Shown: piece after piece, positions 1 to 64,000 of the stretch
Position numbering within the stretch: the stretch's first letter is position 1
How the letters are laid out: every line of letters begins with the position of its first letter
Assembly (NCBI RefSeq): GCF_024199845.1
Contig: NZ_JANADO010000001.1
Location: 3,472,001 to 3,536,000 of the forward strand
Direction: 5' to 3'
Origin: Bradyrhizobium sp. CCGB12
Lineage (GTDB): Bacteria; Pseudomonadota; Alphaproteobacteria; Rhizobiales; Xanthobacteraceae
DNA: 64,000 nt
Translations under genes and position numbers: made by a program
Notes under the pieces: model-generated
Told to the model about the DNA's origin: nothing
What the model saw: the letters and a program-made list of their open reading frames with translations, nothing else
Databases searched by the model: none

Positions 1-304
1 TGGCGACCGCGCGGTAGGCGCCATTGCTCTGCGCGATGGCATCCAGTGCCACCGTATTGTCGGTGCCGTGCACGCTGGCATTGACGATGACGGCCCGCTC
101 CACGCCAAGCTTGGCATGAAGCTTACGGAAATCCTCCAGCGGCGCATCCGGCGGTGTGTAGGAGCGGTCCGGCGCGTAAGGGTATTTCGCGCCGGGCCCA
201 AAGATGTGGCAGTGCGCGTCACACGACAGCTTCGGCAGCTTGAATTTCGGCGTGCGCGTGTTCGGATCGGGCGGCGGGATGGTCGGCGTGTACATCATAT
301 TCAT
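1..304 (-). CDS. LigI-like amidohydrolase, partial (C-terminus outside window)
   Basis: Only the first 101 codons are present; the gene runs off the left edge. The visible N-terminus aligns almost residue for residue with the next gene upstream (a PPDPN..TP.FKLP lead, then CDAHCHIFGPG, then VERAVIVNASVHGTDN), so the two are tandem paralogues of the amidohydrolase_2 family (PF04909), closest in style to 2-pyrone-4,6-dicarboxylate lactonase LigI. The HxH metal/active-site motif is intact (AHCH). Unlike its neighbour it begins directly at the domain with no signal peptide, so it should be cytoplasmic. The start ATG shares one base with the stop of the upstream gene (TGATG), so the two are translationally coupled. 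The substrate is unknown; a lactone or cyclic acid is the family expectation. Confidence 0.85.
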   Translation of the reverse strand, partial: MNMMYTPTIPPPDPNTRTPKFKLPKLSCDAHCHIFGPGAKYPYAPDRSYTPPDAPLEDFRKLHAKLGVERAVIVNASVHGTDNTVALDAIAQSNGAYRAVA

Positions 305-1263
305 CAGGTGAACTTGAACAGTCGTGCCGGATTGTCGACCAGCAGCTTTTGCCGGGCCTTCTCATCAGGCGCATAGAGGGGTATCAGGTCAACGATCTCG
401 CCGTCATTCGGCATGATCTTGACGTTGGGATGTGGCCAGTCGGTGCCCCACAGCACGCGATCCGGTGCGTTTTTGATCAGCGCCCTGGCGAACGGCGCCG
501 CGTCGTGGAACGGCTTGCCGGCGCCGGACGCGCGCTCGAGGCCGGTGATCTTGACCCAACATTTCTCGTCCTTCTTCTGGAGGTCGAGCAGCGCGGTGAA
601 GCCGGGATCGTCGAGGCCTTTGCCGGCCTGCACCGTGCCCATGTGATCGATCACGTAAGGCGTCGGCAGCGCGGAGAGGATGGGCGCAAACTCGGCAATC
701 GTGCCAGGCTCGAAATAGACGTCGATATGCCAGCCGAGCTCGGCGACGCGATGTACGACGCGCTGGAATTTCCCCATGTCGCCGACGCCGCCGAGGCGCT
801 TGAGGAAGGCGAAACGGCAGCCGCAGATGCCGGCCTTGTCGAGCGCCGCCAGCTCCTTCTCGCTCATCTCGTCACTGACGTTGGCGATGCCCTTGTAGGC
901 GCCTTCGCTCTGGGCGATGGCGTCGGTGACGACGCGATTGTCGTTGCCGTGAACGGTGGCGTTGACGATGACGCAGCGCTCGACGCCGATCTTTTCATGG
1001 ACGCTGCGGAACGCCTCCAGCGGAGCATCAGCCGTGTTGTAGGGCCGCTTTTCCGCAAAGGGGTAACGGGACGCCGGCCCGAAGATGTGGGTATGACTGT
1101 CGCAGGATTTCGCCGGCAGCTTGAATGACGGCGTCTTGGGACTCGGATCCGGCGGGGCGATCGTGGAGATCGCCTTCGGCTCAGCACCTTGCGCGCATGC
1201 TTCGCTTGCAAGCGTAACGCCGGCTAGTCCGGTCAAGAGATGCAAGCACTGCCGCCTGTTCAT
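304..1263 (-). CDS. LigI-like amidohydrolase/lactonase with putative Tat signal
   Basis: This 319-aa amidohydrolase_2 (TIM barrel, PF04909) protein resembles 2-pyrone-4,6-dicarboxylate lactonase. I see H57 and H59 in DSHTH, H207 in VIDHMG and D275 in GTDWPHPN. From my memory of LigI, its active-site residues are His31, His33, His180 and Asp248; these four lie at nearly the same relative spacing, which supports a LigI-type hydrolase. The N-terminus (MNRRQCLHLLTG, ending near ACAQ) looks like a twin-arginine export signal, so this paralogue may be periplasmic while its tandem partner is not. It lies 75 bp downstream of the TetR gene in the same direction and is probably co-transcribed with it. 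The true substrate cannot be fixed from sequence; a lactone or cyclic amide are both possible. Confidence 0.85.
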   Translation of the reverse strand: MNRRQCLHLLTGLAGVTLASEACAQGAEPKAISTIAPPDPSPKTPSFKLPAKSCDSHTHIFGPASRYPFAEKRPYNTADAPLEAFRSVHEKIGVERCVIVNATVHGNDNRVVTDAIAQSEGAYKGIANVSDEMSEKELAALDKAGICGCRFAFLKRLGGVGDMGKFQRVVHRVAELGWHIDVYFEPGTIAEFAPILSALPTPYVIDHMGTVQAGKGLDDPGFTALLDLQKKDEKCWVKITGLERASGAGKPFHDAAPFARALIKNAPDRVLWGTDWPHPNVKIMPNDGEIVDLIPLYAPDEKARQKLLVDNPARLFKFT

Positions 1264-1338
1264 GTCCTCAACACCCCGTCACATGGTCCGTTTGCGAGCC
1301 GAAGCGCGGTACCGCGCCTCCAACTCGGGCGGCTTCTT

Positions 1339-2049
1339 TCAAGTCTTGCTGCTGACGATCGGCCGCCGCCGCGCCGGCGCGGCTTGATCCAGCGCGGGCG
1401 CCTGGAACGCGGCGACCGTGGCCTGCACCAGTTGCTCGATGGCATTGGCGGCGTCGCCGCCATCGGCCTCACCGCGCGACAGCCGCGACACGCGCTCCGG
1501 CGTCACCAGCGAATAATAGAGCGCGCCGAGCAGGAAGTGACTGCGCCAGACGATGTCGGTGCGCGGGATGTGCGGCAGGCTCTCATGGATCGCGTCGATG
1601 AAGGCATGGCTGGTGTCGTCAAAGGTCTGCGCGATGATTTTTCGCGCGACCTCGTTGCCTTCAGCCGACATCACGGCGCGCAGCCGCGTGAAGCGCGCCC
1701 CGCCGCCGGCGAGATCGCTGCCCGAGGTGAAGGCCGGCACCACATAGGCCCGCACCACTGCCTCCAGCCGGTCCTGGAGATCGCGCACGCGCCTGGCGGC
1801 GGCGAGCAGTTCGGAGCGACGCAAATTCATCGGCCCGCAATGGCGCCGGTAAATCTCCAGCAGCAAGCCGTCCTTGGTCTTGAAATGATAGGTCACACTG
1901 CCGGGATTGGCGCCGGCGGCTTGTGCGATGTCGCGCACCGAGACGGCATTGAAGCCGTTGGTGGCGAACAGCTCCTCGGCCGCGGCGAGGATCGCCTCGC
2001 GCATGTTCGGCTTGCGGGCCGATTCCTTGCTGGTGGACTTGCGTACCAT
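1339..2049 (-). CDS. TetR/AcrR family transcriptional regulator
   Basis: This is a 236-aa regulator with an N-terminal TetR helix-turn-helix at about residues 20-62 (EELFATNGFNAVSVRDIA, then VTYHFKTKDGLLLEI) and a C-terminal ligand domain. I chose the ATG at 2049 (MVRKSTSK) over a longer open frame that would run through the promoter. Five bases upstream lies a perfect inverted repeat, TTTGTAC-N4-GTACAAA, so autoregulation is likely. It heads the operon containing the two LigI-like genes and is divergent from a Bug-type binding protein. Similar half-sites occur upstream of the fpr/enamidase, hnr/nicAB and extradiol dioxygenase genes, so I infer it may control a wider catabolic regulon. The ligand is unknown. 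Confidence 0.9.
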   Translation of the reverse strand: MVRKSTSKESARKPNMREAILAAAEELFATNGFNAVSVRDIAQAAGANPGSVTYHFKTKDGLLLEIYRRHCGPMNLRRSELLAAARRVRDLQDRLEAVVRAYVVPAFTSGSDLAGGGARFTRLRAVMSAEGNEVARKIIAQTFDDTSHAFIDAIHESLPHIPRTDIVWRSHFLLGALYYSLVTPERVSRLSRGEADGGDAANAIEQLVQATVAAFQAPALDQAAPARRRPIVSSKT

Positions 2050-2053
2050 GTGA

Positions 2054-2071
2054 TTTGTACTATCGTACAAA
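2054..2071. promoter_or_regulatory. TetR-type operator palindrome, class A
   Basis: Perfect 7-bp arms TTTGTAC and GTACAAA are separated by TATC. The site lies in the divergent gap between tetR and the Bug-family gene, just upstream of the tetR start. Five bases beyond it, at 2077-2088, is AGGTCTCGTCAA (TTGACG on the minus strand, a likely -35 for tetR). The same operator plus 12-mer at identical spacing recurs near 26.6 kb. Confidence 0.7.
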
Positions 2072-2164
2072 AGATCAGGTCTCGTCAACAAAAACCATGG
2101 GCGGCGCCCCTGATGGCTTCGAGACCGCCGTACGCGCGCAAACGCCTTCAAGGAGTGCTGGGAA

Positions 2165-3145
2165 ATGCTGGGTTTGAACAAAAAGATCGGCAGCTTGATG
2201 TTGGGTGCCGGTCTGCTGCTGGCGGCTGGTGCCGCGCGGGCTGCCGACACTTATCCGAGCAAGCCGGTCCACATTCTGGTGCCCTATGCCGCCGGCGGTG
2301 CGGTCGACGTACTCGCGCGCACGCTCGGCCAAGCTCTGGCGAAGACCTGGGGCCAGCAGCCGGTGGTCGACAACCGCCCCGGCGCCGGCGGCATCGTCGC
2401 CTCGCAGGCGCTGACACAGGCCGCGCCCGACGGCTACACGCTGATCCTGGTCGCGAGCGGCCATCCGCTCAACCAGTTCATCTATCCTAGCGTGCCCTAC
2501 GACACCTTCAAGGATTTCACCGCCATCACCGAGGTCGCCTCCTCGCCGCTCGCGATCGTCGTGGCCAAGGACAGTCCCTATAAGACCCTTGGCGATCTCC
2601 TCGCCGCCGCCAAGAAGGAGCCGGACAAGCTCTCCTACGGCATGTCCGGCAACGGCACCTCGGCGCATCTGGCCGGCGAGCTGCTCAAATACATGTCCGG
2701 CACCAAGATCGTGGCAATCCCCTACAAGGGCGGTGCGCCAGCGCTGACGGCCGTGATCGCAGGCGAGATCCCGCTCAGCATCAATCCGCTTGCTGAGGCG
2801 ATCGGCCAGCTTGAGGGCGGCCCGGTGCGCGCGCTTGCGGTGACCTCGGCCGAGCGCTCAAACGCCCTGCCTGACGTCCCGACCGTCGCCGAGTCAGGCG
2901 TATCAGGCTACGACGTCTCGGTATGGTGGGGCGTGCTCGGCCCGGCCAAAATGCCGCCGGAGATCGTGGCCAAGCTCGAGACCGATCTGAAGGCCGCACT
3001 GCAAGACTCGAACGTGCTATCGACGCTCGGCAAGATCGGCGCCACCCCGGTCGGCTCCTCCGCCAAGGGCTTTGACGCCTATATGCGCGCCGAAGCGGCC
3101 AAATGGGAGCCGGTGCTGAAGGCCGCCAACATCCGCGCGCAGTGA
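2165..3145 (+). CDS. Bug/TctC family tripartite tricarboxylate transporter substrate-binding protein
   Basis: This 326-aa periplasmic solute-binding protein has a signal peptide to about residue 26 (AARA before ADTYPSKP). It shows the family hallmarks: YPSKPVHILVPYAAGG at the start of the mature chain, then VVDNRPGAGG, and YKGGAPALTAVIAGEI in the middle. The start at 2165 is preceded by AAGGAGTG. Proteins of this family bind carboxylates or aromatic acids for TctAB-type transporters; no TctA or TctB gene is in the window, so this is an orphan receptor. It is transcribed divergently from tetR across the class A operator, which suggests that its ligand relates to the LigI-like hydrolases. A second binding-protein gene follows after 10 bp. 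Confidence 0.92.
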   Translation: MLGLNKKIGSLMLGAGLLLAAGAARAADTYPSKPVHILVPYAAGGAVDVLARTLGQALAKTWGQQPVVDNRPGAGGIVASQALTQAAPDGYTLILVASGHPLNQFIYPSVPYDTFKDFTAITEVASSPLAIVVAKDSPYKTLGDLLAAAKKEPDKLSYGMSGNGTSAHLAGELLKYMSGTKIVAIPYKGGAPALTAVIAGEIPLSINPLAEAIGQLEGGPVRALAVTSAERSNALPDVPTVAESGVSGYDVSVWWGVLGPAKMPPEIVAKLETDLKAALQDSNVLSTLGKIGATPVGSSAKGFDAYMRAEAAKWEPVLKAANIRAQ

Positions 3146-3155
3146 GGCTCGCCTC

Positions 3156-3956
3156 GTGAGCACCTTTTCAAGGCGCCTTGCGCGCTCCGCCCTGCTCGCA
3201 TTTGCAGTCGTCGCTTCGCTTGACGCGCCCGCGCGTGCCGACGGCGAAGCAAAGCTCCTGGCGCCGAGCGGCGCATTGCGCGTCGGCATCTATCCGGGCA
3301 GCCCCACCTCGATGGTGACTGATGCCGCCGGCAAGCCGCACGGCCTCGCCTACGATCTCGGCGGCGAACTGGCAAAGCGGCTAGGCGTCGGTGTCGACTA
3401 TGTCAGGTTCCAGCGCGTCGCCGACATCGTCACGGCAATCCACAACGGCCAAGTCGATTTCACCGTCACCAATGCGACGCCGGCCCGCGCCAGCGAAGTC
3501 AGCTTCAGCCAGCCGGTGCTGGCGATCGAACTCGGCTATCTCGTTGCCGCGAACTCGCCGATCGGCAAGGTGGAGGACATCGACAAATCAGGCGTGAAGA
3601 TCGGCGTCACCAAGGGCTCGACCTCCGAGCGTACGCTTCCAGCGAAGTTCAAGAACGCGACCATTGTTCCCGCCGAAAGCGTCAAGGTGGCCGTCGCCAT
3701 GTTCGGACGTGGCGAGATCGACCTCTACGCCACCAACAAGCCAACCTTGTTCGAGATGTCAGACCAGATGCCGGGCGCCAGAATTCTCGATGGCAATTGG
3801 GGGCTCGAGCACATGGCAATTGCGATCCCCAGAGGGCGCGAGGATGCGCTCGCCCTGCTCAACCGGTTCGTGACGGAGGAGCAGTCGTCCGGCGCGCTCG
3901 ACACGATCCAGCAACAGGCGGGCCTGCGCGGTGCGACCAAGGCCAGCCGCGAGTAG
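3156..3956 (+). CDS. Periplasmic amino-acid-type ABC substrate-binding protein (SBP_bac_3)
   Basis: This 266-aa protein starts at GTG and has a signal peptide ending near ARA at residue 28, followed by a family 3 extracellular solute-binding fold (LRVGIYPGSPTSM near the mature N-terminus, VDFTVTNATPAR, then GVTKGSTSE). Family 3 proteins normally feed polar amino-acid ABC importers, but no permease or ATPase gene is adjacent. It begins only 10 bp after the Bug-family gene, so the two receptors are probably one operon under the divergent tetR promoter. I infer that it recognises an acid related to the pathway; an amino acid is equally possible. No sign of truncation. Confidence 0.88.
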   Translation: MSTFSRRLARSALLAFAVVASLDAPARADGEAKLLAPSGALRVGIYPGSPTSMVTDAAGKPHGLAYDLGGELAKRLGVGVDYVRFQRVADIVTAIHNGQVDFTVTNATPARASEVSFSQPVLAIELGYLVAANSPIGKVEDIDKSGVKIGVTKGSTSERTLPAKFKNATIVPAESVKVAVAMFGRGEIDLYATNKPTLFEMSDQMPGARILDGNWGLEHMAIAIPRGREDALALLNRFVTEEQSSGALDTIQQQAGLRGATKASRE

Positions 3957-3959
3957 GTC

Positions 3960-4259
3960 TCAATTGGCCGCCTGCTCCGCTGTCCGCCAGACGATTTTTG
4001 GCGGATCGCGGAAGGCAAATCGAACGAGATGCCGTTCGACGACGCCTTCGACCTGCACCAGCAGGTCCGCGTTCTCGGCCTCCGCCTTCAGGGTGATCTT
4101 GTCGCCCACGGCTTCCAGCCGGCACGTCCCCATCGAAAACGGTATCATGCCTTGCTCCGGCGTAAACTCCACCGCGAGCTTGTGAGCGAAATGCTTGCAG
4201 AGCTGCTGCAAGTAGATGCTCGCCCGCTCGGTGGTGATCTCTGCCACTGAATGATTCAT
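3960..4259 (-). CDS. DUF2218 family protein
   Basis: This small 99-aa protein matches the DUF2218 family (PF09981): an early YLQQLCKHFAHK segment, a central acidic stretch and a C-terminal VVERHLVRFAFRDPP segment. The family is small, cytoplasmic and of unknown biochemical role; members often sit near metal or siderophore genes, but nothing of the kind is adjacent here. It converges on the preceding binding-protein gene with a 3-bp gap. The start at 4259 has a weak AAGAG site upstream. No metal ligand set beyond the two conserved histidines in CKHFAH is obvious. Confidence 0.8.
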   Translation of the reverse strand: MNHSVAEITTERASIYLQQLCKHFAHKLAVEFTPEQGMIPFSMGTCRLEAVGDKITLKAEAENADLLVQVEGVVERHLVRFAFRDPPKIVWRTAEQAAN

Positions 4260-4369
4260 GATGATGCTCTTCAGGCGCTAAAACTCATCCCGTCCCATAG
4301 AGCGCGGGTCGCTGCGGAACAAGCCGTCTGCCGCTAACGATGCCGTGAGCGCCAAAACCATTCGCCGCA

Positions 4370-5512
4370 TCAATTGCGGGCGCTCGCCCGCACCTTCTCC
4401 GGTGCGGTCGAATGCAGGAATTCGGTGTCGTCGCCCCCGCCCTGGGGGATCAAAATCGCGCGCTCGCGCGGCAGGGCTTCCGGCATCTCGTCGCGGATGA
4501 AGGCAATCAGCTTCTCTCGCATCTCGCAGCGCAGGTCCCAGGATTGCGGCGCATTCCGCGCGCTGACCAGCGCACGAAGTTCGATGGTGCGCGAATCCGC
4601 ATCGATCACCTGGAGATTGACCACCGCACCGTCCCAAAGCTTGGATTCCTTCACCGCACCCTCCAGCCAGCGCCGGATGCGCGGCACGTCGGCGCGGTAG
4701 TCGACATGCAGCGCGATCACGCCGATGAGTGATGCGGTGTCGCGCGTCCAGTTCTGGAACGGCTTTTCGATGAAGTAGGAAAGCGGCACCACCATGCGGC
4801 GCCAGTCCCACAGCCGGATCACGACGTAGGTCGCGGCGATGTCCTCAACCCAGCCCCATTCGTTCTCGATGATGACGGCATCCTCGATCCGGATCGGCTG
4901 GGTGATGGCGATCTGCAAGCCGGCGATCAGGTTGCTCAGCAGCGGCCGCGCGGCGAGACCGACGATGATACCGGCGGCGCCGGCGGAGGCGAACAGGCTG
5001 ACGCCGTATTGCCGGACCGAGTCGAATGTCATCAGCGCGGTCGAGACCGTGATGATCACGATGATGATGTCGGTCACGCGCTTGAACACGCGGACTTGGG
5101 TGACGTGCTTGCGCGCGACGAAGTTCTCGGTGACGTCGCGAAAGTTCTGGAGGTAGCGCGCCGCGCTCATGTCGACGATCCGGATCGAGATCCAGCCGAT
5201 CAGCGCGATGAAGGCGACGACGAAGAGGCTGGTCAACGGCGTGCGGAACGCGTCGCTTAGCGGCGCCAGCGGCAGCACCAGCGCGACGGCGGCGAGACAT
5301 AGTGCGAGCTGCGCCGGGCCGGACGTGCGTTCGATAAAGACGCTTAGGAGCGGAAGCCGGGTTCCGAAGGCGCGGTTGAGCAACCAGACCGCGAGCCGAT
5401 AGAACGAGAGCGCGAGCAGGATCGCCCCCACGACCAGGGCGAGACCGATGAACCATGACGGTATCCATCCGAACATCCTGTCGATGTCGGCCATGACGGC
5501 CTGCCAATTCAT
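4370..5512 (-). CDS. Mechanosensitive ion channel, MscS family
   Basis: This 380-aa inner-membrane protein has about five hydrophobic segments in the first 200 residues, followed by the MscS core: a Gly/Ala-rich pore-lining helix (GAAGIIVGLAARPLLSNL) and the beta domain with QPIRIEDAVIIENEWGWVEDI-like sequence. MscS channels open on membrane tension and release solutes during hypo-osmotic shock. The open frame continues a long way upstream, but the ATG at 5512 (MNWQAVMAD) begins just before the first transmembrane helix and is the sensible start. The gene is divergent from the DUF763 gene across 126 bp. It is longer than E. coli MscS (286 aa) because of extra N-terminal helices. Confidence 0.9.
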   Translation of the reverse strand: MNWQAVMADIDRMFGWIPSWFIGLALVVGAILLALSFYRLAVWLLNRAFGTRLPLLSVFIERTSGPAQLALCLAAVALVLPLAPLSDAFRTPLTSLFVVAFIALIGWISIRIVDMSAARYLQNFRDVTENFVARKHVTQVRVFKRVTDIIIVIITVSTALMTFDSVRQYGVSLFASAGAAGIIVGLAARPLLSNLIAGLQIAITQPIRIEDAVIIENEWGWVEDIAATYVVIRLWDWRRMVVPLSYFIEKPFQNWTRDTASLIGVIALHVDYRADVPRIRRWLEGAVKESKLWDGAVVNLQVIDADSRTIELRALVSARNAPQSWDLRCEMREKLIAFIRDEMPEALPRERAILIPQGGGDDTEFLHSTAPEKVRASARN

Positions 5513-5638
5513 TGAAGTCCCCGCATTTCCATTCACGTCCTCGCTCAACGCGTTCGCGTCAGCTTCGCTCCCACGTCCTGTGCAATGCAGCATTCCCCTG
5601 ATGCAACCGTCGTCGAACTGCGCTAGTTTGAGGCACTC

Positions 5639-6883
5639 ATGACTCGTCGTACCGGCAGCGCCGATCTTCCTCTCCACACCGGGCGGGTTCCGCCATGGCT
5701 GGCGAGCCGCATGGCCTCGCTTGGCGCGATCGTCACGCAGGCAATCGTGCATCATTACGGCCGCGATGCGTTTCTGCAGCGACTGTCGCATCCGTTCTGG
5801 TTCCAGTCGTTCGGCGCCGTGATGGGAATGGACTGGCACTCCTCGGGAATCACCACCTCGGTGATCGGCGCGCTGAAGCGTGGGCTCGGACCGCTCCAGG
5901 ACGAGCTCGGCATCTATGTCTGCGGCGGGCGCGGCCAGCATTCGCGCAAGACGCCGGACGAGCTGCTCCAGCTCGGTGACCGCGTCGGCTTCGACGGCGC
6001 AAGACTGACGCGCGCCAGCCGTCTGGTGGCAAAGGTCGACAGCGCGGCGGTCCAAGACGGCTTCGACCTCTATCTCCACGGCTTCTTCGTCACCGCCGAC
6101 GGCAAATGGACGGTGGTGCAGCAGGGCATGAACGGCGACAAGCGGCAGGCCCGCCGCTATCACTGGCATTCCGAAGCGCTGAAGAGCTTTGTCGATACGC
6201 CGCACAGTGCGATCGACGGGCCGCAGCAGGGCGAGATCGTCAACCTCACCGACCATCGCGCCGATGTCTCGCGCACCGCGCAGCTCGAGCTCCTCACCGA
6301 TCTCGGCCCCGATCGCATCGTCTCCGAGTTCGAGCGTCTCACCGGGACCGAGCCGGCGCAGGCGATGCTGCCGCATCTGATCATGCCCGCTCATCATGAC
6401 GTACGTCCGAAGGACGTGTTCGCACGGCGCCTGCACGGCACGCTGGCTGCCGCAGCCGAGCGGGGTCCGGTCGATTTCCCGGAACTGCTGCTGACGCCCG
6501 GTGTCGGCGCGCGCACCGTGCGCTCGCTGGCGATGGTCGCCGAGGTCGTGCATGGCGCGCCCTATCGCTTCAACGATCCCGCACGCTTCTCGCTCGCACA
6601 TGGCGGCAAGGACCGGCACCCCTACCCCGTTCCGATCAAGGTCTATGACGAGACCATCCGCGTGCTCAAGGGCGCGATTCAGAACGCAAAGCTCGGGCGC
6701 GAAGAAGAGATGCTGGCGATCAAACGGCTGGACGATCAGGCGCGGCGGCTGGAGCGGACTGCGCGAGGGCCCTCGGTGGAGGCCTACGTCGCCGGCGAGC
6801 GCGCCGCCTCGCCCGATCTCGACGGCCGCTCCGTGTTCGGCTGGGAGCGCGACCTCGCGCCGACGAAAAAGCGGACCGGCTGA
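5639..6883 (+). CDS. DUF763 domain-containing protein
   Basis: This 414-aa protein carries the DUF763 domain (PF05559) over most of its length. Recognisable parts are the N-terminal TGSADLPLHTGRVPPWL segment, GMDWHSSGITTS, YVCGGRGQHSRKTPDEL and the later PAHHDVRPKDVFARRL. The family is best represented in archaea, with a scattered set in bacteria; its function is not established, although conserved His, Asp and Arg positions look enzyme-like and a nucleic-acid role has been suggested. A GAGG ribosome site precedes the ATG. A hairpin overlaps the stop codon. It has no functional neighbour; a HerA-like ATPase lies 20 kb away. Confidence 0.85.
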   Translation: MTRRTGSADLPLHTGRVPPWLASRMASLGAIVTQAIVHHYGRDAFLQRLSHPFWFQSFGAVMGMDWHSSGITTSVIGALKRGLGPLQDELGIYVCGGRGQHSRKTPDELLQLGDRVGFDGARLTRASRLVAKVDSAAVQDGFDLYLHGFFVTADGKWTVVQQGMNGDKRQARRYHWHSEALKSFVDTPHSAIDGPQQGEIVNLTDHRADVSRTAQLELLTDLGPDRIVSEFERLTGTEPAQAMLPHLIMPAHHDVRPKDVFARRLHGTLAAAAERGPVDFPELLLTPGVGARTVRSLAMVAEVVHGAPYRFNDPARFSLAHGGKDRHPYPVPIKVYDETIRVLKGAIQNAKLGREEEMLAIKRLDDQARRLERTARGPSVEAYVAGERAASPDLDGRSVFGWERDLAPTKKRTG

Positions 6884-6895
6884 ACTCCGGTCCGC
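6871..6895 (+). terminator. Hairpin at the end of the DUF763 gene
   Basis: A 9-bp perfect stem, GCGGACCGG and CCGGTCCGC, with a 7-base loop spans the stop codon of the DUF763 gene. There is no T-run after it, so it is either a weak intrinsic terminator or an mRNA end-stabilising structure. Confidence 0.5.
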
Positions 6896-6917
6896 GAGGT
6901 AGTCGGGAGGAACTCTC

Positions 6918-7160
6918 TCAGGTCTCGTCGGCCTCCGGCTTCTCGTCGAGCCGGTTGGCCGCATGATCCTGATATTGTTCTGTCTGGATGGACTTGCCAT
7001 CCATGCCGCGAATGTCCGAATGCTGCTTCTTGTCGCGGTTGGAGAGCACCATGTTGTCTCCAATCTTGTCCTTGGGGATGTCGGCCATGGCGCCGGTGCC
7101 ATCGCCCTTGCCGTGCATGCCCGATCTGAAATGCGTCTTGCTGCCGCGCCCAGCTGGCAT
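6918..7160 (-). CDS. Small hydrophilic protein of unknown function
   Basis: This 80-aa, very polar, Gly/Lys/Asp-rich protein has no membrane segment or cysteine. It begins with a basic MPAGRGSKTHFRSG stretch and ends in an acidic tail (EKPEADET). A strong AGAGGAGA ribosome site seven bases before the ATG supports expression. Composition suggests a disordered stress- or DNA-related protein, but that is inference only. It is followed in the same direction by another small disordered protein, and the pair may be one transcription unit. I do not recognise a named family. Confidence 0.65.
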   Translation of the reverse strand: MPAGRGSKTHFRSGMHGKGDGTGAMADIPKDKIGDNMVLSNRDKKQHSDIRGMDGKSIQTEQYQDHAANRLDEKPEADET

Positions 7161-7250
7161 CGGTTTCTCCTCTTGCAGTAAGCTTTTGAAGACTTCGTGC
7201 GTCTATTGCGCCGGTGTCGGTTTCGGCCGCTTGTGGCCGCTCTACCCTCC

Positions 7251-7436
7251 TCAGCGATCCTGCTGATGACCTTGATTGGTCGTGTTCTGCTTGATGTTGC
7301 CCTGCTGTCCCTGCTGGTCCGGATTTTGCGCACGTTGCTGGCCGTGCGGAGCGTCGTCCGCGGGCACTTGTTTGCGGTCGCCGGTTCCTTTCTTGCTCTG
7401 GTTCTCGGCCGGAACAGGCGGCATCTTGCCGGTCAT
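7251..7436 (-). CDS. Small disordered Gln/Asn-rich protein
   Basis: This 61-aa protein is rich in Gln, Asn, Asp and Lys and lacks hydrophobic segments (QNPDQQGQQGNIKQNTTNQ near the C-terminus). The open frame extends to 7472, but the ATG at 7436 (MTGKMPPVPAENQ) has AGGAGA at ideal spacing, whereas the upstream ATG has no ribosome site, so I place the start there. It lies just upstream of, and in the same direction as, the 80-aa protein. Function is unknown; the composition is typical of intrinsically disordered proteins seen in rhizobial genomes. Confidence 0.6.
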   Translation of the reverse strand: MTGKMPPVPAENQSKKGTGDRKQVPADDAPHGQQRAQNPDQQGQQGNIKQNTTNQGHQQDR

Positions 7437-7581
7437 GATGCTGTCTCCTGTCAAGGTATCGATCTCAGACATGGAGGCGGGAACTCACCGCCGTTTCCGA
7501 TGTCCTGATGACAACAACAGCAGCGGCACGCCGTTCCTGACTGATCACATTCAGCGAAGATGTTTCGAAAGAGCGTCCGTC

Positions 7582-8853
7582 TCAGCTCGCCGCTGCCTGG
7601 GGACGATCCATCACCGATCCGCTGGACGCCGTTGCCTGTGTTCCGCGGCGGTCCGCCATAACGGGAAGCTCCGCGATGGCGCGCAGCCCAGGCCGCTTGC
7701 GCCAGTGAATTCGGGACGCGTCCACGGCCAGACCGAGTTTCGGCCATCGCACGAACAGCGCTTCCAGCGCGCAGGCCGCCTCGATGCGCGCCAGTTGATG
7801 GCCGAGGCAGAAGTGAATTCCCGTTCCGAAGGAAACGTGTCGGTTAGGTTTGCGTTCGAGACCGAGAGTCTCGGGACGATCGTGCACCGAGGGATCCATG
7901 TTCGCCGCGGCGAGCATCACCATCACGCGATCGCCCTTCTTCAGGCGGATACCCTCGACCTCGACGTCCCGCCGCACATAGCGCGGCTTGGAGAACTGCA
8001 CGGGCGAGACGAAGCGCAGGAACTCCTCGACGGCGAGGCCGACGCGGCTCCAGTCCTCTTCGAGCCAATCGCGCAACCCAGGATTCCTGAGCAGTTCGTA
8101 AGCCGAACCGCTGATGAGGTGAGTGGTGGTCTCCGATCCAGCCGCGAGCAGCAGAAAGACCATCGAGACCATTTCGTCGGGCGTGATCTGACCGCCCTCG
8201 CGCTCGACCTGGACCAGCTCCGCAATCAGGCCCTCGCCGCCCCGTTCGCGCGCGATCTGCAGCTGCCCTTCGAGGTAGGCACGCATCTTGCGGAACGCGA
8301 ACAGCAGGCGGAAGAAGCTGACGACATTGGTCAGCGACGACATCGAGTTAGCCCAGGCAATGAACTTCGGACGGTCGGCCGGCGGCAGGCCCAGGAGCTC
8401 GGAGATCACCGCGAGCGGCAGGATACGCGCGTAGCGCTGGACGAGATCGGCCGGGTTTCCGCTCGCAAAGAGCTCGTCGGCGAGACCGTCGGCGATGGCG
8501 CGGATGCGCGGCTCCATCGCGACGATGGCGCGACGACGAAATGCCTCGTCCACGATGCTGCGCAGCCTGGTGTGATCCGGCTCGTCCATCGTCAGCATGT
8601 TGTTGGCGATGGTCCTGACGTATCTCGGCATCCACCAGCGCAGACCGGCGACGTCGCCATCCTCCTTTCGCAGCGTGAAGGTCGCGCCGTCCTTCAGGAC
8701 CTGCGCGGTGGCGTCATGGGTCGTGGTGATCCAGACGTCGCCGACGAGAGGAAATCGCGTCGCGACAACGGGGCCGGACACGCGCAGCGTCGCAATCGCC
8801 TTGGGCGGATCGCGAAAGAAGGCCTCGCTGGTGAAATCGAGGCGCACTGTCAT
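7582..8853 (-). CDS. Cytochrome P450
   Basis: This 423-aa soluble bacterial-type P450 has all signature elements: I-helix AGSETT at 238-243 (oxygen activation), K-helix ExxR at 277-280 (EFLR), and the haem loop FGTGIHFCLG at 342-351 with Cys349 as the haem thiolate ligand. Length fits class I bacterial P450s, which take electrons from a ferredoxin and ferredoxin reductase. A ferredoxin-NADP reductase gene lies 0.5 kb away in the same direction, but no ferredoxin gene is in the window. The substrate is unknown. The last residues past the core (after about 405) are low complexity and probably disordered. Confidence 0.93.
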   Translation of the reverse strand: MTVRLDFTSEAFFRDPPKAIATLRVSGPVVATRFPLVGDVWITTTHDATAQVLKDGATFTLRKEDGDVAGLRWWMPRYVRTIANNMLTMDEPDHTRLRSIVDEAFRRRAIVAMEPRIRAIADGLADELFASGNPADLVQRYARILPLAVISELLGLPPADRPKFIAWANSMSSLTNVVSFFRLLFAFRKMRAYLEGQLQIARERGGEGLIAELVQVEREGGQITPDEMVSMVFLLLAAGSETTTHLISGSAYELLRNPGLRDWLEEDWSRVGLAVEEFLRFVSPVQFSKPRYVRRDVEVEGIRLKKGDRVMVMLAAANMDPSVHDRPETLGLERKPNRHVSFGTGIHFCLGHQLARIEAACALEALFVRWPKLGLAVDASRIHWRKRPGLRAIAELPVMADRRGTQATASSGSVMDRPQAAAS

Positions 8854-8951
8854 GGCATCACCGGACTGATTGCTGGCGTGTCACCCAGATGGTGCGCGGC
8901 GCGGCCGGTGCAAGAGGCACCTCCTACCCGTCGGCTGCAAACGGGATGCGT

Positions 8952-9272
8952 CTATCCGCGCCCCGGTGAACGCTGCCCCGTCTTGCGCTGCTGCGTGTAG
9001 GCGTCCCAATGGCTCCAGCTGCCATTGCTGAGGCTTTGCAGGTCGGTCGCGAGCGGTCGGCGCGTGCGCTTGTCGTGATCGGCGATCAGGCGCTCGGACT
9101 GCGTGATCTTGCGCTTGAGTTCCGCGATGGCCTTCTGGGTTTGACCGTTCCGCTTCGACGAGGCGATCTCGCCCATCGTGAAGCGCGCGGTCTCCAGCGC
9201 CTTCAACTCGGCGCGGTTCTTCTTCAACTGGACCCGGTGCCAGGCGATGTTGCTGTCGCTGTCCGCAACCAT
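8952..9272 (-). CDS. Hypothetical helical protein
   Basis: This 106-aa protein has a central charged, probably coiled-coil region (KKNRAELKALETARF, later AIAELKRKITQSERLI) and a C-terminal segment with SNGSWSHWDAYTQQR. The ATG at 9272 (MVADSDSN) is preceded by CGGAG at seven bases, so I prefer it to the longer frame starting at 9299. No signal peptide, cysteine or known domain is visible. It sits between the P450 and ferredoxin reductase genes on the same strand; co-transcription is possible, but a functional link is not evident. Confidence 0.6.
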   Translation of the reverse strand: MVADSDSNIAWHRVQLKKNRAELKALETARFTMGEIASSKRNGQTQKAIAELKRKITQSERLIADHDKRTRRPLATDLQSLSNGSWSHWDAYTQQRKTGQRSPGRG

Positions 9273-9367
9273 GTGGGAACTCCGCTGATTCGCTCCCACA
9301 GTTTATCAATTGCCGAATCGGCGCCGCAACGCCCAGCCGGGGGCAAAAATGCGGTCTTATTGCGGAC

Positions 9368-10141
9368 TTAGCGTTCGGCGAACGCCTTTTCGACCACGAA
9401 TTGGGCCGGCTCGCCGTGATTGCCCTCAATGAGGCCGCGCTCGGCCAGCAGCACGCGGGTGTCCGCGACCAGGGCGGGGCTGCCGCAGATCATGACGCGA
9501 TCGTGGGCGGCTTCCAGCGCCGGCAGGCCGATATCGGCGAACAGCTTGCCTGAGGTGATGAGGTCGGTGATGCGGCCGCGATTGCGGAAGGGATCGCGAG
9601 TCACGGTCGGATAATAGATCAGTTGGTCCCGGATGTACTCACCGATCAATTCGTCCTTTGGCAGCGTCTCGGTGATCATCTCGCCATAGGCGAGTTCCTT
9701 CACGTGCCGGCAGCCGTGCAGCAGCACCACTTTCTCGAACCGCTCATAGGTCTCGGGGTCCTTGATCACGCTCAGGAACGGAGCGAGGCCGGTGCCGGTG
9801 CCGATGAGGTAGAGGTTGCGCCCCTCGTCCAGGTTGTCGATCACGAGCGTACCGGTGGCCTTGCGGCTGACGATGATCTCGTCGCCTTGCTTCAAATGCT
9901 GGAGGCGCGAGGTCAGCGGACCGTCCGGCACCTTGATCGAGAAGAATTCCAGCGTGTCCTCGTAATTGGCACTGGCGACGCTGTAGGCCCGCAGCAGCGG
10001 CTTCTCGCCGACCTTGAGCCCGATCATGGTGAACTCGCCGTTGCGGAAACGGAAGGTCGGGCTGCGGGTGGTCTTGAAGGAGAACAGCGTGTCGGTCCAG
10101 TGGTGGACGCTCAAAACGCTTTCCTGATTGAAATTGCTCAT
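9368..10141 (-). CDS. fpr: Ferredoxin-NADP(+) reductase
   Basis: This 257-aa FAD flavoprotein of the bacterial Fpr type has the FAD motif RAYSVAS at 51-57, NADP-binding GTGTGLAPF at 114-122 and a C-terminal tail ending VVEKAFAER, typical of proteobacterial FNRs. It exchanges electrons between NADPH and ferredoxin or flavodoxin. A GTG codon directly precedes the ATG at 10141; I choose the ATG. It is divergent from the enamidase-like gene, with two regulatory half-sites between them. I infer that its likely job here is supplying reducing power to the 6-hydroxynicotinate reductase or the nearby P450. In other bacteria Fpr is often oxidative-stress induced, so a housekeeping role is also possible. 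Confidence 0.92.
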   Translation of the reverse strand: MSNFNQESVLSVHHWTDTLFSFKTTRSPTFRFRNGEFTMIGLKVGEKPLLRAYSVASANYEDTLEFFSIKVPDGPLTSRLQHLKQGDEIIVSRKATGTLVIDNLDEGRNLYLIGTGTGLAPFLSVIKDPETYERFEKVVLLHGCRHVKELAYGEMITETLPKDELIGEYIRDQLIYYPTVTRDPFRNRGRITDLITSGKLFADIGLPALEAAHDRVMICGSPALVADTRVLLAERGLIEGNHGEPAQFVVEKAFAER

Positions 10142-10192
10142 CACACCTTCCCTGTCGCTTCCAATGCGGTTCCGAGGCGGTCAGCTATGCGT

Positions 10193-10222
10193 CGTTTGTA
10201 CACGATCATTCGTATACTAATG
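10193..10222. promoter_or_regulatory. Operator half-sites between fpr and the enamidase gene
   Basis: CGTTTGTAC (10193-10201) matches one arm of the class A operator. CATTCGTATACTAATG (10207-10222) is a near-perfect 16-bp palindrome whose first 11 bases also occur upstream of the 6-hydroxynicotinate reductase gene. A further imperfect palindrome, TTGATC and GGTCAA, lies at 10234-10249. Binding is inferred, not shown. Confidence 0.55.
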
Positions 10223-10297
10223 AATAATCCGGCTTGATCCCGCGGTCAAGGCTGCCCAAGATCGGAAGCGTTGCAGTTAGGAATAAGGAGCCATTCC

Positions 10298-11494
10298 ATG
10301 GCGCATGACGCACCCCAGGCCACCGGACCCTCGAAGCTCGTGATCCGGAATATCGGCCTGATCCTGTCCGGCGCGATGGAAAAGCCGATCCTGGACGGCG
10401 ACACCATCGTCGCCGAGAACGGCAAGATCACCGCGATCGGCCGCTACAAGGATCTCAACACGGACGACGCGACCACCATCGTCGAGGCCAACGGCACCAC
10501 GGTGGCGCCGGGCCTGATCGACAGCCACGTCCACCCCGTCGCCGGCGACTGGACGCCGCGCCAGAACCAGATCGGCTGGATCGACAGCAACCTCCACGGC
10601 GGCGTCACCACGATGATTTCCGCCGGCGAAGTGCACATGCCCGGCCGTCCGCGCGACGTCGTCGGGCTCAAGGCCATGGCGATCTTTGCGCAGCGCGCAT
10701 TCTGGAATTTGCGGCCCGGCGGCGTGAAGGTTCACGCCGGCGCGCCCGTGATCGAATGCGAGATGGTCGAGGAGGATTTCAAGGAGTTGGCCGCGGCCGG
10801 CGTCAAGCTGCTCGGCGAAGTCGGCCTTGGCGGTGTCAAGGACGGCCCCACCGCGCGAAAGATGGTCGGCTGGGCGCGCAAATACGGCATCCAAAGCACG
10901 ATCCACACCGGCGGCCCCTCGATCCCCGGCTCCGGCCTGATCGACAAGGACGTGGTGCTGGAGGCCGACACCGACGTGGTCGGCCACATCAACGGCGGCC
11001 ACACGGCGCTGCCCGACGATCAGATCCGCTGCATCTGCGAGGGCTGCAAGCGCGGCCTCGAGCTCGTGCACAACGGCAATGAGCGCTCGGCGCTGTTCAC
11101 ACTGCGTACCGCGCGCGAGATGGGCGACCTGCACCGGGTCATCCTCGGCACCGACGCGCCGGCCGGCTCCGGCGTGCAACCGCTCGGCATTTTGCGCATG
11201 GTTTCGATGCTGTCCTCGCTCGGCGAACTCCCGGCCGAGATCGCGTTTTGTCTGGCCACCGGCAACACGGCACGGATGCGGCAGCTCGACTGCGGCCTCA
11301 TTGAAGTGGGCCGCTCCGCCGATTTCGTCATCATGGACAAGGCGCAGCATTCGCCGGGCAAAAACATCCTGGAGAGCGTGCAGCTCGGCGACCTCCCCGG
11401 CATCGGCATGACCATCATCGACGGCATCGTACGCACCCAGCGTAGCCGCAACACGCCGCCTGCCGGCAAGGTGCCGGAGGTGGTGGCGAAGTGA
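10298..11494 (+). CDS. ena: Enamidase-like amidohydrolase (putative 6-oxotetrahydronicotinate ring opening)
   Basis: This 398-aa protein belongs to the dihydroorotase/urease-like amidohydrolase superfamily. Visible metal ligands are H77 and H79 (HVH), a probable bridging Glu174 (GEVG), H203 (IHTGG), H230 (GHINGG) and D286 (GTDAP). Sequence style and length match enamidase of the Eubacterium barkeri nicotinate pathway, which hydrolyses 1,4,5,6-tetrahydro-6-oxonicotinate to 2-formylglutarate and ammonium. The ATG at 10298 follows AAGGAG at ideal spacing; the longer frame does not. It shares a divergent promoter with fpr and regulatory half-sites with the hnr/nicAB region, which supports the pathway assignment. 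Another cyclic amide substrate remains possible. Confidence 0.75.
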   Translation: MAHDAPQATGPSKLVIRNIGLILSGAMEKPILDGDTIVAENGKITAIGRYKDLNTDDATTIVEANGTTVAPGLIDSHVHPVAGDWTPRQNQIGWIDSNLHGGVTTMISAGEVHMPGRPRDVVGLKAMAIFAQRAFWNLRPGGVKVHAGAPVIECEMVEEDFKELAAAGVKLLGEVGLGGVKDGPTARKMVGWARKYGIQSTIHTGGPSIPGSGLIDKDVVLEADTDVVGHINGGHTALPDDQIRCICEGCKRGLELVHNGNERSALFTLRTAREMGDLHRVILGTDAPAGSGVQPLGILRMVSMLSSLGELPAEIAFCLATGNTARMRQLDCGLIEVGRSADFVIMDKAQHSPGKNILESVQLGDLPGIGMTIIDGIVRTQRSRNTPPAGKVPEVVAK

Positions 11495-11500
11495 CGCAGC

Positions 11501-11520
11501 CGGAGCGGCGCGCCGCTCCG
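11501..11520 (+). terminator. Perfect 20-bp palindrome after the enamidase gene
   Basis: CGGAGCGGCG followed by CGCCGCTCCG forms a perfect GC-rich palindrome six bases after the stop codon. It is positioned as a terminator hairpin but has no loop spacer and no T-tract, so it may be Rho-assisted or an mRNA end structure. Confidence 0.5.
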
Positions 11521-11619
11521 CATCGTCTCTCCAAGGCGTTGAACAAATCGCAGGCCTGTTGCGTCTAACGCAGGCAGCCCTTGGCGGCCGCAGTTCACTG
11601 CTTGACCATCGGGAAAGAC

Positions 11620-12309
11620 ATGAAGAACTCGTCGCGAATAGCCGCCGGCGTTGCCGGGGCGGTGGCAGGCTATGTCGCGATCTTTGTGCTGTTTTCCCTC
11701 CTCGATTTCGGAAACCGGGCAGACCCGATCACATCGGGTCTGTTGGGACTCTTCGTCTACTCCCCCATCGGCGCGATCGGCGGCGCGGTGCTCGCCAGTT
11801 GGCTGGTGACGCGTTCAGGCAAGGATGCAGGCAATGGCAGCGTCGCGCGCACCAGCCTGAAGTCGCTGGGCGTGCTCGCCCTGCTCTGCGTCGCCGCCGT
11901 TGCCACCTACATTGTCTACGCCTATGCGACCGCCACGCCCTGGCTCAACCGGAACGGCAACAATCCCCTGCTCGTGTTCGAGGTTCGCTTTCCCGCGGGC
12001 GCAACGGTGCCGACATCTGCCCAAGGCATCACCATCGAATTGCAGACCGACCTCAACACCATGCCGGGCGAAGTGACCCCGGCCGCCTTCTATCGCGACG
12101 GCGACCAGCCTGTCATCGCAGGCGAGGTCGAGCTCGCGTTTCGAACCTCGCACCGGCAGCTCGCCGTCACCATCCCGGGCCAGCCGAGCCGGATCTACCC
12201 GATCGGACTATCGGCCTGGGCGCCGCATACGCCGGAGTTCGGAACGTGGCGACGGCTCGCTGACGGCAGCGAAATCCGCTACCGCGCCAAATGGCCGGGC
12301 AAGACATGA
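11620..12309 (+). CDS. Membrane protein of unknown function
   Basis: This 229-aa protein has about three N-terminal transmembrane helices (roughly 7-27, 40-62 and 79-99) followed by a soluble domain of about 125 residues containing FEVRFPAGATVP and an IPGQPSRIYPIGL segment that looks beta-rich. I chose the ATG at 11620 (MKNSSRIAAG), just before the first helix, over an unsupported longer start. The soluble part probably faces the periplasm. I do not recognise the family. It converges on a small secreted protein gene with a 4-bp gap, and nothing ties it to the nicotinate genes except position. Confidence 0.7.
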   Translation: MKNSSRIAAGVAGAVAGYVAIFVLFSLLDFGNRADPITSGLLGLFVYSPIGAIGGAVLASWLVTRSGKDAGNGSVARTSLKSLGVLALLCVAAVATYIVYAYATATPWLNRNGNNPLLVFEVRFPAGATVPTSAQGITIELQTDLNTMPGEVTPAAFYRDGDQPVIAGEVELAFRTSHRQLAVTIPGQPSRIYPIGLSAWAPHTPEFGTWRRLADGSEIRYRAKWPGKT

Positions 12310-12313
12310 GCGA

Positions 12314-12703
12314 TCAGCGCGACTTGGGTATCTCACAACGCACATAGGTCTGGCGCTTGGCACGCCCGACCGGGCCGTTATCCATCACCAGCTTGCCGTC
12401 CGCAGCGATGGATACCCGGGGATGAGAGCCGAATTTCTCGCCTTCGCCTTCGCAGGCGAGCCGCATTTTCCAGCCCAGCTTCCCATCTGCGGTGATCTCG
12501 CTGGCGCGGCACCGCGTCTCGTACCAATAAAGGCGATTGCCGCCCTCGATGCTCATGCGGTTGGCGCTGTCCTGATCGCGGCAATCCTTTCTGGTCGCGG
12601 CCCAGAAGCCTTCATAGGGCTGCGCGGCCAACGCAGGCGCACACTGGCCCGCGAGCGCCGCACCAAAACTCAAAGCCACCACAAATCGCGTCGCAGCTCT
12701 CAT
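12314..12703 (-). CDS. Small secreted protein, unknown function
   Basis: This 129-aa protein has a clear signal peptide (MRAATRFVVALSFGAALAG, cleavage near ALAA) and a mature domain of about 100 residues with four cysteines in the C-terminal half (for example KDCRD, TRCRAS, LACEGE, VRCEIPKSR), suggesting two disulphides in the periplasm. The start at 12703 has a GAGG site; the longer frame to 12730 has none. No known domain is recognised. Similar small cysteine-paired secreted proteins occur at 56.8 kb in this window, but the sequences do not align obviously. Confidence 0.7.
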   Translation of the reverse strand: MRAATRFVVALSFGAALAGQCAPALAAQPYEGFWAATRKDCRDQDSANRMSIEGGNRLYWYETRCRASEITADGKLGWKMRLACEGEGEKFGSHPRVSIAADGKLVMDNGPVGRAKRQTYVRCEIPKSR

Positions 12704-12746
12704 GCCGGTAGACCTCGACAAAGCCTTCATCGAGGTTAGTCGCCGG

Positions 12747-13202
12747 TCACCGCAGCTTGTTCAACAGCGCCATCAGCAGTTCGCGCTCTTTCGCATCGAG
12801 CGGCGCCAGCGTCTCGCGGGTGATCGCAAGCGCGTTTGGCGCCAGCTTCTCGGCAAGCTGCTGACCGGCGCGCGTCAGGCTGACCAGCAAGCGTCGCCCG
12901 TCCTCGGGATCCTGGCTGGTCTCCGTCAGACCACGCGCCGTCAGGCGGTCGATCACGCCCTTGATGGTCGCAACGTCCATCGCGGTGAGACGCCCGAGCT
13001 GGTTCTGCGAGCACGGCCCGGTCTCGGCGAGCTTCGACAGCGCCGCCCATTGCGTCGGCGTGAGGTTGGTCCCGATGTCGCGCGAGAAGATCGAGCTGTG
13101 GCGCTGCCAGACCTGGCGCAGGATGAAGCCGACCTGCTCGTCGAGCACGTAAGGCGGTTTTGCCGGTTTGACGCTCTTCTTCGCCGTGACGCTTCTCGCC
13201 AT
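12747..13202 (-). CDS. MarR family transcriptional regulator
   Basis: This 151-aa winged-helix MarR regulator has the DNA-binding core at about residues 50-110 (PTQWAALSKLAE, then ATIKGVIDRLTARGL and the wing EDGRRLLVSLT). In Pseudomonas putida a MarR-type repressor, NicR, controls the nicotinate genes with 6-hydroxynicotinate as inducer, so this gene could play that role here; I cannot verify orthology, and the symbol is left blank. It lies immediately upstream of the Liv-type ATPase genes in the same direction, with a 24-bp gap to the stop of livF, so it is probably the last gene of the transporter operon or separately expressed. Confidence 0.88.
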   Translation of the reverse strand: MARSVTAKKSVKPAKPPYVLDEQVGFILRQVWQRHSSIFSRDIGTNLTPTQWAALSKLAETGPCSQNQLGRLTAMDVATIKGVIDRLTARGLTETSQDPEDGRRLLVSLTRAGQQLAEKLAPNALAITRETLAPLDAKERELLMALLNKLR

Positions 13203-13226
13203 CCGTTCGCAGCCCTTCCCCTTGCC

Positions 13227-13931
13227 TCACAACGACAGATGCGCGTCGCGGATATCCGGACGCGCGTCGAGCTCGGCCATGGTGCCGCCGAAGCAGATGC
13301 GGCCGCGCTCGATGATGTAGGCGCGATCCGAGATCAGCCGCGCGAAGTGCAAATTCTGCTCGGAGACGACGATGCTGACGCCCTCCTTCTTCATGGTCAG
13401 GATGGCGTCGACCATCTGCTCCACGATCTTCGGCGACAGGCCCTCCGAGGGCTCGTCCAGCAGCACCAGCGACGGATTGCCCATCAGCGTGCGCGCGATG
13501 GTCAGCATCTGCTGCTCGCCGCCGCTCATGCGGCCGCCCGGACGGTTTTTCATCTCACCCAGATTTGGAAACAGCGTGAACAGCTTTTCGCGCGTCCAAT
13601 GCGGCGCGTTGGGACGCTTGGGTTGACGGCCGACTTCGAGATTCTCCTCGACGGTCAGATCGGTGAAGATGCGCCGCTCCTCCGGCACATAGCCAAGCCC
13701 GTCGCGCACGATTTCATGTGTCGGGCGCGCCGAGACATCCTTGCCCTCGAACATGATACGGCCGGTTCGCTGCGCGACGAGGCCGACGATCGACCGGAAC
13801 GTCGTCGACTTGCCGGCGCCGTTACGGCCCAGAAGCGCGACGACCTCGCCCTCGGCGACCTCGAAGCCGATGTCGAACAGGATGTGCGCCGGGCCGTAAT
13901 GACTGTTGAGGTCTTGCACCGTGAGCTTCAT
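13227..13931 (-). CDS. livF: Branched-chain amino-acid-type ABC transporter ATPase (LivF)
   Basis: This 234-aa ATPase of the LivF subfamily has Walker A GRNGAGKST at 35-43, signature MSGGEQ at 135-140 and Walker B SLVLLDEP at 154-161. It powers the membrane pair encoded by the fused LivH-LivM gene. Its ATG overlaps the stop of livG by four bases (ATGA), so the subunits are translated as a coupled set. LivF/LivG systems carry branched amino acids but also aromatic acids and urea; the surrounding genes make an N-heteroaromatic acid such as nicotinate a reasonable inferred substrate. Confidence 0.93.
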   Translation of the reverse strand: MKLTVQDLNSHYGPAHILFDIGFEVAEGEVVALLGRNGAGKSTTFRSIVGLVAQRTGRIMFEGKDVSARPTHEIVRDGLGYVPEERRIFTDLTVEENLEVGRQPKRPNAPHWTREKLFTLFPNLGEMKNRPGGRMSGGEQQMLTIARTLMGNPSLVLLDEPSEGLSPKIVEQMVDAILTMKKEGVSIVVSEQNLHFARLISDRAYIIERGRICFGGTMAELDARPDIRDAHLSL

Positions 13932-14719
13932 GCCGATGCTCCCTCGCGATGCTCGGCATCGTATAGCAGGCCCTCGCCGAGATAGACGGCCTGCACTTGC
14001 GGATTGGCGCGCACCTCGGCCGGCGAGCCCTCGGCGATCAGCGTGCCGCGGTTGAGCACGATGATGCGGTCGGCATGTTCGAACACTACATCCATGTCGT
14101 GCTCGGTGAAGAGCACGCCGATCGACTTTTCCCGCGCGATTTGAGCGGTCAGCCGCATCAGATCGACGCGATCGCGCGGCGCCATTCCGGCAGTCGGCTC
14201 GTCCATCAAGAGCAGCTTGGGCTGGTTGGCGAGCGCGACCGCAAGCTCGAGCCGCTTGAGGTCGCCATAGGCGAGCTCGCCGCAGGGCCGATCCGCGTAA
14301 CCGCTCATGCCGACCAGTTCGAGCAGACGACCGGCCTCGCCGCGGTCGAACTTCGGCGCCGAGCCGAACAGATTGAACAGCTGCTTCCCGTGCGAGATCA
14401 GCGCGACCTGCACGTTCTCGCGCACGGTCATGGTGGCGAAGGTTGCAGTGATCTGAAACGTACGCCCGACCCCGAGCCGCCAGACCTCGCGCGGCTTCCT
14501 GCCTGTGATCTCTTCGCCGAGCAGGCGGACGTGCCCGGAGTCTGGCTTGTTCTGGCCGTTGAGCATGTCGAAGCAGGTGCTCTTGCCGGCACCGTTCGGG
14601 CCGATCAGCGCCAGGATCTCGCCGGCGCGCAGCGAGAACGAGACGCCGCGCACGGCATGGATGCCGCCATAGGATTTGGTCAAGCCTTCGACCGCGAGAA
14701 GTTCGGGTGCGACGCTCAT
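13928..14719 (-). CDS. livG: Branched-chain amino-acid-type ABC transporter ATPase (LivG)
   Basis: This 263-aa LivG-type ATPase has Walker A GPNGAGKST at 40-48 and Walker B LLLMDEPT at 169-176. The signature region reads LAYGD at 149-153 rather than canonical LSGGQ; LSYG-like variants are normal for LivG. The long insertion after the Q-loop (about 105-135) is typical of this subfamily. The gene overlaps livF and the LivH-LivM gene by four bases on either side, an unbroken operon. It acts on the cytoplasmic face with LivF as a heterodimer. Confidence 0.93.
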   Translation of the reverse strand: MSVAPELLAVEGLTKSYGGIHAVRGVSFSLRAGEILALIGPNGAGKSTCFDMLNGQNKPDSGHVRLLGEEITGRKPREVWRLGVGRTFQITATFATMTVRENVQVALISHGKQLFNLFGSAPKFDRGEAGRLLELVGMSGYADRPCGELAYGDLKRLELAVALANQPKLLLMDEPTAGMAPRDRVDLMRLTAQIAREKSIGVLFTEHDMDVVFEHADRIIVLNRGTLIAEGSPAEVRANPQVQAVYLGEGLLYDAEHREGASA

Positions 14720-16605
14720 TCGGCAGACTCGATCGACTTGGCAAGCAAAGGAGATCCCGGCGGCGATGACTTCCTGCGGCGCTGCGCGAGCATCTCGAGC
14801 ATGCCGACGATGCCCTTGGGGAAGACGACGACGATCAGCATGATGAAGCCGCCGAGCACGAGCTTCGACAGGTCGGTCTGGCTCACCAGCCAGATGTTCA
14901 GCGCCTTGTAGACGATGGCGCCGATCACCGCGCCCGACACCGTCTCGACGCCGCCGAGCAGCACCATGACCAACGCATCGACCGACAGCGAGATGCTGAG
15001 ATTGTCAGGGAACACGCTGCCCTTGAGGTAGGCGAACAGCGCCCCGCCGATGCCCGCAGTCGTGCCCGCGATCACGAAGGCTGTCCATTGGATGCGCTTG
15101 GCATCGATGCCGATCGCTTCGCTGCGCAGGAGCGAGTCGCGCGTGGCACGGAGCGCGTAGCCGAATGGCGAGAACACCATGGCTCGCAGCGCGATGGTCA
15201 CCAGTGCCGCGACGCCGAGCGCAAGCCAGTAGAAGTTCGACGGGCTCGCCGCCCATTTTTCCGGCCAGACGCCCAAAATGCCGTTGTCGCCACCGGTGAC
15301 GCTTACCCATTGGAACGCGATCGACCACACGATCTGCGCGAAGGCGAGCGTCAGCATTGCAAAATAGACGCCGGAGAGCTGCACGGCGAAGAAGCCGAAC
15401 ACGGCCGCGCCCATGCAGCCGAGCAGCGGACCGAGCAGCAGGCACACGATCATCGGCAGCCCCGCCATTTTGGCGAGGAAGGCCACACCGTACGCGCCGA
15501 GGCCGAAATAGGCGGCGTGACCGAAGGATGCGAGCCCGCCGACCGACATCAGGAAGTGCAGGCTGACGGCGAAGATCACGAAGATCGCGATCTCCGAGCC
15601 GACGGTGAGCAGATAATTGCCGGCGAACAGCGGCAGGGTCGCTGCGACGACGAGCGCCGCAAGCGCGGCCAGCCGTTCGTTCGACGTCAGCGGCCGCCAG
15701 GGATTGACGGTGAGACCCGGCGTCTTGCGCGCGGCCGCCTCCGGCTTGCCGAACAGGCCCCAGGGTCGCACGATCAGCACCACCGCCATCACCAGGAAGA
15801 CCAGGATGATGGAAATCTTCGGGAAGATCAGAATGCCGAAGGCATTGAGCTCGGAGACCAGCACCGCCGCAACGAAGGCACCGACGATGCTGCCGAGACC
15901 ACCGATCACGACGACGACGAAAACTTCCACGATGATGCGCAAGTCCATGGCGTGGTGCACGGCATCGCGCGGAATCTGAAGCGCACCGCCGAGGGCGGCG
16001 AGGAAGACACCAACCGCAAACACGCTCGTGAACAGCCATTTTTGATTGACGCCGAGCGCCGCGACCATGTCGCGGTCCTGCGTCGCCGCGCGAACCAGCA
16101 CGCCCCAGCGCGTGCGCTGGAACAGCAGCCAGAGGATGCCGAGCACGACTGGGCCAAGCACGATCAAGAACAGGTCGTAGCTCGGGATGTTCTGGCCGAA
16201 GAAATCGATCGCGCCCTTGAAGCCGGGCGCACGCCGGCCGACGAGATCATCGGGCCCCCAGATCAACACGACGAGATCCTCGACCATCAAGGTCAGGCCG
16301 AAGGTCGCGAGCAGCTGGAACAATTCGGGCGCATGATAAATACGCCGAAGCAGCACCATCTCGACGATCACACCGATCAGCGCCACCACCAGCGCGGCCA
16401 GCACGATCCCGCCCCAGAAGCCGAACGCCCCCGAAAAGCGTTCCGTGAGCGTGAAGGCGATGTAGGCGCCGATCATGTAGAAGGCGCCGTGCGCGAAATT
16501 CACGATCCGCGTCACGCCGAAGATGATCGACAGGCCCGAGGCCACCAGAAACAGCGACGCTGCGCTGGCGAGACCGGTCAGAAACTGTACGACGTAAAAG
16601 GCCAT
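14716..16605 (-). CDS. Fused LivH-LivM ABC permease
   Basis: This 629-aa membrane protein contains two permease halves normally made as separate subunits: residues about 1-290 are LivH-like (FGVTRIVNFAHGAFYM near the start; RDAVHHAMDLRIIVEVF in the EAA-type region) and about 310-610 are LivM-like (GGLASFGHAAYFGLGAYG; LRATRDSLLRSEAIGIDA). A short linker (KPEAAARKTPGLTVN) joins them. Both halves have the expected hydrophobic helices, so the fusion looks functional. Such fusions are seen in some rhizobial Liv systems. It makes a complete importer with LivF, LivG and the binding protein 0.2 kb upstream. Confidence 0.92.
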   Translation of the reverse strand: MAFYVVQFLTGLASAASLFLVASGLSIIFGVTRIVNFAHGAFYMIGAYIAFTLTERFSGAFGFWGGIVLAALVVALIGVIVEMVLLRRIYHAPELFQLLATFGLTLMVEDLVVLIWGPDDLVGRRAPGFKGAIDFFGQNIPSYDLFLIVLGPVVLGILWLLFQRTRWGVLVRAATQDRDMVAALGVNQKWLFTSVFAVGVFLAALGGALQIPRDAVHHAMDLRIIVEVFVVVVIGGLGSIVGAFVAAVLVSELNAFGILIFPKISIILVFLVMAVVLIVRPWGLFGKPEAAARKTPGLTVNPWRPLTSNERLAALAALVVAATLPLFAGNYLLTVGSEIAIFVIFAVSLHFLMSVGGLASFGHAAYFGLGAYGVAFLAKMAGLPMIVCLLLGPLLGCMGAAVFGFFAVQLSGVYFAMLTLAFAQIVWSIAFQWVSVTGGDNGILGVWPEKWAASPSNFYWLALGVAALVTIALRAMVFSPFGYALRATRDSLLRSEAIGIDAKRIQWTAFVIAGTTAGIGGALFAYLKGSVFPDNLSISLSVDALVMVLLGGVETVSGAVIGAIVYKALNIWLVSQTDLSKLVLGGFIMLIVVVFPKGIVGMLEMLAQRRRKSSPPGSPLLAKSIESAE

Positions 16606-16654
16606 CGGCGGTCCGGGTTAGTGTTGCGTGGCTTGGCACGCTGGGTCTCGGTTC

Positions 16655-16788
16655 ACCTCTCCCCGCTTGCGGGGAGAGGTCGAATTGCGCATCGCGCAAT
16701 TCGGGTGAGGGGGAGTCTCCGCGGAGGCTCTCTGTCACCTCCCTCGCGGAGGCTCCCCCTCACCCCAACCCTCTCCCCGCAAGCGGGG
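16655..16788. repeat. Composite palindromic intergenic repeat
   Basis: The gap between the binding-protein and permease genes is packed with nested inverted repeats: a 12-bp perfect stem at 16655-16666 and 16669-16680 (loop TT), CGAATTGCG at 16681-16689 paired with 16695-16703, GGGTGAGGGGGAG at 16703-16715 paired with 16753-16765, and CCCCGC at 16775-16780 paired with 16783-16788. It resembles dispersed palindromic units of Bradyrhizobium. In the middle of an operon it may attenuate or stabilise mRNA so that more binding protein than permease is made. Confidence 0.75.
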
Positions 16789-16806
16789 CGAGGGAGAAGG
16801 AAGACA

Positions 16807-18009
16807 TCAGTCCTTCGGACGCAGCTTCTCGACCTCGGCGTCGCTCGGCAAATAGTCCGAACCTTTCTTGTAGGTCGAATCCACCATCACGCCCTTGCCG
16901 TCCTTCAGCGCGGTTTTGCCGACATAGGCACCCAGCGTCGACTGATGGTCGATCTTGCGGAAGGTGATCTCGCCAAACGGCGACGGCAACGAGAGCCCCT
17001 CCGCCGCGGTGATCAGCTTCTCCGGATCGGTCGAGCCGGCCTTCGCCAGGATCGCGGCCGCCGACTTGATGGTCTGGTAGCCGACGATCGAGCCGAGGCG
17101 CGGATAGTCGTTGTACTTGGCCTGGTAGGCCTTCAGGAACGCATCATGCTCGGGCGTCTTGATCGAGTACCAGGGATAGCCGGTGACGATCCAGCCCTCC
17201 GGCGTCTCGTCCTTGAGCGGGTCGAGATATTCGGGCTCGCCGGTCAGGAACGAGACAACCTCGCGCCCCTTGAAAAGGCCGCGGGTGTTGCCTTCGCGCA
17301 CCAGTTTGACGAGATCGGCGCCGAAGGTGACGTTGAGGATCGCTTCCGGATTGGCGGCGGCAACCGCCTGCACCACCGGGCCCGCGTCGATCTTGCCTTG
17401 CGGCGGCCACTGCTCGTCGACCCACTGGATATCAGGGCGCTTCTCCGACATCAGCTTCTTGAACACCGACACGGCCGACTGGCCGTATTCGTAGTTCGGC
17501 GCGATCGTCGCCCAGCGTTTTGCGGGCAGCTTGCTGGCGGCTTCCACCAGCATCGCCGCCTGCATGTAGTTGGAGGGACGCAGGCGGAAGGTGTATTTGT
17601 TGCCCTTGGACCAGGTGATGGCGTCCGTCAGCGGCTCGGCCGCAAGGAAGAACACTTTCTTCTGGTTGGCGAAGTCGCTGACGGCAAGGCCGATGTTCGA
17701 CAGGAACGTGCCCGCGAGCATCGCAACGCCCTCGCTCGACACCAGCTCATTGGCCGCGGTCTGTGCATCCGCCGGCTTGCCGCCGTCATCCTTGGAGATG
17801 ACGACGAGCTTCTTGCCGTTGATGCCGCCGGCCGCATTGACCTCCTCAACCGCGAGCTGCCATCCCTTGCGATAGGGCTCGGTGAAGGCCGGCAGCAGCG
17901 AATAGCTGTTGATCTCGCCAATCTTGATATCCTGCGCCAGGGCCGAATGAGCCATGCCGCCGGCCAGAAGCGCGAAGGCCGCGCCGACAAAAACGTTTCT
18001 TGCTCGCAT
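16807..18009 (-). CDS. LivK-type ABC transporter substrate-binding protein
   Basis: This 400-aa periplasmic binding protein (Peripla_BP_6 family) has a signal peptide ending at about residue 25 (HSALA before QDIKIGEIN). Family features include IGEINSYSLLPAF, AVEEVNAAGGINGKKL and NYEYGQSA. GGAGG five bases before the ATG at 18009 fixes the start; the longer frame is not credible. It is the first gene of the liv operon, separated from the permease by a repeat-rich 201-bp gap. Members of this family bind amino acids, amides or aromatic acids; context suggests a pyridine carboxylate, as inference. Confidence 0.92.
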   Translation of the reverse strand: MRARNVFVGAAFALLAGGMAHSALAQDIKIGEINSYSLLPAFTEPYRKGWQLAVEEVNAAGGINGKKLVVISKDDGGKPADAQTAANELVSSEGVAMLAGTFLSNIGLAVSDFANQKKVFFLAAEPLTDAITWSKGNKYTFRLRPSNYMQAAMLVEAASKLPAKRWATIAPNYEYGQSAVSVFKKLMSEKRPDIQWVDEQWPPQGKIDAGPVVQAVAAANPEAILNVTFGADLVKLVREGNTRGLFKGREVVSFLTGEPEYLDPLKDETPEGWIVTGYPWYSIKTPEHDAFLKAYQAKYNDYPRLGSIVGYQTIKSAAAILAKAGSTDPEKLITAAEGLSLPSPFGEITFRKIDHQSTLGAYVGKTALKDGKGVMVDSTYKKGSDYLPSDAEVEKLRPKD

Positions 18010-18090
18010 CCCAACCTCCAGTTTTGAACTTCTATATCTTGCGCACATGATTTGATCGGAGAACCCGTGCCCGGCTCTCCGGATCACGTC

Positions 18091-18675
18091 TTATCTCAAA
18101 CCGTCCTCGCCCTTGATCTCCGCAACCGTGAGCCCACCGACGCGCGGCAGCGGACGGCCGCTGTCGGTGACGGCGACCGCGACCATGATCTCGTTGGCAC
18201 GCGGTGCGTCGTTGATCTGTACCTCCATGCCGTCGAAATGGCTGCGTACGAAGGCTGCGTCCTTGTGCCCCAGTGGGATGTCCAGCGTCGTGCCCGGACC
18301 GCTGCGCTTCTTCGACGACGGGATCAGTGCTGCGCCCTTGCTCAGGACCTTGCGCACCGGTGCACCCATCTTGGGGTGCAGGATCGCAGCAGCATGTTCC
18401 AGCTCCCCGTTCTCGCCGACTGCTGCGGCCTTGCCGTAGCTCTGGGCCTCGGAACCATCGATGCCGAGCGCAGCGACCGCGCGCTTCGACAGCAGTTCGC
18501 CAAGTTCCTCGCCGATCGCGATGAGCGGCGAGAGGTCCTCGACATATTTCCCTGCAAAGGGATTTTCGATCACGGCGATCGCCGCCGCGCGCCGGGTCGG
18601 CGGCGAGACCTGGCGGCCCATCTCCATCTGCGTCTCTTCAACGACGGTGACGATCTTGCGGATGATCGCGCTCAT
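18091..18675 (-). CDS. AA_synth (DUF1185) family protein
   Basis: This 194-aa protein matches the amino acid synthesis family PF06684 (formerly DUF1185): MSAIIRKIVTVVEE at the start, VIENPFAGKYVEDL, GKAAAVGENGELEHAAAILHPKMG and the central SGPGTTLDIPLGHKDAAFVRSH. Biochemical function is not firmly known. It lies 27 bp after the UPF0280 gene, itself overlapping the 6-hydroxynicotinate reductase gene, so the three form one operon running toward the liv genes. Co-occurrence suggests a role in reduction or ring-opening of the heterocycle, or in cofactor maturation; this is inference. Confidence 0.85.
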   Translation of the reverse strand: MSAIIRKIVTVVEETQMEMGRQVSPPTRRAAAIAVIENPFAGKYVEDLSPLIAIGEELGELLSKRAVAALGIDGSEAQSYGKAAAVGENGELEHAAAILHPKMGAPVRKVLSKGAALIPSSKKRSGPGTTLDIPLGHKDAAFVRSHFDGMEVQINDAPRANEIMVAVAVTDSGRPLPRVGGLTVAEIKGEDGLR

Positions 18676-18702
18676 GTTTGCTTCCCCTGGACTCTTCCCT
18701 GT

Positions 18703-19599
18703 TCAGGCATGAACCGCGTTCTCCAGCACAAGCGGGCGCGCTTCTTGCCGTTCAATATCTTTTGGTCCGATGACAAGCATATCACCACAAAGCTGCAACA
18801 CGGCCCCCTCGATCAATCCGCGCTCGAATAATTGCCGTGCACATTCCGCGCCAGATTCGAGGGCGGCTGCGATCTCGTTGCGGGACAGCTGGCCGACATC
18901 ACGGGTGACGAGGCGTGGACCGAGATCACTGTCGGGCTGAAGCTCGTCGGCAGCGCACCGGATGATGGCGGGATGGCCGGGCAGATCGACTGCGTTGGCA
19001 ATGATGGTGGCCGCCGCATCGGCCTGCGATGCCGTCGCCGCCAGCACCGTCACCGCGTCGGCGATGCCGAGGGAAAAACTGCGACCGTGACGCCCGCTCG
19101 TCGCGACGCCGCGAACGGGATCACCCGCATCGACCGTCATCGTCCGCATGACGCCGGCGCGATCGGGCCGGTCCATCAGACCGACCGAAAAATGCTCACC
19201 CCTGCCAAGATGAAGCGCGATGTCGCCGCCATTGTTGACATAGGCCCGATCGAGCGCCGCGGCGTCCAGCATCGCGCCGAGAATTTCCTCCGCAACGCTG
19301 CCGGCGACGGCGGCCATGGGCGTGACGAAGCAATCGGCGGCATAGGGCGCGACCGCGGTATGCATCCGCAGCGCGACCACGCCCTTCAGCGAAGTCCGCA
19401 CCTCAGCGGCCGTCCGCAGCTCCGGCAATTCCGCGCAGAGCTCGTCGAGGAGCCCGGTGAACCGCCGCGCCGCAGCCTTATGGGCCGCGCGCACCTCGCT
19501 CGCGTCTCCCCTCGCCTCCACGATCAGATCAATCGGACCATCCTGCAAATGCAGCCGCCGGCCATCAGACAGCAATGCGATTTGCGGGAGCCTTGTCAT
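18703..19599 (-). CDS. UPF0280 family (ApbE-like) protein
   Basis: This 298-aa protein of the UPF0280 family is structurally related to ApbE FAD:protein FMN transferases. I see the conserved TAVAPYAADCFVTPMAAVAGSVA-type segment, VNNGGDIALHL, and VRGVATSGRHGRSFSLGIADAVTVLA, which parallel the ApbE flavin-binding core. The ATG at 19599 overlaps the stop of the upstream 6-hydroxynicotinate reductase gene by four bases (ATGA), so the two proteins are made together. A plausible role is flavin insertion into, or interaction with, that reductase. Function of UPF0280 is otherwise unproven. Confidence 0.85.
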   Translation of the reverse strand: MTRLPQIALLSDGRRLHLQDGPIDLIVEARGDASEVRAAHKAAARRFTGLLDELCAELPELRTAAEVRTSLKGVVALRMHTAVAPYAADCFVTPMAAVAGSVAEEILGAMLDAAALDRAYVNNGGDIALHLGRGEHFSVGLMDRPDRAGVMRTMTVDAGDPVRGVATSGRHGRSFSLGIADAVTVLAATASQADAAATIIANAVDLPGHPAIIRCAADELQPDSDLGPRLVTRDVGQLSRNEIAAALESGAECARQLFERGLIEGAVLQLCGDMLVIGPKDIERQEARPLVLENAVHA

Positions 19600-21053
19600 G
19601 CCCGCCGTCCCGGAATCGGGTTCTGCCAAGGCAGCTGCCGAACATCGTCGCCGTTCTGCACTTCGGAGAGTGGCTTCACATAGTCCATGTGGCCGCCGAG
19701 CGCGGCATAGTCGGACAGCTTCATCGTGAACTCGATGGGCGCGACCAGCGCCGGCGTCGGTACATAGCCGAACGCGCCTGAAGGCATCTGCGTGACGTCC
19801 ACCATGTAGGTGATGCCGCCGCCGGGCCAGACATAGACCGGGGCGCCGCCGCTGGTGACGCGCGTCAGCGCGTCCTTCACCGAACGCGTCAGCCTCACCG
19901 GGTTGTCGGTGACGCCCGCGCGCAAGGACCCGCCGGCGCCGGCCATGAACAGCACCGTGCACAGCGCCGGTTCGCAATTCTCCTGGATGCGCTCGACCGA
20001 GAATTTCAGGTCGGCAGGCATCTCGGTCTCGACCGGCTTCAAGGCCTCATCGAGCACGTAATAGGACGAATGCTCGCCGGTGGTTGAGACCATCAGCATG
20101 GTCAGACCGGGCATTGCTTCCTTGGCATCGAACGGCCCAAGGATCGCCAGCGGATCGGAGATGTTGGTGCCGCCCCAGCCGGTGCCGGGATCGGCGACCT
20201 GGAAATAGCGGCCGGGCGTCGAGCGCCGGCCCTTCATCTTGATGCCGGTGTCGGCGATGTCGAGCAGCTTGCCGGCTTGGTGCTCGCTGAGCACGCCGGT
20301 GATGTGATCGTCGACGACGACGACCTCGTCGACCTTGCCGTGCCATTGCTTGGCGAACATGCCGATCGTCGCCGAGCCGCAGCCTACGCGCATGCGCTCT
20401 TCCCTGACGCCGTTGACGATCGGCGGCTGGCCGGCCTGCACCACCACGCTCGCGCCGCCGTCGATGGTGAGCTCGACCGCCTTGCAATTGGCGAGGTCCA
20501 TCAGCGTATCGCAGGTGACGCGGCCTTCCTTCTTGGAGCCGCCGGTCAGATGATGCACGCCGCCGAGCGATAGCATCTGCGAACCATACTCGCTGGTGGT
20601 GACGTGGCCGATCGCCTCGCCCTGCGCGCGAACCGTCGCGGTCTCCGGACCGAGATAGCGGTCGGTGTCGATCTTCACCTTGATGCCGCAATAGGAGAAG
20701 ATGCCTTCGGTGACGACAGTCACCATGTCGACGCCATCGACTTCAGCGGAGACGATGAACGGCGCCGGCTTGTAGTCGGGATAGGTCGTGCCCGCGCCGA
20801 TCGCGGTGACGAAGGTCGAAGGCTCGTGGACGATCTTGCCGTCCCAGTCTTCCGTGCGGCTGAACGGAACGAGCTTGCCGCCATGCGAGACGGTGCGCTC
20901 GAGGATCACGTGCGGATCGACGCGAACGAGCTTGCCGTCGTGATTGGCGTAGCGGTCGCAGGCGCCCGCCGCGCCCGGCTTGATGTAGCACATCACCGGA
21001 CAGGCATCGCAACGGATCTTGTCGATGGCTGCGCTCGTTGTTTCCATCACCAT
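19596..21053 (-). CDS. hnr: 6-Hydroxynicotinate reductase homologue (iron-sulphur)
   Basis: This 485-aa protein resembles the 6-hydroxynicotinate reductase of Eubacterium barkeri, which reduces 6-hydroxynicotinate to 1,4,5,6-tetrahydro-6-oxonicotinate with reduced ferredoxin. Near the N-terminus I see C15, C18, C22 and C32 (CDACPVMC, then GAACD-like GACDRY), a probable [4Fe-4S] site, followed by a long alpha/beta body with GIFSYCGIKVKIDTD, VGCGSATIGMFAK and GTGWGGTNISDP. The frame extends upstream through a regulatory palindrome, so I place the start at MVMETTSAAID, 21053; a second ATG at 21047 is possible. It is divergent from nicAB and overlaps the UPF0280 gene. Function rests on family resemblance plus context. 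Confidence 0.78.
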   Translation of the reverse strand: MVMETTSAAIDKIRCDACPVMCYIKPGAAGACDRYANHDGKLVRVDPHVILERTVSHGGKLVPFSRTEDWDGKIVHEPSTFVTAIGAGTTYPDYKPAPFIVSAEVDGVDMVTVVTEGIFSYCGIKVKIDTDRYLGPETATVRAQGEAIGHVTTSEYGSQMLSLGGVHHLTGGSKKEGRVTCDTLMDLANCKAVELTIDGGASVVVQAGQPPIVNGVREERMRVGCGSATIGMFAKQWHGKVDEVVVVDDHITGVLSEHQAGKLLDIADTGIKMKGRRSTPGRYFQVADPGTGWGGTNISDPLAILGPFDAKEAMPGLTMLMVSTTGEHSSYYVLDEALKPVETEMPADLKFSVERIQENCEPALCTVLFMAGAGGSLRAGVTDNPVRLTRSVKDALTRVTSGGAPVYVWPGGGITYMVDVTQMPSGAFGYVPTPALVAPIEFTMKLSDYAALGGHMDYVKPLSEVQNGDDVRQLPWQNPIPGRRA

Positions 21054-21080
21054 GTCAGAGCCGGCGGACACCGCGGTTAT

Positions 21081-21096
21081 CATTCGTATACGAACG
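21081..21096. promoter_or_regulatory. Operator palindrome upstream of hnr
   Basis: A perfect 12-bp palindrome, TTCGTATACGAA (21083-21094), lies inside a wider imperfect one (CATTCGTA, then TACGAACG). ATCATTCGTATAC also occurs between fpr and the enamidase gene. It sits about 30 bp upstream of the chosen hnr start, well placed for repression. Confidence 0.6.
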
Positions 21097-21233
21097 ATGT
21101 TGCGCGCGGTCCCGATGACTGTCAAGCGGCGGTGCGGCGCAAAAGATGCGGCTGCCGCATAAAACCTCATTTGCGCATCCGCTCTGTCCACAAAGGAGGC
21201 AGTCGCGCTGCAGTGCGGCATGCACGGCTTGCA

Positions 21234-21249
21234 CGTTTGTGTACAAACG
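21234..21249. promoter_or_regulatory. Operator palindrome upstream of nicA
   Basis: Perfect 7-bp arms CGTTTGT and ACAAACG separated by GT lie 54 bp before the nicA start. The right part contains GTACAAA, the half-site of the class A operators at 2.05 and 26.6 kb. NicR-type or TetR binding is inferred. Confidence 0.6.
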
Positions 21250-21302
21250 GTATCGTCGCAAGATAGATTTTGCAGCACTTGGCCGCGGGCTTGGGAACGA
21301 GG

Positions 21303-21785
21303 ATGACGCAGACACCGATCCGCCTCACCGTGAACGGCAGGATCCACGAGGTCACTGCAGAGCGCCAGACGCCGCTGCTCTATGTGCTGCGCAACGACCT
21401 CGCGCTCAACGGGCCGAAATATGGCTGCGGCCTCGGTGAATGCGGCACCTGTACTGTCCTGATCGATGGGGCCGCAGCGCGCTCCTGCGTGATTCCCGTG
21501 AGCGGCTGCGTCGGGCGCGACATCGTTACGCTCGAAGGTCTCGGCACCCGCGACAGGCCTGATGTGGTGCAACAGGCCTTCATCGACGAGCAGGCCGCGC
21601 AATGCGGCTACTGCCTCAACGGCATGATCATGACCACCAAGGCGCTTCTCGCAGTCAATCCACGACCGACCGAACAGGAGGCACTGGCGGCATTGCGCTA
21701 CAATCTCTGCCGCTGCGGCACGCATGTCGAGATCCTGCGCGCGGTGATGCGCGCATCCGGGCAGCTCACCGAGGCCGCTGATTGA
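21303..21785 (+). CDS. nicA: Nicotinate hydroxylase small subunit, two [2Fe-2S] clusters
   Basis: This 160-aa protein of the xanthine dehydrogenase small-subunit class has a plant-type [2Fe-2S] site at C42, C47, C50 and C62, and a second cluster at C101, C104, C136 and C138 (QCGYC, later LCRCG). It carries electrons from the molybdenum centre of the large subunit. Size and layout match NicA of Pseudomonas putida. I start at the ATG at 21303 (MTQTPIRLTVNG), the normal N-terminus for this family, rather than an upstream TTG. The stop overlaps the nicB ATG by one base. Operator-like palindromes lie upstream in the gap shared with hnr. Confidence 0.9.
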   Translation: MTQTPIRLTVNGRIHEVTAERQTPLLYVLRNDLALNGPKYGCGLGECGTCTVLIDGAAARSCVIPVSGCVGRDIVTLEGLGTRDRPDVVQQAFIDEQAAQCGYCLNGMIMTTKALLAVNPRPTEQEALAALRYNLCRCGTHVEILRAVMRASGQLTEAAD

Positions 21786-24700
21786 TGGCCTCCCCTGCTT
21801 CGACCGGAACTACGGGGCCATCCGGCTCGCTCGTCGTCGTCCGTAGCGTGGACGAGGTCACATTCGAAACCTTCGTCCGCATCACCGCGGATGGGTCGGT
21901 CACGGCCTATAACGGCCATGTCGATCTCGGCACCGGCATCCGCACGGCGCTCGGTCAGATCGTCGCCGAAGAATTGGATGTGTCCTTTGCCCGCGTCGTC
22001 GTCGTGCTCGGCGATACCGCATTGGTGCCGAACCAGGGCGCGACCATCGCGAGCGAAACCATCCAGATCACCGCCGTTCCCCTGCGCAAAGCCGCCGCGC
22101 AAGCGCGACACTTCCTGATCGCGCGAGCGGCGGAACGGCTGGAGCTGCCGGAGACCGACCTCAGGATCGAGGACGGCCTCGTGCGCGGGCACGACAACCG
22201 CAGCGTCAGCTATGGCGAGCTGATCGGCGGCGAGACCATTCGCCTCGAACTCGCCGACGACGTCGCCGTGAAACCCGTCGGCGAGTACGCCATCGTCGGC
22301 CAGTCGATGCCGCGTGTCGATCTTCCGGCCAAGGCGACGGGCGAGCTGACCTTCGTGCACGACATCCGCGTACCGGGCATGCTGCACGGCCGCGTGGTAC
22401 GTCCGCCCTATGCCGGTGTCGATGCCGGCCCGTTCGTCGGCACCAGCCTGATCGCCGTCGATGAGTCCTCCGTACGCGATATCCCCGGCATCATAGCCGT
22501 CGTGCGCCTCGGCGATTTCGTCGGCGTAGTCGCCGAGCGCGAGGAGAACGCGATCCGCGCGGCGGAGCAACTCGCGGTGAGCTGGAAGCCAACGCCTGAG
22601 CTCACCAACCTCGCCGACGTCGAGACGGCACTCCGCGCCAATCCCTCGACACCGCGCACGCTGATCGACAAGGGCGATGTCGATGCTGCGATATCAGGTG
22701 CAGCCAGGCCGATGCAGCGCACTTACGTCTGGCCCTATCAGATGCACGCCTCGATCGGTCCCTCCTGTGCCGTCGCCGACTTCCAGGACGGCAACATCCG
22801 CGTCTGGTCCGGCACGCAGAACCCGCATTTGCTGCGCAGCGATCTGGCGCTGCTGATCGAGCGTCCCGAGAGCGAGATCGAGGTCATCCGGCTGGAAGCG
22901 GCCGGCTGCTACGGCCGCAACTGCGCCGACGACGTCACCGCCGACGCGCTACTGCTCTCCCGCGCGGTCGGCCGGCCCGTGCGGGTGCAGCTCACGCGCG
23001 AGCAGGAGCACGCCTGGGAGCCCAAGGGCACCGCGCAGCTCATCGACGTCAATGGCGGCCTCGACGCCGACGGCAGCATCGCCGGTTACGATCTTGCCAC
23101 GCGCTATCCCTCGAACGCCGCGCCGACGCTGGCCCTGCTGCTGACGGGTCGGATCTCGCCCGAGCCCGCCGTTCTCCAGATGGGCGACCGCACCGCGATC
23201 CCGCCCTACGATTACGACAACATGCGCGTCGTCGCCCACGATATGCCGCCGATCGTGCGCGCCTCCTGGTTCCGCGGCGTCTCGGCGCTGCCGAACACTT
23301 TTGCGCACGAATCCTATATCGACGAGGCCGCGACCGAGGCTGGTGTCGACCCCATCGAGTATCGCCTGCGCTATCTCAAAGACCAGCGCGCGGTCGATCT
23401 CGTCAACGCGGTCGCCGAACGCGCCGGCTGGACGCCTCGGCCGGTGCGCGAGGAGAAGGAGGGCGAAGTCGTGCATGGGCGGGGCTTTGCCTATGCGCTT
23501 TATGTCCACAGCAAATTTCCGGGCTATGGCGCGGCGTGGTCGGCGTGGGTCACCGACGTCGCCGTGAACAAGGCGACCGGCGACGTCAGCGTCACGCGCG
23601 TCGTCGCGGGACAGGATTCCGGCCTGATGATCAATCCGGACGGCGTGCGCCACCAGATCCACGGCAACGTCATCCAGTCCGCCAGCCGCGCGCTGATGGA
23701 GGAGGTCTCGTTCGAGCGCGGCGCGGTGGCGGCGCGCGAATGGGGCGCCTACCCGATCATCCCTTTCCCCGATGTGCCCAAGATCGACGTGCTGATGCTG
23801 CCGCGTCAGGACCAGCCGCCGCTCGGCGTCGGCGAATCCGCTTCGGTACCGAGCGCCGCGGCGATCGCGAACGCGATCTTCGATGCCACCGGCGTGCGTT
23901 TTCGCGAGCCGCCATTCACGCCCGAGCGGATCCTGCAAGGGCTGCACGCCGATGCACCGGCGACGCCCCAGGCCCTGCCCGCGCCGGCCCCGTCGCCGCC
24001 GTCTCGCATCTGGGAGAATCCCTTCGCCAAACGCGCCGGCATCTTCGCGACGATTGCGGCCGTCTGCACCGCCGCGATCGGCATCGGCGCCGCTCTCCTG
24101 CCCGGGCGGACCATCGCACCGATCGCACGTCCCGACGCGTCGGTCTATTCCGCCGCGACGATAGCGCGCGGCCAGCAGCTCGCCGCGCTCGGCAATTGCG
24201 CCGAGTGCCACACCAGCCCCGGCGGTGCGATCAATGCCGGCGGGCGTGCGCTGGAGACACCGTTCGGCACGATCTACGCGACCAACATCACGCCCGATGT
24301 CGAAACCGGCATCGGCGCCTGGTCCTATCCCGCCTTCGAGCGCGCGATGCGCGACGGGCTGCATCGCGACGGACGGCAGCTTTATCCCGCCTTCCCCTAC
24401 ACGCACTTTTCAAAGACCAGCGATGCCGACCTTCAGGCCCTCTACGCCTACCTCATGGCCCAGCCTGCAGTGCGCGCGTCAGCAACGGCGAACAGGCTGG
24501 CCTTCCCTTTCAATCTCCGCCCGCTGCTCGCTGGTTGGAATGCGCTGTTCCATCGAACCAAGGAGTTCAAACCCGATCCTGACAAATCCGAGGTCTGGAA
24601 TCGCGGTGCCTATCTCGTCGAGGGCCTCGGCCATTGCAGCGGCTGCCATACGCCACGCAATGCGCTCGGCGCCGAGCAGCGTGAGGCCTATCTCGCCGGC

Positions 24701-25315
24701 GGCTTTACCGAGGGCTGGGAGGCGCCCGCGCTGACGTCGCTCTCGCGCGCGCCGATTCCGTGGAACGAGGACGAACTGTTCGCTTACTTGCGCACCGGTC
24801 ATTCGCGCTATCACGGCGTCGCGGCCGGCCCGATGGCGCCTGTCGTCAGGGACCTCAGGGCCCTCCCCGACCAGGACATCCGCGCGATGGCGGTCTATCT
24901 CAACTCGTTCAATGACATCGCGAGCGACCGGCAAAAGCTGGATGCGCTTGCGATGAGCCTCGAGAGCGCAACGCAGGTTACCGTCGCCTCATCCAGCGGC
25001 GCGCGGCTCTACCAGGGCGCCTGCGCCGTCTGCCACGAGGTCGGCGGCCTGCCGCTGTTCGGCAGCCGGCCCTCGCTCGCGCTCAACAGCAATCTGCACA
25101 GCGCCACGTCGGACAATCTCGTGCAGGTGATCCTGCACGGCATCGCAGAACCGGTATCGAGCGACCTCGGCTACATGCCGGCGTTCAGGAACAGCATGAG
25201 CGACACGCAGGTCGAGGAGCTTGTCAGCTTCCTTCGCAAACAGTTCGCGCCGAACAAGCCGGCCTGGACCGGCGTCCGCGAGACAATCGCGCGTGTGCGA
25301 TCGTCGGCGCACTGA
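21785..25315 (+). CDS. nicB: Nicotinate hydroxylase large subunit: molybdopterin domain plus three cytochrome c sites
   Basis: This 1176-aa protein has about 735 residues of aldehyde oxidase/xanthine dehydrogenase molybdopterin-binding domains, with the catalytic Glu684 in GVGESAS, a hydrophobic helix at about 753-772, and then three haem c motifs: CAECH at 805-809, CSGCH at 951-955 and CAVCH at 1080-1084. The architecture and length match NicB of P. putida (about 1187 aa), which with NicA hydroxylates nicotinate at C6 and passes electrons to the respiratory chain rather than to NAD or oxygen. The helix probably anchors it in the membrane with the haems outside. Substrate could be a related pyridine or an aldehyde (isoquinoline oxidoreductase relatives exist), but hnr and ena nearby favour nicotinate. 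Confidence 0.85.
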   Translation: MASPASTGTTGPSGSLVVVRSVDEVTFETFVRITADGSVTAYNGHVDLGTGIRTALGQIVAEELDVSFARVVVVLGDTALVPNQGATIASETIQITAVPLRKAAAQARHFLIARAAERLELPETDLRIEDGLVRGHDNRSVSYGELIGGETIRLELADDVAVKPVGEYAIVGQSMPRVDLPAKATGELTFVHDIRVPGMLHGRVVRPPYAGVDAGPFVGTSLIAVDESSVRDIPGIIAVVRLGDFVGVVAEREENAIRAAEQLAVSWKPTPELTNLADVETALRANPSTPRTLIDKGDVDAAISGAARPMQRTYVWPYQMHASIGPSCAVADFQDGNIRVWSGTQNPHLLRSDLALLIERPESEIEVIRLEAAGCYGRNCADDVTADALLLSRAVGRPVRVQLTREQEHAWEPKGTAQLIDVNGGLDADGSIAGYDLATRYPSNAAPTLALLLTGRISPEPAVLQMGDRTAIPPYDYDNMRVVAHDMPPIVRASWFRGVSALPNTFAHESYIDEAATEAGVDPIEYRLRYLKDQRAVDLVNAVAERAGWTPRPVREEKEGEVVHGRGFAYALYVHSKFPGYGAAWSAWVTDVAVNKATGDVSVTRVVAGQDSGLMINPDGVRHQIHGNVIQSASRALMEEVSFERGAVAAREWGAYPIIPFPDVPKIDVLMLPRQDQPPLGVGESASVPSAAAIANAIFDATGVRFREPPFTPERILQGLHADAPATPQALPAPAPSPPSRIWENPFAKRAGIFATIAAVCTAAIGIGAALLPGRTIAPIARPDASVYSAATIARGQQLAALGNCAECHTSPGGAINAGGRALETPFGTIYATNITPDVETGIGAWSYPAFERAMRDGLHRDGRQLYPAFPYTHFSKTSDADLQALYAYLMAQPAVRASATANRLAFPFNLRPLLAGWNALFHRTKEFKPDPDKSEVWNRGAYLVEGLGHCSGCHTPRNALGAEQREAYLAGGFTEGWEAPALTSLSRAPIPWNEDELFAYLRTGHSRYHGVAAGPMAPVVRDLRALPDQDIRAMAVYLNSFNDIASDRQKLDALAMSLESATQVTVASSSGARLYQGACAVCHEVGGLPLFGSRPSLALNSNLHSATSDNLVQVILHGIAEPVSSDLGYMPAFRNSMSDTQVEELVSFLRKQFAPNKPAWTGVRETIARVRSSAH

Positions 25316-25355
25316 GGCAACAAGGAAAGCTTGGCTGGGACTCGCCTGCGGCCAT

Positions 25356-25478
25356 CCTTCGAGACGCCCGCCTGCGGCGGGCCCTCAGGATGAGGACGGA
25401 GTGCGTGGCAGCAGTTCTATAGGCAGAGCTGCCGCTTAGCCTCATCCTGAGGAGACCGCGAAGCGGTCGTCTCGAAGG
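25356..25478. repeat. Palindromic intergenic repeat
   Basis: CCTTCGAGACG (25356-25366) pairs with 25468-25478 and CCTCAGGATGAGG (25383-25395) with 25440-25452. Each arm has its own hairpin (GCCCGCC/GGCGGGC at 25366-25382; GACCGC/GCGGTC at 25454-25468). The unit fills the convergent gap between nicB and the dioxygenase gene and could act as a bidirectional terminator. It resembles a dispersed Bradyrhizobium element. Confidence 0.75.
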
Positions 25479-25520
25479 ACGAGGCGCTTGCTCAGCCCCG
25501 CCAAGCCAACATACTTTGAC

Positions 25521-26489
25521 TCACCCGTGCTTCTTCGCCTCCACGGGCGGCGTCCCATGCGTGTGGAACGACTCGATCGTCTTCAATCCCCAGGCCTGGC
25601 CCTTCTTGCGCTCCTCCTCGGTCCACACGATCGGCTTCCAGTCGGGCGCGAGGATGAGGCGCGCGCCGGCATTGGCAACCTCGACGCGGTTGCCGCCGGG
25701 CTCGTAGACGTAGAGGAAGAAGGTCTGCTGGATCGCGTGCTTGTGCGGGCCGGTCTCGATGTGCACGCCGTTCTCCAGGAAGATATCTGCAGCGCGCAAA
25801 ATCTCCTCACGGCTATCGAGTGCATAGGTCACGTGATGGAAGCGGCCGGGCGTGCCGGAATGGTCGAGCGAATAGGCGAAGTCGTAGCTCTTGTTCGACA
25901 TCGTCAGCCACATCGCCGCTTCCCGGCCGTCGTTGAGCACGATCTGCTCGGTGAGTCGGCAGCCGAGATAGTTCTCGAAGAACTCGCGATTGGCCCTGAT
26001 GTCGACGGCGAGGCAGTTGAGATGATCGAGGCGGCGGACGTTGACGCCGCGCGCCGGAAAGCGCTGCGCCTGGTTCTTCAGCGCGGGCTTCAACTCCGGC
26101 GGAGCCTGATACCATTCGGTCTCGTAGTAAAGCTCGACGATGTGGCCATCAGGATCGCGGCAGCGGAAGGTCGGCCCCTGCCCCATGTCACCGTCGATCC
26201 AGCCGATGTCGAAGCCGGAGCCCTTGAGCGCGGCGACCCGGCGCTCCAGTGCCTGCTGGCTGCGCGCGCGCAACGCCATATGCTCCATGCCCGACGTCTT
26301 CGAGGCCGTGAGCTTGAGCGAATAGCGCTCGTAGTCGTCCCAGCCGCGCAGGTAGACCGACTCGCCCTTCTGCCCGCTGACGGTCATGCCCATGACGTCG
26401 ACGAAGAATTTCAGGCTCTCGTCAGGCTTGGGCGTCAAGAGCTCCATGTGGCCGAGATGAGCAAGATCGAGGATCGGTTCCGGCTGCAT
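25521..26489 (-). CDS. Two-domain extradiol ring-cleavage dioxygenase (VOC family)
   Basis: This 322-aa type I extradiol dioxygenase related to catechol 2,3-dioxygenase has two VOC modules. Predicted Fe(II) ligands are H156 (RLDHLN), H218 (FHHV) and E270 (NRVEV), at nearly the spacing of XylE (153, 214, 265 from memory). H251 and Y260 fit the XylE acid-base His and Tyr, but the position matching XylE His199 is Tyr202 (KSYDF), so the substrate may differ from catechol. GGAGGA four bases before the ATG is ideal. About 108 bp upstream is a class A operator nearly identical to that of tetR. It is convergent with nicB. A lone dioxygenase, it needs downstream enzymes not seen here. Confidence 0.85.
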   Translation of the reverse strand: MQPEPILDLAHLGHMELLTPKPDESLKFFVDVMGMTVSGQKGESVYLRGWDDYERYSLKLTASKTSGMEHMALRARSQQALERRVAALKGSGFDIGWIDGDMGQGPTFRCRDPDGHIVELYYETEWYQAPPELKPALKNQAQRFPARGVNVRRLDHLNCLAVDIRANREFFENYLGCRLTEQIVLNDGREAAMWLTMSNKSYDFAYSLDHSGTPGRFHHVTYALDSREEILRAADIFLENGVHIETGPHKHAIQQTFFLYVYEPGGNRVEVANAGARLILAPDWKPIVWTEEERKKGQAWGLKTIESFHTHGTPPVEAKKHG

Positions 26490-26596
26490 GCTTTCCTCCA
26501 AACGTGGCTGCCAGGCGTGGCTGCGAACCGCGGGACCACGCAATCGGACGCAGGACTGCAACGCGCTCACGCCCGGCCCGGGACCGAAGCCGCCGG

Positions 26597-26622
26597 ATCA
26601 TTTGTACCAATGTACAAATGAT
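26597..26622. promoter_or_regulatory. Class A operator upstream of the extradiol dioxygenase
   Basis: Perfect 11-bp arms ATCATTTGTAC and GTACAAATGAT are separated by CAAT. Five bases from the core follows AGGTCTCGTCAA (26624-26635; TTGACG on the minus strand), exactly as at the tetR promoter. I infer repression by the same TetR protein. The rest of the 416-bp gap (26490-26905) holds no gene I can support. Confidence 0.72.
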
Positions 26623-26905
26623 TAGGTCTCGTCAAGAAATCAAACGTTGCCCCGAATCGGCACGATGCGCCGCTCACGATGACGATGGTTCCCCGACCGG
26701 CCGGCCCGACTGCCCGAATGGTAAAGTCTTCCTTAATAGCCTCAGCCCGCCCGGGCTTGGAAATGCAGCTTTTCGCGCCACCTCCGCCCAAAAGTATGTA
26801 TTGGGAACCAATCTTACCGCGGAATTGCCGCGGATTTAACGAAGCGGCTACACCTGCGGCTTAACCGTTTGTCCAGCCACGGTCGCGCATAGTTCGGACC
26901 AATCC

Positions 26906-28669
26906 TTGCTCTTCTCAGGTTCAGCTATCGTGACATCCTTTGGACGCGTGATTTCGGTTCGCGGCTCGCTCGCCCGGGTCGGGCTTCTGGCTGAAAGCCG
27001 GATGCCGGTCTCGGAGGTCCGGGCGACCGTCGGCCGCTTCGTGAGTATCCGCTGCGCAAGCTCGATCATCGTCGCGATGATCACCGAGGTGTCTTGCGAA
27101 AACCTGTCGGGCAGCGACAACTTCATCGCGATCGCCTCGGTCGACCTGCTCGGCGAAATCCTCAACGCCGCCGACAAGGCCAAATTCCAGCGCGGCGTCA
27201 CCAACTATCCGACCATCGGCGATGCGGTCGACCTGATCACGAGCCAGGAGCTGCGCACGATCTACGCGCCCACCGGGTCGGACCAGATCAATGTCGGCTT
27301 CCTCCAGCAGGACCGCTCGGTCGTCGCCTATGTCGATGTCGAGGAAATGCTGTCCAAGCACTTCGCGGTGCTGGGATCAACCGGCGTCGGCAAGTCGACC
27401 GGCGTCTCGCTGTTGCTCAACGAGATCCTGAAGGCGCGGCCGAACCTGCGCATCTTCCTGCTCGACGTGCACAACGAATATGGCCGCTGCTTCGGCGACC
27501 GCGCGCTGGTGCTCAATCCGCGGAACCTGAAGCTGCCGTTCTGGCTGTTCAACTTCGAGGAAATCGTCGACGTGCTCTTCGGCGGCCGCGCCGGCGTGCC
27601 CGAAGAGCTCGACATCCTCGCCGAGGTGATCCCGCTCGCCAAGGGCGTCTACACCCAGTACCAGAACGCCGACCGCATCGGTCTCAAGCGCATCGATCCC
27701 AAGCAGATCGGCTACACCGTCGACACGCCGGTGCCCTATCGCCTGGTCGACCTGATGTCGCTGATCGACGAGCGCATGGGCAAGCTCGAGAACCGCTCCT
27801 CGCGCATCATCTATCACAAGCTGATCTCGCGCATCGAGGCCGTTCGCAACGATCCGCGCTACACCTTCATGTTCGACAACGCCAATGTCGGCGGCGACAC
27901 CATGGCCGAGGTCATCAGCCATCTGTTCCGCCTCCCGGCCAACGGCAAGCCGATGACGGTGATGCAGCTCGCCGGCTTCCCGGCCGAAGTCATCGATTCC
28001 GTCGTCTCTGTGCTGTGCCGCATGGCCTTCGATTTCGGCCTGTGGAGCGACGGCGTATCGCCGCTGCTGTTCGTCTGCGAGGAAGCGCACCGCTATGCCT
28101 CCGCCGATCGCAACATCGGATTCGGCCCGACCCGCAAGGCGGTGTCGCGCATCGCCAAGGAAGGCCGCAAATACGGCGTCTATCTCGGCCTCATCACCCA
28201 GCGTCCGGCCGAGCTCGACGCCACCATCATCTCCCAGTGCAACACGCTGTTCACGATGCGTCTTGCCAACGACCGCGACCAGGCGCTGCTGCGCGCCGCG
28301 GTGTCGGACGCGGCCGCGAACCTCCTGTCGTTCGTACCGTCGCTCGGCACCCGCGAGGTGCTGGCGTTCGGCGAAGGCGTCGCACTGCCGACGCGGCTGC
28401 GCTTCAAGGAGGTGCCGCCGCATCAACTGCCGCGCGGCGAAGCCACCATCAGCAGCGTGCCCTCGGTCACCTCCGGTCACGACATGCATTTCGTTGGCGC
28501 CGTCCTGGAGCGATGGCGCGGCGCCACCTCGCAGCGCGACGTGCCGAACGATCCGGTATTCTCGGCCCCGCCCGCCAAGACGCTCGGGAGCGTCGAGGCC
28601 CCGATGCTGCAACCCTCGATGGGCCTCGATCCCGACCGCTTCTCGCTGCTGAAGAAGCCGTTGCGGTAA
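26906..28669 (+). CDS. HerA-like ATPase (DUF87/HAS-barrel)
   Basis: This protein of about 587 aa has an N-terminal HAS-barrel-like segment (GSAIVTSFGRVISVRGSLARVG) and a RecA/FtsK-like ATPase with Walker A GSTGVGKST at 157-165 and a Walker B-type LLFVCEEAHRY near 390, followed by an Arg-rich GLITQRPAELD sensor region. HerA proteins are hexameric DNA-translocating ATPases; in archaea they work with the nuclease NurA. No nuclease gene is adjacent, so the partner is unknown. The start is uncertain: TTG at 26906 is the farthest upstream, with GTG at 26930 an alternative; no good ribosome site marks either. It stands alone between the dioxygenase and a Crp-type regulator. Confidence 0.85.
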   Translation: MLFSGSAIVTSFGRVISVRGSLARVGLLAESRMPVSEVRATVGRFVSIRCASSIIVAMITEVSCENLSGSDNFIAIASVDLLGEILNAADKAKFQRGVTNYPTIGDAVDLITSQELRTIYAPTGSDQINVGFLQQDRSVVAYVDVEEMLSKHFAVLGSTGVGKSTGVSLLLNEILKARPNLRIFLLDVHNEYGRCFGDRALVLNPRNLKLPFWLFNFEEIVDVLFGGRAGVPEELDILAEVIPLAKGVYTQYQNADRIGLKRIDPKQIGYTVDTPVPYRLVDLMSLIDERMGKLENRSSRIIYHKLISRIEAVRNDPRYTFMFDNANVGGDTMAEVISHLFRLPANGKPMTVMQLAGFPAEVIDSVVSVLCRMAFDFGLWSDGVSPLLFVCEEAHRYASADRNIGFGPTRKAVSRIAKEGRKYGVYLGLITQRPAELDATIISQCNTLFTMRLANDRDQALLRAAVSDAAANLLSFVPSLGTREVLAFGEGVALPTRLRFKEVPPHQLPRGEATISSVPSVTSGHDMHFVGAVLERWRGATSQRDVPNDPVFSAPPAKTLGSVEAPMLQPSMGLDPDRFSLLKKPLR

Positions 28670-28748
28670 GGGGCGGACGCCACCATCAAGGAACCGCGCG
28701 CCATTCGGACGCAGGATTGAGACCGAACCCGCGGATGCGGCTCGCCGC

Positions 28749-28979
28749 CTAACCCCGGTCGACCTCGAGCGCGAACGATATCCTCATGCAGGGAGTGCCG
28801 TCCTCGCGGACGGCCACCACGACGTGATTTGCGCTACCGATGATAAAGACGTCGCGGGCGATGGATGCGCCGGTCAGCAGAGCCTCCTTGCGCGCCGCGT
28901 CCTCGTCCACGAAGTCGCATCCATCCTCGTCCGGGATGAAGCGGCCGTTCTCATGGATGTCGAAATGGAATCGCGGCAT
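28749..28979 (-). CDS. DUF6894 family protein
   Basis: This 76-aa protein begins MPRFHFDIHENG, the hallmark of the DUF6894 family that is abundant in Bradyrhizobium and Methylobacterium, with DEDGCDFVDEDAARKEAL next and a C-terminal VVAVREDGTPCMRI strand. Function is unknown. The start at 28979 gives the canonical N-terminus; the longer frame to 29033 would overlap the regulator upstream. It follows the Crp/Fnr gene by 7 bp, so the two are co-transcribed. DUF6894 genes next to Crp-type regulators are a common local arrangement, which hints at stress response. Confidence 0.82.
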   Translation of the reverse strand: MPRFHFDIHENGRFIPDEDGCDFVDEDAARKEALLTGASIARDVFIIGSANHVVVAVREDGTPCMRISFALEVDRG

Positions 28980-28986
28980 CTGCGAC

Positions 28987-29718
28987 TCAAAGCGTTGGCG
29001 ATTGGTGCAAATAACGATCGTCGAAATCCGCAAGTTCCAGAAATTTTCGCTCGTCGAGCACCGTAACGCGGCCGCGATGGAACTCGACGATCCCTTCCTG
29101 ACGCAGTTGCTTGATCACACGGTTGGCGTGCACGGCGGTAATGCCCAGAGCCTCGCCGATCTGCTCCTGCGTCAGCGGCATCTCGAAGCTGTCGCCGTCG
29201 ACACGGCCGATGACCCTGAGGCGGTCGCGCAATTCGATCAAGACATGGGCGAGCCGCGCGGGTGCGGAGCGTTGGCCGACATTGACGATCCATTCGCGAA
29301 ACATCGCGGAGTCGATCAGCGTGTCCCGCCAGAATATCTCGGCGACGCTGGGTCTGCGCCGGTGCAGTGCCCGCAGCGCCTCGTGACTGATGAAGCCGAG
29401 TGTCGACGGCGTCAGCGTCGTCAGGTCGTGATCCATCACATGCAGGAACAGGCTCATCAGGTCCGGGATTTCGCCGGGGATATGGATGGAGAGGATCTGC
29501 CGCTTGCCGCTCGGGATCGTCTTGGAGCGCACGCTGAAGCCGTCGACGATCAGGCAGCAGTCGGTGGCCCGCTCTCCATCCCGCACCACGGGTGTTTCTG
29601 CGGGGAATTGCCGCACCGAAATCGGAAGGGATTCGATCTCCTTGACGTCGTCATCCGAGATTCCGGAGGAGATGCGCAGGCGTCTCACAAGCGCCGCGCG
29701 GATTGCATCGCTGGGCAC
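28987..29718 (-). CDS. Crp/Fnr family transcriptional regulator
   Basis: This 243-aa regulator has an N-terminal cyclic-nucleotide-binding-like beta roll (residues about 30-120, with ETPVVRDGERATDCCLIVDG) and a C-terminal winged helix (LTQEQIGEALGITAVHANRVIKQL at about 180-205). It lacks the N-terminal cysteine cluster of oxygen-sensing Fnr, so it is not an obvious oxygen sensor; CC at about 54-55 may be redox-relevant but is not a known motif. The start is GTG at 29718 with CGGAG upstream. It is divergent from the 67-aa gene at 29857. Confidence 0.9.
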   Translation of the reverse strand: MPSDAIRAALVRRLRISSGISDDDVKEIESLPISVRQFPAETPVVRDGERATDCCLIVDGFSVRSKTIPSGKRQILSIHIPGEIPDLMSLFLHVMDHDLTTLTPSTLGFISHEALRALHRRRPSVAEIFWRDTLIDSAMFREWIVNVGQRSAPARLAHVLIELRDRLRVIGRVDGDSFEMPLTQEQIGEALGITAVHANRVIKQLRQEGIVEFHRGRVTVLDERKFLELADFDDRYLHQSPTL

Positions 29719-29856
29719 CTGAATGGCTCCGCTTGTTCAACTCATACGCATGACTGCGCCGTGGAGATGAAACCCCCGATCCGCTAGCCCGGTTCCAACA
29801 AAAGTTAAGGACGCCCCTGCTCGTGCATGATTGTCTTTGCGTGGAAAGGCTAAACC

Positions 29857-30060
29857 ATGCCCAAGAAGCGCAACCGCACGCGTCCAGTCCTGTCGCTCCA
29901 ACAACGCCTGAACAAGTTCACGCAAGAGGCCCGCGCCGCGGCCAAGAACCTGCCAGCCGGCGCCGAGCGCCGCGCGCTGTTGCAGAAGGTACGTGACGGC
30001 GAAGCCGCCGCGGAGATGGAGCGCTTGCTGTCCTCACCAGACCCGCATCACCCGAAGTGA
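29857..30060 (+). CDS. Small basic protein, unknown function
   Basis: This 67-aa Lys/Arg/Ala-rich protein (MPKKRNRTRPVLSLQQRL, then FTQEARAAAKNLPAGAERR) is predicted mainly helical, with no hydrophobic segment. GGAAAGG eight bases before the ATG supports translation. The N-terminal basic patch could bind nucleic acid, but there is no recognised domain. Similar small proteins are widespread in Bradyrhizobium genomes as I recall; function unknown. Confidence 0.65.
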   Translation: MPKKRNRTRPVLSLQQRLNKFTQEARAAAKNLPAGAERRALLQKVRDGEAAAEMERLLSSPDPHHPK

Positions 30061-30093
30061 TCTGGTTGCTCGCAGCCGCGAGGCGCTATCCTG

Positions 30094-30237
30094 CTAGCGC
30101 TTGCCCATCAACTCGAGCGCCGGAGCAAAGCGCTCGGAGAATGTCAGCGTCTTTGCATGGTGAACCGCGGCGAACGATGCCGAAATTCCTGCCGAGGCGA
30201 CCGCGAGCGCGGCAATGACGAAAAACAGACGGCGCAT
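30094..30237 (-). CDS. 47-aa secreted or membrane peptide
   Basis: This short open frame reads MRRLFFVIAALAVASAG, then a short mature part with AVHHAKTLTFSERFAP and a final LMGKR. A perfect AGGAGG lies six bases before the ATG, the best ribosome site in the neighbourhood. The basic start plus hydrophobic stretch is a signal peptide or single membrane helix. It is too small to be assigned to a family. It faces the 67-aa gene tail to tail. Confidence 0.6.
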   Translation of the reverse strand: MRRLFFVIAALAVASAGISASFAAVHHAKTLTFSERFAPALELMGKR

Positions 30238-30512
30238 TCTGGCCTCCTGTGTGAGCTCGACTACTCTAAACAGTGGGACGGCACTGTTTCAGGACGGTTT
30301 CGTCGGCACGGAAAATGATTTCGCTCAAGCCCCTGTGATGACGTCCGGCTTATCGGGGCCGCGGATCATAGCCACGTAACTAATGTCGTCGTTGTCTTGC
30401 GACCGTGGCGAGTCCCGCCGGGAATTTTCTGTGCGCGACCATGATCGCCAGCCGCAAGATTACCGCGACAAGCAGCATCTGCTGAAATGCGGAGTGATCG
30501 AGGACTATTCAA

Positions 30513-30668
30513 ATGAACGTCGTCATCCGGAAGCTCAATGGTCTGTGGCACCTCATCGTCGGGTCGTGCCAGATCCGAACGCCGTTCCTGGAAACCCAGG
30601 ACCGCGCCCTGGTCGTGACTTATGCCCGGCGCCTCTACCCCGGCGCCAAGATCTTCCAGCGCGACTGA
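30513..30668 (+). CDS. 51-aa hypothetical protein
   Basis: The frame encodes MNVVIRKLNGLWHLIVGSC and then QDRALVVTYARRLYPGAKIFQRD, a mix of short strands and a helix with one cysteine. A GAGG site nine bases before the ATG and strong GC3 bias support a real gene. It ends 17 bp before the convergent ParB-like gene. The 275-bp gap before it (30238-30512) shows nothing I can assign. Function unknown. Confidence 0.55.
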   Translation: MNVVIRKLNGLWHLIVGSCQIRTPFLETQDRALVVTYARRLYPGAKIFQRD

Positions 30669-30684
30669 TCCGAGCGTTGCGCGC

Positions 30685-31308
30685 CTAATCGTCCGCCGCC
30701 GGCCCGCACCAGCCGGGCAGATAGACCGCATCCTTGCTTCTAGCGGAGACCATCGCCTTCTCGAGCGCCTTGCCGAAATCGGCATCGACCGCCTTGCGCG
30801 AGAGCTTTCGGCGCAGATAGTCGGCCCACAGGAATTCGGAGAACGGGGTCGTATCCTTGGCGAAGCCGCCGATGCGGCGGAGCTCGCCGGCAAGGCTGCG
30901 GAAAGGGTCATCCTTGAGGTCGACGACCGATTTCGGCAGGTCGCGGAACGGCCGCCTCTCGCCCTTGGCGTCGTAGGGATAGACCCAGCGCTTGTTGTCC
31001 ATGACGCCCCAGAAGGCCTCGCGCTCGACCATTCTGAGGTCGCCGACGATGGTGACCAGCACCTCCTTGATGCCCTCGTCGTGCAATGCGCGGCCGAGAT
31101 GATGATGGTCGATCACGTAATAGCGCTCATCCGGCCCGTAGACGACGGGGATCATGTGCTTGCCGAGCAGGTCGGCCTGCTTCTTCCTGTCGTGCTCGCG
31201 CCAGCGCTTGCGCTTCTCCTTGACCTCGCGCATGCCGACCGTCATCTGCGTCGGCCGAAGCGACAGGATCGGGACCGGATGCACTCTCGGCTCGCGCGTA
31301 TTGGTCAT
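30685..31308 (-). CDS. ParB-like nuclease-family protein (ParBc_2)
   Basis: This 207-aa protein matches the putative ParB-like nuclease family PF08857. It has a PVPILSLRPTQMTVG opening, a KHMIPVVYGPDERYYVIDHHHLGRAL core (the ParB/sulfiredoxin-type fold with a His-rich motif) and a conserved C-terminal half with FSEFLWADYLRRK. It lacks a DNA-binding HTH and is not a chromosome-partitioning ParB. Function is unknown; the fold can bind or hydrolyse nucleotides. It stands alone. Confidence 0.82.
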   Translation of the reverse strand: MTNTREPRVHPVPILSLRPTQMTVGMREVKEKRKRWREHDRKKQADLLGKHMIPVVYGPDERYYVIDHHHLGRALHDEGIKEVLVTIVGDLRMVEREAFWGVMDNKRWVYPYDAKGERRPFRDLPKSVVDLKDDPFRSLAGELRRIGGFAKDTTPFSEFLWADYLRRKLSRKAVDADFGKALEKAMVSARSKDAVYLPGWCGPAADD

Positions 31309-31626
31309 GGTCGAACGGTCCCTTGAATGATTGGAATTTGGCGGATCGGGTTCCCTGGACTATGCCATGGCCCCTGGGCCGGCAACATGCGTTGGGCGGC
31401 CCGCGGAGATCACAAGCCGATGTGAACGGGGAACGGAGGCCCCGGCCGTTATTGCAACGCACCCCGCGCATTCCTGACCGCATCGCGGCCGGCTCCGTGA
31501 CGATTGACAGTGCGCCATGCAAAATAGTGCGAGCAGACAATACACGTGCGCGTTGAGAAGATTTTCTGCAACGCGTTCATCACGTGTGCTATCTAAAAAT
31601 CGCTGCTTCGGAGTGATCCCCGCCCC
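31309..31626. other. 318-bp intergenic region
   Basis: This is the divergent gap between the ParB-like gene and a single-helix membrane protein. I see TTGACA at 31504-31509 but no convincing -10 at proper distance, no hairpin and no supported small gene. Confidence 0.5.
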
Positions 31627-31968
31627 ATGAAAACCCAGCGGCCCATAAGCTCTGATGACGAGCACCGGGTGCTCCAGTTCAGGCCGCGCAACGCGTCTTC
31701 CCCGATGGTTCACCGGGGCGGCGGCACCGTGCAGCCGCTGCGCGTCGCGCCCGAGCCGCTCGACCTGTCGCGCTACGAGCAACCCCGCACCGAACCGGAC
31801 CATTTTCGCCACCGCATGCTCGCCAACATCGCCGCGCTTGCCTTCACCATCGCGCTGACCGCGGTCGGGATCTGGCTCGCGGTGAGCATTGCCGACCTGC
31901 GCCGGACCCAGGATTGCGTGCTGATGGGCCGGCGCGACTGCGTGAAGATCGTGACGCCGCAGACCTAG
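31627..31968 (+). CDS. Single-pass membrane protein, unknown function
   Basis: This 113-aa protein has a polar, Arg/Pro-rich cytoplasmic half, one transmembrane helix at about residues 67-88 (IAALAFTIALTAVGIWLAV) and a short tail with two cysteines (QDCVLMGRRDC) that could form a periplasmic disulphide. I recognise no domain. It precedes the acpXL operon by 221 bp with a promoter in between, so it is probably a separate unit. Its position next to lipid A genes may be coincidence. Confidence 0.7.
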   Translation: MKTQRPISSDDEHRVLQFRPRNASSPMVHRGGGTVQPLRVAPEPLDLSRYEQPRTEPDHFRHRMLANIAALAFTIALTAVGIWLAVSIADLRRTQDCVLMGRRDCVKIVTPQT

Positions 31969-32047
31969 GCCGGCCCGCCGCCGGTCCTGCGCCGTAAGGG
32001 CCTTCAACAGGCGTCCCCAGCCCTTTCTCAAGGCCTGCCCGGCTCCA

Positions 32048-32076
32048 TTGAACTCGGAGCGGCGCTCCGATATACG
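32048..32076 (+). promoter_or_regulatory. Likely promoter of the acpXL operon
   Basis: TTGAAC (32048-32053) and TATACG (32071-32076) are separated by 17 bp, a good sigma-70-type match, 114 bp before the acpXL start. The spacer holds an inverted repeat, CGGAGC and GCTCCG (32055-32069), which could bind a regulator between the -35 and -10. Confidence 0.55.
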
Positions 32077-32189
32077 GGCTTTCGACCCGGCCAGAGGGGG
32101 GTTTGAGGGCGTCATCAGGGGCGCGATGCCCGCCCACCGCGCCACTCTGGAAATCTGACAAATATCCGCAATATATCAAAGGCTTAGTG

Positions 32190-32477
32190 ATGTCTTCCAC
32201 ATTCGATCAGGTCGCCACGATCATCGCTGAAACCTGCGACATCCCGCGCGACACGATCACGCCGGATAGCCATGCCATCGACGATCTCGGCATCGACAGC
32301 CTCGATTTCCTTGATATCGCCTTCGCGATCGACAAGCAGTTCGGCATCAAGCTGCCGCTGGAAAAGTGGACCCAGGAGGTCAACGACGGCAAGGCGACCA
32401 CCGAACAGTATTTCGTGCTGAAGAACCTGTGCGCGCGCATCGACGAGCTCGTCGCGGCCAAGGGCGCGAGCGCCTAA
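32190..32477 (+). CDS. acpXL: Acyl carrier protein AcpXL for very-long-chain fatty acids
   Basis: This 95-aa carrier has the phosphopantetheine site Ser37 in GIDSLDF. The sequence matches rhizobial AcpXL (IIAET near the N-terminus, [41 protein letters not shown]) rather than the general AcpP. AcpXL carries the 27-hydroxyoctacosanoate-type chain that LpxXL transfers to lipid A. The start at 32190 gives the standard N-terminus. It opens the five-gene operon. Confidence 0.95.
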
Positions 32478-32487
32478 GCGCGCAGCC

Positions 32488-32958
32488 ATGCAACTCGAAT
32501 ACTTCCACATGATCGATCGGATCGTCGACCTCAACGTCGACGAGAAGACGATCGTCGTCGAGGCCCTGGTTCCGAACGCAAGCACCATCTTCGAGGGACA
32601 CTTCCCGGGCTATCCCTTGATGCCCGGCGTGCTCCTGATCGAATCGATGGCGCAGGCTTCGGGCTGGCTTCAGCTCGGCGTGCTCAAGTTCGAGCGCATG
32701 CCGATTCTCGCCGCCGTGAAGGAGGCCAAGGTCCGCGGTTCGGTCTTCCCCGGTGATCTCATGAGCATCGAGGCGACCCTGTCCCATCAGGGTTCGGGTT
32801 ACGCGGTGACCGAAGCCAAGATCCGGGTCGGCGGCAAGCTGCGCGCGAATTCGACGCTCACCTTCACGCAGATCCCCTTCCCCAATGCGGATATGCGCGG
32901 ACACATGGACGCGATCGCCAAGCGCGTCGGCTTTCCGCAACAGGCCGTTTCGCCATGA
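32488..32958 (+). CDS. fabZXL: 3-Hydroxyacyl-ACP dehydratase FabZXL
   Basis: This 156-aa single hot-dog protein of the FabZ family has catalytic His38 in EGHFPGYP and Glu52 in LIESMAQA. It dehydrates 3-hydroxyacyl-AcpXL during elongation of the very long chain. It follows acpXL by 10 bp and overlaps the fabF2XL start by four bases. The C-terminal extension (NADMRGHMDAIAKRVGF) is longer than in general FabZ and is shared by the VLCFA-type enzymes as I recall. Confidence 0.92.
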   Translation: MQLEYFHMIDRIVDLNVDEKTIVVEALVPNASTIFEGHFPGYPLMPGVLLIESMAQASGWLQLGVLKFERMPILAAVKEAKVRGSVFPGDLMSIEATLSHQGSGYAVTEAKIRVGGKLRANSTLTFTQIPFPNADMRGHMDAIAKRVGFPQQAVSP

Positions 32959-34163
32959 CTGACACTCCCGCTACGAAGCCCGGCCAGACGGAAGTCTGGA
33001 TCACCGGCATTGGGCTTGCCACCTCGCTCGGCGAGGGACTGGACGCCAACTGGGCCGCGCTCCAGGAGAAGCGCATCAATGTCGACGAGAAGGGCTTTGC
33101 GCCCTACATCGTCCATCCCTTGATGCCTGTCTCTTTCGACAGCCAGATTCCGAAGAAGGGCGACCAGCGCCAGATGGAAGCCTGGCAGCGCATCGGCACC
33201 TATGCCGCGGGCCTGGCGCTCGATTCCGCAGGGATCAAGGGCAACAAGGACATCCTGTCCAAGATCGACATGGTGATCGCCGCAGGCGGCGGAGAGCGCG
33301 ATCTCAACGTCGACACCGGCGTGCTCACGGCCGAGGCCAAGGGCGCCAACGCGCCCGGCTTCCTCAACGAGCGGCTGATGAGCGATCTCAGGCCGACGCT
33401 GTTCCTGGCCCAGCTCTCGAACCTCCTCGCCGGCAACATCGCCATTGTCCACGGGCTCGGCGGCACCTCGCGCACCTTCATGGGCGAAGAGGTTGCCGGC
33501 GCCGATGCCGCCCGCATCGCGCTTGCGCGCATCGCCTCGGGCGAGAGCGACATTGCGCTGGTCGGCGGCTCGCACAATGGCGAGCGCAAGGACCTGATGG
33601 TCCTCTACGAGTTCGGCGACTTCAACCTGAAGAACAAATTCGCTCCGGTGTGGGCGCGCAAGGACCACCCGGGCTTCGCGCTCGGCTCGGCCGGCGCGTT
33701 CCTGGTGCTGGAATCGCGGGCGCATGCGGAGGCGCGCGGGGCAAAGCCGTTCGCGAAGCTGTCGAGCGTCGTTGCCGATCTCGCCCGGCGCAAGCAGGGC
33801 GGCGACATGACCGCGACGCTCGAGAAACTTTGGGCCAAGCTGCCGAAGCGCGACGGCAAGGGCGCGATCATCACGGGCGCGACCGGGGCGGAGCCGGCCA
33901 CGAGCGAAGAGCGCAGCTTCCTGAAGAGCCATGCGGATCTCCCGGTGCGCTCGACCGGCACGATGTTCGGACACGCCATGGAGACGCAATTCCCACTCGG
34001 CATTGCGCTCGCCGCACTGGCGATCTCGCGCGGCGCGTTGTTCCCGCCGAACGATTCCACGGGCACCGAGATTGAAATGCAGGGGGCGCCCACCCAGATT
34101 GTGGTGGTCGGAGCCGGACACTGGCGCGGCGAAGGCATGGCGCTGGTCGAGGCGGTCAGCTAA
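32955..34163 (+). CDS. fabF2XL: Ketosynthase-like FabF2XL lacking the active-site cysteine
   Basis: This 402-aa thiolase-fold protein resembles FabF. The region that should read STACA-like is IVHGLGGTS, with Leu168 about where Cys belongs; the first active-site His region is ITGATG, without His, while the second (FGHAMETQ) keeps one. The whole protein has no cysteine, so it cannot form the acyl-enzyme. It resembles the chain-length factor (KS-beta) of type II polyketide synthases and probably pairs with FabF1XL encoded 16 bp downstream. The start overlaps fabZXL. Confidence 0.9.
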   Translation: MTDTPATKPGQTEVWITGIGLATSLGEGLDANWAALQEKRINVDEKGFAPYIVHPLMPVSFDSQIPKKGDQRQMEAWQRIGTYAAGLALDSAGIKGNKDILSKIDMVIAAGGGERDLNVDTGVLTAEAKGANAPGFLNERLMSDLRPTLFLAQLSNLLAGNIAIVHGLGGTSRTFMGEEVAGADAARIALARIASGESDIALVGGSHNGERKDLMVLYEFGDFNLKNKFAPVWARKDHPGFALGSAGAFLVLESRAHAEARGAKPFAKLSSVVADLARRKQGGDMTATLEKLWAKLPKRDGKGAIITGATGAEPATSEERSFLKSHADLPVRSTGTMFGHAMETQFPLGIALAALAISRGALFPPNDSTGTEIEMQGAPTQIVVVGAGHWRGEGMALVEAVS

Positions 34164-34179
34164 CGCGTTTGGGGGACAC

Positions 34180-35457
34180 ATGACTGCACCACGCGACAAA
34201 CTCGGGCGTCCCGTCGTCGTCGTCACCGGCATGGGCATCATGACCTCGCTCGGCAACGGCAAGGCCGACAATTGGGCAAAGCTGGTCGCCGGCGAGTCCG
34301 GCATCCGCACCATCACCCGCTTTCCGGTCGACGGCCTGAAGACCACGATGGCCGGCACGGTGGATTTCGTCAGCGTCGATCCGTTCTCCTCCACCGGCCT
34401 CTCCGAGCGGATGGCCGAGCTGGTGACCGAGGAAGCGCTCGAGCAGGCTGGCATCGGCGCCAGGGCCGATTTCCCGGGCCCGCTCTTCCTCGCGGTCGCA
34501 CCGGTCGAGGTCGAATGGCCGCAGCGCCGCGAGCTTGGCCGCGCCGTCGGCGCGCCCGACTTCACCTATGACGATTTGCTGCGCATCTCCGGCGGCGGCA
34601 AGTACAGCGCCTATCATCACCGCTTCATGTTCGGCTCCGTGGCCGCGCACCTCGCCGAGATGTTCGGCACCAAGGGTTCGCCGATCTCGCTGTCGACGGC
34701 CTGCGCCTCGGGCGCGACCTCGATCCAGCTCGGCGTCGAAGCGATTCGCCGCGGCGAGACCGATGCCGCGCTGTGCGTCGCGACCGACGGCACCGTAAAC
34801 CCCGAAGCGCTCGTGCGCTTCTCGCTGCTCTCGGCGCTCTCGACCCAGAACGATCCGCCGCAGGCGGCCTCCCGCCCCTTCTCCAAGAACCGCGACGGTT
34901 TCGTCATGGCAGAAGGCGCCGGCGCTCTCGTGCTGGAAAGCTACGAGGCAGCGACCGCGCGCGGCGCAAAAATCCTCGGCGTGATCGCCGGCTGCGGCGA
35001 GCTCACCGATTCCTTCCATCGCACCCGCTCGTCTCCCGATGGGAAACCGATCATCGGCTGCATGAACAAAACGCTGGCCGATGCCGGCATGACGCCGGAC
35101 CAGATCGACCACATCAACGCGCACGGCACCGCGACGCCCGAGAACGACAAGATGGAGTTCAACACGACCTCGGCCGTGTTCGGCGAGCTCGCGCAGAAGA
35201 TTCCGGTCACCTCCAACAAGTCGATGGTCGGCCACACCATCTCGGCCGCCGGCGCGGTCGAGGCGATCTTCTCGCTGCTCACGCTCGAGCATCAGCGCAT
35301 CCCGCCGACGATCAACTACGACAATCCGGATCCCACGATCCTGTTCGACGTCGTCGGCAACAAGGCACGCGATGCCCGCGTCACCGCGGTCATGTCGAAC
35401 TCGTTCGGCTTCGGCGGCCAGAACGCCTCGCTGATCCTGACCCGCGAACCGGCCTGA
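34180..35457 (+). CDS. fabF1XL: 3-Oxoacyl-ACP synthase FabF1XL
   Basis: This 425-aa beta-ketoacyl-ACP synthase II-type enzyme has the complete triad: Cys175 in LSTACASGA, His315 in INAHGTATP and His352 in MVGHTISAAG. It extends the acyl chain bound to AcpXL. The ATG at 34180 follows GGGGGA closely. It is paired with the cysteine-free FabF2XL, suggesting an obligate heterodimer. The operon continues to lpxXL after 8 bp; rhizobial clusters usually have an alcohol-dehydrogenase-like gene here, and it is absent. Confidence 0.93.
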   Translation: MTAPRDKLGRPVVVVTGMGIMTSLGNGKADNWAKLVAGESGIRTITRFPVDGLKTTMAGTVDFVSVDPFSSTGLSERMAELVTEEALEQAGIGARADFPGPLFLAVAPVEVEWPQRRELGRAVGAPDFTYDDLLRISGGGKYSAYHHRFMFGSVAAHLAEMFGTKGSPISLSTACASGATSIQLGVEAIRRGETDAALCVATDGTVNPEALVRFSLLSALSTQNDPPQAASRPFSKNRDGFVMAEGAGALVLESYEAATARGAKILGVIAGCGELTDSFHRTRSSPDGKPIIGCMNKTLADAGMTPDQIDHINAHGTATPENDKMEFNTTSAVFGELAQKIPVTSNKSMVGHTISAAGAVEAIFSLLTLEHQRIPPTINYDNPDPTILFDVVGNKARDARVTAVMSNSFGFGGQNASLILTREPA

Positions 35458-35465
35458 CCGGACGC

Positions 35466-36398
35466 ATGGCGCTGCTGACTGCGAGCACGAAGGCCCGCGC
35501 GCGGGAGGTTGCCAAATCAGTCGGCGGAAGCCTGATCGGCGCCGCCACCGTCGCCATGCTGCGCACTACGCGCTATTTCGATCCGGCCAAGACCTCGGAC
35601 TTCTTCTCACGCGTTGTCAAGTTGATCGGGCCGCGCCTGCGCGAGCACCGCATCGGCCGCGCCAACCTCACCGCTGCCTTTCCGGAAAAGTCGCCCGAAG
35701 AGATCGAAGAGATCCTGATGGGCGTCTGGGATAATCTGGGCCGCGTCGGCGCCGAGTTCGCCCATATGGATCACGTATGGGATTACGACCGCGACCATCC
35801 GGAGAAGAGCAAGATCGAGCTGCCCCAGCGCAGCATCGAGCTGTTTGACCAGATCCGCGACGACGGCAAGCCGGCACTGATCTTCGCCGCGCATCTCGCC
35901 AATTGGGAGTTGCCGGCGCTCGCCGCCGTCGCGCATGAGCTGGATACCGCGATCCTCTATCGCCGGCCGAATATCGCTTCCGCCGACCGCATCATCCAGG
36001 AGATGCGGCAGGTCAACATGGGCACGCTGATCCCTGCGGGGCGCGACGCGCCGATCCGCCTCGCGCAGGCGCTCAAGGACGGCAAGCACGTCGCCATGCT
36101 GATCGACCAATATCTGACCGGCGGCGTCGAGGTCACCTTCTTCGGCCGCAAGACTCGCGCCAATCCGATGCTGGCGCGACTCCTGCGCCAGGTCGACTGC
36201 CCGATCCACGGCGTCCGCATCATCCGCCTGCCCGGCGGCCGCTTCCGCGGCGAACTCACCGAGGAGGTCAAGCCGGTCCGCGATGCCGACGGCAAGATCG
36301 ACATCCCCGGCACGACGCAGGCGATCACGAGCGTGGTGGAGAGCTGGGTGCGCGAGCATCCCGAGCAGTGGCTGTGGCTGCACCGGCGGTGGCGGTAG
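35466..36398 (+). CDS. lpxXL: Lipid A very-long-chain acyltransferase LpxXL
   Basis: This 310-aa protein of the LpxL/HtrB lysophospholipid acyltransferase family has the catalytic H(X4)E motif at His143-Glu148 (HLANWE) and an N-terminal hydrophobic, basic segment that binds the membrane. Its place at the end of the acpXL operon identifies it as the enzyme that attaches the very-long-chain hydroxy acid to lipid A. Such lipids span the outer membrane and matter for symbiosis and stress tolerance. It starts 8 bp after fabF1XL. Confidence 0.92.
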   Translation: MALLTASTKARAREVAKSVGGSLIGAATVAMLRTTRYFDPAKTSDFFSRVVKLIGPRLREHRIGRANLTAAFPEKSPEEIEEILMGVWDNLGRVGAEFAHMDHVWDYDRDHPEKSKIELPQRSIELFDQIRDDGKPALIFAAHLANWELPALAAVAHELDTAILYRRPNIASADRIIQEMRQVNMGTLIPAGRDAPIRLAQALKDGKHVAMLIDQYLTGGVEVTFFGRKTRANPMLARLLRQVDCPIHGVRIIRLPGGRFRGELTEEVKPVRDADGKIDIPGTTQAITSVVESWVREHPEQWLWLHRRWR

Positions 36399-36433
36399 GC
36401 GCGTCGGCCCGGAGCGCGCTTTCGTCATAGTCC

Positions 36434-36540
36434 GCTGTCATCGCTCGGCTCGACCGGGCGATCCAGTACTCCGTGACGCCAGTGATTGAACCGAGAAGCT
36501 GCGGCGTACTGGATGCCCCGCTTTCGCGGGGCATGACAGC
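36434..36540. repeat. Palindromic intergenic repeat
   Basis: GCTGTCAT (36434-36441) pairs with 36533-36540 and ATCCAGTAC (36461-36469) with 36506-36514, and a tight GCCCCGC-TTTC-GCGGGGC hairpin lies at 36515-36532. It follows lpxXL and could end its transcription. It looks like a dispersed element common in Bradyrhizobium. Confidence 0.72.
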
Positions 36541-36875
36541 GATGGTTAGGAGACAGCTTGCGCTCCTGACGCACGCTTCGCATCGAGAGCGGCATTGAAC
36601 CTGATGGCCACGATGCCATTCGTGCCAGTGTTTTGCCCGACGTGTCAAAGCAGCGGAAGCTGATGAGTCGGATGCGCTCGGCTTGTCTCGCAGGCTCACT
36701 TTTCACGACGCGCAAGGTGTTTCGGTTCCTTTGCGCCCGCCCGTCGATAAAACCAATCCGCATCGCGACTTAAGCACCGCCACCGCCGGCAGCGCTCCGG
36801 AGGCGGTTCTACTGTGCATGGGGTTGTTTTGCGGAAAATAATTGCGGGGGTGATCCGAGGCGCGATCGCGGCCCC
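36541..36875. other. Intergenic region without a supported gene
   Basis: A 112-codon minus-strand frame (36425-36763) covers much of this stretch but runs through the palindromic repeat and has no domain or ribosome site. The blocks TTTTGCCCGACGTGTCAA and TGCATGGGGTTGTTTTGC remind me of intergenic repeats seen in Bradyrhizobium genomes. I see no real gene. Confidence 0.5.
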
Positions 36876-38000
36876 TCACCTTCCCGTCTTCACCTTGGTC
36901 CAGAGCCGGTTGATGATGCGCTGGGTCGCCGGCTCGCGCGCGGTGATGACGAACAGTTTTGAAAGCGTCGCCTCGTCCGGATAGATGTTCTTGTCATCAA
37001 GGATCTTCGGATCGACCAGCTTCTGGCTGGCAAGGTTGCCGCTCGCGTAGGACAGGAAGTTCGAATTCTTGGCGGCGACATCGGGGCGGTAGAGATAGTT
37101 GATCAGCTCGTAGGCTTCCGCGACGTTCTTGGCATCCGCGGGGATCGCGAGATTGTCGAAGAACATCTGCGCGCCCTCCTTCGGGATGGCGTAGCCGATC
37201 TCAACGCCGCTGCTATTGTCTTTCTTGGCTTCCGCCGCGCGGGCACGCGCCTGCATGATGTCGCCGGACCAGCCGACCACGAAGCAGATCTCGCCGGTGG
37301 CGAGCGCGCTTAAGTATTCGGACGAGTGGAATTTTCGCACGGACGGGCGGACCTTTGCCACGACATCGGCAGCCTTCTCGAGGTCAGCCTGCTTGGTCGA
37401 GTTCGGATCGAGCCCGAGATAGTTCAGCGCCGCCGGAAAGATGTCGTCGGCGGAATCGAGCATGTGCACGCCGCAGTCTTTGAATTTTGCCAGGTTCTCC
37501 GGCTTGAAGACGATGTCCCAGCTGTCGATCTTCGCGTCAGGCCCCAGGATCTGCTTCACCTTGGCGACGTTGTAGCCGATGCCCGTCGTGCCCCACATGT
37601 AGTTGGCGGCGAAGTCGTTGCCGGGATCGTAGGTCGCAAGATGCTTGGTCACCATCGGCCAGGCATGGCTAAGGTTCGGCAGCTTCGACTTGTCGAGCTT
37701 CTGGAAGATGTTGGCCTTGATCTGGCGCTGCAGGAAATAGGCCGTGGGCACCACGACGTCATAGCCGGACTTGCCGGCCATCAGGCGCGTCTCCAGCGTC
37801 TCGTTGGCGTCGAAGGTGTCGTAGACAACCTTGATGCCCGTCTCCTTCGTGAAGGCCTCGAGGACGTCAGGCGCCATGTAGTTCGACCAGTTGTAGAAGT
37901 TGACGACCCGCTCCTCGGCCCCGGCGGGGGCGGAGAGCAACGTCAGCGCTGCGGCGATTGCAAAACCGAGGCAAAGCCTGGAGCGGCCGACGTTCGTCAT
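36876..38000 (-). CDS. Polyamine ABC transporter substrate-binding protein, PotF-like
   Basis: This 374-aa periplasmic protein has a signal peptide ending near residue 28 (APAGA before EERVVNFYNW). PotD/PotF features include VVNFYNWSNYMAPDVLE, YDTFDANETLETRLMAGKSG-type sequence, YMWGTTGIGYN and the polyamine-box region GWSGDIMQAR. It should bind putrescine or spermidine, but no PotGHI genes are adjacent. It lies 7 bp downstream of the aminotransferase gene in the same direction, so the two are co-transcribed; a polyamine or amino-donor catabolic link is plausible. Confidence 0.9.
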   Translation of the reverse strand: MTNVGRSRLCLGFAIAAALTLLSAPAGAEERVVNFYNWSNYMAPDVLEAFTKETGIKVVYDTFDANETLETRLMAGKSGYDVVVPTAYFLQRQIKANIFQKLDKSKLPNLSHAWPMVTKHLATYDPGNDFAANYMWGTTGIGYNVAKVKQILGPDAKIDSWDIVFKPENLAKFKDCGVHMLDSADDIFPAALNYLGLDPNSTKQADLEKAADVVAKVRPSVRKFHSSEYLSALATGEICFVVGWSGDIMQARARAAEAKKDNSSGVEIGYAIPKEGAQMFFDNLAIPADAKNVAEAYELINYLYRPDVAAKNSNFLSYASGNLASQKLVDPKILDDKNIYPDEATLSKLFVITAREPATQRIINRLWTKVKTGR

Positions 38001-38007
38001 CTCAGGT

Positions 38008-39189
38008 CTACCTTTTGCGCCCGCGCACCGCGTCCGACAACCGCTCCAGCGCGGTGTCGAGCGTCTCGTCCTTCTTGGCAAAGCAGAAGCGCACCACTGA
38101 TGTCACCGGATCCTGCTCGTAGAAGGCCGACACCGGAATGGCCGCGACCTTGTAGTCCTTCACGATGCGCCAGCAGAACTCGGTGTCGCTCTCGTTGAGC
38201 CCGAGCGGCGACAGGTCGACGGTGAGGAAGTAGGTCCCTTGCGACTTCAGCACGGGGAAGCCGAGGCTCTCCAGCCCCTTGGTCAGGCGGTCCCTGCTCC
38301 GCGTCAGGTCCTTGCGCATCGACAGGAAGTAGTCGTCGGACTTGCCGAGCCCATAGGCGACGGCGGCTTGCAGGTTCGGCGCGGTCGTGAAGGTCAGGAA
38401 CTGGTGCACCTTGGCGGCGACACGCAGAAGCGGCGGCGCGGCGCAGACGAAGCCGATCTTCCAGCCGGTCAGTGAAAAAATCTTGCCGGCCGAGCCGACC
38501 TTGATGGTGCGGTCGCGCATGCCGGGGATGGTGATCAGCGGGATGTGCTTGTGCTCGTCGAAGGTGACGTGCTCCCAGACCTCGTCGCAGATCGCGATGA
38601 CGTCGAACTCTTGGCAATAGCGCGCCAGCAGCTCGAGATCCTCGCGTGGATAGACCACCGCGGAGGGATTCAAGGGGTTGTTGAAGAGCACCGCCTTGGT
38701 CTTTGAATTGAAGACGCTTTTCAGCATGTCCTCATTCAGCCGCCAGTGCGGCGGCTCGAGCCGGACGAGGCGCGGAATGCCTCCGGCCTGGCGGATGATC
38801 GGCAGATAAGAATCGTAGACCGGCTGGAAGCACACCACCTCGTCGCCCGGCTGGACCACCGCCAGGATCGCCGAGGTCAGCGCCTCAGTGCCGCCGGAGG
38901 TCACCATCACCTCGCTCATCGGATCGAGCTTGAGACCGTGCCAGTGGCCGTAATGGGTCGCGATCGCCTGGCGCAACTCCGGCAGGCCCATCATCGACGG
39001 ATACTGGTTGTAGCCGTTCAGCGAGGCCTCGGCCGCGGCGCGGCGGATGTCCTCGGGGCCGGGATCGTCAGGGAAGCCCTGGCCGAGATTGATGGCGGCA
39101 TTGTCGCGGGCGGCTTGCGACATCGCCTCGAAGATGGTGACAGGAAGGTCGGCGAAGACCTTGTTCAGCGAAGAGCTCTTGGTCGTCAT
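38008..39189 (-). CDS. PLP-dependent aminotransferase class I/II
   Basis: This 393-aa fold-type I aminotransferase has the PLP-binding Lys236 in GSAGKIFSLTGW, CDEVWEHV near 201 and VTSGGTEAL near 96. Overall it resembles the kynurenine/methionine aminotransferase (YbdL, KAT) group, with INLGQGFPDDPGP at the N-terminus. Substrate is not determined. It is between a rhodanese-domain gene (7 bp upstream) and the PotF-like gene (7 bp downstream), one operon. A role in sulphur amino acid transamination would fit the rhodanese neighbour, as inference. Confidence 0.9.
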   Translation of the reverse strand: MTTKSSSLNKVFADLPVTIFEAMSQAARDNAAINLGQGFPDDPGPEDIRRAAAEASLNGYNQYPSMMGLPELRQAIATHYGHWHGLKLDPMSEVMVTSGGTEALTSAILAVVQPGDEVVCFQPVYDSYLPIIRQAGGIPRLVRLEPPHWRLNEDMLKSVFNSKTKAVLFNNPLNPSAVVYPREDLELLARYCQEFDVIAICDEVWEHVTFDEHKHIPLITIPGMRDRTIKVGSAGKIFSLTGWKIGFVCAAPPLLRVAAKVHQFLTFTTAPNLQAAVAYGLGKSDDYFLSMRKDLTRSRDRLTKGLESLGFPVLKSQGTYFLTVDLSPLGLNESDTEFCWRIVKDYKVAAIPVSAFYEQDPVTSVVRFCFAKKDETLDTALERLSDAVRGRKR

Positions 39190-39196
39190 CTTGAGG

Positions 39197-39523
39197 TCAG
39201 CCGCCGACCTTGCTGGGAAGACCGGCCGCCTTCCAGCCCAGCATGCCTCCGGCCAGATGTTTGTCGTAAGGCAGGCCCGCCGCCTGCGCCGCCAGCGAGG
39301 CCGTCACCGAGCGCTTGCCCGAGCGGCAGGCAAACACGACCTGCTTTCCGGCGGGATCGGGGATCGCCTTGGGATCGAAGGTCGAGAGCGGCACCACGAC
39401 GCCGTAGGGATAGGCCTCGGCCTCGACCTCGTTCGGCTCGCGGACATCGACGAGCAGATAGCGGCCTTCCTCGACACCCTTGGAGACCTCGTCCGGGGTC
39501 AGATCCTGTACCTGGTTTGCCAC
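39197..39523 (-). CDS. Single-domain rhodanese-like protein
   Basis: This 108-aa sulphurtransferase-type protein has the active-site Cys66 in the loop CRSGKR (66-71) and the LVDVREPNE motif near residue 24. It is cytoplasmic. The start is GTG at 39523 with GGAGG five bases before it; the longer frame has no support. Single-domain rhodaneses move sulphane sulphur or act as redox carriers. It heads the operon with the aminotransferase and the PotF-like protein. Confidence 0.88.
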   Translation of the reverse strand: MANQVQDLTPDEVSKGVEEGRYLLVDVREPNEVEAEAYPYGVVVPLSTFDPKAIPDPAGKQVVFACRSGKRSVTASLAAQAAGLPYDKHLAGGMLGWKAAGLPSKVGG

Positions 39524-39693
39524 ATCATCCTCCAACGTCGCACCTGTCGGCCGGGGCGATCCCGGCCGGCGGGCAACCTCGCCTCTCGGGACGCGAAAAT
39601 CAAGCGCTACAAAGGCTTGAGCCGCACGGCGCAAGTTAAAGCTAAATCGCAGCGAGTTGAAGTGTGCTTTGAATCCTAGCCCGGATCGCCGGC

Positions 39694-41622
39694 TTAGATC
39701 GTCACCTGCGTTCCGACCTCGACCACGCGGCCGGAGGGGATCTGGAAATAGTCGGTGGCATCGTTGGCCGAGCGGCTCAGCGAAATGAACAGGCGGTCCT
39801 GCCAGCGCGGCATGCCGGAATGGGCCGCCGGCTTCAGCGCCCGCCGCGACAGGAAGAACGAGGTCGACATGATGTCGAACTGCCAGCCGAGCTTGCGGGC
39901 GATCGCCAGCGCCTTCGGCACGTTGGGCGATTCCATGAAGCCGAACTTCAGCGTCACCTTGGAGAAGGTCGGCGAGATCTGCTCCAGCCTCACCCGCTCG
40001 GCCGGGTCGATCCGCGGAGTCTGCGCGGTCTCGATGGTGAGAATGACATTCTTCTCGTGCAGGACCTTGTAGTGCTTCAGACTATGCATCAGCGCAGTCG
40101 GCGCACTGAGCGGGTCTGAGGTCAGGAACACGGCGGTGCCGGGCACGCGCTGCGGTGGCCGCTTCTCCAGCATTGCCACGAGGTCGGCGAGCGGGAACTC
40201 GAGCTTGCGCGACTTCTCGAACAGCAGCCGGCTGCCGCGCCGCCATGTGTACATCAGGACGATCATCAGTGCGCCGAGTGCCAGCGGCACCCAGCCGCCC
40301 TCGAACACTTTGAGCAGGTTGGCGGCGAGGAAGGTCAGGTCGAGGAACAGGAACGGCGCAATCAGGGCCGCGGCCGCAATGGGCGACCACCGCCAGACCT
40401 TCCAGACCACGACAAAGCCCATCATCGCCGTGACCACCATGGTGCCGGTGACGGAGATGCCGTAGGCGGACGCCAGCGCGCTCGAAGAGCGGAACAGCAG
40501 CACCAGCAGCACCACGGCGAGCAGCAAGAGCTGGTTGATGCGCGGAATAAAGATCTGGCCGGAATGAGCTTCAGATGTATGACGAATTTCGAAGCGGGGC
40601 AGCAGCCCGAGCTGAATCGCCTGGCGCGTCAGCGAATAGGCGCCGGTGATGACCGCCTGGCTCGCGATCACGGTCGCCATGGTAGCGAGCACGACCATGC
40701 AGCCGCGGAAGAAACCTTGCGGGAAGAGCTGGAAGAACGGGCTGACGATCGCGCCGGGATCGCTGAGGACGAGCGCCCCCTGCCCGAGATAGTTCAGCGC
40801 CAGCGATGGCAGCACGATGGACAGCCAGGCGGTCTGGATCGGCCGTTTGCCGAAATGGCCGAGGTCGGCATAGAGCGCCTCGGCGCCAGTGACCGCCAGG
40901 AACACCGCGCCCAGCGTCACGAAGCCGATGACGCCGTGGTGAAGCATGAATGACACGGCGTAGAGCGGGTTCAGCGCATACAACACCTGCGGCTGCATGA
41001 TGATCGGATGGATCGCCGCCGCCGCGATGACCGCGAACCAGACGCACATGATCGGGCCGAAGAACGCGGCGACGCGGGCGGTGCCGCGCGACTGCACGGC
41101 GAACAGGCCGACCAGGATCGCAACGGTCAGCGGCACGATATAAGGCTCGAACCGCAGCGTGACGTCCTTCATGCCTTCGATCGCCGACAGCACCGAGAGC
41201 GCCGGCGTGATGACGGCATCGCCATAGAACAAGGCGCCGGAGATGATGCCGAGCAGGACAATGGTGGCCCCACCGGTGCCGACCGCGCGCTGCGCCAGCG
41301 CCATCAGCGCGAGCGTGCCGCCCTCGCCGTTATTGTCGGCGCGCAGCAGGATCACGACGTATTTGAGCGTCACCACGACGATGAGCGCCCACAGGATCAG
41401 TGAGAGCACGCCGAGCACGGCCGCAGGCGACGCGAGCCCTTCGGCGCCCGATGCCGCCATCACGGCCTCGCGGAACGCGTAGAGCGGGCTGGTGCCGATA
41501 TCGCCATAGACGACGCCGATGCTGCCGAGGGTCAGCGCACCAAAACGGGCGGTGGTGTGGGCCTCGCCATGCCCGTTGGCCGCCGCCGTTTCCGGGGCGG
41601 AAATCGCTACGTCGCTTGTCAT
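39694..41622 (-). CDS. kup: Low-affinity potassium transporter Kup (copy 1)
   Basis: This 642-aa protein of the KUP/HAK/KT family has about 12 hydrophobic helices over residues 25-470 and a cytoplasmic C-terminal domain. Signature segments are [31 protein letters not shown] and [18 protein letters not shown]. It imports potassium with protons. It is a close paralogue of the next gene upstream (nearly identical C-terminal ends, [17 protein letters not shown]), and the two are arranged in tandem 141 bp apart. The N-terminal 25 residues are Ala/Thr-rich and variable. Confidence 0.95.
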
Positions 41623-41763
41623 GGGAGAGCCCGGTGGCCTCTAGAAATGCTTCACTGCACAATGGCGGAAGAGCGCGGGGCTTATAGTCCTGCGCTGCCG
41701 GCATAGCCTAGCCCGATTCTGGACCATCGCCATGCAAAATTCGCATATCTCGGCCAATTACGT

Positions 41764-43662
41764 TCAAATAGTCACCTGGGTTCCGACTTCAACCACGCGC
41801 CCGGTGGGAATCTGGAAATAGTCGGTGGCGTCATTGGCCGACCGGCTGAGAGCGATGAAAATATGGTCCTGCCACAGCGGCATGCCCGATTGCGCCGAAG
41901 CCTTCAGCGACCTCCGCGACACGAAGAACGACGTCGACATGATGTCGAACTGCCAGCCCTGCTTGCGCGCGATCGCGAGCGCCTTCGGCACATTCGGCTG
42001 CTCCATGTAACCGAAGCGTAGGCGGACTTTCGAGAACTTGTCGCTGATCTTCTCCATGCGGAACCGCTCCGACAGATCGACGCGCGGTGTGTGCGCGGTC
42101 TCGATAGTGAGGACCACATTGTGCTCGTGAAGCACCTTGTTGTGCTTGAGATTGTGCAGGAGCGCGGTCGGCACGAAGGCGGGATCGCTGGTCAGGAACA
42201 CCGCGGTACCCTTGACGATGTGCGGCGGCCGCTTCTCCAGGCTGCGGATCAGATCGTCCAGCGGCACCTCGATCCGGCGCGTTTTCTGGAGCAGGATGCC
42301 CGTCCCCTTGCGCCACGTCCAGATCGTCCCGGCCATGGCCGCGCCGAACAGTAGCGGGACCCACGCGCCTTCGAGCAGCTTGAGCAGATTGGCGCTGAAG
42401 AAGCTCATGTCGACGACGACGAAGGGAACGATCACGGCCGCGGCCGTCGCCGCGCGCCAGTTCCACAGCTTCCAGATCACGACGAAGCCCATGATGCCGT
42501 CGACGACCATGGTGGTGGAGACGGCGATGCCATAGGCCGAGGCCAGATTACTGGGCGTGTGGAACAGCAGCACCAGCAGCATCACGCCGATCAGCAGCAG
42601 CCGGTTGACGCGCGGCAGATAGATCTGGCCGGCATGGGTTTCGGAGGTGTAGCGCACCTCGAAACGCGGAAGCAGGCCGAGCTGCACCGCCTGATAGACC
42701 AGCGAATAGGCGCCGGTGATCACCGCCTGGCTCGCGATCACGGTCGCCGCGGTCGCAAGTCCGACCAGCGGCAGCACCAGACTCTCGGGCACCATGCGGT
42801 AGAACGAATGCTCGATCGCGCTGGGATCGGACAGCACCAGCGCGCCCTGCCCGAAATAGTTGATCAGCAGCGAGGGCAGCACGAAGAACATCCAGGCCGA
42901 CTGGATTGGCTTGCGGCCGAAATGGCCGAGATCGGCGTAAAGCGCCTCGCCGCCGGTGACCGCGAGGAACACGGCGCCCAGCGTCACGAGGCCGATCGTG
43001 CCGTGCGACAGCAGGAATTGCAGCGCATAATAGGGATTGATCGCGGCGAGCACCGACGGATCGTCGGCGATGTGGACGGCGCCCATCACCGCAAGAACGG
43101 TGAACCAGACCACCATCACCGGCCCGAAGGCCGAGGCCACCAGCGCAGTCCCCTTGCTCTGAACCGCGAACAGCAACACCAGGATGATGACGGTCAGCGG
43201 TACGACATAGTGTTCGAAGGCGGGGGTCACGAGCTTCAGGCCTTGAACCGCCGATAGCACCGAAATTGCCGGCGTGATCATGGAATCGCCGATGAACATG
43301 GAGGCGCCGACTACGCCGAGGGCGAGCAGGAACCAGCTTCGCCGCCCCAGCGCGCGCTGGCCGAGTGCCATCAGCGAGAGCGTGCCGCCCTCCCCGTTAT
43401 TGTCGGCGCGCAGCAGCAGCAGGACGTATTTAGCGGTGACGACGATAAAGAGCGCCCAGAGGATCAGCGAGAGCACGCCGAGCACCATGACCCGCGAGAC
43501 CGGCTCGCCATGGGCCGCGCCCCTCATCGCCTCGTGGAACGCGTAGAGCGGCGAGGTGCCGATGTCGCCGAAGACGACGCCGATGCTCCCGAGCGTAAGG
43601 GCCCAAAAACCTGAAGTGACCGGCCCTTCTTGGGTCTCGGTCGATGTGATGCTCGCCGTCAT
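41764..43662 (-). CDS. kup: Low-affinity potassium transporter Kup (copy 2)
   Basis: This second Kup, 632 aa, has the same 12-helix layout ([46 protein letters not shown]). I start at the ATG at 43662 ([11 protein letters not shown]); the open frame runs 38 codons further without support. Divergence from copy 1 is spread over the whole length, so the duplication is old rather than a recent assembly artefact. Two Kup copies may differ in affinity, pH range or regulation. The promoter should lie in the 270-bp gap upstream, which also holds a palindromic repeat. Confidence 0.95.
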
Positions 43663-43838
43663 GAGGGTGGAAAACGCTTCGTCCCTGAATTTGATCCGGC
43701 GCCTTTTGACGCTTCCTACGCGCCTGTCAATCGCACCATAGCAGGCGTCGAGACAGAAGCTGTGACGCCGCAGCAACTTTCATCGCCGGAGCGACGACAT
43801 GCCTCAGGTAGGATGGTAGCGCAAGAGGCCTATTGTCC

Positions 43839-43935
43839 GAGCATGATCTTCGCGCAAACGCGTTCCGGGTTTGTCGCGAGGGAAAGCCGCGCCACACTTT
43901 GCGCCAATGCGGCCTTTCGGGTCCGGATCATGCTC
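43839..43935. repeat. GAGCATGATC inverted repeat
   Basis: The 10-bp arms GAGCATGATC (43839-43848) and GATCATGCTC (43926-43935) flank 77 bp. The right arm touches the stop of the MotB-like gene. As I recall, GAGCATGATC/GGATCATGCTC elements are dispersed in Bradyrhizobium and Rhodopseudomonas genomes. It may terminate the motor-type operon. Confidence 0.65.
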
Positions 43936-44765
43936 TACGGCTTCAGATTCGGCGGCAGCGGCGGATCTTCCCGCATCAGGGTGATGGTCACCCGCCGGTT
44001 GGCCGCGAGCGAGGGATCGTCCGGAAACAGCGGCTGGGTGTCCGCCTTGCCGGAGACAGCGAAGATGTGCGACGGCGGCAGGCCTTCGCGTTCGAGGATC
44101 TGGCGCACCGCGTTGGCGCGGTCGGCCGACAGATCGAAGGCGCCGTAGTCGCTGCGGGTCGGCACGAACCCCGCCGCGGTGTGACCGGCGATGGAGACGC
44201 GGAGCGGCGTCGCCTTGAGCGGAATCGCAAGCTTCTCGATCAGGCGGCGGGTGCGGTCGTAAGGCACCCTGGAGCCGTCGGCGAACATCGAGCGGCCGTC
44301 CTGATCGACGATCTCGAGGTTGAGGCCCTGCTTGGTCTCCTCGAACATGATGTGCTTGGACATCTCCGTCAGTTCCGGCATGTCCTGCAAGGCTTGGCGC
44401 AGCGAGGCCGCGGCGAGCGCGAAATTGCGGTCGACCTTGATCTTCGCCCCGGACGTGCGGTCGCGATCCTCCTGGTCGGGCGTCGGCGTGTTGGAGGCAT
44501 CCTCAGGCTGGATGTGGTCGACGTTCTTCAGCCGTGGACGGGTCGGCAGGCCATCGGACTCGACGATGCCGGAGTAGCGCGCTTCGCTCTGCACACCGAA
44601 CGCCTCGCGCATCGAACCCGCGACGATCTTCAGCTTGTTGGCGTCTTGCGTGGAGAACGCGACCAGCATCACGAAAAACGCCAGCAACAGCGCCATAAGG
44701 TCGGCGAAGGTTACGAACCAGCCGTGGCCGCCACCGTGAGCATTGCCGCGCTTCTTCTTGGCCAT
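43935..44765 (-). CDS. MotB-like OmpA-domain motor/stator protein
   Basis: This 276-aa protein has a basic Gly/His-rich start, one transmembrane helix at about 17-38 with the proton-accepting Asp22 (FVTFADLMALLLAFFVML), a linker of about 100 residues and a C-terminal OmpA peptidoglycan-binding domain (about 150-270: SIAGHTAAGF, LSADRANAVRQIL, AANRRVTITLM). This is the stator B architecture. It follows the MotA-like gene by 23 bp. No flagellar gene is nearby, so the pair may power flagella encoded elsewhere or another envelope process. Confidence 0.9.
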   Translation of the reverse strand: MAKKKRGNAHGGGHGWFVTFADLMALLLAFFVMLVAFSTQDANKLKIVAGSMREAFGVQSEARYSGIVESDGLPTRPRLKNVDHIQPEDASNTPTPDQEDRDRTSGAKIKVDRNFALAAASLRQALQDMPELTEMSKHIMFEETKQGLNLEIVDQDGRSMFADGSRVPYDRTRRLIEKLAIPLKATPLRVSIAGHTAAGFVPTRSDYGAFDLSADRANAVRQILEREGLPPSHIFAVSGKADTQPLFPDDPSLAANRRVTITLMREDPPLPPNLKP

Positions 44766-44788
44766 CTCTCAAAATCCCGGCGACGGCC

Positions 44789-45562
44789 TCAAGCCGGTAC
44801 CGGCTCGCCCTCGGTGTGACGATGCTTCTCCGGCAGATAGGCCAGCAGCATTTCGCGCACCAGGGTCGGGCTCTTGGAGTCGCGGATCATCAGGATGCCG
44901 TCGATGATCAGGGTGCGGTTCGTCTCTTCGTCGAGCAGCTTGCCATGCAGCTTGTCGGCAATGGGCAAGCAGATCAGGTTGGCGACAACGGCGCCGTACA
45001 ACGTCGCCAGCAGCGCGGTGGCCATGAACGGACCGAGCTTGGAAGGATCCGACATGTTGGAAAACATCTGCACCATGCCGAGCAGCGTGCCGATCATGCC
45101 GAACGCCGGAGCGCAGTCGCCGACGGCGCGATAGATCTTGCTGCCTTCGTCGAGGTGCATCAGGAAGTTGTCGCGATCGCGCTCCAGATTGTCGCGAATG
45201 AAGTCGAGGTCGTAGCCGTCGGCGACGTAACGGATGCCCTTGGCGAGGAACGGCTCGTCAGTCTCGACCTTTTCGAGGCCCACCGGGCCCTGCTTGCGAG
45301 CGATTTCAGCGATGCGGGCGAGTTCGTCGACAAGGTCGTGGGCCGAAAGGCGGCTCAGGGTGAAGGCAAACTTTGCGCCGAGCGGCACGCCGTGCAGCAT
45401 CGCAGACAATGGAAAGCGGATCATCGTTGCGGCGAACGAACCGCCGAAGATGACGATCACAGCGTGGATGTCGTAAAACATCCCGAAGCTGCCGCCCATC
45501 AAGATCAGGGTCGACACCACAACGGCGCCCGCCGCCAACCCGACAAGTGTTGCGATATCCAT
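44789..45562 (-). CDS. MotA-like stator channel protein
   Basis: This 257-aa protein has four predicted transmembrane helices (about 2-22, 30-50, 145-168, 178-200) and a cytoplasmic loop of about 95 residues, the MotA/TolQ/ExbB plan; IDHAVIVIFGGSF-like and GMIGTLLGMVQMF segments match PomA/MotA of the sodium or proton type. GGAG six bases before the ATG at 45562 fixes the start. It forms the ion channel with the MotB-like partner. The 200 bp upstream should contain its promoter; I see no flagellar (sigma-28) consensus there. Confidence 0.9.
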   Translation of the reverse strand: MDIATLVGLAAGAVVVSTLILMGGSFGMFYDIHAVIVIFGGSFAATMIRFPLSAMLHGVPLGAKFAFTLSRLSAHDLVDELARIAEIARKQGPVGLEKVETDEPFLAKGIRYVADGYDLDFIRDNLERDRDNFLMHLDEGSKIYRAVGDCAPAFGMIGTLLGMVQMFSNMSDPSKLGPFMATALLATLYGAVVANLICLPIADKLHGKLLDEETNRTLIIDGILMIRDSKSPTLVREMLLAYLPEKHRHTEGEPVPA

Positions 45563-45762
45563 TATCGACTCCAACACGTACGCAACAACGGCCGTCCTGG
45601 CCGCTGGTGCGGCCCAACCCGAACCGCATCACGGACCCTAGAGCGCCGCCATTAAAGACGCGTAAAGGTTAAGTCTGGACAGTGTGGTATGCCGTGTCGC
45701 AGGCGTTGCGATTGCCGGCCGCCGGCAAAATCTCAACACTTTGCTAACCATAATCGGTCGCG

Positions 45763-46587
45763 CTAGGGCGATAGCCCCGTCAGCTTCAGGCTGAGCGCGC
45801 GCAGCCGCTTGCGCGCGTCGGCATCGTAGGCCTGCGGGTTCGCGCGCGCCTCGTTCATGCCGTTGAAGAACAGGCCGCTCTTGTCAGCGACATCGTCACC
45901 TTCAACGAGACGCAGGATCGCCGCACCACCTTGCTCCACGGTGGAAATCGGCGTGATGCCGCCGGCACGCACCATCGTGGTGTTCATGTAGGTCGCGGGA
46001 TGCAGCGCGTTCACCGTGATGCCGGTGTCGCTCAATTCCTGCGCTAGATCGATCGTGAACATGATCTGCGCGAGCTTGCTCTGCGCATAGGCCCGGGAAC
46101 CGCCGTAGCCCTTCGTGATCATGACGTCGTCGAAATCGATCGGATGCTGGCCGAGCGAGGCGACGTTGACGATGCGCGAAGGCGCCGCGGTCCTCAACAA
46201 CGGCAGCATCAGATAGATGAGCAAGAAACCGGCGAGATAGTTCACGGCAAATCGCAGCTCGTGACCGTCGACACTTGTCTGCCGCTGCGGCCCGTCATTC
46301 TGCGAGCCGATGCCGGCATTGCTGACGAGGACATCGAGGTGCTGGTGATCACGCTGGACCGCCTCCGCGAGCCTACGCGTGCCCGACATTGACGACAGGT
46401 CGGCCTGATAGAACGTCGCCGCGGCACCGCCCGCCCTCGCGATTTCGTCGATCAGCGTCTTGGCGCGAGCGGCGTCACGGCCATGGATCAGGACCCTCGC
46501 GCCTTGTTCAGCCAGCCGGCGCGCGACATAGCGGCCGACGCCGTCTGTGGAACCGGTAATCAGGACCGTTTTGTCCGTCATCTTCAT
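45763..46587 (-). CDS. Short-chain dehydrogenase/reductase (SDR)
   Basis: This 274-aa SDR oxidoreductase has the NAD(P)-binding TGSTDGVG at 11-18, the central NAG (SNAGIG) and the catalytic YxxxK in YAQSK near 165, with VNVAS before it as the conserved Ser region. It resembles retinol-dehydrogenase-like SDRs of bacteria; the natural substrate is unknown. GGAGG eight bases before the ATG supports the start. It stands alone, upstream of the motor gene promoter region. Confidence 0.9.
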   Translation of the reverse strand: MKMTDKTVLITGSTDGVGRYVARRLAEQGARVLIHGRDAARAKTLIDEIARAGGAAATFYQADLSSMSGTRRLAEAVQRDHQHLDVLVSNAGIGSQNDGPQRQTSVDGHELRFAVNYLAGFLLIYLMLPLLRTAAPSRIVNVASLGQHPIDFDDVMITKGYGGSRAYAQSKLAQIMFTIDLAQELSDTGITVNALHPATYMNTTMVRAGGITPISTVEQGGAAILRLVEGDDVADKSGLFFNGMNEARANPQAYDADARKRLRALSLKLTGLSP

Positions 46588-46689
46588 TGTTGCGCCCTCC
46601 GGCTGCGGCCCTGCGTCACATCCGTGACGAGGTATCGCGGGGGTATTCTATCGCCGTACGGCATGCTCCATCGTGGGAGCCAGTTTGCC

Positions 46690-46983
46690 ATGTTGACGCT
46701 GTTCGGCCTTCTCACCGCGCTGCCCGCGGTGCTGTCGCTCCATCTGCTTGAGCCGGAGCTGGTTCTGCCGGCGTTCAGCGTCCTGCTTTTTATCGAGGCC
46801 GGCTTCGCCGTGCTCGCGGCGCGGCTGATTCATCTCCCTGATAATGCGGATAACATCACCCTGTGGGATCTTGCCGGCGGCTTCACCCTGATCGGATGCG
46901 CCGCCGCAGTGTTCGGGGAGCCGGATCAGGCCGCCCTGTTCCTGACGGAACAAGGCGACCCTCGACCCGCATCCCGGCCGTAG
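46690..46983 (+). CDS. Small membrane protein, unknown function
   Basis: This 97-aa protein has two or three hydrophobic segments (FGLLTALPAVLSLHLL, FSVLLFIEAGFAVLAARL, FTLIGCAAAVFG) and a polar C-terminus. The ATG at 46690 follows GGGAG at ten bases; a longer start at 46663 has none. Similar small membrane proteins of unknown role are widespread in rhizobia. It converges on the RraA-like gene 15 bp further. Confidence 0.6.
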   Translation: MLTLFGLLTALPAVLSLHLLEPELVLPAFSVLLFIEAGFAVLAARLIHLPDNADNITLWDLAGGFTLIGCAAAVFGEPDQAALFLTEQGDPRPASRP

Positions 46984-46998
46984 GCCTCATTCAGACGC

Positions 46999-47718
46999 TT
47001 AGTGGATTTCGGCCGAGCGCTTCAGCGCGGCCTTGAGCTTCTCCAGCGAGAAGTCGGGGCTACGGGCGATCTCCAGGATCGGCGTCTCGCGGCGGCCACA
47101 CAGCTCGGCAGCATCCGGCAGCTTTGCGGCGATGTCGAGCGGGATCACGATGGCGCCGTGCTGGTCGGCGTGAATGAGATCGTCCGACCTCACGGTCATG
47201 CCGGCGACGCGCACCTCGCCGCCAAAGCTTTCGGCATGCACCCAGGCATGCGACGGGCCGATCGAACCGGCCAGCGCCTGGAAGCCCGGGGCCCATTGCG
47301 GGATGTCGCGGATCGAGCCGTCGGTGATGACGCCGAGGCAGCCGAGCGCCTTGTGCACGTTGCTCTGCACCTCGCCCCAGAACGCGCCGTAACCGACATC
47401 GGGACCGTCGATGTCCTGGATCACCGAGATACGGGGACCGTGACCGGTGCCGACATACTCGTAATATTCGATGCGGCGCTTGGACTGCTCCTCGGCAGGA
47501 AGCGAGGATTTCAGCACCGAGCGGATCGCAACCGTTCGGGCGTAGCCGACGATCGGCGGCAGGTTAGGGAACGGGCAGACCAGCTGCTTGGTGGTGTAGC
47601 CGATCAGCCGCCTCTCGGGCGCGACGATCTCCATGGCGTTGCAGATCGTCGGCGTGTCATAGCGGCCCAGCGCCTCGAGGACGGAAGCGGGCAGCGGCCC
47701 GGTCGCGGTATCAGTCAC
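46999..47718 (-). CDS. RraA-like / HMG-CHA aldolase family protein
   Basis: This 239-aa protein of the RraA/HMG aldolase family has GVITDGSIRD at about 130-139 and HADQHGAIVIP near 184, the divalent-metal and substrate positions of the family. Members include 4-hydroxy-4-methyl-2-oxoglutarate aldolases and oxaloacetate decarboxylases; true RNase E regulators are shorter (about 160 aa), so an aldolase or decarboxylase is more likely. The start is GTG at 47718 with GGGAGAG. The LigI-like genes 46 kb away could supply substrate of the PDC pathway, but this is only speculation. Confidence 0.85.
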   Translation of the reverse strand: MTDTATGPLPASVLEALGRYDTPTICNAMEIVAPERRLIGYTTKQLVCPFPNLPPIVGYARTVAIRSVLKSSLPAEEQSKRRIEYYEYVGTGHGPRISVIQDIDGPDVGYGAFWGEVQSNVHKALGCLGVITDGSIRDIPQWAPGFQALAGSIGPSHAWVHAESFGGEVRVAGMTVRSDDLIHADQHGAIVIPLDIAAKLPDAAELCGRRETPILEIARSPDFSLEKLKAALKRSAEIH

Positions 47719-47838
47719 GGCGTTCTCTCCCAGATTGGCGGCCGCTGTTGGCGCGCCGCCGGCACAGGGCGATATAGCCGAGATCGAGCCTCAACCCAAC
47801 TCAGCGCGCTCTCATGGCAGATATCCGCGTGTGGCCGC

Positions 47839-48723
47839 TCAGTGCAGCCGTCCGGGCCGGTCGTCGTCGTCGTGCGGCGGCTCCGACAAATTGGCCAGCG
47901 TCGGCGCCGAGGGCGGCGACGGGACCTCGCCACCCGAGGGAGTTGCAGCTTCCATCGCACGCGCCTGATCGCGGTAGGATTTGTAGCCGAGCGGCAGGCA
48001 GAGCAGATAGAGCACCGTGCCGATCGACAGCACATGCCAGGGATAGGCGATCAAGAGCGCGATGAAGACGATGACGGCGACGAACGCCGGCAGCACCAGC
48101 TCGGGCGGCACGCGCATGCGCTTGGTCTTGCCGGAGAACACCGGCAGGCGCGACACCATCAGGAACGCGATAAGCAGCGTATAGGCGGCGGTCACCGCTA
48201 CGGGCCAGCGCCCGAGGTCCAGGAACGCGACGTAGATCGGCAGCAGCACGGTGATCGCGCCAGCCGGCGCCGGCACGCCGGTGAAGAAATTGGCGGCGAA
48301 GGCCGGCTTGTTGGGATCGTCCATGGTGGCGTTGAAGCGCGCCAGACGCAGACCGCCGGAGATCGCGAACACCATCGCGGCGATCCAGCCGGCATTGCCG
48401 AGCTCGTGCAACTGCCAGAAATACAGCATCAGGCCCGGCGCCACGCCAAAATTGACGAAGTCGGCGAGGCTGTCGAGCTCGGCGCCGAACTTGGACTGGC
48501 CCTTGATCATGCGCGCGATGCGACCGTCGATGCCATCGAGCGCGGCCGCGAACACAATGGCGTAGACGGCGAGCGACATCCGCCCCTCGATCGACAGCCG
48601 GATCGAGGTCAAGCCGGCGCAGATCGCCAGCAGCGTGATGACGTTCGGCACCAGCATCCGCACCGGAATCGGGCGGAACCGCCGGCGGCGCGTATCGGGG
48701 TCCTTGAAATCATAGGGCGTCAT
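47839..48723 (-). CDS. pssA: CDP-diacylglycerol-serine O-phosphatidyltransferase
   Basis: This 294-aa inner-membrane enzyme makes phosphatidylserine. The CDP-alcohol phosphotransferase motif is complete: D66-G67, A70-R71, G80, D84 and D88. It has about eight hydrophobic helices. It is the second gene of a psd-pssA pair, the usual alphaproteobacterial order, with the decarboxylase gene 86 bp upstream. The product feeds Psd for phosphatidylethanolamine. The C-terminal 40 residues are Pro/Ser-rich and variable. Confidence 0.93.
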   Translation of the reverse strand: MTPYDFKDPDTRRRRFRPIPVRMLVPNVITLLAICAGLTSIRLSIEGRMSLAVYAIVFAAALDGIDGRIARMIKGQSKFGAELDSLADFVNFGVAPGLMLYFWQLHELGNAGWIAAMVFAISGGLRLARFNATMDDPNKPAFAANFFTGVPAPAGAITVLLPIYVAFLDLGRWPVAVTAAYTLLIAFLMVSRLPVFSGKTKRMRVPPELVLPAFVAVIVFIALLIAYPWHVLSIGTVLYLLCLPLGYKSYRDQARAMEAATPSGGEVPSPPSAPTLANLSEPPHDDDDRPGRLH

Positions 48724-48809
48724 GGCTCGTCCTCACCTCAAGGCGAGATATAGCAAGCCGCGCCCCCCTCCGCCATTGCGGCGGAAAGCCCATAAGCACC
48801 GACTATTGG

Positions 48810-49508
48810 TTAATTGGCGCGGTAGGCGCGGCTCGGATCGTCTCCGGAAAGATCGGCCAAAATCGTCTCGCCGGCGATCGCGGTCTGCCCTTCCGACACC
48901 AGCGCCTTGGTGCCCAAAGGCAAATAGACGTCGAGGCGCGAGCCGAAGCGGATCAGGCCGAAGCGCTCGCCGGCGCCGATCGCCTGCCCTTCCTTGACGA
49001 AACAGACGATGCGCTTGGCGACGAGGCCGGCGATCTGGATCACGCCGATCCGCGCCGTCGGCGTCGTGATCACCAGCGAGTTGCGCTCATTGTCCTCGCT
49101 CGCCTTGTCCAGCTCGGCGTTAATGAACAGACCGGGCCGGTAGGCGATGCGGTCCACCCTGCCCGCGATCGGGCTGCGATTCACGTGGCAGTTGAATACG
49201 CTCATGAACACCGATATGCGCGGCAGCGGCCGGTCGCCGAGCCCGAGCTCGGCCGGCGGCAGCGCCATGGTGATCATCGAGACGCGGCCGTCGGCCGGCG
49301 ACACCACGAGCCCCTCGCGCACCGGCGTCACGCGAACAGGGTCGCGGAAGAACAGCGCGCACCACACGGTCAGGATCGTGCCGATCCACCCCAGCGGCGA
49401 CCACAGCCAGAACAGGATCAGGCTTGCCAGCGCAAAGCCGCCGATGAAGGGATAGCCCTCCTTGTGGATCGGCGGGATCTGACGCTGGATCGAATCGAGA
49501 ATGGACAT
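48810..49508 (-). CDS. psd: Phosphatidylserine decarboxylase proenzyme, short form
   Basis: This 232-aa Psd of the short, archaeal/alphaproteobacterial type has the self-cleavage site Gly189-Ser190 (RFGSRLDVY), where Ser becomes the pyruvoyl group. Two hydrophobic segments near residues 21-53 anchor it. It converts phosphatidylserine to phosphatidylethanolamine. Conserved HVNRSP and PADGRVS segments are present. It lies upstream of pssA in the same direction. Confidence 0.94.
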
Positions 49509-49595
49509 CGCAATCTGCCGCTAACCGGTTGACGGCGCACGGGGCCATCCCGCGCGGTGGAGTTGTTTAGGCCAGAGTTGGGACCGGAGACAAGG

Positions 49596-51551
49596 TCACT
49601 CCGCCGCCGCAGGCGTCGTCAGGGCGTCATCGACCGGCGGCGGCTCCCGGTTGAGCGCCTCGCTGCTGTCGGCCATCTTGGCCAGTTTCTCCCGTGCCGC
49701 CTCGGCCTCGCGCTGCCTGTTCCACATGCTGGCATAGAGACCGGCATGCGCGAGCAGTCTGGCGTGGGTACCGCGCTCGGCGATCCGGCCCTGGTCCAGC
49801 ACGATGATCTCGTCGGCGCCGACGATGGTCGAGAGCCGGTGCGCGATCACCAGCGAGGTGCGATTCTTGGCCACGCGGTCGAGCGCGCCCTGGATCTCGT
49901 GCTCGGTATGGGTGTCGAGCGCCGAGGTTGCCTCGTCCAGCACCAGGATCGGCGGCGCCTTCAAGACAGTGCGCGCGATCGCGACCCGCTGCTTCTCGCC
50001 ACCCGACAGCTTCAACCCCCGCTCGCCGACCTGGGTCTCGTAGCCCATCGGCGCCATGCGGATGAAATGATCGATCTGCGCCAGCCGCGCCGCCTCTTCG
50101 ACCTCGGAATCGCTGGCGTCCCAGCGGCCGTAGCGGATGTTGTAGCGGATGGTGTCGTTGAACAGCACGGTATCCTGCGGCACCATGCCGATCGACGCAC
50201 GCAGCGAATCCTGTGTGACCGCACGGATATCCTGGCCGTCGATCAAGATCTTGCCGCCGGAGACGTCGTAGAGACGGAACAGCAGGCGCGAGATCGTCGA
50301 CTTGCCCGCACCGGACGGACCGACGATCGCGACCGTCTTGCCGGCCGGCACCTCGAAGCTGATGCCTTTCAGGATCGGACGTGTCGGCTCATAGGCAAAG
50401 CGCACGTCCTCGAAGCGCACGGTGCCGGCGGAGACGACCAGCGGCTGCGCATCCGGCATGTCCTTGATCTCGGCCTCGCGGCCCAGCACATTGAACATCT
50501 TCTCGATGTCGATGATCGCCTGCTTGATCTCGCGATAGACCATGCCCATGAAATTCAGCGGCTGGTAGAGCTGGATCATCATGGCGTTGACCAGCACGAA
50601 ATCGCCGACCGTGTTGGTGCCGTTGCGCACGCCGATCGCGCACATCAGCATGGTCGCGGTCAGGCCCAGCGTGAAGATCACGGCCTGGCCGGTGTTGAGC
50701 ACGGCGAGCGAGGTATAGCTGTGCACGCTCGCCTCCTCGTAACGCGCCACCGACCTGTCGTAACGCTGCGCCTCGCGCGATTCCGCATTGAAGTATTTGA
50801 CGGTCTCGTAGTTGAGCAGCGAGTCGATCGCCTTCGTGTTCGCCTCGGTGTCGGAATCGTTCATCTTGCGGCGGATGCCGATCCGCCACTCGGTCGCGAT
50901 ATAGGTGTAGTACATGTAGAGCGTGACCGTGATCAGGGTCGCAACCACGTAGCGCCAGTCGAACTGCCAGAGCAGCACGGCCATCAAGAGCGTGACCTCG
51001 ACGATGGTCGGGATCAGCTGCAGAATCACCATCCGCACGATGACCTCGATGCCCTCGCGGCCGCGCTCGAGCACGCGCGTCAGGCCGCCGGTCTTGCGCT
51101 CGAGATGGAAGCGCAGCGACAGCTCGTGCATGTGGATGAAGGTGATGCTCGCAAGCTTGCGCACCGCATGCATGGCGACGCGGGCGAAGATACCGTCGCG
51201 CCACTGCGTCAGCACCGCCATCAGGATGCGCATCACACCGTAGCTCGCGGTCAGCACGAGCGGCGCGGCGATCACCCAGAGATGCCAGTTGTCGGCCTGC
51301 ACCGGCGCGGTGTTGGCGCCGGTCAGGGCATCCGTCGCCCATTTGAAGCTGAACGGCACCGTCAGCGTGATCAGCTTGGCCGCGAGCAGCAGCACCATCG
51401 ACCAGATCACGCGCATCTTCAGATCGAAGCGGTCGCCCGGCCAGATATAGGGCCACAGATGCGCCAGCGTGCCCATCAGCGTGGCCCCGGCCGGCTGCTC
51501 GCCAACGGGATCTGGAACGTCGGCGCCGTCGAACGATTGAGGTTGATCCAT
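49596..51551 (-). CDS. Atm1/ABCB7-type ABC exporter
   Basis: This 651-aa half-transporter has six transmembrane helices (about residues 45-345) and a C-terminal ATPase with Walker A GPSGAGKST at 411-419, signature LSGGEKQR near 520 and Walker B ILVLDEATSALD. The LLNYETVKYFNAE segment is a hallmark of the Atm1 subfamily, which exports glutathione-linked or heavy-metal conjugates; bacterial members protect against metals. It works as a homodimer. The gene stands alone, 87 bp from psd. Confidence 0.93.
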   Translation of the reverse strand: MDQPQSFDGADVPDPVGEQPAGATLMGTLAHLWPYIWPGDRFDLKMRVIWSMVLLLAAKLITLTVPFSFKWATDALTGANTAPVQADNWHLWVIAAPLVLTASYGVMRILMAVLTQWRDGIFARVAMHAVRKLASITFIHMHELSLRFHLERKTGGLTRVLERGREGIEVIVRMVILQLIPTIVEVTLLMAVLLWQFDWRYVVATLITVTLYMYYTYIATEWRIGIRRKMNDSDTEANTKAIDSLLNYETVKYFNAESREAQRYDRSVARYEEASVHSYTSLAVLNTGQAVIFTLGLTATMLMCAIGVRNGTNTVGDFVLVNAMMIQLYQPLNFMGMVYREIKQAIIDIEKMFNVLGREAEIKDMPDAQPLVVSAGTVRFEDVRFAYEPTRPILKGISFEVPAGKTVAIVGPSGAGKSTISRLLFRLYDVSGGKILIDGQDIRAVTQDSLRASIGMVPQDTVLFNDTIRYNIRYGRWDASDSEVEEAARLAQIDHFIRMAPMGYETQVGERGLKLSGGEKQRVAIARTVLKAPPILVLDEATSALDTHTEHEIQGALDRVAKNRTSLVIAHRLSTIVGADEIIVLDQGRIAERGTHARLLAHAGLYASMWNRQREAEAAREKLAKMADSSEALNREPPPVDDALTTPAAAE

Positions 51552-51743
51552 CCAGAAGCCTGAAAGCCCGCCGGATGCGGGCGTCGCTGCGATTAACGAT
51601 TTTCGTCCGTCATATAGAGACTTCCCGATGCCAGCGCACCCCGCCAGATGGCGAATCTTCGATTGTTTGTCGCCATTTACCGGTAGATTCCCGGAAGTCC
51701 CGAATCACCGATAGGGCTTGACGCCTCTTCGCTGCAATGCATC

Positions 51744-52358
51744 ATGGCACCAATGAGCACGATCAAAACCGTCTGTGTCTATTGCGGCTCCGGCCCCGGA
51801 ACCAATCCCCGCTTCACCGAAGGTGCCAAAGCGTTCGGCAAGGCGCTCGCCGAGAACAGCATCCGCCTGGTCTATGGCGGCGGCTCGCTCGGTCTGATGG
51901 GCTCGGTCGCAACTTCAGTCCTCGATAACGGCGGCACCGTCACCGGCATCATTCCTGAATTCCTGCGGATGCGCGAGAATGCGCTGACTCGCGTGCAGGA
52001 GATGATCGTCACCCCCGACATGCATGAGCGCAAGCGGCTGATGTTCGAACGCTCCGACGCCTTCGTGGCGCTGCCAGGAGGCGTCGGCACGCTGGAGGAG
52101 CTGGTCGAGCAGTTGACCTGGAAGCAGCTCGGCCGTCACGCCAAGCCGGTGCTGCTCGCCAATATCGACAATTTCTGGGAGCCGCTGTTCTCGCTGCTGT
52201 CGCATATGCGACAGACCGAGTTCATCCGTGCCGGCCTCTCGGTCGACATCCTCAAGGCCGATCGGGTCGAGGACATTCTGCCGAAGCTGAAGACGGCAGC
52301 CGCCCAGATCGCCGAGTCGGAAAAGCAGCTCGCTCCGGAAGTCGCGCGCAAGCTTTGA
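51744..52358 (+). CDS. LOG family protein (TIGR00730, cytokinin phosphoribohydrolase type)
   Basis: This 204-aa Rossmann-fold protein has the family motifs PGGVGTLEE at 111-119 and a GGGSLGLMG loop near 45. Related enzymes (LOG) release free cytokinin bases from their ribotides, or hydrolyse nucleotides such as AMP. In a rhizobium, cytokinin activation could influence the host plant, but a purine-salvage role is equally possible. The start is either ATG 51744 or the third-codon-later ATG at 51753 (MSTIKTVCVYCGSG). It converges on the VOC protein gene 3 bp further. Confidence 0.9.
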   Translation: MAPMSTIKTVCVYCGSGPGTNPRFTEGAKAFGKALAENSIRLVYGGGSLGLMGSVATSVLDNGGTVTGIIPEFLRMRENALTRVQEMIVTPDMHERKRLMFERSDAFVALPGGVGTLEELVEQLTWKQLGRHAKPVLLANIDNFWEPLFSLLSHMRQTEFIRAGLSVDILKADRVEDILPKLKTAAAQIAESEKQLAPEVARKL

Positions 52359-52361
52359 CGG

Positions 52362-52739
52362 CTACTCGCCCGGAAACGTCACCGCCTCGATCCGGTTACC
52401 ATCGGGATCGGTGACGAAGGCCGCGTAGTAGCGCACGCGATCGTGCGGGCGGATGCCCGGCGCGCCGTCGGAGGCACCACCGGTGGACAGCGCGGCGGCG
52501 TGAAATGCATCGACCTCATCAGTCGTCTTCGCCCGCAGGCAAATGTGCACGCCGCTCTCCGATGCTACGGCCGGCATGCCCTCGCGCAGATTGATCCAGA
52601 ACTCCGGATAGGCCTTGCCGAAGCCGACCGTCCGCGGCCGCGTCACGAGACGCGTAAGGCCGAGGGCCGCGAGCGTGCCCTCGTAGAATTTGGCGGCGCG
52701 GTCGAGATCGCTGACGCCGAAGGAGATGTGGTCGATCAT
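52362..52739 (-). CDS. VOC family glyoxalase-like protein
   Basis: This 125-aa single VOC module starts MIDHISFGVSDLDRAAKFYEG and has a C-terminal DPDGNRIEAV. Metal ligands are likely H4 and E118. Members include glyoxalase I-like and antibiotic-resistance proteins; the substrate is unknown. A strong inverted repeat lies just upstream at 52759-52838. It is transcribed toward the LOG-family gene. Confidence 0.82.
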   Translation of the reverse strand: MIDHISFGVSDLDRAAKFYEGTLAALGLTRLVTRPRTVGFGKAYPEFWINLREGMPAVASESGVHICLRAKTTDEVDAFHAAALSTGGASDGAPGIRPHDRVRYYAAFVTDPDGNRIEAVTFPGE

Positions 52740-52758
52740 GTCCGTGCCCTCTCCTCCT

Positions 52759-52838
52759 CGTCATTGCGAGCGCAGCGAAGCAATCCAGAATCCCTCCGCG
52801 GTGACACTCTGGATTGCTTCGCTTCGCTCGCAATGACG
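52759..52838. repeat. Long inverted repeat
   Basis: The 31-bp arms at 52759-52789 and 52808-52838 are inverted copies with one mismatch, beginning CGTCATTGCGAGCG. The 18-bp loop is CCTCCGCGG-rich. It forms a long hairpin between cimA and the VOC gene. The sequence CATTGCGAGCG..GCAATCCAGA is a familiar intergenic repeat of Bradyrhizobium as I recall. Confidence 0.75.
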
Positions 52839-52874
52839 GCGTTTGTGGCGCCGCCGTCACCCACGTCGACAATC

Positions 52875-54473
52875 CTACGCCGGCGCGCCCGATTTCACGA
52901 GCTTGTAGATCACCGAATCCATCAGCGCCTGGAACGAGGCGTCGATGATGTTGGGGGACACGCCCACCGTGGTCCAGCGGTCGCCGTTCTCGTCCTCGCT
53001 CTCGATCAGGACGCGCGTGACCGCGCCGGTGCCGCCGTTGAGGATACGCACGCGGTAGTCGATCAGCGTCAAGCCCTCGATGTATTTCTGGTACTTGCCG
53101 AGGTCTTTTCGCAAGGCAACGTCGAGCGCGTTGACGGGGCCGTTGCCTTCCGCCGCCGAGATCAGGCGCTCACCGGCGACGTCGACCTTGACCACGGCGA
53201 GCGCCACGGTGACGCGTTCGCCGAGCGCGTTGTAGCGCTGCTCGACATTGACGTCGAACTGCTCGACCTCGAAATAATGCGGCACCTTGCCGAGCGTGCG
53301 ACGCGCCAGCAGCTCGAACGAAGCATTGGCGGATTCATAGGCGTAACCTTGCGCCTCGCGCTCCTTCAACTCCTCGACGAGGCGCGTCAGCTTCGGATCG
53401 CTCTTCTCGTAGGGAATGCCGGCGCGGTCGAGCTCGGCGATGACATTGGAGCGTCCGGCCTGGTCGGACACCAGCACCTTGCGGTGATTGCCGACCAACT
53501 CCGGCAGCACGTGCTCGTAGGTCTGCGGGTCCTTCAGCACGGCCGAGGCGTGAATGCCGGTCTTGGTCACGAAGGCGCTCTCGCCGACATAGGCCGCATG
53601 CCGGTTTGGCGCGCGGTTGAGCATGTCGTCGAGCGTGCGCGAGACCTTGACGAGTGTTGCCAGCTTCTCGATCGTGACGCCGATCTCGAAGGTGTCGGCA
53701 AAATCCTTCTTCAATTTCAGCGTCGGGATCAGCGAGCAGAGATTGGCATTGCCGCAGCGCTCACCAAGGCCGTTGAGCGTACCCTGGATCTGCCGCGCGC
53801 CGGCCCGCACCGCGGCAAGCGAATTTGCCACCGCCTGCTCGGTGTCGTTATGGGCGTGGATGCCGACATGATCGCCGGGGATGTGTTTCGTCACTTCAGT
53901 GACGATGGCCCCGACCTCGTCAGGCATGGTGCCGCCATTGGTGTCGCACAGCACCACCCAGCGCGCGCCGGCCTCATAGGCGGCCTTGGCGCAGGCGAGC
54001 GCAAAGCTGGCGTCCTCCTTGTAGCCGTCGAAGAAATGCTCGCAGTCGAGCATCACCTCGCGCCCTGCGGCCTTCGCCGCCGCAACGCTGTCGCGGATCG
54101 AGGCGAGATTCTCGTCCTTCGTCGTCTCCAGCGCGACGCGTACCTGATAGGCCGAGGATTTTGCCACGAAGCAGATTGCGTCGGCCTTTGCTTCCAGCAG
54201 CCCGGCAACGCCGGGATCGTTGGAGACGGAGCGCCCTGCCCGGCGCGTCATGCCGAACGCCGTGAAGCGCGCATGGGCGAGCTTGGGCTTGGAGCCGAAG
54301 AACTCGGTGTCGAGCGGATTGGCGCCGGGATAGCCGCCCTCGACATAGTCGATGCCGAGATCATCGAGCATCGCCGCGATGACCTGCTTGTCAGTCAGCG
54401 TGAAATCGACGCCATTGGTCTGGGCCCCGTCGCGCAGGGTGGTGTCGAACAGATAAAGGCGCTCCTTGCTCAT
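52875..54473 (-). CDS. cimA: (R)-citramalate synthase, long form
   Basis: This 532-aa LeuA/CimA-family enzyme condenses acetyl-CoA with pyruvate, a route to isoleucine. It has the catalytic DTTLRDGAQ at 10-18, metal ligands in HAHNDTE near 208 and a C-terminal LeuA dimer/allosteric domain (about 390-530). The N-terminus and length match the long CimA type rather than isopropylmalate synthase. The ATG at 54473 overlaps the GNAT stop by four bases, so it is the last gene of a tight cysS-initiated operon. Homocitrate or isopropylmalate synthesis is less likely. Confidence 0.92.
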   Translation of the reverse strand: MSKERLYLFDTTLRDGAQTNGVDFTLTDKQVIAAMLDDLGIDYVEGGYPGANPLDTEFFGSKPKLAHARFTAFGMTRRAGRSVSNDPGVAGLLEAKADAICFVAKSSAYQVRVALETTKDENLASIRDSVAAAKAAGREVMLDCEHFFDGYKEDASFALACAKAAYEAGARWVVLCDTNGGTMPDEVGAIVTEVTKHIPGDHVGIHAHNDTEQAVANSLAAVRAGARQIQGTLNGLGERCGNANLCSLIPTLKLKKDFADTFEIGVTIEKLATLVKVSRTLDDMLNRAPNRHAAYVGESAFVTKTGIHASAVLKDPQTYEHVLPELVGNHRKVLVSDQAGRSNVIAELDRAGIPYEKSDPKLTRLVEELKEREAQGYAYESANASFELLARRTLGKVPHYFEVEQFDVNVEQRYNALGERVTVALAVVKVDVAGERLISAAEGNGPVNALDVALRKDLGKYQKYIEGLTLIDYRVRILNGGTGAVTRVLIESEDENGDRWTTVGVSPNIIDASFQALMDSVIYKLVKSGAPA

Positions 54474-54961
54474 TGCCCCGCTCCGAGCGTCTTCTTCATG
54501 GTGGTGTTGGCGAGCCACTCGTCGTTGATGGTGACGCTGTTGCGCTGCTGGGCCGTGTAGCCGCGCTTGGCGAAGAAGTTTTGGGCGGTGTCGCTGGCAT
54601 CGACCGAAAGACTTGTCGCGCCACGGCCGCCTGCAAGCTTCTCCAGCGCGTCGACCAGCATGGTCGCGATGCCCTGCCCGGCCACCGCCGGATGCACGTA
54701 GAGCATGCGGACGTGATCGTTGCCGCGCAGCGAGGCGAAGCCGACCGGCGAGCCCTCGAGCGTCGCGATCAGCGTCAGGTCGGAGGCGAGCCGCTTGCCG
54801 AACTCCTCGTCCTCGGCGGCAGCCATCCAGGCTTCCTGCTGTGCCTCGCTATAGTCGTCGCCGGTCAGCTCCTCGATGCTGGCGGTGAAGATCGCAGCGA
54901 GCACCGGCACGTCATCAGGCAGGAACGGCCGCAAGCCGGGCTTTGGTAAAGCTTGTCCCAT
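54470..54961 (-). CDS. GNAT family N-acetyltransferase
   Basis: This 163-aa GNAT has the acetyl-CoA binding motif GQGIAT near 100 (VHPAVAGQGIA) and a C-terminal NFFAKRGYTA segment. The substrate is unknown. The start at 54961 lies 5 bp after the stop of a 37-aa membrane protein, inside the tightly packed cysS-cimA operon; translational coupling is likely. Linkage to cysteinyl-tRNA synthetase and citramalate synthase suggests a role in amino-acid metabolism but no more. Confidence 0.85.
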   Translation of the reverse strand: MGQALPKPGLRPFLPDDVPVLAAIFTASIEELTGDDYSEAQQEAWMAAAEDEEFGKRLASDLTLIATLEGSPVGFASLRGNDHVRMLYVHPAVAGQGIATMLVDALEKLAGGRGATSLSVDASDTAQNFFAKRGYTAQQRNSVTINDEWLANTTMKKTLGAGQ

Positions 54962-54966
54962 CGTCT

Positions 54967-55080
54967 TCACCACATCCCAAAGAGTTTCAGCACGATCGCC
55001 ACGGCGGCGCCGAGCAGCAGGATTTTCAGCGCTATGTAATAGAGCCAGTGCCGTGGGAAAGGCGTGTCGGGCCGCTTCAT
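54967..55080 (-). CDS. 37-aa membrane protein
   Basis: The tiny frame reads [20 protein letters not shown] and continues with one hydrophobic helix ([17 protein letters not shown]). The ATG overlaps the cysS stop by four bases (ATGA) and its own stop lies 5 bp before the GNAT start, so it is embedded in the operon. That position, plus the basic N-terminus and single helix, argues that it is a real translated small protein. It could also serve mainly to couple translation between cysS and the GNAT gene. Confidence 0.65.
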
Positions 55081-56459
55081 CGCGCAATCTCCCAGGTCGT
55101 GCCGTCCTTGGAGTCCTTGATCGCAACGCCCATCGCGGCGAGCAGGTCGCGGATGCGGTCGGACTCCCCAAAGTCCTTGCGCGCACGCGCAGCCGTTCGC
55201 TCCGCAATCAGGCGCTCGACCTCCTTTGCATCGATGCCGCTCGCCTGCTGCTTGCGGCCTTCCCATTGCGCAGCGCTCTCGGAGAGAAAGCCGAGCAGCC
55301 GCAATGATCCCGCCAACGCATTCACGTCGCTGCCGCGCAGGCCGTGCAGCGCCGCGATCGCCAGCGACGTGTTGAGGTCGTCGAGCAGCGGCTCGACCAC
55401 GGACGCGGCCGGCCTGCCGGGCTCGACGTCGGCGGCGACGCGATACCAGTCGTCTAGCGTCTTGGCGCTCTCCTCCAGCGACTTCATGGTCCAGTCGATC
55501 GGCGAGCGGTAATGCGTCTTCAGCATGTTCAGGCGCAGCACCTCGCCCGGCCAATCCGCAAGCAGTTCATGGATGGTGATGAAGTTGCCGAGGCTCTTCG
55601 ACATCTTCTCGCTCTCCACCTGGAGGAAGCCGTTGTGCATCCAGTAGTTCGCCATGCGCTGCTGGTGAAAGGCGCAGCAGGTCTGCGCGAGCTCGTTCTC
55701 GTGATGCGGAAACACGAGATCGATGCCGCCACCATGGATGTCGAAATGCTCGCCGAGATGTTTCCAGGCCATGGCCGAGCACTCGATATGCCAGCCCGGA
55801 CGTCCCTCAGCCTTGATGCCGGCCGGAGACGGCCAAGACGGCTCGCCGGGCTTGGACGGCTTCCACAGCACGAAGTCGGTGTTGCCCTTCTTGTAGGGCG
55901 CGACATCGACGCGGGCGCCGGCGACCATCTCGTCCAGCGAGCGATTGGATAGCGCGCCATAGCGCGGCAGGTCGGAATTGGTCGCGTTCATCGCCTGCGG
56001 CGAGAACAGCACATGATCCTCGGCGACATAGGCAAAGCCGCCGACGACCAGTCTTTCAATGATCTCGCGCATCTCACCGATATGTTCGGTCGCACGCGGC
56101 TCGACGCTCGGCCGGAGCGCACCAAGCGCATCAACATCGGCGTGAAACTGCCTGCCGGTCTGCTCGGTGACCTTGCGAATGGCCTCGTTCAGCGGCAGGC
56201 CGGGAAAATCCCGCGCGGCGCGGTCATTGATCTTGTCGTCGACGTCGGTGATGTTGCGGACATATTTGACGTGCGCCTCGCCGTAGAGATGGCGCAGCAG
56301 CCGAAACAGCACGTCGAACACGATCACCGGCCGCGCATTGCCGATATGGGCGAAGTCGTAGACGGTCGGTCCGCAGACATACATGCGGACGTTGCTCGCA
56401 TCGAGCGGTGCAAAGGTCCGCTTTTCCCGGCTCAGCGTATCGTAAAGGCGCAATTCCAT
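55077..56459 (-). CDS. cysS: Cysteinyl-tRNA synthetase
   Basis: This 460-aa class I synthetase charges tRNA-Cys. It has zinc ligand Cys29 ([10 protein letters not shown]), the HIGN motif at 38-41 and KMSKS at 285-289; Cys227 and the PHHENELAQ segment at 251-259 complete the zinc site. The C-terminal DALR-type helical domain is present. It begins the operon that continues with the 37-aa protein, the GNAT and cimA. Confidence 0.97.
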
Positions 56460-56587
56460 ATGGATACCCGTCGGCTGTTGGCCGGGCGTCCAGGGCTCTC
56501 AATGGTTTTGAGAAAAGACGGCTCCAGCCAGCGAATCGCTAGCTCGTAATCTCGCGGCAAATGGCGCAAATGGCGAGGAGACCGTTC

Positions 56588-56704
56588 ATGAGGCGACATA
56601 TGGGCTATGAGGCGGCCCCGCGTCAAGAGAGCCGCGAAAACGCCGCCCTATCTCCGCAAAGCGAGCAGTCCGTCGCGATGGTTCATGATCCCCTAACCAT
56701 TTGA
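56588..56704 (+). CDS. Possible 38-aa protein
   Basis: This short frame (MRRHMGYEAAPRQESRENAA and on) has GAGGAG exactly seven bases before the ATG, an excellent ribosome site, and fills the 291-bp gap between cysS and the secreted protein at 56751. It is hydrophilic and without recognisable domain. The translation signal is the only support; it may be a leader or chance. Confidence 0.35.
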   Translation: MRRHMGYEAAPRQESRENAALSPQSEQSVAMVHDPLTI

Positions 56705-56750
56705 GCCCATTCTGGAACTGGCAGTTCCTTTTCGGCCCCCAGGTGTTTTC

Positions 56751-57056
56751 ATGCGATCCCTATGCGCGCTCATTTTCGGCGCCTCTGTCATTGCGGCATC
56801 CAGCGCTTGCGCCGAGACACGCGTCTTCATCATCGCCAACCAGGCGGATGGCTACGGGGTCGACCAGTGCCTGGCCAAGGGCGACAAATGCGGCGCCTCC
56901 GTCGCGCGCACCTACTGCCAGTCACGAGATTTTGCCCAAGCCTCGGCCTATCGCCGGGTCGATCCCGACGAAATTACAGGCTCCGTCCCCAAATCCGGCG
57001 CAAACTGCTCCCATGGCCGTTGCGATGAGTATGTCGCAATCACCTGCCAGCGCTGA
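56751..57056 (+). CDS. Small secreted cysteine-rich protein
   Basis: This 101-aa protein has a signal peptide (MRSLCALIFGASVIAASSAC; a possible lipobox AASSAC around Cys20) and a mature domain with five further cysteines (DQC, DKC, TYC, ANC, GRC and ITC near the end). AGGTG five bases before the ATG supports the start. Cysteine pairing and export suggest a periplasmic or surface protein; no family is recognised. Confidence 0.75.
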   Translation: MRSLCALIFGASVIAASSACAETRVFIIANQADGYGVDQCLAKGDKCGASVARTYCQSRDFAQASAYRRVDPDEITGSVPKSGANCSHGRCDEYVAITCQR

Positions 57057-57187
57057 ATTCGCTCGGAACTGGCGGACCTTAGGACCAGTCTTCGGCCCCT
57101 GAAACGACGTGACGATGCCGCAGGAAGCGGCTATGGGAGGGCGCGCTTCGGCCCTCCAAAGTCATGCCGGGCCGTGACCTCGCTAGA

Positions 57188-58381
57188 ATGGCGGATATGC
57201 CTGAATTTTTGTCCCTGTCCCGTGCCCGTTTCGTCCTTGCCTGCACCGTGCTCTTGAGCACCGCCGTGCTCGCCACCAGCGCTTTTGCGCAGGCCGGCCC
57301 GCCCGGCCCGCCGCCTCAGCCCGGCCAGAACGGGCTCGGGCCGAATCCGATGTGCGTGCGACTGGAAGGCCAGCTCGCTGCGCTCGATCGCGGCGGCGGC
57401 GGTGACCCCGCACGCGAAGAGCAGATCCGCCGTTACCAGGATTCCCAGACCCGTCAGCAGGCCGAGCTCGACCGCGTCACCATGCAGGCCAAGCGCATGG
57501 GCTGCGATTCCTCCGGCTTCTTCTCGCTGTTCGGCGGCCAGCAAGCGCAATGCGGCCCGGTCAACACGCAAATCCAGCAGATGCGCGCCAATCTGGACCA
57601 GATCACTAGCAATCTCGAGCGGCTGCGCGGCGGTGGTCCCGGCGGCGTCAGTCCGGAGCGCGACAGCCAGCGGCGCTCGGTGCTGCTGGCGCTGGCGCAG
57701 AACAATTGCGGCCCGCAATACGCCAACGCCGCCCAGTCCCAGGGCGGCGGCAACTTCCTGAGCAATCTGTTCGGCGGCAACAGCGCGGGCAATCCGCAAG
57801 CCGTGCCGCCTTCCGATCTCGGCCCGCAATCGCAATCCGGCACCTTCCGCACCGTGTGCGTGCGCACCTGCGACGGCGCCTATTTCCCGATCTCGTTTGC
57901 GACCGTGCCGGCGCGCTTCCCCGACGACGAGAGGACGTGCAAGGCGCTGTGCCCCGCCGCGGAAGCCGTGCTCTACACCCATCGCAATCCCGGCGAAGAC
58001 ATGAACTCCGCGGTCTCCATCAGCGGCCAGCCCTACACGGCGCTCCCGGCCGCGTTCAAATTCCGCAGCGAGTTCAACCCGTCCTGCTCCTGCAAGGCCG
58101 CGGGACAGACCTGGGCGGATGCGCTCAAATCGGCCGACGACAAGGCGGCGGCCGAGCAGCAAGGCGACATCATCGTCACCGAGGAGAGCGCCAAGAAGAT
58201 GCAGCAGCAGCGACTCAACAAGGGCACGCCTGCGAATGCCAAGAAGGGTGCGACTCCGGCGCCGACCACGGCAGCTGCACCCGCGGCAACGGCGCCGGCG
58301 GATACCGGCACCACCGCCAACTCCGACAACAAGCCGATCCGTTCGGTCGGCCCGACCTTCCTGCCGCAGCAGCAGAAGTAG
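57188..58381 (+). CDS. DUF2865 secreted protein
   Basis: This protein of about 397 aa has a signal peptide ending near SAFA (before QAGPPGPP), a Pro/Gly-rich start, a helical Gln-rich part and the DUF2865 core (PF11064) with FRTVCVRTCDGAYFPISFAT and conserved cysteines (ERTCKALCP, PSCSCKAAGQ). The tail is Ala/Thr/Pro-rich low complexity. DUF2865 proteins are periplasmic, of unknown role, typical of Rhizobiales. The start is uncertain: 57164, 57188 or 57197; none has a good ribosome site. Confidence 0.82.
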   Translation: MADMPEFLSLSRARFVLACTVLLSTAVLATSAFAQAGPPGPPPQPGQNGLGPNPMCVRLEGQLAALDRGGGGDPAREEQIRRYQDSQTRQQAELDRVTMQAKRMGCDSSGFFSLFGGQQAQCGPVNTQIQQMRANLDQITSNLERLRGGGPGGVSPERDSQRRSVLLALAQNNCGPQYANAAQSQGGGNFLSNLFGGNSAGNPQAVPPSDLGPQSQSGTFRTVCVRTCDGAYFPISFATVPARFPDDERTCKALCPAAEAVLYTHRNPGEDMNSAVSISGQPYTALPAAFKFRSEFNPSCSCKAAGQTWADALKSADDKAAAEQQGDIIVTEESAKKMQQQRLNKGTPANAKKGATPAPTTAAAPAATAPADTGTTANSDNKPIRSVGPTFLPQQQK

Positions 58382-58434
58382 GCCCTAACCCTCATGCCCT
58401 GCGAATGCGGTCGCCGCGCGCGGCCGTTTCACTG

Positions 58435-59343
58435 TTACTGCTTACCCTCCCGGCTCCACGGGAAGAGATTGGCCGGAAAGTCCGCCGCGTAGCGCTTTCC
58501 CTTCGGGGGCAGCGGTAGCTCGTCCGGTGGATTCGGATTCGGCTCAACCACCCGCCGATAGAGGTGCCAAGTGGCATGACCGAGTACCGGCAGAACAACA
58601 GCGAGACCGACGAAGAGCGGTAGCGAGCCGATCACGAGCAGCACCGCCACGGTGAGGCCCCATCCGGCCATCGCAACCGGATTCGCCGCAACCGCTCGGA
58701 GCGACGTGCGGATCGCGTCGATCGCAGTCGCATGCCGGTCGAGCATCAACGGAAACGACACGACGCTGACGCACAAGGCCACAACCGCAAACAGGAAGCC
58801 GACACCGCAACCGACGATGATGAGCGACCAGCCTTCCGGCGTCGTCAGCACGCGCGTTGCAAAGTCAGGAATAGTTGCGGCCGCCGCGTGACCGAAGATG
58901 GTGACATAGATTGCGTTCGCGACACCGATCCAGGCCCCGAACAGGACCAGCAGAAGTATGCCGAGCTCGACCATGGCGCCGAACGATGGTGCGCGCAGCA
59001 CCTTGATCGCATCCCATGCATCGACCTCCTCGCCACGCTCGCGACGCCGGCTGAGTTCGTAGAGACCGATCGCGGCGAAAGGGCCGATCAAGGCAAAGCC
59101 GGCAGCCAGCGGAAACAGTAGCGGCAGCACCGAATAGCCGAGAACCATCCTGAACAGGACGAGACCGAGAACGGGATAAATCACGCACACGACGAGTGCG
59201 TGACTCGGCATTGCCTTGAAATCTTCCCAACCCAGGCGCAGCGCCGCACCGAGGTCAGACAGGCTGATCTTGCGAACGGGATAGGAGGCCGCTTCGCCGA
59301 AGATGTGCCGTCTTACGATGTTGTCGGAATACAGAGTGGCCAT
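58435..59343 (-). CDS. DUF2189 membrane protein
   Basis: This 302-aa inner-membrane protein of the DUF2189 family (PF09955) has about six helices and the segment VRKISLSDLGAALRLGWEDF near the N-terminus, followed by MPSHALVVCVIYPVLGL. Function is unknown; in several Rhizobiales it lies beside cytochrome oxidase genes, as here, where it is divergent from coxM across 551 bp. It may help assemble or regulate the oxidase, but this is inference. Confidence 0.85.
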   Translation of the reverse strand: MATLYSDNIVRRHIFGEAASYPVRKISLSDLGAALRLGWEDFKAMPSHALVVCVIYPVLGLVLFRMVLGYSVLPLLFPLAAGFALIGPFAAIGLYELSRRRERGEEVDAWDAIKVLRAPSFGAMVELGILLLVLFGAWIGVANAIYVTIFGHAAAATIPDFATRVLTTPEGWSLIIVGCGVGFLFAVVALCVSVVSFPLMLDRHATAIDAIRTSLRAVAANPVAMAGWGLTVAVLLVIGSLPLFVGLAVVLPVLGHATWHLYRRVVEPNPNPPDELPLPPKGKRYAADFPANLFPWSREGKQ

Positions 59344-59894
59344 GGACGCACCCTCCCTGCTGAAAGTCGCGGCGGTGAAACGACGCGCTCTCCAGCCACG
59401 CGTGTCCGCCTCTTGAGCGAGAAACGCGATCGGGCTGAGTACGGCAAACCCAGGTTCTGCGAAACGAGCCTAGCCGGACGGAACCCGTCGCGACCCGCTT
59501 TCCAAGCATAGTACGCGCTACGGACAGCTGTGCTCACGGTTGGGTGAATTGAGCAGCCGCACAAATTTGTGCGCTGCGCAGCTGACGAGTTCGGCCGACT
59601 AAACGCCTTCGCACAGCAACAGAGCCGTCCGCGCCAAATGACCACGAGCATGCGCTATTGACGCCGGGTCCGCCGGGGATCATTTTAAACCTGTAGACGC
59701 CCCCAGCTCCGATGAGATTGCCGGTCGCGACGTGGCTTTTCATCGCGCGACCGGTTGAAATGGGCGAGGCAAGAGGCGCGGCGATGGCCGGCATGCCGAC
59801 ACGAGAGCCGACATAGAAAAGTCAGTCACCGCAACAGACGTGAGCTCCGCCCTGGATTCGTATCCGCAGCCTTCGATGGCAAGGATGGATCAGG
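59344..59894. other. 551-bp divergent gap before coxM
   Basis: It holds no supported gene: an 86-codon minus-strand frame (59534-59794) has no ribosome site or domain. The clear feature is a 16-bp palindrome at 59558-59573. Promoters for coxMNOP and the DUF2189 gene should be here, but I cannot identify their -35/-10 with confidence. Confidence 0.55.
59558..59573. promoter_or_regulatory. 16-bp perfect palindrome CGCACAAATTTGTGCG
   Basis: The site is fully symmetric with an AT-rich centre and lies in the divergent gap, 322 bp before coxM and 215 bp before the DUF2189 start. It does not match the FixK/Fnr consensus (TTGAT-N4-ATCAA). A dedicated repressor or activator site is inferred. Confidence 0.45.
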
Positions 59895-60728
59895 ATGGCT
59901 GTCGCACTGATACTGCTTCTGGTCGCGATCGGCTCGGTGCTGTTTCACATCTACAGCCCGTGGTGGTGGACACCGATCGCCACGAACTGGGCCTATATCG
60001 ACCACACCATCAACATCACGTTCTGGATTACGGGCTTCGTTTTCGTCGCGGTCATCGCCTTCATGGCTTATTGCGTCTTCCGCTTTCACCACAAAGAGGG
60101 AAGACGGGCTGACTACAATCCGGAAAACAAAAGGCTCGAATGGTGGCTGAGCGTCGGGACCGGCGTCGGCGTCGCGGCCATGCTGGCGCCTGGCCTCGTG
60201 GTCTGGCACCAGTTCGTGACGGTGCCTGCGGATGCCACCGAGGTCGAGGTCATGGGCCAGCAATGGCAATGGAGCTTCCGCCTTCCGGGCAAGGATGGGA
60301 AGTTGGGCACATCCGATGTCCGCAACATCGCTTCCGACAATCCGATGGGCCTCAATGGTGACGACCCACATGCACGGGACGACGTCGTGATCGAGAACGG
60401 CGACCTGCACCTTCAAGTGGGAAAGCCGATCAAGGTTCTCCTGCGCTCGGTCGATGTCCTCCACGATTTCTACGTGCCCGAATTCCGGGCCAAGATGGAC
60501 ATGGTTCCAGGCATGGTGACGTATTTCTGGATAAAGCCAATCCGAACCGGAACGTTCGATGTTCTCTGTGCGGAACTTTGTGGCGCGGCTCATTATCAGA
60601 TGCGGGCCAAGGTCATCGTCGACGAAGAGCGTGAATATCACGCTTGGCTGGAGCAGCAAAAAACGTTTGCCGAATTGTCGCCGGCAAAAGCCGTCGTCAA
60701 GGCGAGGTACCAATCCGGCGGCAAGTAG
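59895..60728 (+). CDS. coxM: Cytochrome c oxidase subunit II (CoxM type)
   Basis: This 277-aa subunit carries the CuA centre: H190, C225, E227, C229, H233 and M236 (CAELCGAAHYQM) are all present. Hydrophobic stretches near residues 1-18, 41-62 and 84-105 anchor it. It takes electrons from cytochrome c. The ATG at 59895 has AAGGA upstream. The order II-I-III-III matches the coxMNOP operon described for Bradyrhizobium japonicum as a second aa3-type oxidase, distinct from coxBA. Confidence 0.9.
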   Translation: MAVALILLLVAIGSVLFHIYSPWWWTPIATNWAYIDHTINITFWITGFVFVAVIAFMAYCVFRFHHKEGRRADYNPENKRLEWWLSVGTGVGVAAMLAPGLVVWHQFVTVPADATEVEVMGQQWQWSFRLPGKDGKLGTSDVRNIASDNPMGLNGDDPHARDDVVIENGDLHLQVGKPIKVLLRSVDVLHDFYVPEFRAKMDMVPGMVTYFWIKPIRTGTFDVLCAELCGAAHYQMRAKVIVDEEREYHAWLEQQKTFAELSPAKAVVKARYQSGGK

Positions 60729-60806
60729 CAAGCTGCCGCCGCGACGATAGATCGGGTGCATGAGGCCAACGCCTCACCCCCGATGGAAACGACCGAGGAG
60801 GTTTCT

Positions 60807-62585
60807 ATGGTCGATATTCCATATGAAGGGATCGCAGGCACGCCGCCTGCCGAAGTACCTGAGGTCGAACTCTATCATCCGAGGAGTTGGTGGACACGGT
60901 ATGTCTTCTCGCAGGACGCCAAGGTAATCGCCATCCAGTATTCGCTGACGGCCTCGGCCATCGGGCTGGTGGCCCTGGTGCTGTCGTGGCTGATGCGGCT
61001 GCAACTTGGATTCCCCGGCACCTTCTCTTTCATCGATGCCAACCAGTATCTCCAGTTCATCACCATGCACGGCATGATCATGGTGATCTATCTGCTCACC
61101 GCATTGTTCCTGGGCGGCTTCGGCAACTACCTGATCCCGCTGATGGTCGGCGCCCGGGACATGGTCTTCCCTTATGTGAACATGCTGAGCTACTGGATCT
61201 ATCTGCTCGCAGTCCTGGTGCTGGCGTCGACATTCTTCGTGCCCGGCGGCCCCACCGGGGCCGGCTGGACGCTCTACCCGCCACAAGCGATCCTCTCCGG
61301 AACGCCCGGGCAGGATTGGGGCATCATCCTCATGATGTCGTCGCTGATCCTGTTCATCATCGGCTTCACCATGGGCGGGCTGAATTACGTGGTCACGGTG
61401 CTCCAGGCGCGTACCCGCGGCATGACGTTGATGCGCCTGCCCCTGACGGTGTGGGGCATTTTCACCGCGACCGTCATGGCGTTGCTGGCATTCCCTGCAC
61501 TCTTCGTTGCCTCGGTCATGCTGCTGTTCGACCGTTTGCTGGGAACCAGCTTCTTCATGCCCTCCCTCCTGGAGATGGGGCAGCTGTCGAAACATGGCGG
61601 CGGCAGCCCGCTGCTCTTCCAGCACCTGTTCTGGTTCTTCGGCCACCCCGAGGTCTACATCGTCGCCCTGCCCGCCTTCGGCATCGTCTCCGATCTGATC
61701 AGCACGCATGCGCGCAAGAACATCTTTGGTTACCGTATGATGGTCTGGGCAATCGTGGCCATCGGCGCGCTCAGCTTCATCGTGTGGGCGCACCACATGT
61801 ATGTGAGCGGCATGTTCCCGCAGTTCGGGTACTTCTTCGCCACCACGACGCTCATCATCGCCATCCCCACGGCCATCAAGGTCTACAACTGGGTGCTGAC
61901 GCTGTGGCGCGGCGACATTCATCTCAGGGTGCCGATGCTGTTCGCGCTCGGCTTCATCATCACCTTCGTCAATGGTGGGCTCACCGGCCTCTTCCTCGGC
62001 AACGTCGTCGTCGACGTACCTCTCTCGGATACCATGTTCGTGGTCGCGCATTTCCACATGGTGATGGGCGTGGCGCCGATCATGGTCGTGCTCGGCGCGA
62101 TCTATCATTGGTACCCCAAGGTCACCGGGCGAATGCTGAACGATGCCCTGGGCAAGTTTCACTTCTGGGTCACATTCCTCGGCGCCTACCTGATCTTCTT
62201 CCCCATGCACTATCTCGGACTGCTCGGGGTTCCGCGCCGGTATTTCGAACTCGGCGACACGTCGTTCATCCCGACCTCGGCCCATTCACTGAACGCCTTC
62301 ATCTCCGTGGTGGCCCTGACCGTCGGCTTCAGCCAGATGGTGTTCCTGTTCAATCTTGCCTGGAGCCTGTTCAAAGGTGAGGCCTCGGGCGGCAATCCCT
62401 GGCGGGCGACGACGCTGGAGTGGCAGACGCCGGAGACACCGCCCGGGCACGGCAATTGGGGCAAGGAGCTCCCGATCGTCTACCGCTGGGCCTATGACTA
62501 CAGTGTGCCTGGCGCCGCGGAGGACTTCATTCCGCAGAACCAGCCACCACGCGCGACGCAGCTCGTTCAGGGAGCGGCTTCGTGA
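60807..62585 (+). CDS. coxN: Cytochrome c oxidase subunit I (CoxN type)
   Basis: This 592-aa haem-copper oxidase catalytic subunit has low-spin haem His in TMHGMIM, the CuB/Tyr motif HPEVY (A1-type with Glu for the D-channel), the CuB pair WAHHMY and haem ligands in VAHFHMVMG. The ATG at 60807 (MVDIPYEGIAG) follows GGAGG at ideal spacing; longer starts at 60756 and 60783 are weaker. It pumps protons while reducing oxygen. It overlaps coxO by four bases (GTGA). Confidence 0.93.
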   Translation: MVDIPYEGIAGTPPAEVPEVELYHPRSWWTRYVFSQDAKVIAIQYSLTASAIGLVALVLSWLMRLQLGFPGTFSFIDANQYLQFITMHGMIMVIYLLTALFLGGFGNYLIPLMVGARDMVFPYVNMLSYWIYLLAVLVLASTFFVPGGPTGAGWTLYPPQAILSGTPGQDWGIILMMSSLILFIIGFTMGGLNYVVTVLQARTRGMTLMRLPLTVWGIFTATVMALLAFPALFVASVMLLFDRLLGTSFFMPSLLEMGQLSKHGGGSPLLFQHLFWFFGHPEVYIVALPAFGIVSDLISTHARKNIFGYRMMVWAIVAIGALSFIVWAHHMYVSGMFPQFGYFFATTTLIIAIPTAIKVYNWVLTLWRGDIHLRVPMLFALGFIITFVNGGLTGLFLGNVVVDVPLSDTMFVVAHFHMVMGVAPIMVVLGAIYHWYPKVTGRMLNDALGKFHFWVTFLGAYLIFFPMHYLGLLGVPRRYFELGDTSFIPTSAHSLNAFISVVALTVGFSQMVFLFNLAWSLFKGEASGGNPWRATTLEWQTPETPPGHGNWGKELPIVYRWAYDYSVPGAAEDFIPQNQPPRATQLVQGAAS

Positions 62586-63286
62586 GCGCCGTCATCCTGT
62601 TCCTGGTTGTGCTTGCGGGGATCGCCGGATGGTGGCTGTCGCAGCAGCGGCTGGCCGCCAAGCCCTGGCTGGAGGAAGGCCCGGTCGGTGACTTCCCCGG
62701 CGGCGATGGCATGACCTGGCCGGCAGCGAAGGTCGGACTTGGCGTGTTTCTCGCTGTCGCGAGCGCATTATTCGTCCTCTTCATCAGCGCCTACTCGATG
62801 CGCATGAGCGTGGTGGACTGGCGGCCACTGCCGGTACCGCGGCTGCTGTGGGTCAACACGAGCATCCTGGTGCTGAGCAGTGTCGCGCTGCAATGGTCGT
62901 ACGTGGCCGCTCGGCGACACGATACTGAGAGTGTCATGATCGGTCTGCTCGCTGGCGGAGCATCTGCCGTGATCTTCCTCGCCGGACAGCTCCTGGCCTG
63001 GCAACGGCTCGCGGCTGCCGGATATTTCGTAGCGTCCAATCCGGCGAATTCCTTCTTCTACCTGTTGACCGCGGTGCACGGCCTGCATCTGACGGGCGGT
63101 CTGGTGGCCTTGGGCCGAACCTCAGCCAAGATGTGGCGTGGCGCCGCGATCGCCGAGATGCGATTGAGCGTGGAACTGTGCGCCATCTACTGGCACTTCA
63201 TGCTGCTGGTCTGGCTTATCCTGCTCGGTCTTATCACGGGCTGGACCGATGATTTCGTCAACATCTGCCGCCAATTGCTGAGCTAG
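62582..63286 (+). CDS. coxO: Subunit III-like protein (CoxO type)
   Basis: This 234-aa membrane protein has about six to seven helices and the subunit III-like motif ITAVHGLHLTGG-type sequence near 158-170 and YWHFMLLVWLIL near 203. Its N-terminal part is shorter than in standard subunit III. The start is GTG at 62582, overlapping the coxN stop. Together with CoxP it supplies two subunit III-like proteins, as in coxMNOP of B. japonicum. No signal peptide. Confidence 0.82.
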   Translation: MSAVILFLVVLAGIAGWWLSQQRLAAKPWLEEGPVGDFPGGDGMTWPAAKVGLGVFLAVASALFVLFISAYSMRMSVVDWRPLPVPRLLWVNTSILVLSSVALQWSYVAARRHDTESVMIGLLAGGASAVIFLAGQLLAWQRLAAAGYFVASNPANSFFYLLTAVHGLHLTGGLVALGRTSAKMWRGAAIAEMRLSVELCAIYWHFMLLVWLILLGLITGWTDDFVNICRQLLS

Positions 63287-63300
63287 GGAGGCGAGACCAG

Positions 63301-64000
63301 ATGGCTGAGACCGTGCTGACAAATTCGGACCAATCGACTGCGCGGCTTGACGGCTGGCGTGGCATCGCCGCCGACTGGGCGTCAGATCAGCGCGCCTTCA
63401 AGAACGTGTCCTGGGGCAAGGCCATGATGTGGATCTTCCTCCTCAGCGACACCTTCATCTTCAGTTGCTTCCTGCTCTCCTACATGACGGCGCGCATGTC
63501 GACGACCGTGCCGTGGCCGAATCCCAGCGAAGTCTTCGCCCTCACTATCGCGGGCCACCACATTCCCCTGATCCTGATCGCCATCATGACGTTCGTCCTG
63601 ATCAGCAGCAGCGGAACGATGGCGATGGCCGTCAATTTCGGCTACCGCAGGGATCGCGTGAGAAGCGCAATCCTGATGCTCGTCACGGCGGCATTTGGCG
63701 CAACATTCGTCGGAATGCAGGCGTTCGAATGGACCAAGCTGATCATGGAGGGCGTTCGACCCTGGGGCAATCCATGGGGCGCGGCGCAGTTTGGCTCGAG
63801 CTTTTTCATGATCACGGGTTTCCACGGCACTCACGTGACGATCGGCGTGATCTTCCTGATCGCGATCGCGCGAAAGGTCTGGCGAGGAGACTTCGATGTC
63901 GAACGGCGCGGCTTTTTCACAAGCCGCAAGGGCTATTACGAGATCGTCGAGATCACCGGGCTGTACTGGCACTTCGTCGACCTCGTGTGGGTGTTCATCT
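63301..64000 (+). CDS. coxP: Subunit III-like protein (CoxP type), partial
   Basis: Only the first 233 codons are in the window; the gene runs off the right edge. It shows subunit III helices, with GFHGTHVTIGVIF near 178 and YWHFVDLVWVFI at the end, the conserved His/Glu lipid-binding and proton-network region. GGGAGG nine bases before the ATG supports the start. It follows coxO by 14 bp, in the same operon. Confidence 0.88.
   Translation, partial: MAETVLTNSDQSTARLDGWRGIAADWASDQRAFKNVSWGKAMMWIFLLSDTFIFSCFLLSYMTARMSTTVPWPNPSEVFALTIAGHHIPLILIAIMTFVLISSSGTMAMAVNFGYRRDRVRSAILMLVTAAFGATFVGMQAFEWTKLIMEGVRPWGNPWGAAQFGSSFFMITGFHGTHVTIGVIFLIAIARKVWRGDFDVERRGFFTSRKGYYEIVEITGLYWHFVDLVWVFI

Follow-up and report, generated by a model that had tools for sequence, protein, structure and literature searches.

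The region at positions 9368–25315 of the window (the whole 64,000-nucleotide stretch of Bradyrhizobium sp. CCGB12 DNA that was analyzed) is very probably, judging from the families of its encoded enzymes, an aerobic nicotinate cluster of the Azorhizobium/Bradyrhizobium type. As the pathway and the cluster in relatives have already been published, what is new here is the evidence that places a DUF1185 protein at the ring-opening step or immediately after it. We propose that this protein converts the 2-formyl-dicarboxylate released by the ring-opening hydrolase, which in this case would be 2-formylglutarate.

Gene content of the cluster

A preliminary description of this DNA had placed nicA-nicB, hnr, ena, fpr, a MarR-family regulator and an ABC importer together in this region. 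The open reading frames, all with high third-position GC, and the family and structure matches confirm this. Nicotinate hydroxylase is encoded on the plus strand by nicA (21303–21785; 2Fe-2S subunit with Fer2 and Fer2_2 domains in the profile search, PF01799 E=1.8e-25) and nicB (21785–25315). The NicB subunit combines molybdopterin and tri-heme cytochrome c domains, with three CXXCH motifs in the translation, and in a sequence search of solved structures it also matches the nicotinate dehydrogenase subunits of 3hrd. The enamidase gene ena (10298–11494, plus strand), for the conversion of 1,4,5,6-tetrahydro-6-oxonicotinate (THON) to 2-formylglutarate and ammonium, was assigned from its top match among solved structures, 2vun ('ENAMIDASE', E=2.5e-108, the runner-up reaching 3.6e-6), which we take to be from Eubacterium barkeri.

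The minus strand carries fpr (9368–10141), for a ferredoxin-NADP reductase-like protein of 257 aa whose best NCBIfam match, NF008178, scores 164 bits, below the cut-off of 390, and the gene of the MarR-family regulator (12747–13202; PF01047, E=1.4e-11). The importer genes lie on the same strand and encode a LivF-type ATPase (13227–13931; recognized from its translation and recurring among the neighbourhoods compared), a LivG-type ATPase (13928–14719; family matches), a fused LivH-LivM permease of 629 aa (14716–16605; two stretches of PF02653) and a periplasmic substrate-binding protein (16807–18087; PF13458, E=7.8e-69). Two further genes should be regarded as hypothetical. The first, for a membrane protein (11581–12309, plus strand), gave no match in the family search and was matched in 1 of 60 loci, many of them too short to reach that far. 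In an ORF-based table of 140 loci, which misses some genes, it was matched in 7, many loci again being too short, and the second gene, for a small exported protein recognized from its translation (12314–12730, minus strand), in 6. The cluster as a whole is not a chance assembly, because its neighbourhood recurs in many genomes.

The family scan around the cluster covered 20 open reading frames between 5639 and 31308. In agreement with the preliminary description, a motif scan found no ferredoxin-like open reading frame in 7000–27000, its two matches containing stop codons.

The reductase module

The hnr gene (19596–21047, minus strand; other in-frame starts are possible at 21053 and 21083) encodes a 6-hydroxynicotinate reductase of 483 aa, 98% identical to an NCBI entry of that name (P0002, Bradyrhizobium sp. 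CB1717). The sequence search returned no convincing relative among solved structures, and Cys 13, 16, 20 and 30 are conserved in 76 of 76 aligned homologues. Homologues of about 60–78% identity occur with a different, flavin-type hydroxylase, often without ena.

A UPF0280 gene (18703–19599, minus strand; the name is the label of its relatives in annotated plasmid records) lies immediately downstream of hnr in 132 of the 135 loci with room downstream, or 130 of 133 when distinct hnr genes are counted; it was found in 0 of 80 hnr-negative genomes. The gene-presence tables across hnr loci were obtained by tblastn, while the contig scan for hnr took the best 80 of 593 loci, including Alphaproteobacteria and Acidobacteria, with no titled Clostridia among the matches listed. 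UPF0280 goes with hnr, forming a reductase module. The protein is distantly ApbE-like (22.4 bits against PF02424, under the Pfam cut-off of 25.6) and has an NxGGD motif conserved in at least 76 of 77 sequences at each position inspected; the sub-threshold match and the co-occurrence point to a partner of Hnr. Thr227 of Hnr is an obvious ApbE-type target residue. The possibility that UPF0280 attaches a flavin covalently to the GSAT motif of Hnr was considered and not adopted, given that Thr227 is Ala in 9 of the 76 homologues and that the ApbE score is below the cut-off. Neither the UPF0280 gene nor the DUF1185 gene beside it had been mentioned in the preliminary description.

DUF1185-A and ring opening

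The second gene, which we name DUF1185-A (18091–18675, minus strand), encodes a protein that covers the full PF06684 model with 251.8 bits against a cut-off of 27 (E=3.5e-75). It shares 72% identity with the solved structure 2qtp, which we take to be SPO0826; 3byq, another structure of the family, is presumably BB2672. Conserved positions of the protein include Lys82, Glu91, His94, His137, Arg144 and His146. In a class draw of 385 Alphaproteobacteria, with identity cut-offs of 69% for ena and 65% for DUF1185-A, DUF1185-A was found in 31 of the 31 genomes with an ena orthologue, as compared with 2 of the 354 others, and 36 hnr-positive genomes of the draw held neither gene. In a second family (f193), DUF1185-A was found in 17 of 18 ena genomes and one genome had DUF1185-A only, these counts coming from searches for ena and DUF1185-A and leaving ena and hnr unseparated. 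Plasmids with a close ena carry DUF1185-A in 16 of 16 cases (12 of them Sulfitobacter), but as all 16 also carry hnr, ena and hnr are not separated there either. It should be considered throughout that the genomes are related and the counts therefore not independent. Genome G082 has ena and DUF1185-A and lacks both hnr and UPF0280, and in G001, DUF1185-A lies 16 bp from ena, with hnr and its importer on another contig.

There are also exceptions to the pairing. DUF1185-A occurs without ena in genomes G080 and G195, where the stretch examined lacks a hydantoinase gene as well, in G845, G732 and G104, and on 8 plasmids among the matches listed. When the cut-off is lowered to 55%, G104 and G011 join the class-draw genomes with DUF1185-A but without an ena orthologue, and in G842, a genome that is 76% complete, ena is partial and DUF1185-A was not found. 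In all eight hnr loci examined that have DUF1185-A and in which ena was not found, the hydantoinase gene hyuA is present. This weakens the idea of DUF1185-A as a strict partner of the enamidase; because hydantoinase genes occur where ena was not found, DUF1185-A is tied to ring opening rather than to the enamidase alone.

Other members of the family have comparable neighbours. A DUF1185 gene adjoins distant enamidases in 7 of 15 places of the class draw, in 1 of 1 in f193 and on at least 5 of 9 plasmids, and a further group, DUF1185-B, accompanies hnr in genomes that lack ena. In Acinetobacter sp. PK01, a DUF1185 gene precedes an alpha/beta hydrolase gene, followed by tgnA-C. The second DUF1185 gene of the present genome (L174) lies near glyoxalase-family and zinc dehydrogenase genes.

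We would tentatively assign to DUF1185 a chemistry on 2-formylglutarate, either decarboxylation or a tautomerisation that allows it; the genomic contexts lend this some plausibility, short of an even chance. A wider proposal is slightly more doubtful. Rather than serving amino-acid synthesis, PF06684/DUF1185 proteins may be partner enzymes of those hydrolases of pyridine degradation whose product is a 2-formyl-dicarboxylic acid. Four clades would then have one context each, namely nicotinate ring opening, hnr with a flavin-type hydroxylase, distant enamidases and trigonelline-type alpha/beta hydrolases, and each member would decarboxylate or tautomerise the formyl acid to the semialdehyde, here supplying the decarboxylation to which no enzyme is assigned in the nicotinate pathway of Azorhizobium. 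Under the same proposal, THON would be opened by a hydantoinase/oxoprolinase in some of the NicAB-hnr clusters that lack ena (L077, L206, L208). The result for HcdD, the DUF1185 protein of a coumarin operon, which was without stimulating effect (PMC7913881), counts against the role proposed here for DUF1185.

Promoter regions and proposed electron supply

The hnr and nicAB genes share a divergent promoter region in which a comparison of conserved palindromes gave two candidate operators, TTCGTATACGAA at 21083–21094 and TTTGTGTACAAA at 21236–21247. The gap between fpr and ena holds a further candidate operator region (10195–10220; TTTGTACACGAT and TTCGTATACTAA). Such palindromes were found in 50 of 52 and, for fpr/ena, 29 of 30 divergent regions, as compared with 66 of 1640 random windows. 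Their presence in both divergent promoters suggests a single regulon. Of the 61 loci with ena in the stretch examined, 35 have a homologue of fpr (above 45% identity), and in loci of another class (L071, L072) and of the Roseobacter group fpr is next to hnr or ena. The earlier proposal that fpr feeds Hnr gains from the palindromes common to its promoter and the hnr/nicA region and from these neighbours in other lineages, while the electron supply itself is still inferred.

Alternative readings

It could be argued that fpr stands outside the nicotinate pathway and goes with the cytochrome P450 gene nearby (7582–8853), as this gene follows fpr on the same strand after about 0.5 kb, with a small open reading frame (8952–9299) in between. 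The palindrome in the fpr/ena region and the neighbours of fpr in other lineages make this rather unlikely. Somewhat less probable still is a cluster that serves a related N-heterocycle, instead of or besides nicotinate. The flavin-type hydroxylases beside the more distant Hnr homologues would fit such a reading, as would strain SG-6C, which after dechlorination degrades 6-chloronicotinate by the same route (PMC3511419). The window, however, joins hnr to a NicAB-type hydroxylase and a close enamidase, a set of genes that has been published for bacteria using nicotinate. The most improbable of these readings is that NicAB begins an oxidative route of the NicC/NicX type, like that of Pseudomonas putida, with Hnr and Ena acting on another substrate. 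A NicAB-type hydroxylase is indeed common to P. putida, and a PF02073 search found one protein of the M29 family, to which NicX belongs, in the genome, although the family alone does not separate NicX from aminopeptidases. On the other side, no oxidative nicotinate ring-opening enzyme was recognized among the 20 open reading frames in and beside the cluster, the dioxygenase at 25521 scores above the catechol 2,3-dioxygenase cut-off, conserved palindromes lie in the divergent promoter region common to hnr and nicAB, and the published reading of such a cluster (PMC3511419) is the reductive one.

A more serious competitor, though still an unlikely one, takes DUF1185 as a protein of amino-acid metabolism or linked to a transporter, and no pathway enzyme. 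As given in PMC2954203, the argument rested on neighbouring branched-chain amino acid transporters and on the chorismate-mutase-like fold of the first structures. The Liv-type transporter here is, however, the importer of the nicotinate cluster, the DUF1185-A gene next to ena in G001 is on a different contig from the importer, and other DUF1185 clades are located in pyridine ring-opening operons.

Comparison with known systems and proposed pathway

The biochemistry of the pathway was established around 1990 and the cluster was recognized later. Such a cluster is described in PMC3511419 (2012) for Azorhizobium caulinodans, B. japonicum USDA110, R. palustris HaA2 and SG-6C. Clusters of this kind, USDA110 blr3818-3830 included, are assigned there to the degradation of nicotinate by way of 6-hydroxynicotinate and THON; the later steps, citing Kitts 1992, run via glutarate. 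The paper leaves two proteins of the cluster unexplained, which we take to be UPF0280 and DUF1185. The present cluster has in common with it the first three steps, the ABC transporter, the two conserved proteins and the bacterial group, and no difference in the described gene content was found, the comparison being one of descriptions rather than locus by locus. Likewise, A. caulinodans and E. barkeri are placed together in PMC9304392 as reducing the ring and opening it by hydrolysis. Together with the enzyme families, these sources support the reductive pathway that the preliminary description had read from the region. The following genetic features of the Azorhizobium-type aerobic reductive cluster are found here: an hnr homologue, a cytochrome-linked molybdenum hydroxylase, and an enamidase with a transporter and two conserved proteins of unexplained role.

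The fermentative nicotinate pathway of E. barkeri, reportedly described by Alhapel in 2006, resembles the present one in its Hnr and Ena homologues. The window has a NicAB cytochrome-type hydroxylase, whereas E. barkeri has a four-subunit NDH, and a glutarate branch would replace 2-hydroxymethylglutarate, as E. barkeri reduces 2-formylglutarate and does not decarboxylate it; no genes for the 2-hydroxymethylglutarate/methyleneglutarate branch were recognized among the 20 open reading frames between 5639 and 31308. The nic cluster of P. putida KT2440 is similar in its NicAB-type first enzyme and MarR-type regulator, but opens the ring with an oxygenase, while here the ring would be reduced and hydrolysed. 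The trigonelline operon tgnA-F, in which TgnF is stated to be homologous to a DUF1185 protein (PMC7913881), shares the adjoining DUF1185 and hydrolase genes, as seen in Acinetobacter sp. PK01, but combines oxygenolytic opening with an alpha/beta hydrolase, in contrast to Hnr and the enamidase. For the PF06684 structures 2qtp and 3byq, assigned to amino-acid metabolism in PMC2954203, the evidence here points to nicotinate breakdown.

In the proposed pathway, nicotinate would be taken up by the ABC importer and hydroxylated by NicAB to 6-hydroxynicotinate, with electrons passing to cytochrome c. Hnr with UPF0280, receiving electrons from Fpr via a ferredoxin or flavodoxin encoded elsewhere, would reduce 6-hydroxynicotinate to THON, from which Ena would release 2-formylglutarate and ammonium. 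DUF1185 may then decarboxylate 2-formylglutarate, or tautomerise it so that decarboxylation can follow, to glutarate semialdehyde, which would proceed via glutarate to glutaryl-CoA. Both divergent promoters would be under MarR control. While the gene content, its conservation, the shared palindromes and the two pairings (UPF0280 with hnr, DUF1185-A with ring-opening genes) are observed, what Fpr, UPF0280, DUF1185 and MarR do in the pathway is inferred.

The preliminary description held that the steps after 2-formylglutarate are missing. This may be partly wrong, as the window has in its DUF1185 gene a candidate for the step that follows; in the literature, we came across no gene assigned to the decarboxylation step. 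For the later steps, a semialdehyde dehydrogenase search (TIGR01780) gave 25 matches in the genome, 2 of them above the cut-off, too many to assign one gene, and in Sulfitobacter SK025, fatty-acid-type CoA genes come after ena.

The cluster can be viewed as two modules, one for ring reduction (hnr-UPF0280) and one for ring opening (DUF1185-A together with ena or a hydantoinase), so that each of the two unexplained proteins gets a place. If this is true, the label 'amino acid synthesis family protein', which is carried in many genomes, would be corrected and the solved structure 2qtp would gain a role.

Gene layout of the cluster

The cluster at 9368-25315 of the window begins on the left with fpr (minus strand), next to which the divergent ena (enamidase; plus) is followed by a gene for a hypothetical membrane protein (plus). 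A gene for a small exported protein and then marR come next, and to their right lie livF, livG, a fused livHM and a binding-protein gene, followed in this order by DUF1185 (18091-18675), UPF0280 (18703-19599) and hnr (6-hydroxynicotinate reductase), all on the minus strand; nicA and nicB (plus), divergent from hnr, form the right end. The source genome comprises 9.43 Mb in two contigs, and the closest fully covered named relative of its Hnr is that of Bradyrhizobium sp. CB1717 (98%). Family and structure matches bore out the gene names of the preliminary description, NicB carries three CXXCH motifs, and the ferredoxin gene described as missing was indeed not found, nor any ferredoxin-like gene, by a motif scan of 7000-27000. 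The nicotinate cluster was correctly recognized but is already known: PMC3511419 reports it for A. caulinodans (AZC_2804-2790), B. japonicum USDA110 (blr3818-3830), R. palustris HaA2 and strain SG-6C, and PMC9304392 also groups A. caulinodans with E. barkeri. Our search, which did not cover most subscription papers, found DUF1185 in 3 papers and none that mentions DUF1185 together with nicotinate, or either of them with "amino acid synthesis family".

Three neighbors were also observed: a catechol 2,3-dioxygenase gene (25521-26570; above the curated cut-off), past nicB on the opposite strand and adjoining the cluster in 19 loci; a cytochrome P450 gene (7582-8853) about 0.5 kb downstream of fpr on the same strand; and a HerA-type ATPase gene (26906-28669), whose matches to anti-phage-associated HerA models are far below the cut-offs.

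DUF1185-A accompanies ring opening

DUF1185-A, the type found in the window, goes with ring opening. In a draw of 385 alphaproteobacterial genomes, with cut-offs of at least 69% identity for ena and 65% for DUF1185-A, ena was found in 31 and DUF1185-A in 33; all 31 ena genomes, spanning 16 families, carry DUF1185-A, two others (G080, G195) carry it without ena, and 352 have neither. In 15 of the 31, no more than 2.5 kb separates the two. Lowering the DUF1185 cut-off to 55% added G104 and G011 as further genomes that have DUF1185 but lack an ena orthologue, and a second copy in G185, G279 and G357. Among the 68 genomes with hnr, 30 have ena and DUF1185-A, 2 have DUF1185-A alone and 36 have neither, while G082 has ena and DUF1185-A with hnr and UPF0280 absent. 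In a second family (130 genomes, searched for ena and DUF1185-A), 17 carry both, G842 a partial ena only and G845 DUF1185-A only. All 16 plasmids with ena at 69% or more, 12 of them from Sulfitobacter, carry both DUF1185-A and hnr. Separately, the source genome of the window holds a second DUF1185 gene (L174:9491-10069; C1:4185490-4186065), type B in the tree, far from its sole hnr match.

UPF0280 accompanies hnr

hnr was found in 68 of the 385 class genomes and in 32 of 398 drawn from the phylum, the two draws together giving 95 different hnr genomes. From these we took 60 stretches (G loci), to which 80 named ones (the best 80 of 593) were added, the 140 loci holding 138 distinct hnr sequences. 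Where the stretch reaches 1.5 kb or more past the downstream end of hnr (135 loci), UPF0280 follows hnr directly on the same strand in 132; it is 9 kb away in L160 and was not found within the stretches of L137 and L162. It was found in none of 80 hand-picked hnr-negative genomes of the class (E<=1e-10); such an empty result proves nothing by itself, but a tblastn control with the UPF0280 protein matched in 60/60 G loci. Its distant likeness to ApbE (2o34, E=2.9e-8) suggests a flavin-related role, although some Hnr proteins lack the Thr that is usually targeted. The hnr match of G028 (C1:2969823-2971249) consists of two overlapping pieces in different frames, a possible frameshift. About 5.7 kb upstream of hnr, 19 loci contain a family with a nicotinate phosphoribosyltransferase representative (L139:4230-5534).

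Hydroxylase types and hydantoinase

By hydroxylase, the 60 G loci divide into 9 with NicB (>50% identity), 45 with a flavin-type enzyme and 6 with neither within the stretch. The flavin-type enzyme combines 2Fe-2S and molybdopterin parts in one fused protein of roughly 920 aa, in most cases accompanied by a FAD subunit, and is on the hnr strand in 61 of 62 ORFs. Enamidase is absent from 23 of 50 hnr genomes (E<=1e-30). When four of the 60 G loci, of unknown ena status, were set aside, hydantoinase/oxoprolinase genes were found in 17 of 29 stretches without an ena orthologue versus 1 of 27 with one. Among the matches listed, eight plasmids have a 61-71% DUF1185-A relative but lack a close ena within that record (plasmid records only). 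The six looked at (L205-L209, L211; R. lusitanum and R. rhododendri were left out) all carry hnr, UPF0280, hyuA and both DUF1185 types, DUF1185-B being the one found with hnr in genomes without ena; G732 (L077) and G104 (L089, 57%) do so too, giving 8/8. Since three of these eight (L077, L206, L208) have the NicB-type hydroxylase, hydantoinase appears to replace enamidase in nicotinate-type clusters, and hydantoinase/oxoprolinase is possibly a second enzyme opening 1,4,5,6-tetrahydro-6-oxonicotinate. No hydantoinase was found within the stretches of G080 and G195. In Pleomorphomonas (L210, 57%) and Fuscovulum (L204) the sole DUF1185 is type B, with hyuA.

The ena-less hnr clusters in which hydantoinase/oxoprolinase genes were noted are L077, L206 and L208, of the NicAB type, together with L041, L048, L054, L075, L204, L205, L207, L209 and L211. 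A Rieske oxygenase gene lies near the DUF1185 pair at L198:2241-3308, L205:9608-10678, L209:9596-10666 and L047:12820-13878 (VanA_C type in L047); its product may remove the methyl group of an N-methyl pyridine, trigonelline for example.

Candidate operators

Among the divergent regions of the window and the 140 loci, palindromes TTYGTNTACRAA (at most 1 mismatch) occur in 50 of 52 between hnr and nicA (52 distinct sequences) and in 29 of 30 between ena and fpr (29 distinct), versus 66 of 1640 size-matched random windows, a comparison to be read knowing that the motif was derived from this window and that most loci are close relatives of one another. Exact matches occur at 9 places in the source genome, 2 of them in the cluster; a genome scan gave 12 matches versus 6 for the reversed pattern, and 3 of 100 shuffles of the window gave similar counts. 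The motif taken alone is therefore weak; it is chiefly position and conservation that speak for considering the palindromes at both divergent promoters as candidate operators.

DUF1185 in other pathways and its proposed step

Enamidases of more distant kinship (36-44%) have a DUF1185 gene next to them at 7 of 15 sites in the class draw, in G843 of the second family and on five or more of 9 plasmids, among them that of Thermomicrobium roseum (seven of the nine records were resolved, and adjacency in Mesorhizobium WSM4875 was read from match coordinates). No DUF1185 adjoins the distant enamidase of the Prescottella plasmid, and in Rhodococcus USK13 the nearest is about 23 kb away. The Mariluticola region also has genes for an FAD monooxygenase and for a succinate-semialdehyde dehydrogenase. 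The DUF1185 gene of Acinetobacter sp. PK01 is followed by one for an alpha/beta hydrolase and by genes annotated as tgnA, tgnB and tgnC. Sets consisting of a flavin reductase, an alpha/beta hydrolase and an aldehyde dehydrogenase gene are found close to DUF1185 on R. etli p42c and A. fabrum pAt and in Acidiphilium; as these plasmid regions were hand-chosen from long lists, they serve as examples and give no count. According to PMC7913881, the DUF1185 homologue TgnF stimulates TgnE-dependent succinate semialdehyde oxidation, and HcdD of a coumarin operon shows no such stimulation.

A tree of 45 chosen DUF1185 members has four supported groups matching four contexts, the unity of A and B being partly built in by their selection by identity. 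Eighteen charged, polar or aromatic residues, among them Lys82, Glu91, His94, Arg108, Asp132, His137, Arg144, His146, Glu162 and Arg178, are kept in >90% of the sequences of an alignment made up of 98 of type A, 70 of type B and 7 of the distant-enamidase type, trigonelline-type members having been left out. Such a pattern is enzyme-like.

Hydrolysis in these pathways yields a 2-formyl-dicarboxylate, from which a semialdehyde arises only through loss of CO2; after opening of the nicotinate-derived ring, decarboxylation is followed by oxidation to glutarate, and E. barkeri reduces 2-formylglutarate. In Sulfitobacter SK025, genes for an adenylate-forming enzyme, hydroxyacyl-CoA dehydrogenase, enoyl-CoA hydratase and acyl-CoA dehydrogenase follow the cluster and ena, as expected for a glutaryl-CoA branch. 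One possibility is that DUF1185 assists directly in opening the ring. Our own proposal, which we hold tentatively, is that DUF1185 would act on the 2-formyl-dicarboxylate on its way to the semialdehyde; action at this point would account for its tracking ring opening by either enzyme, and not the reductase.
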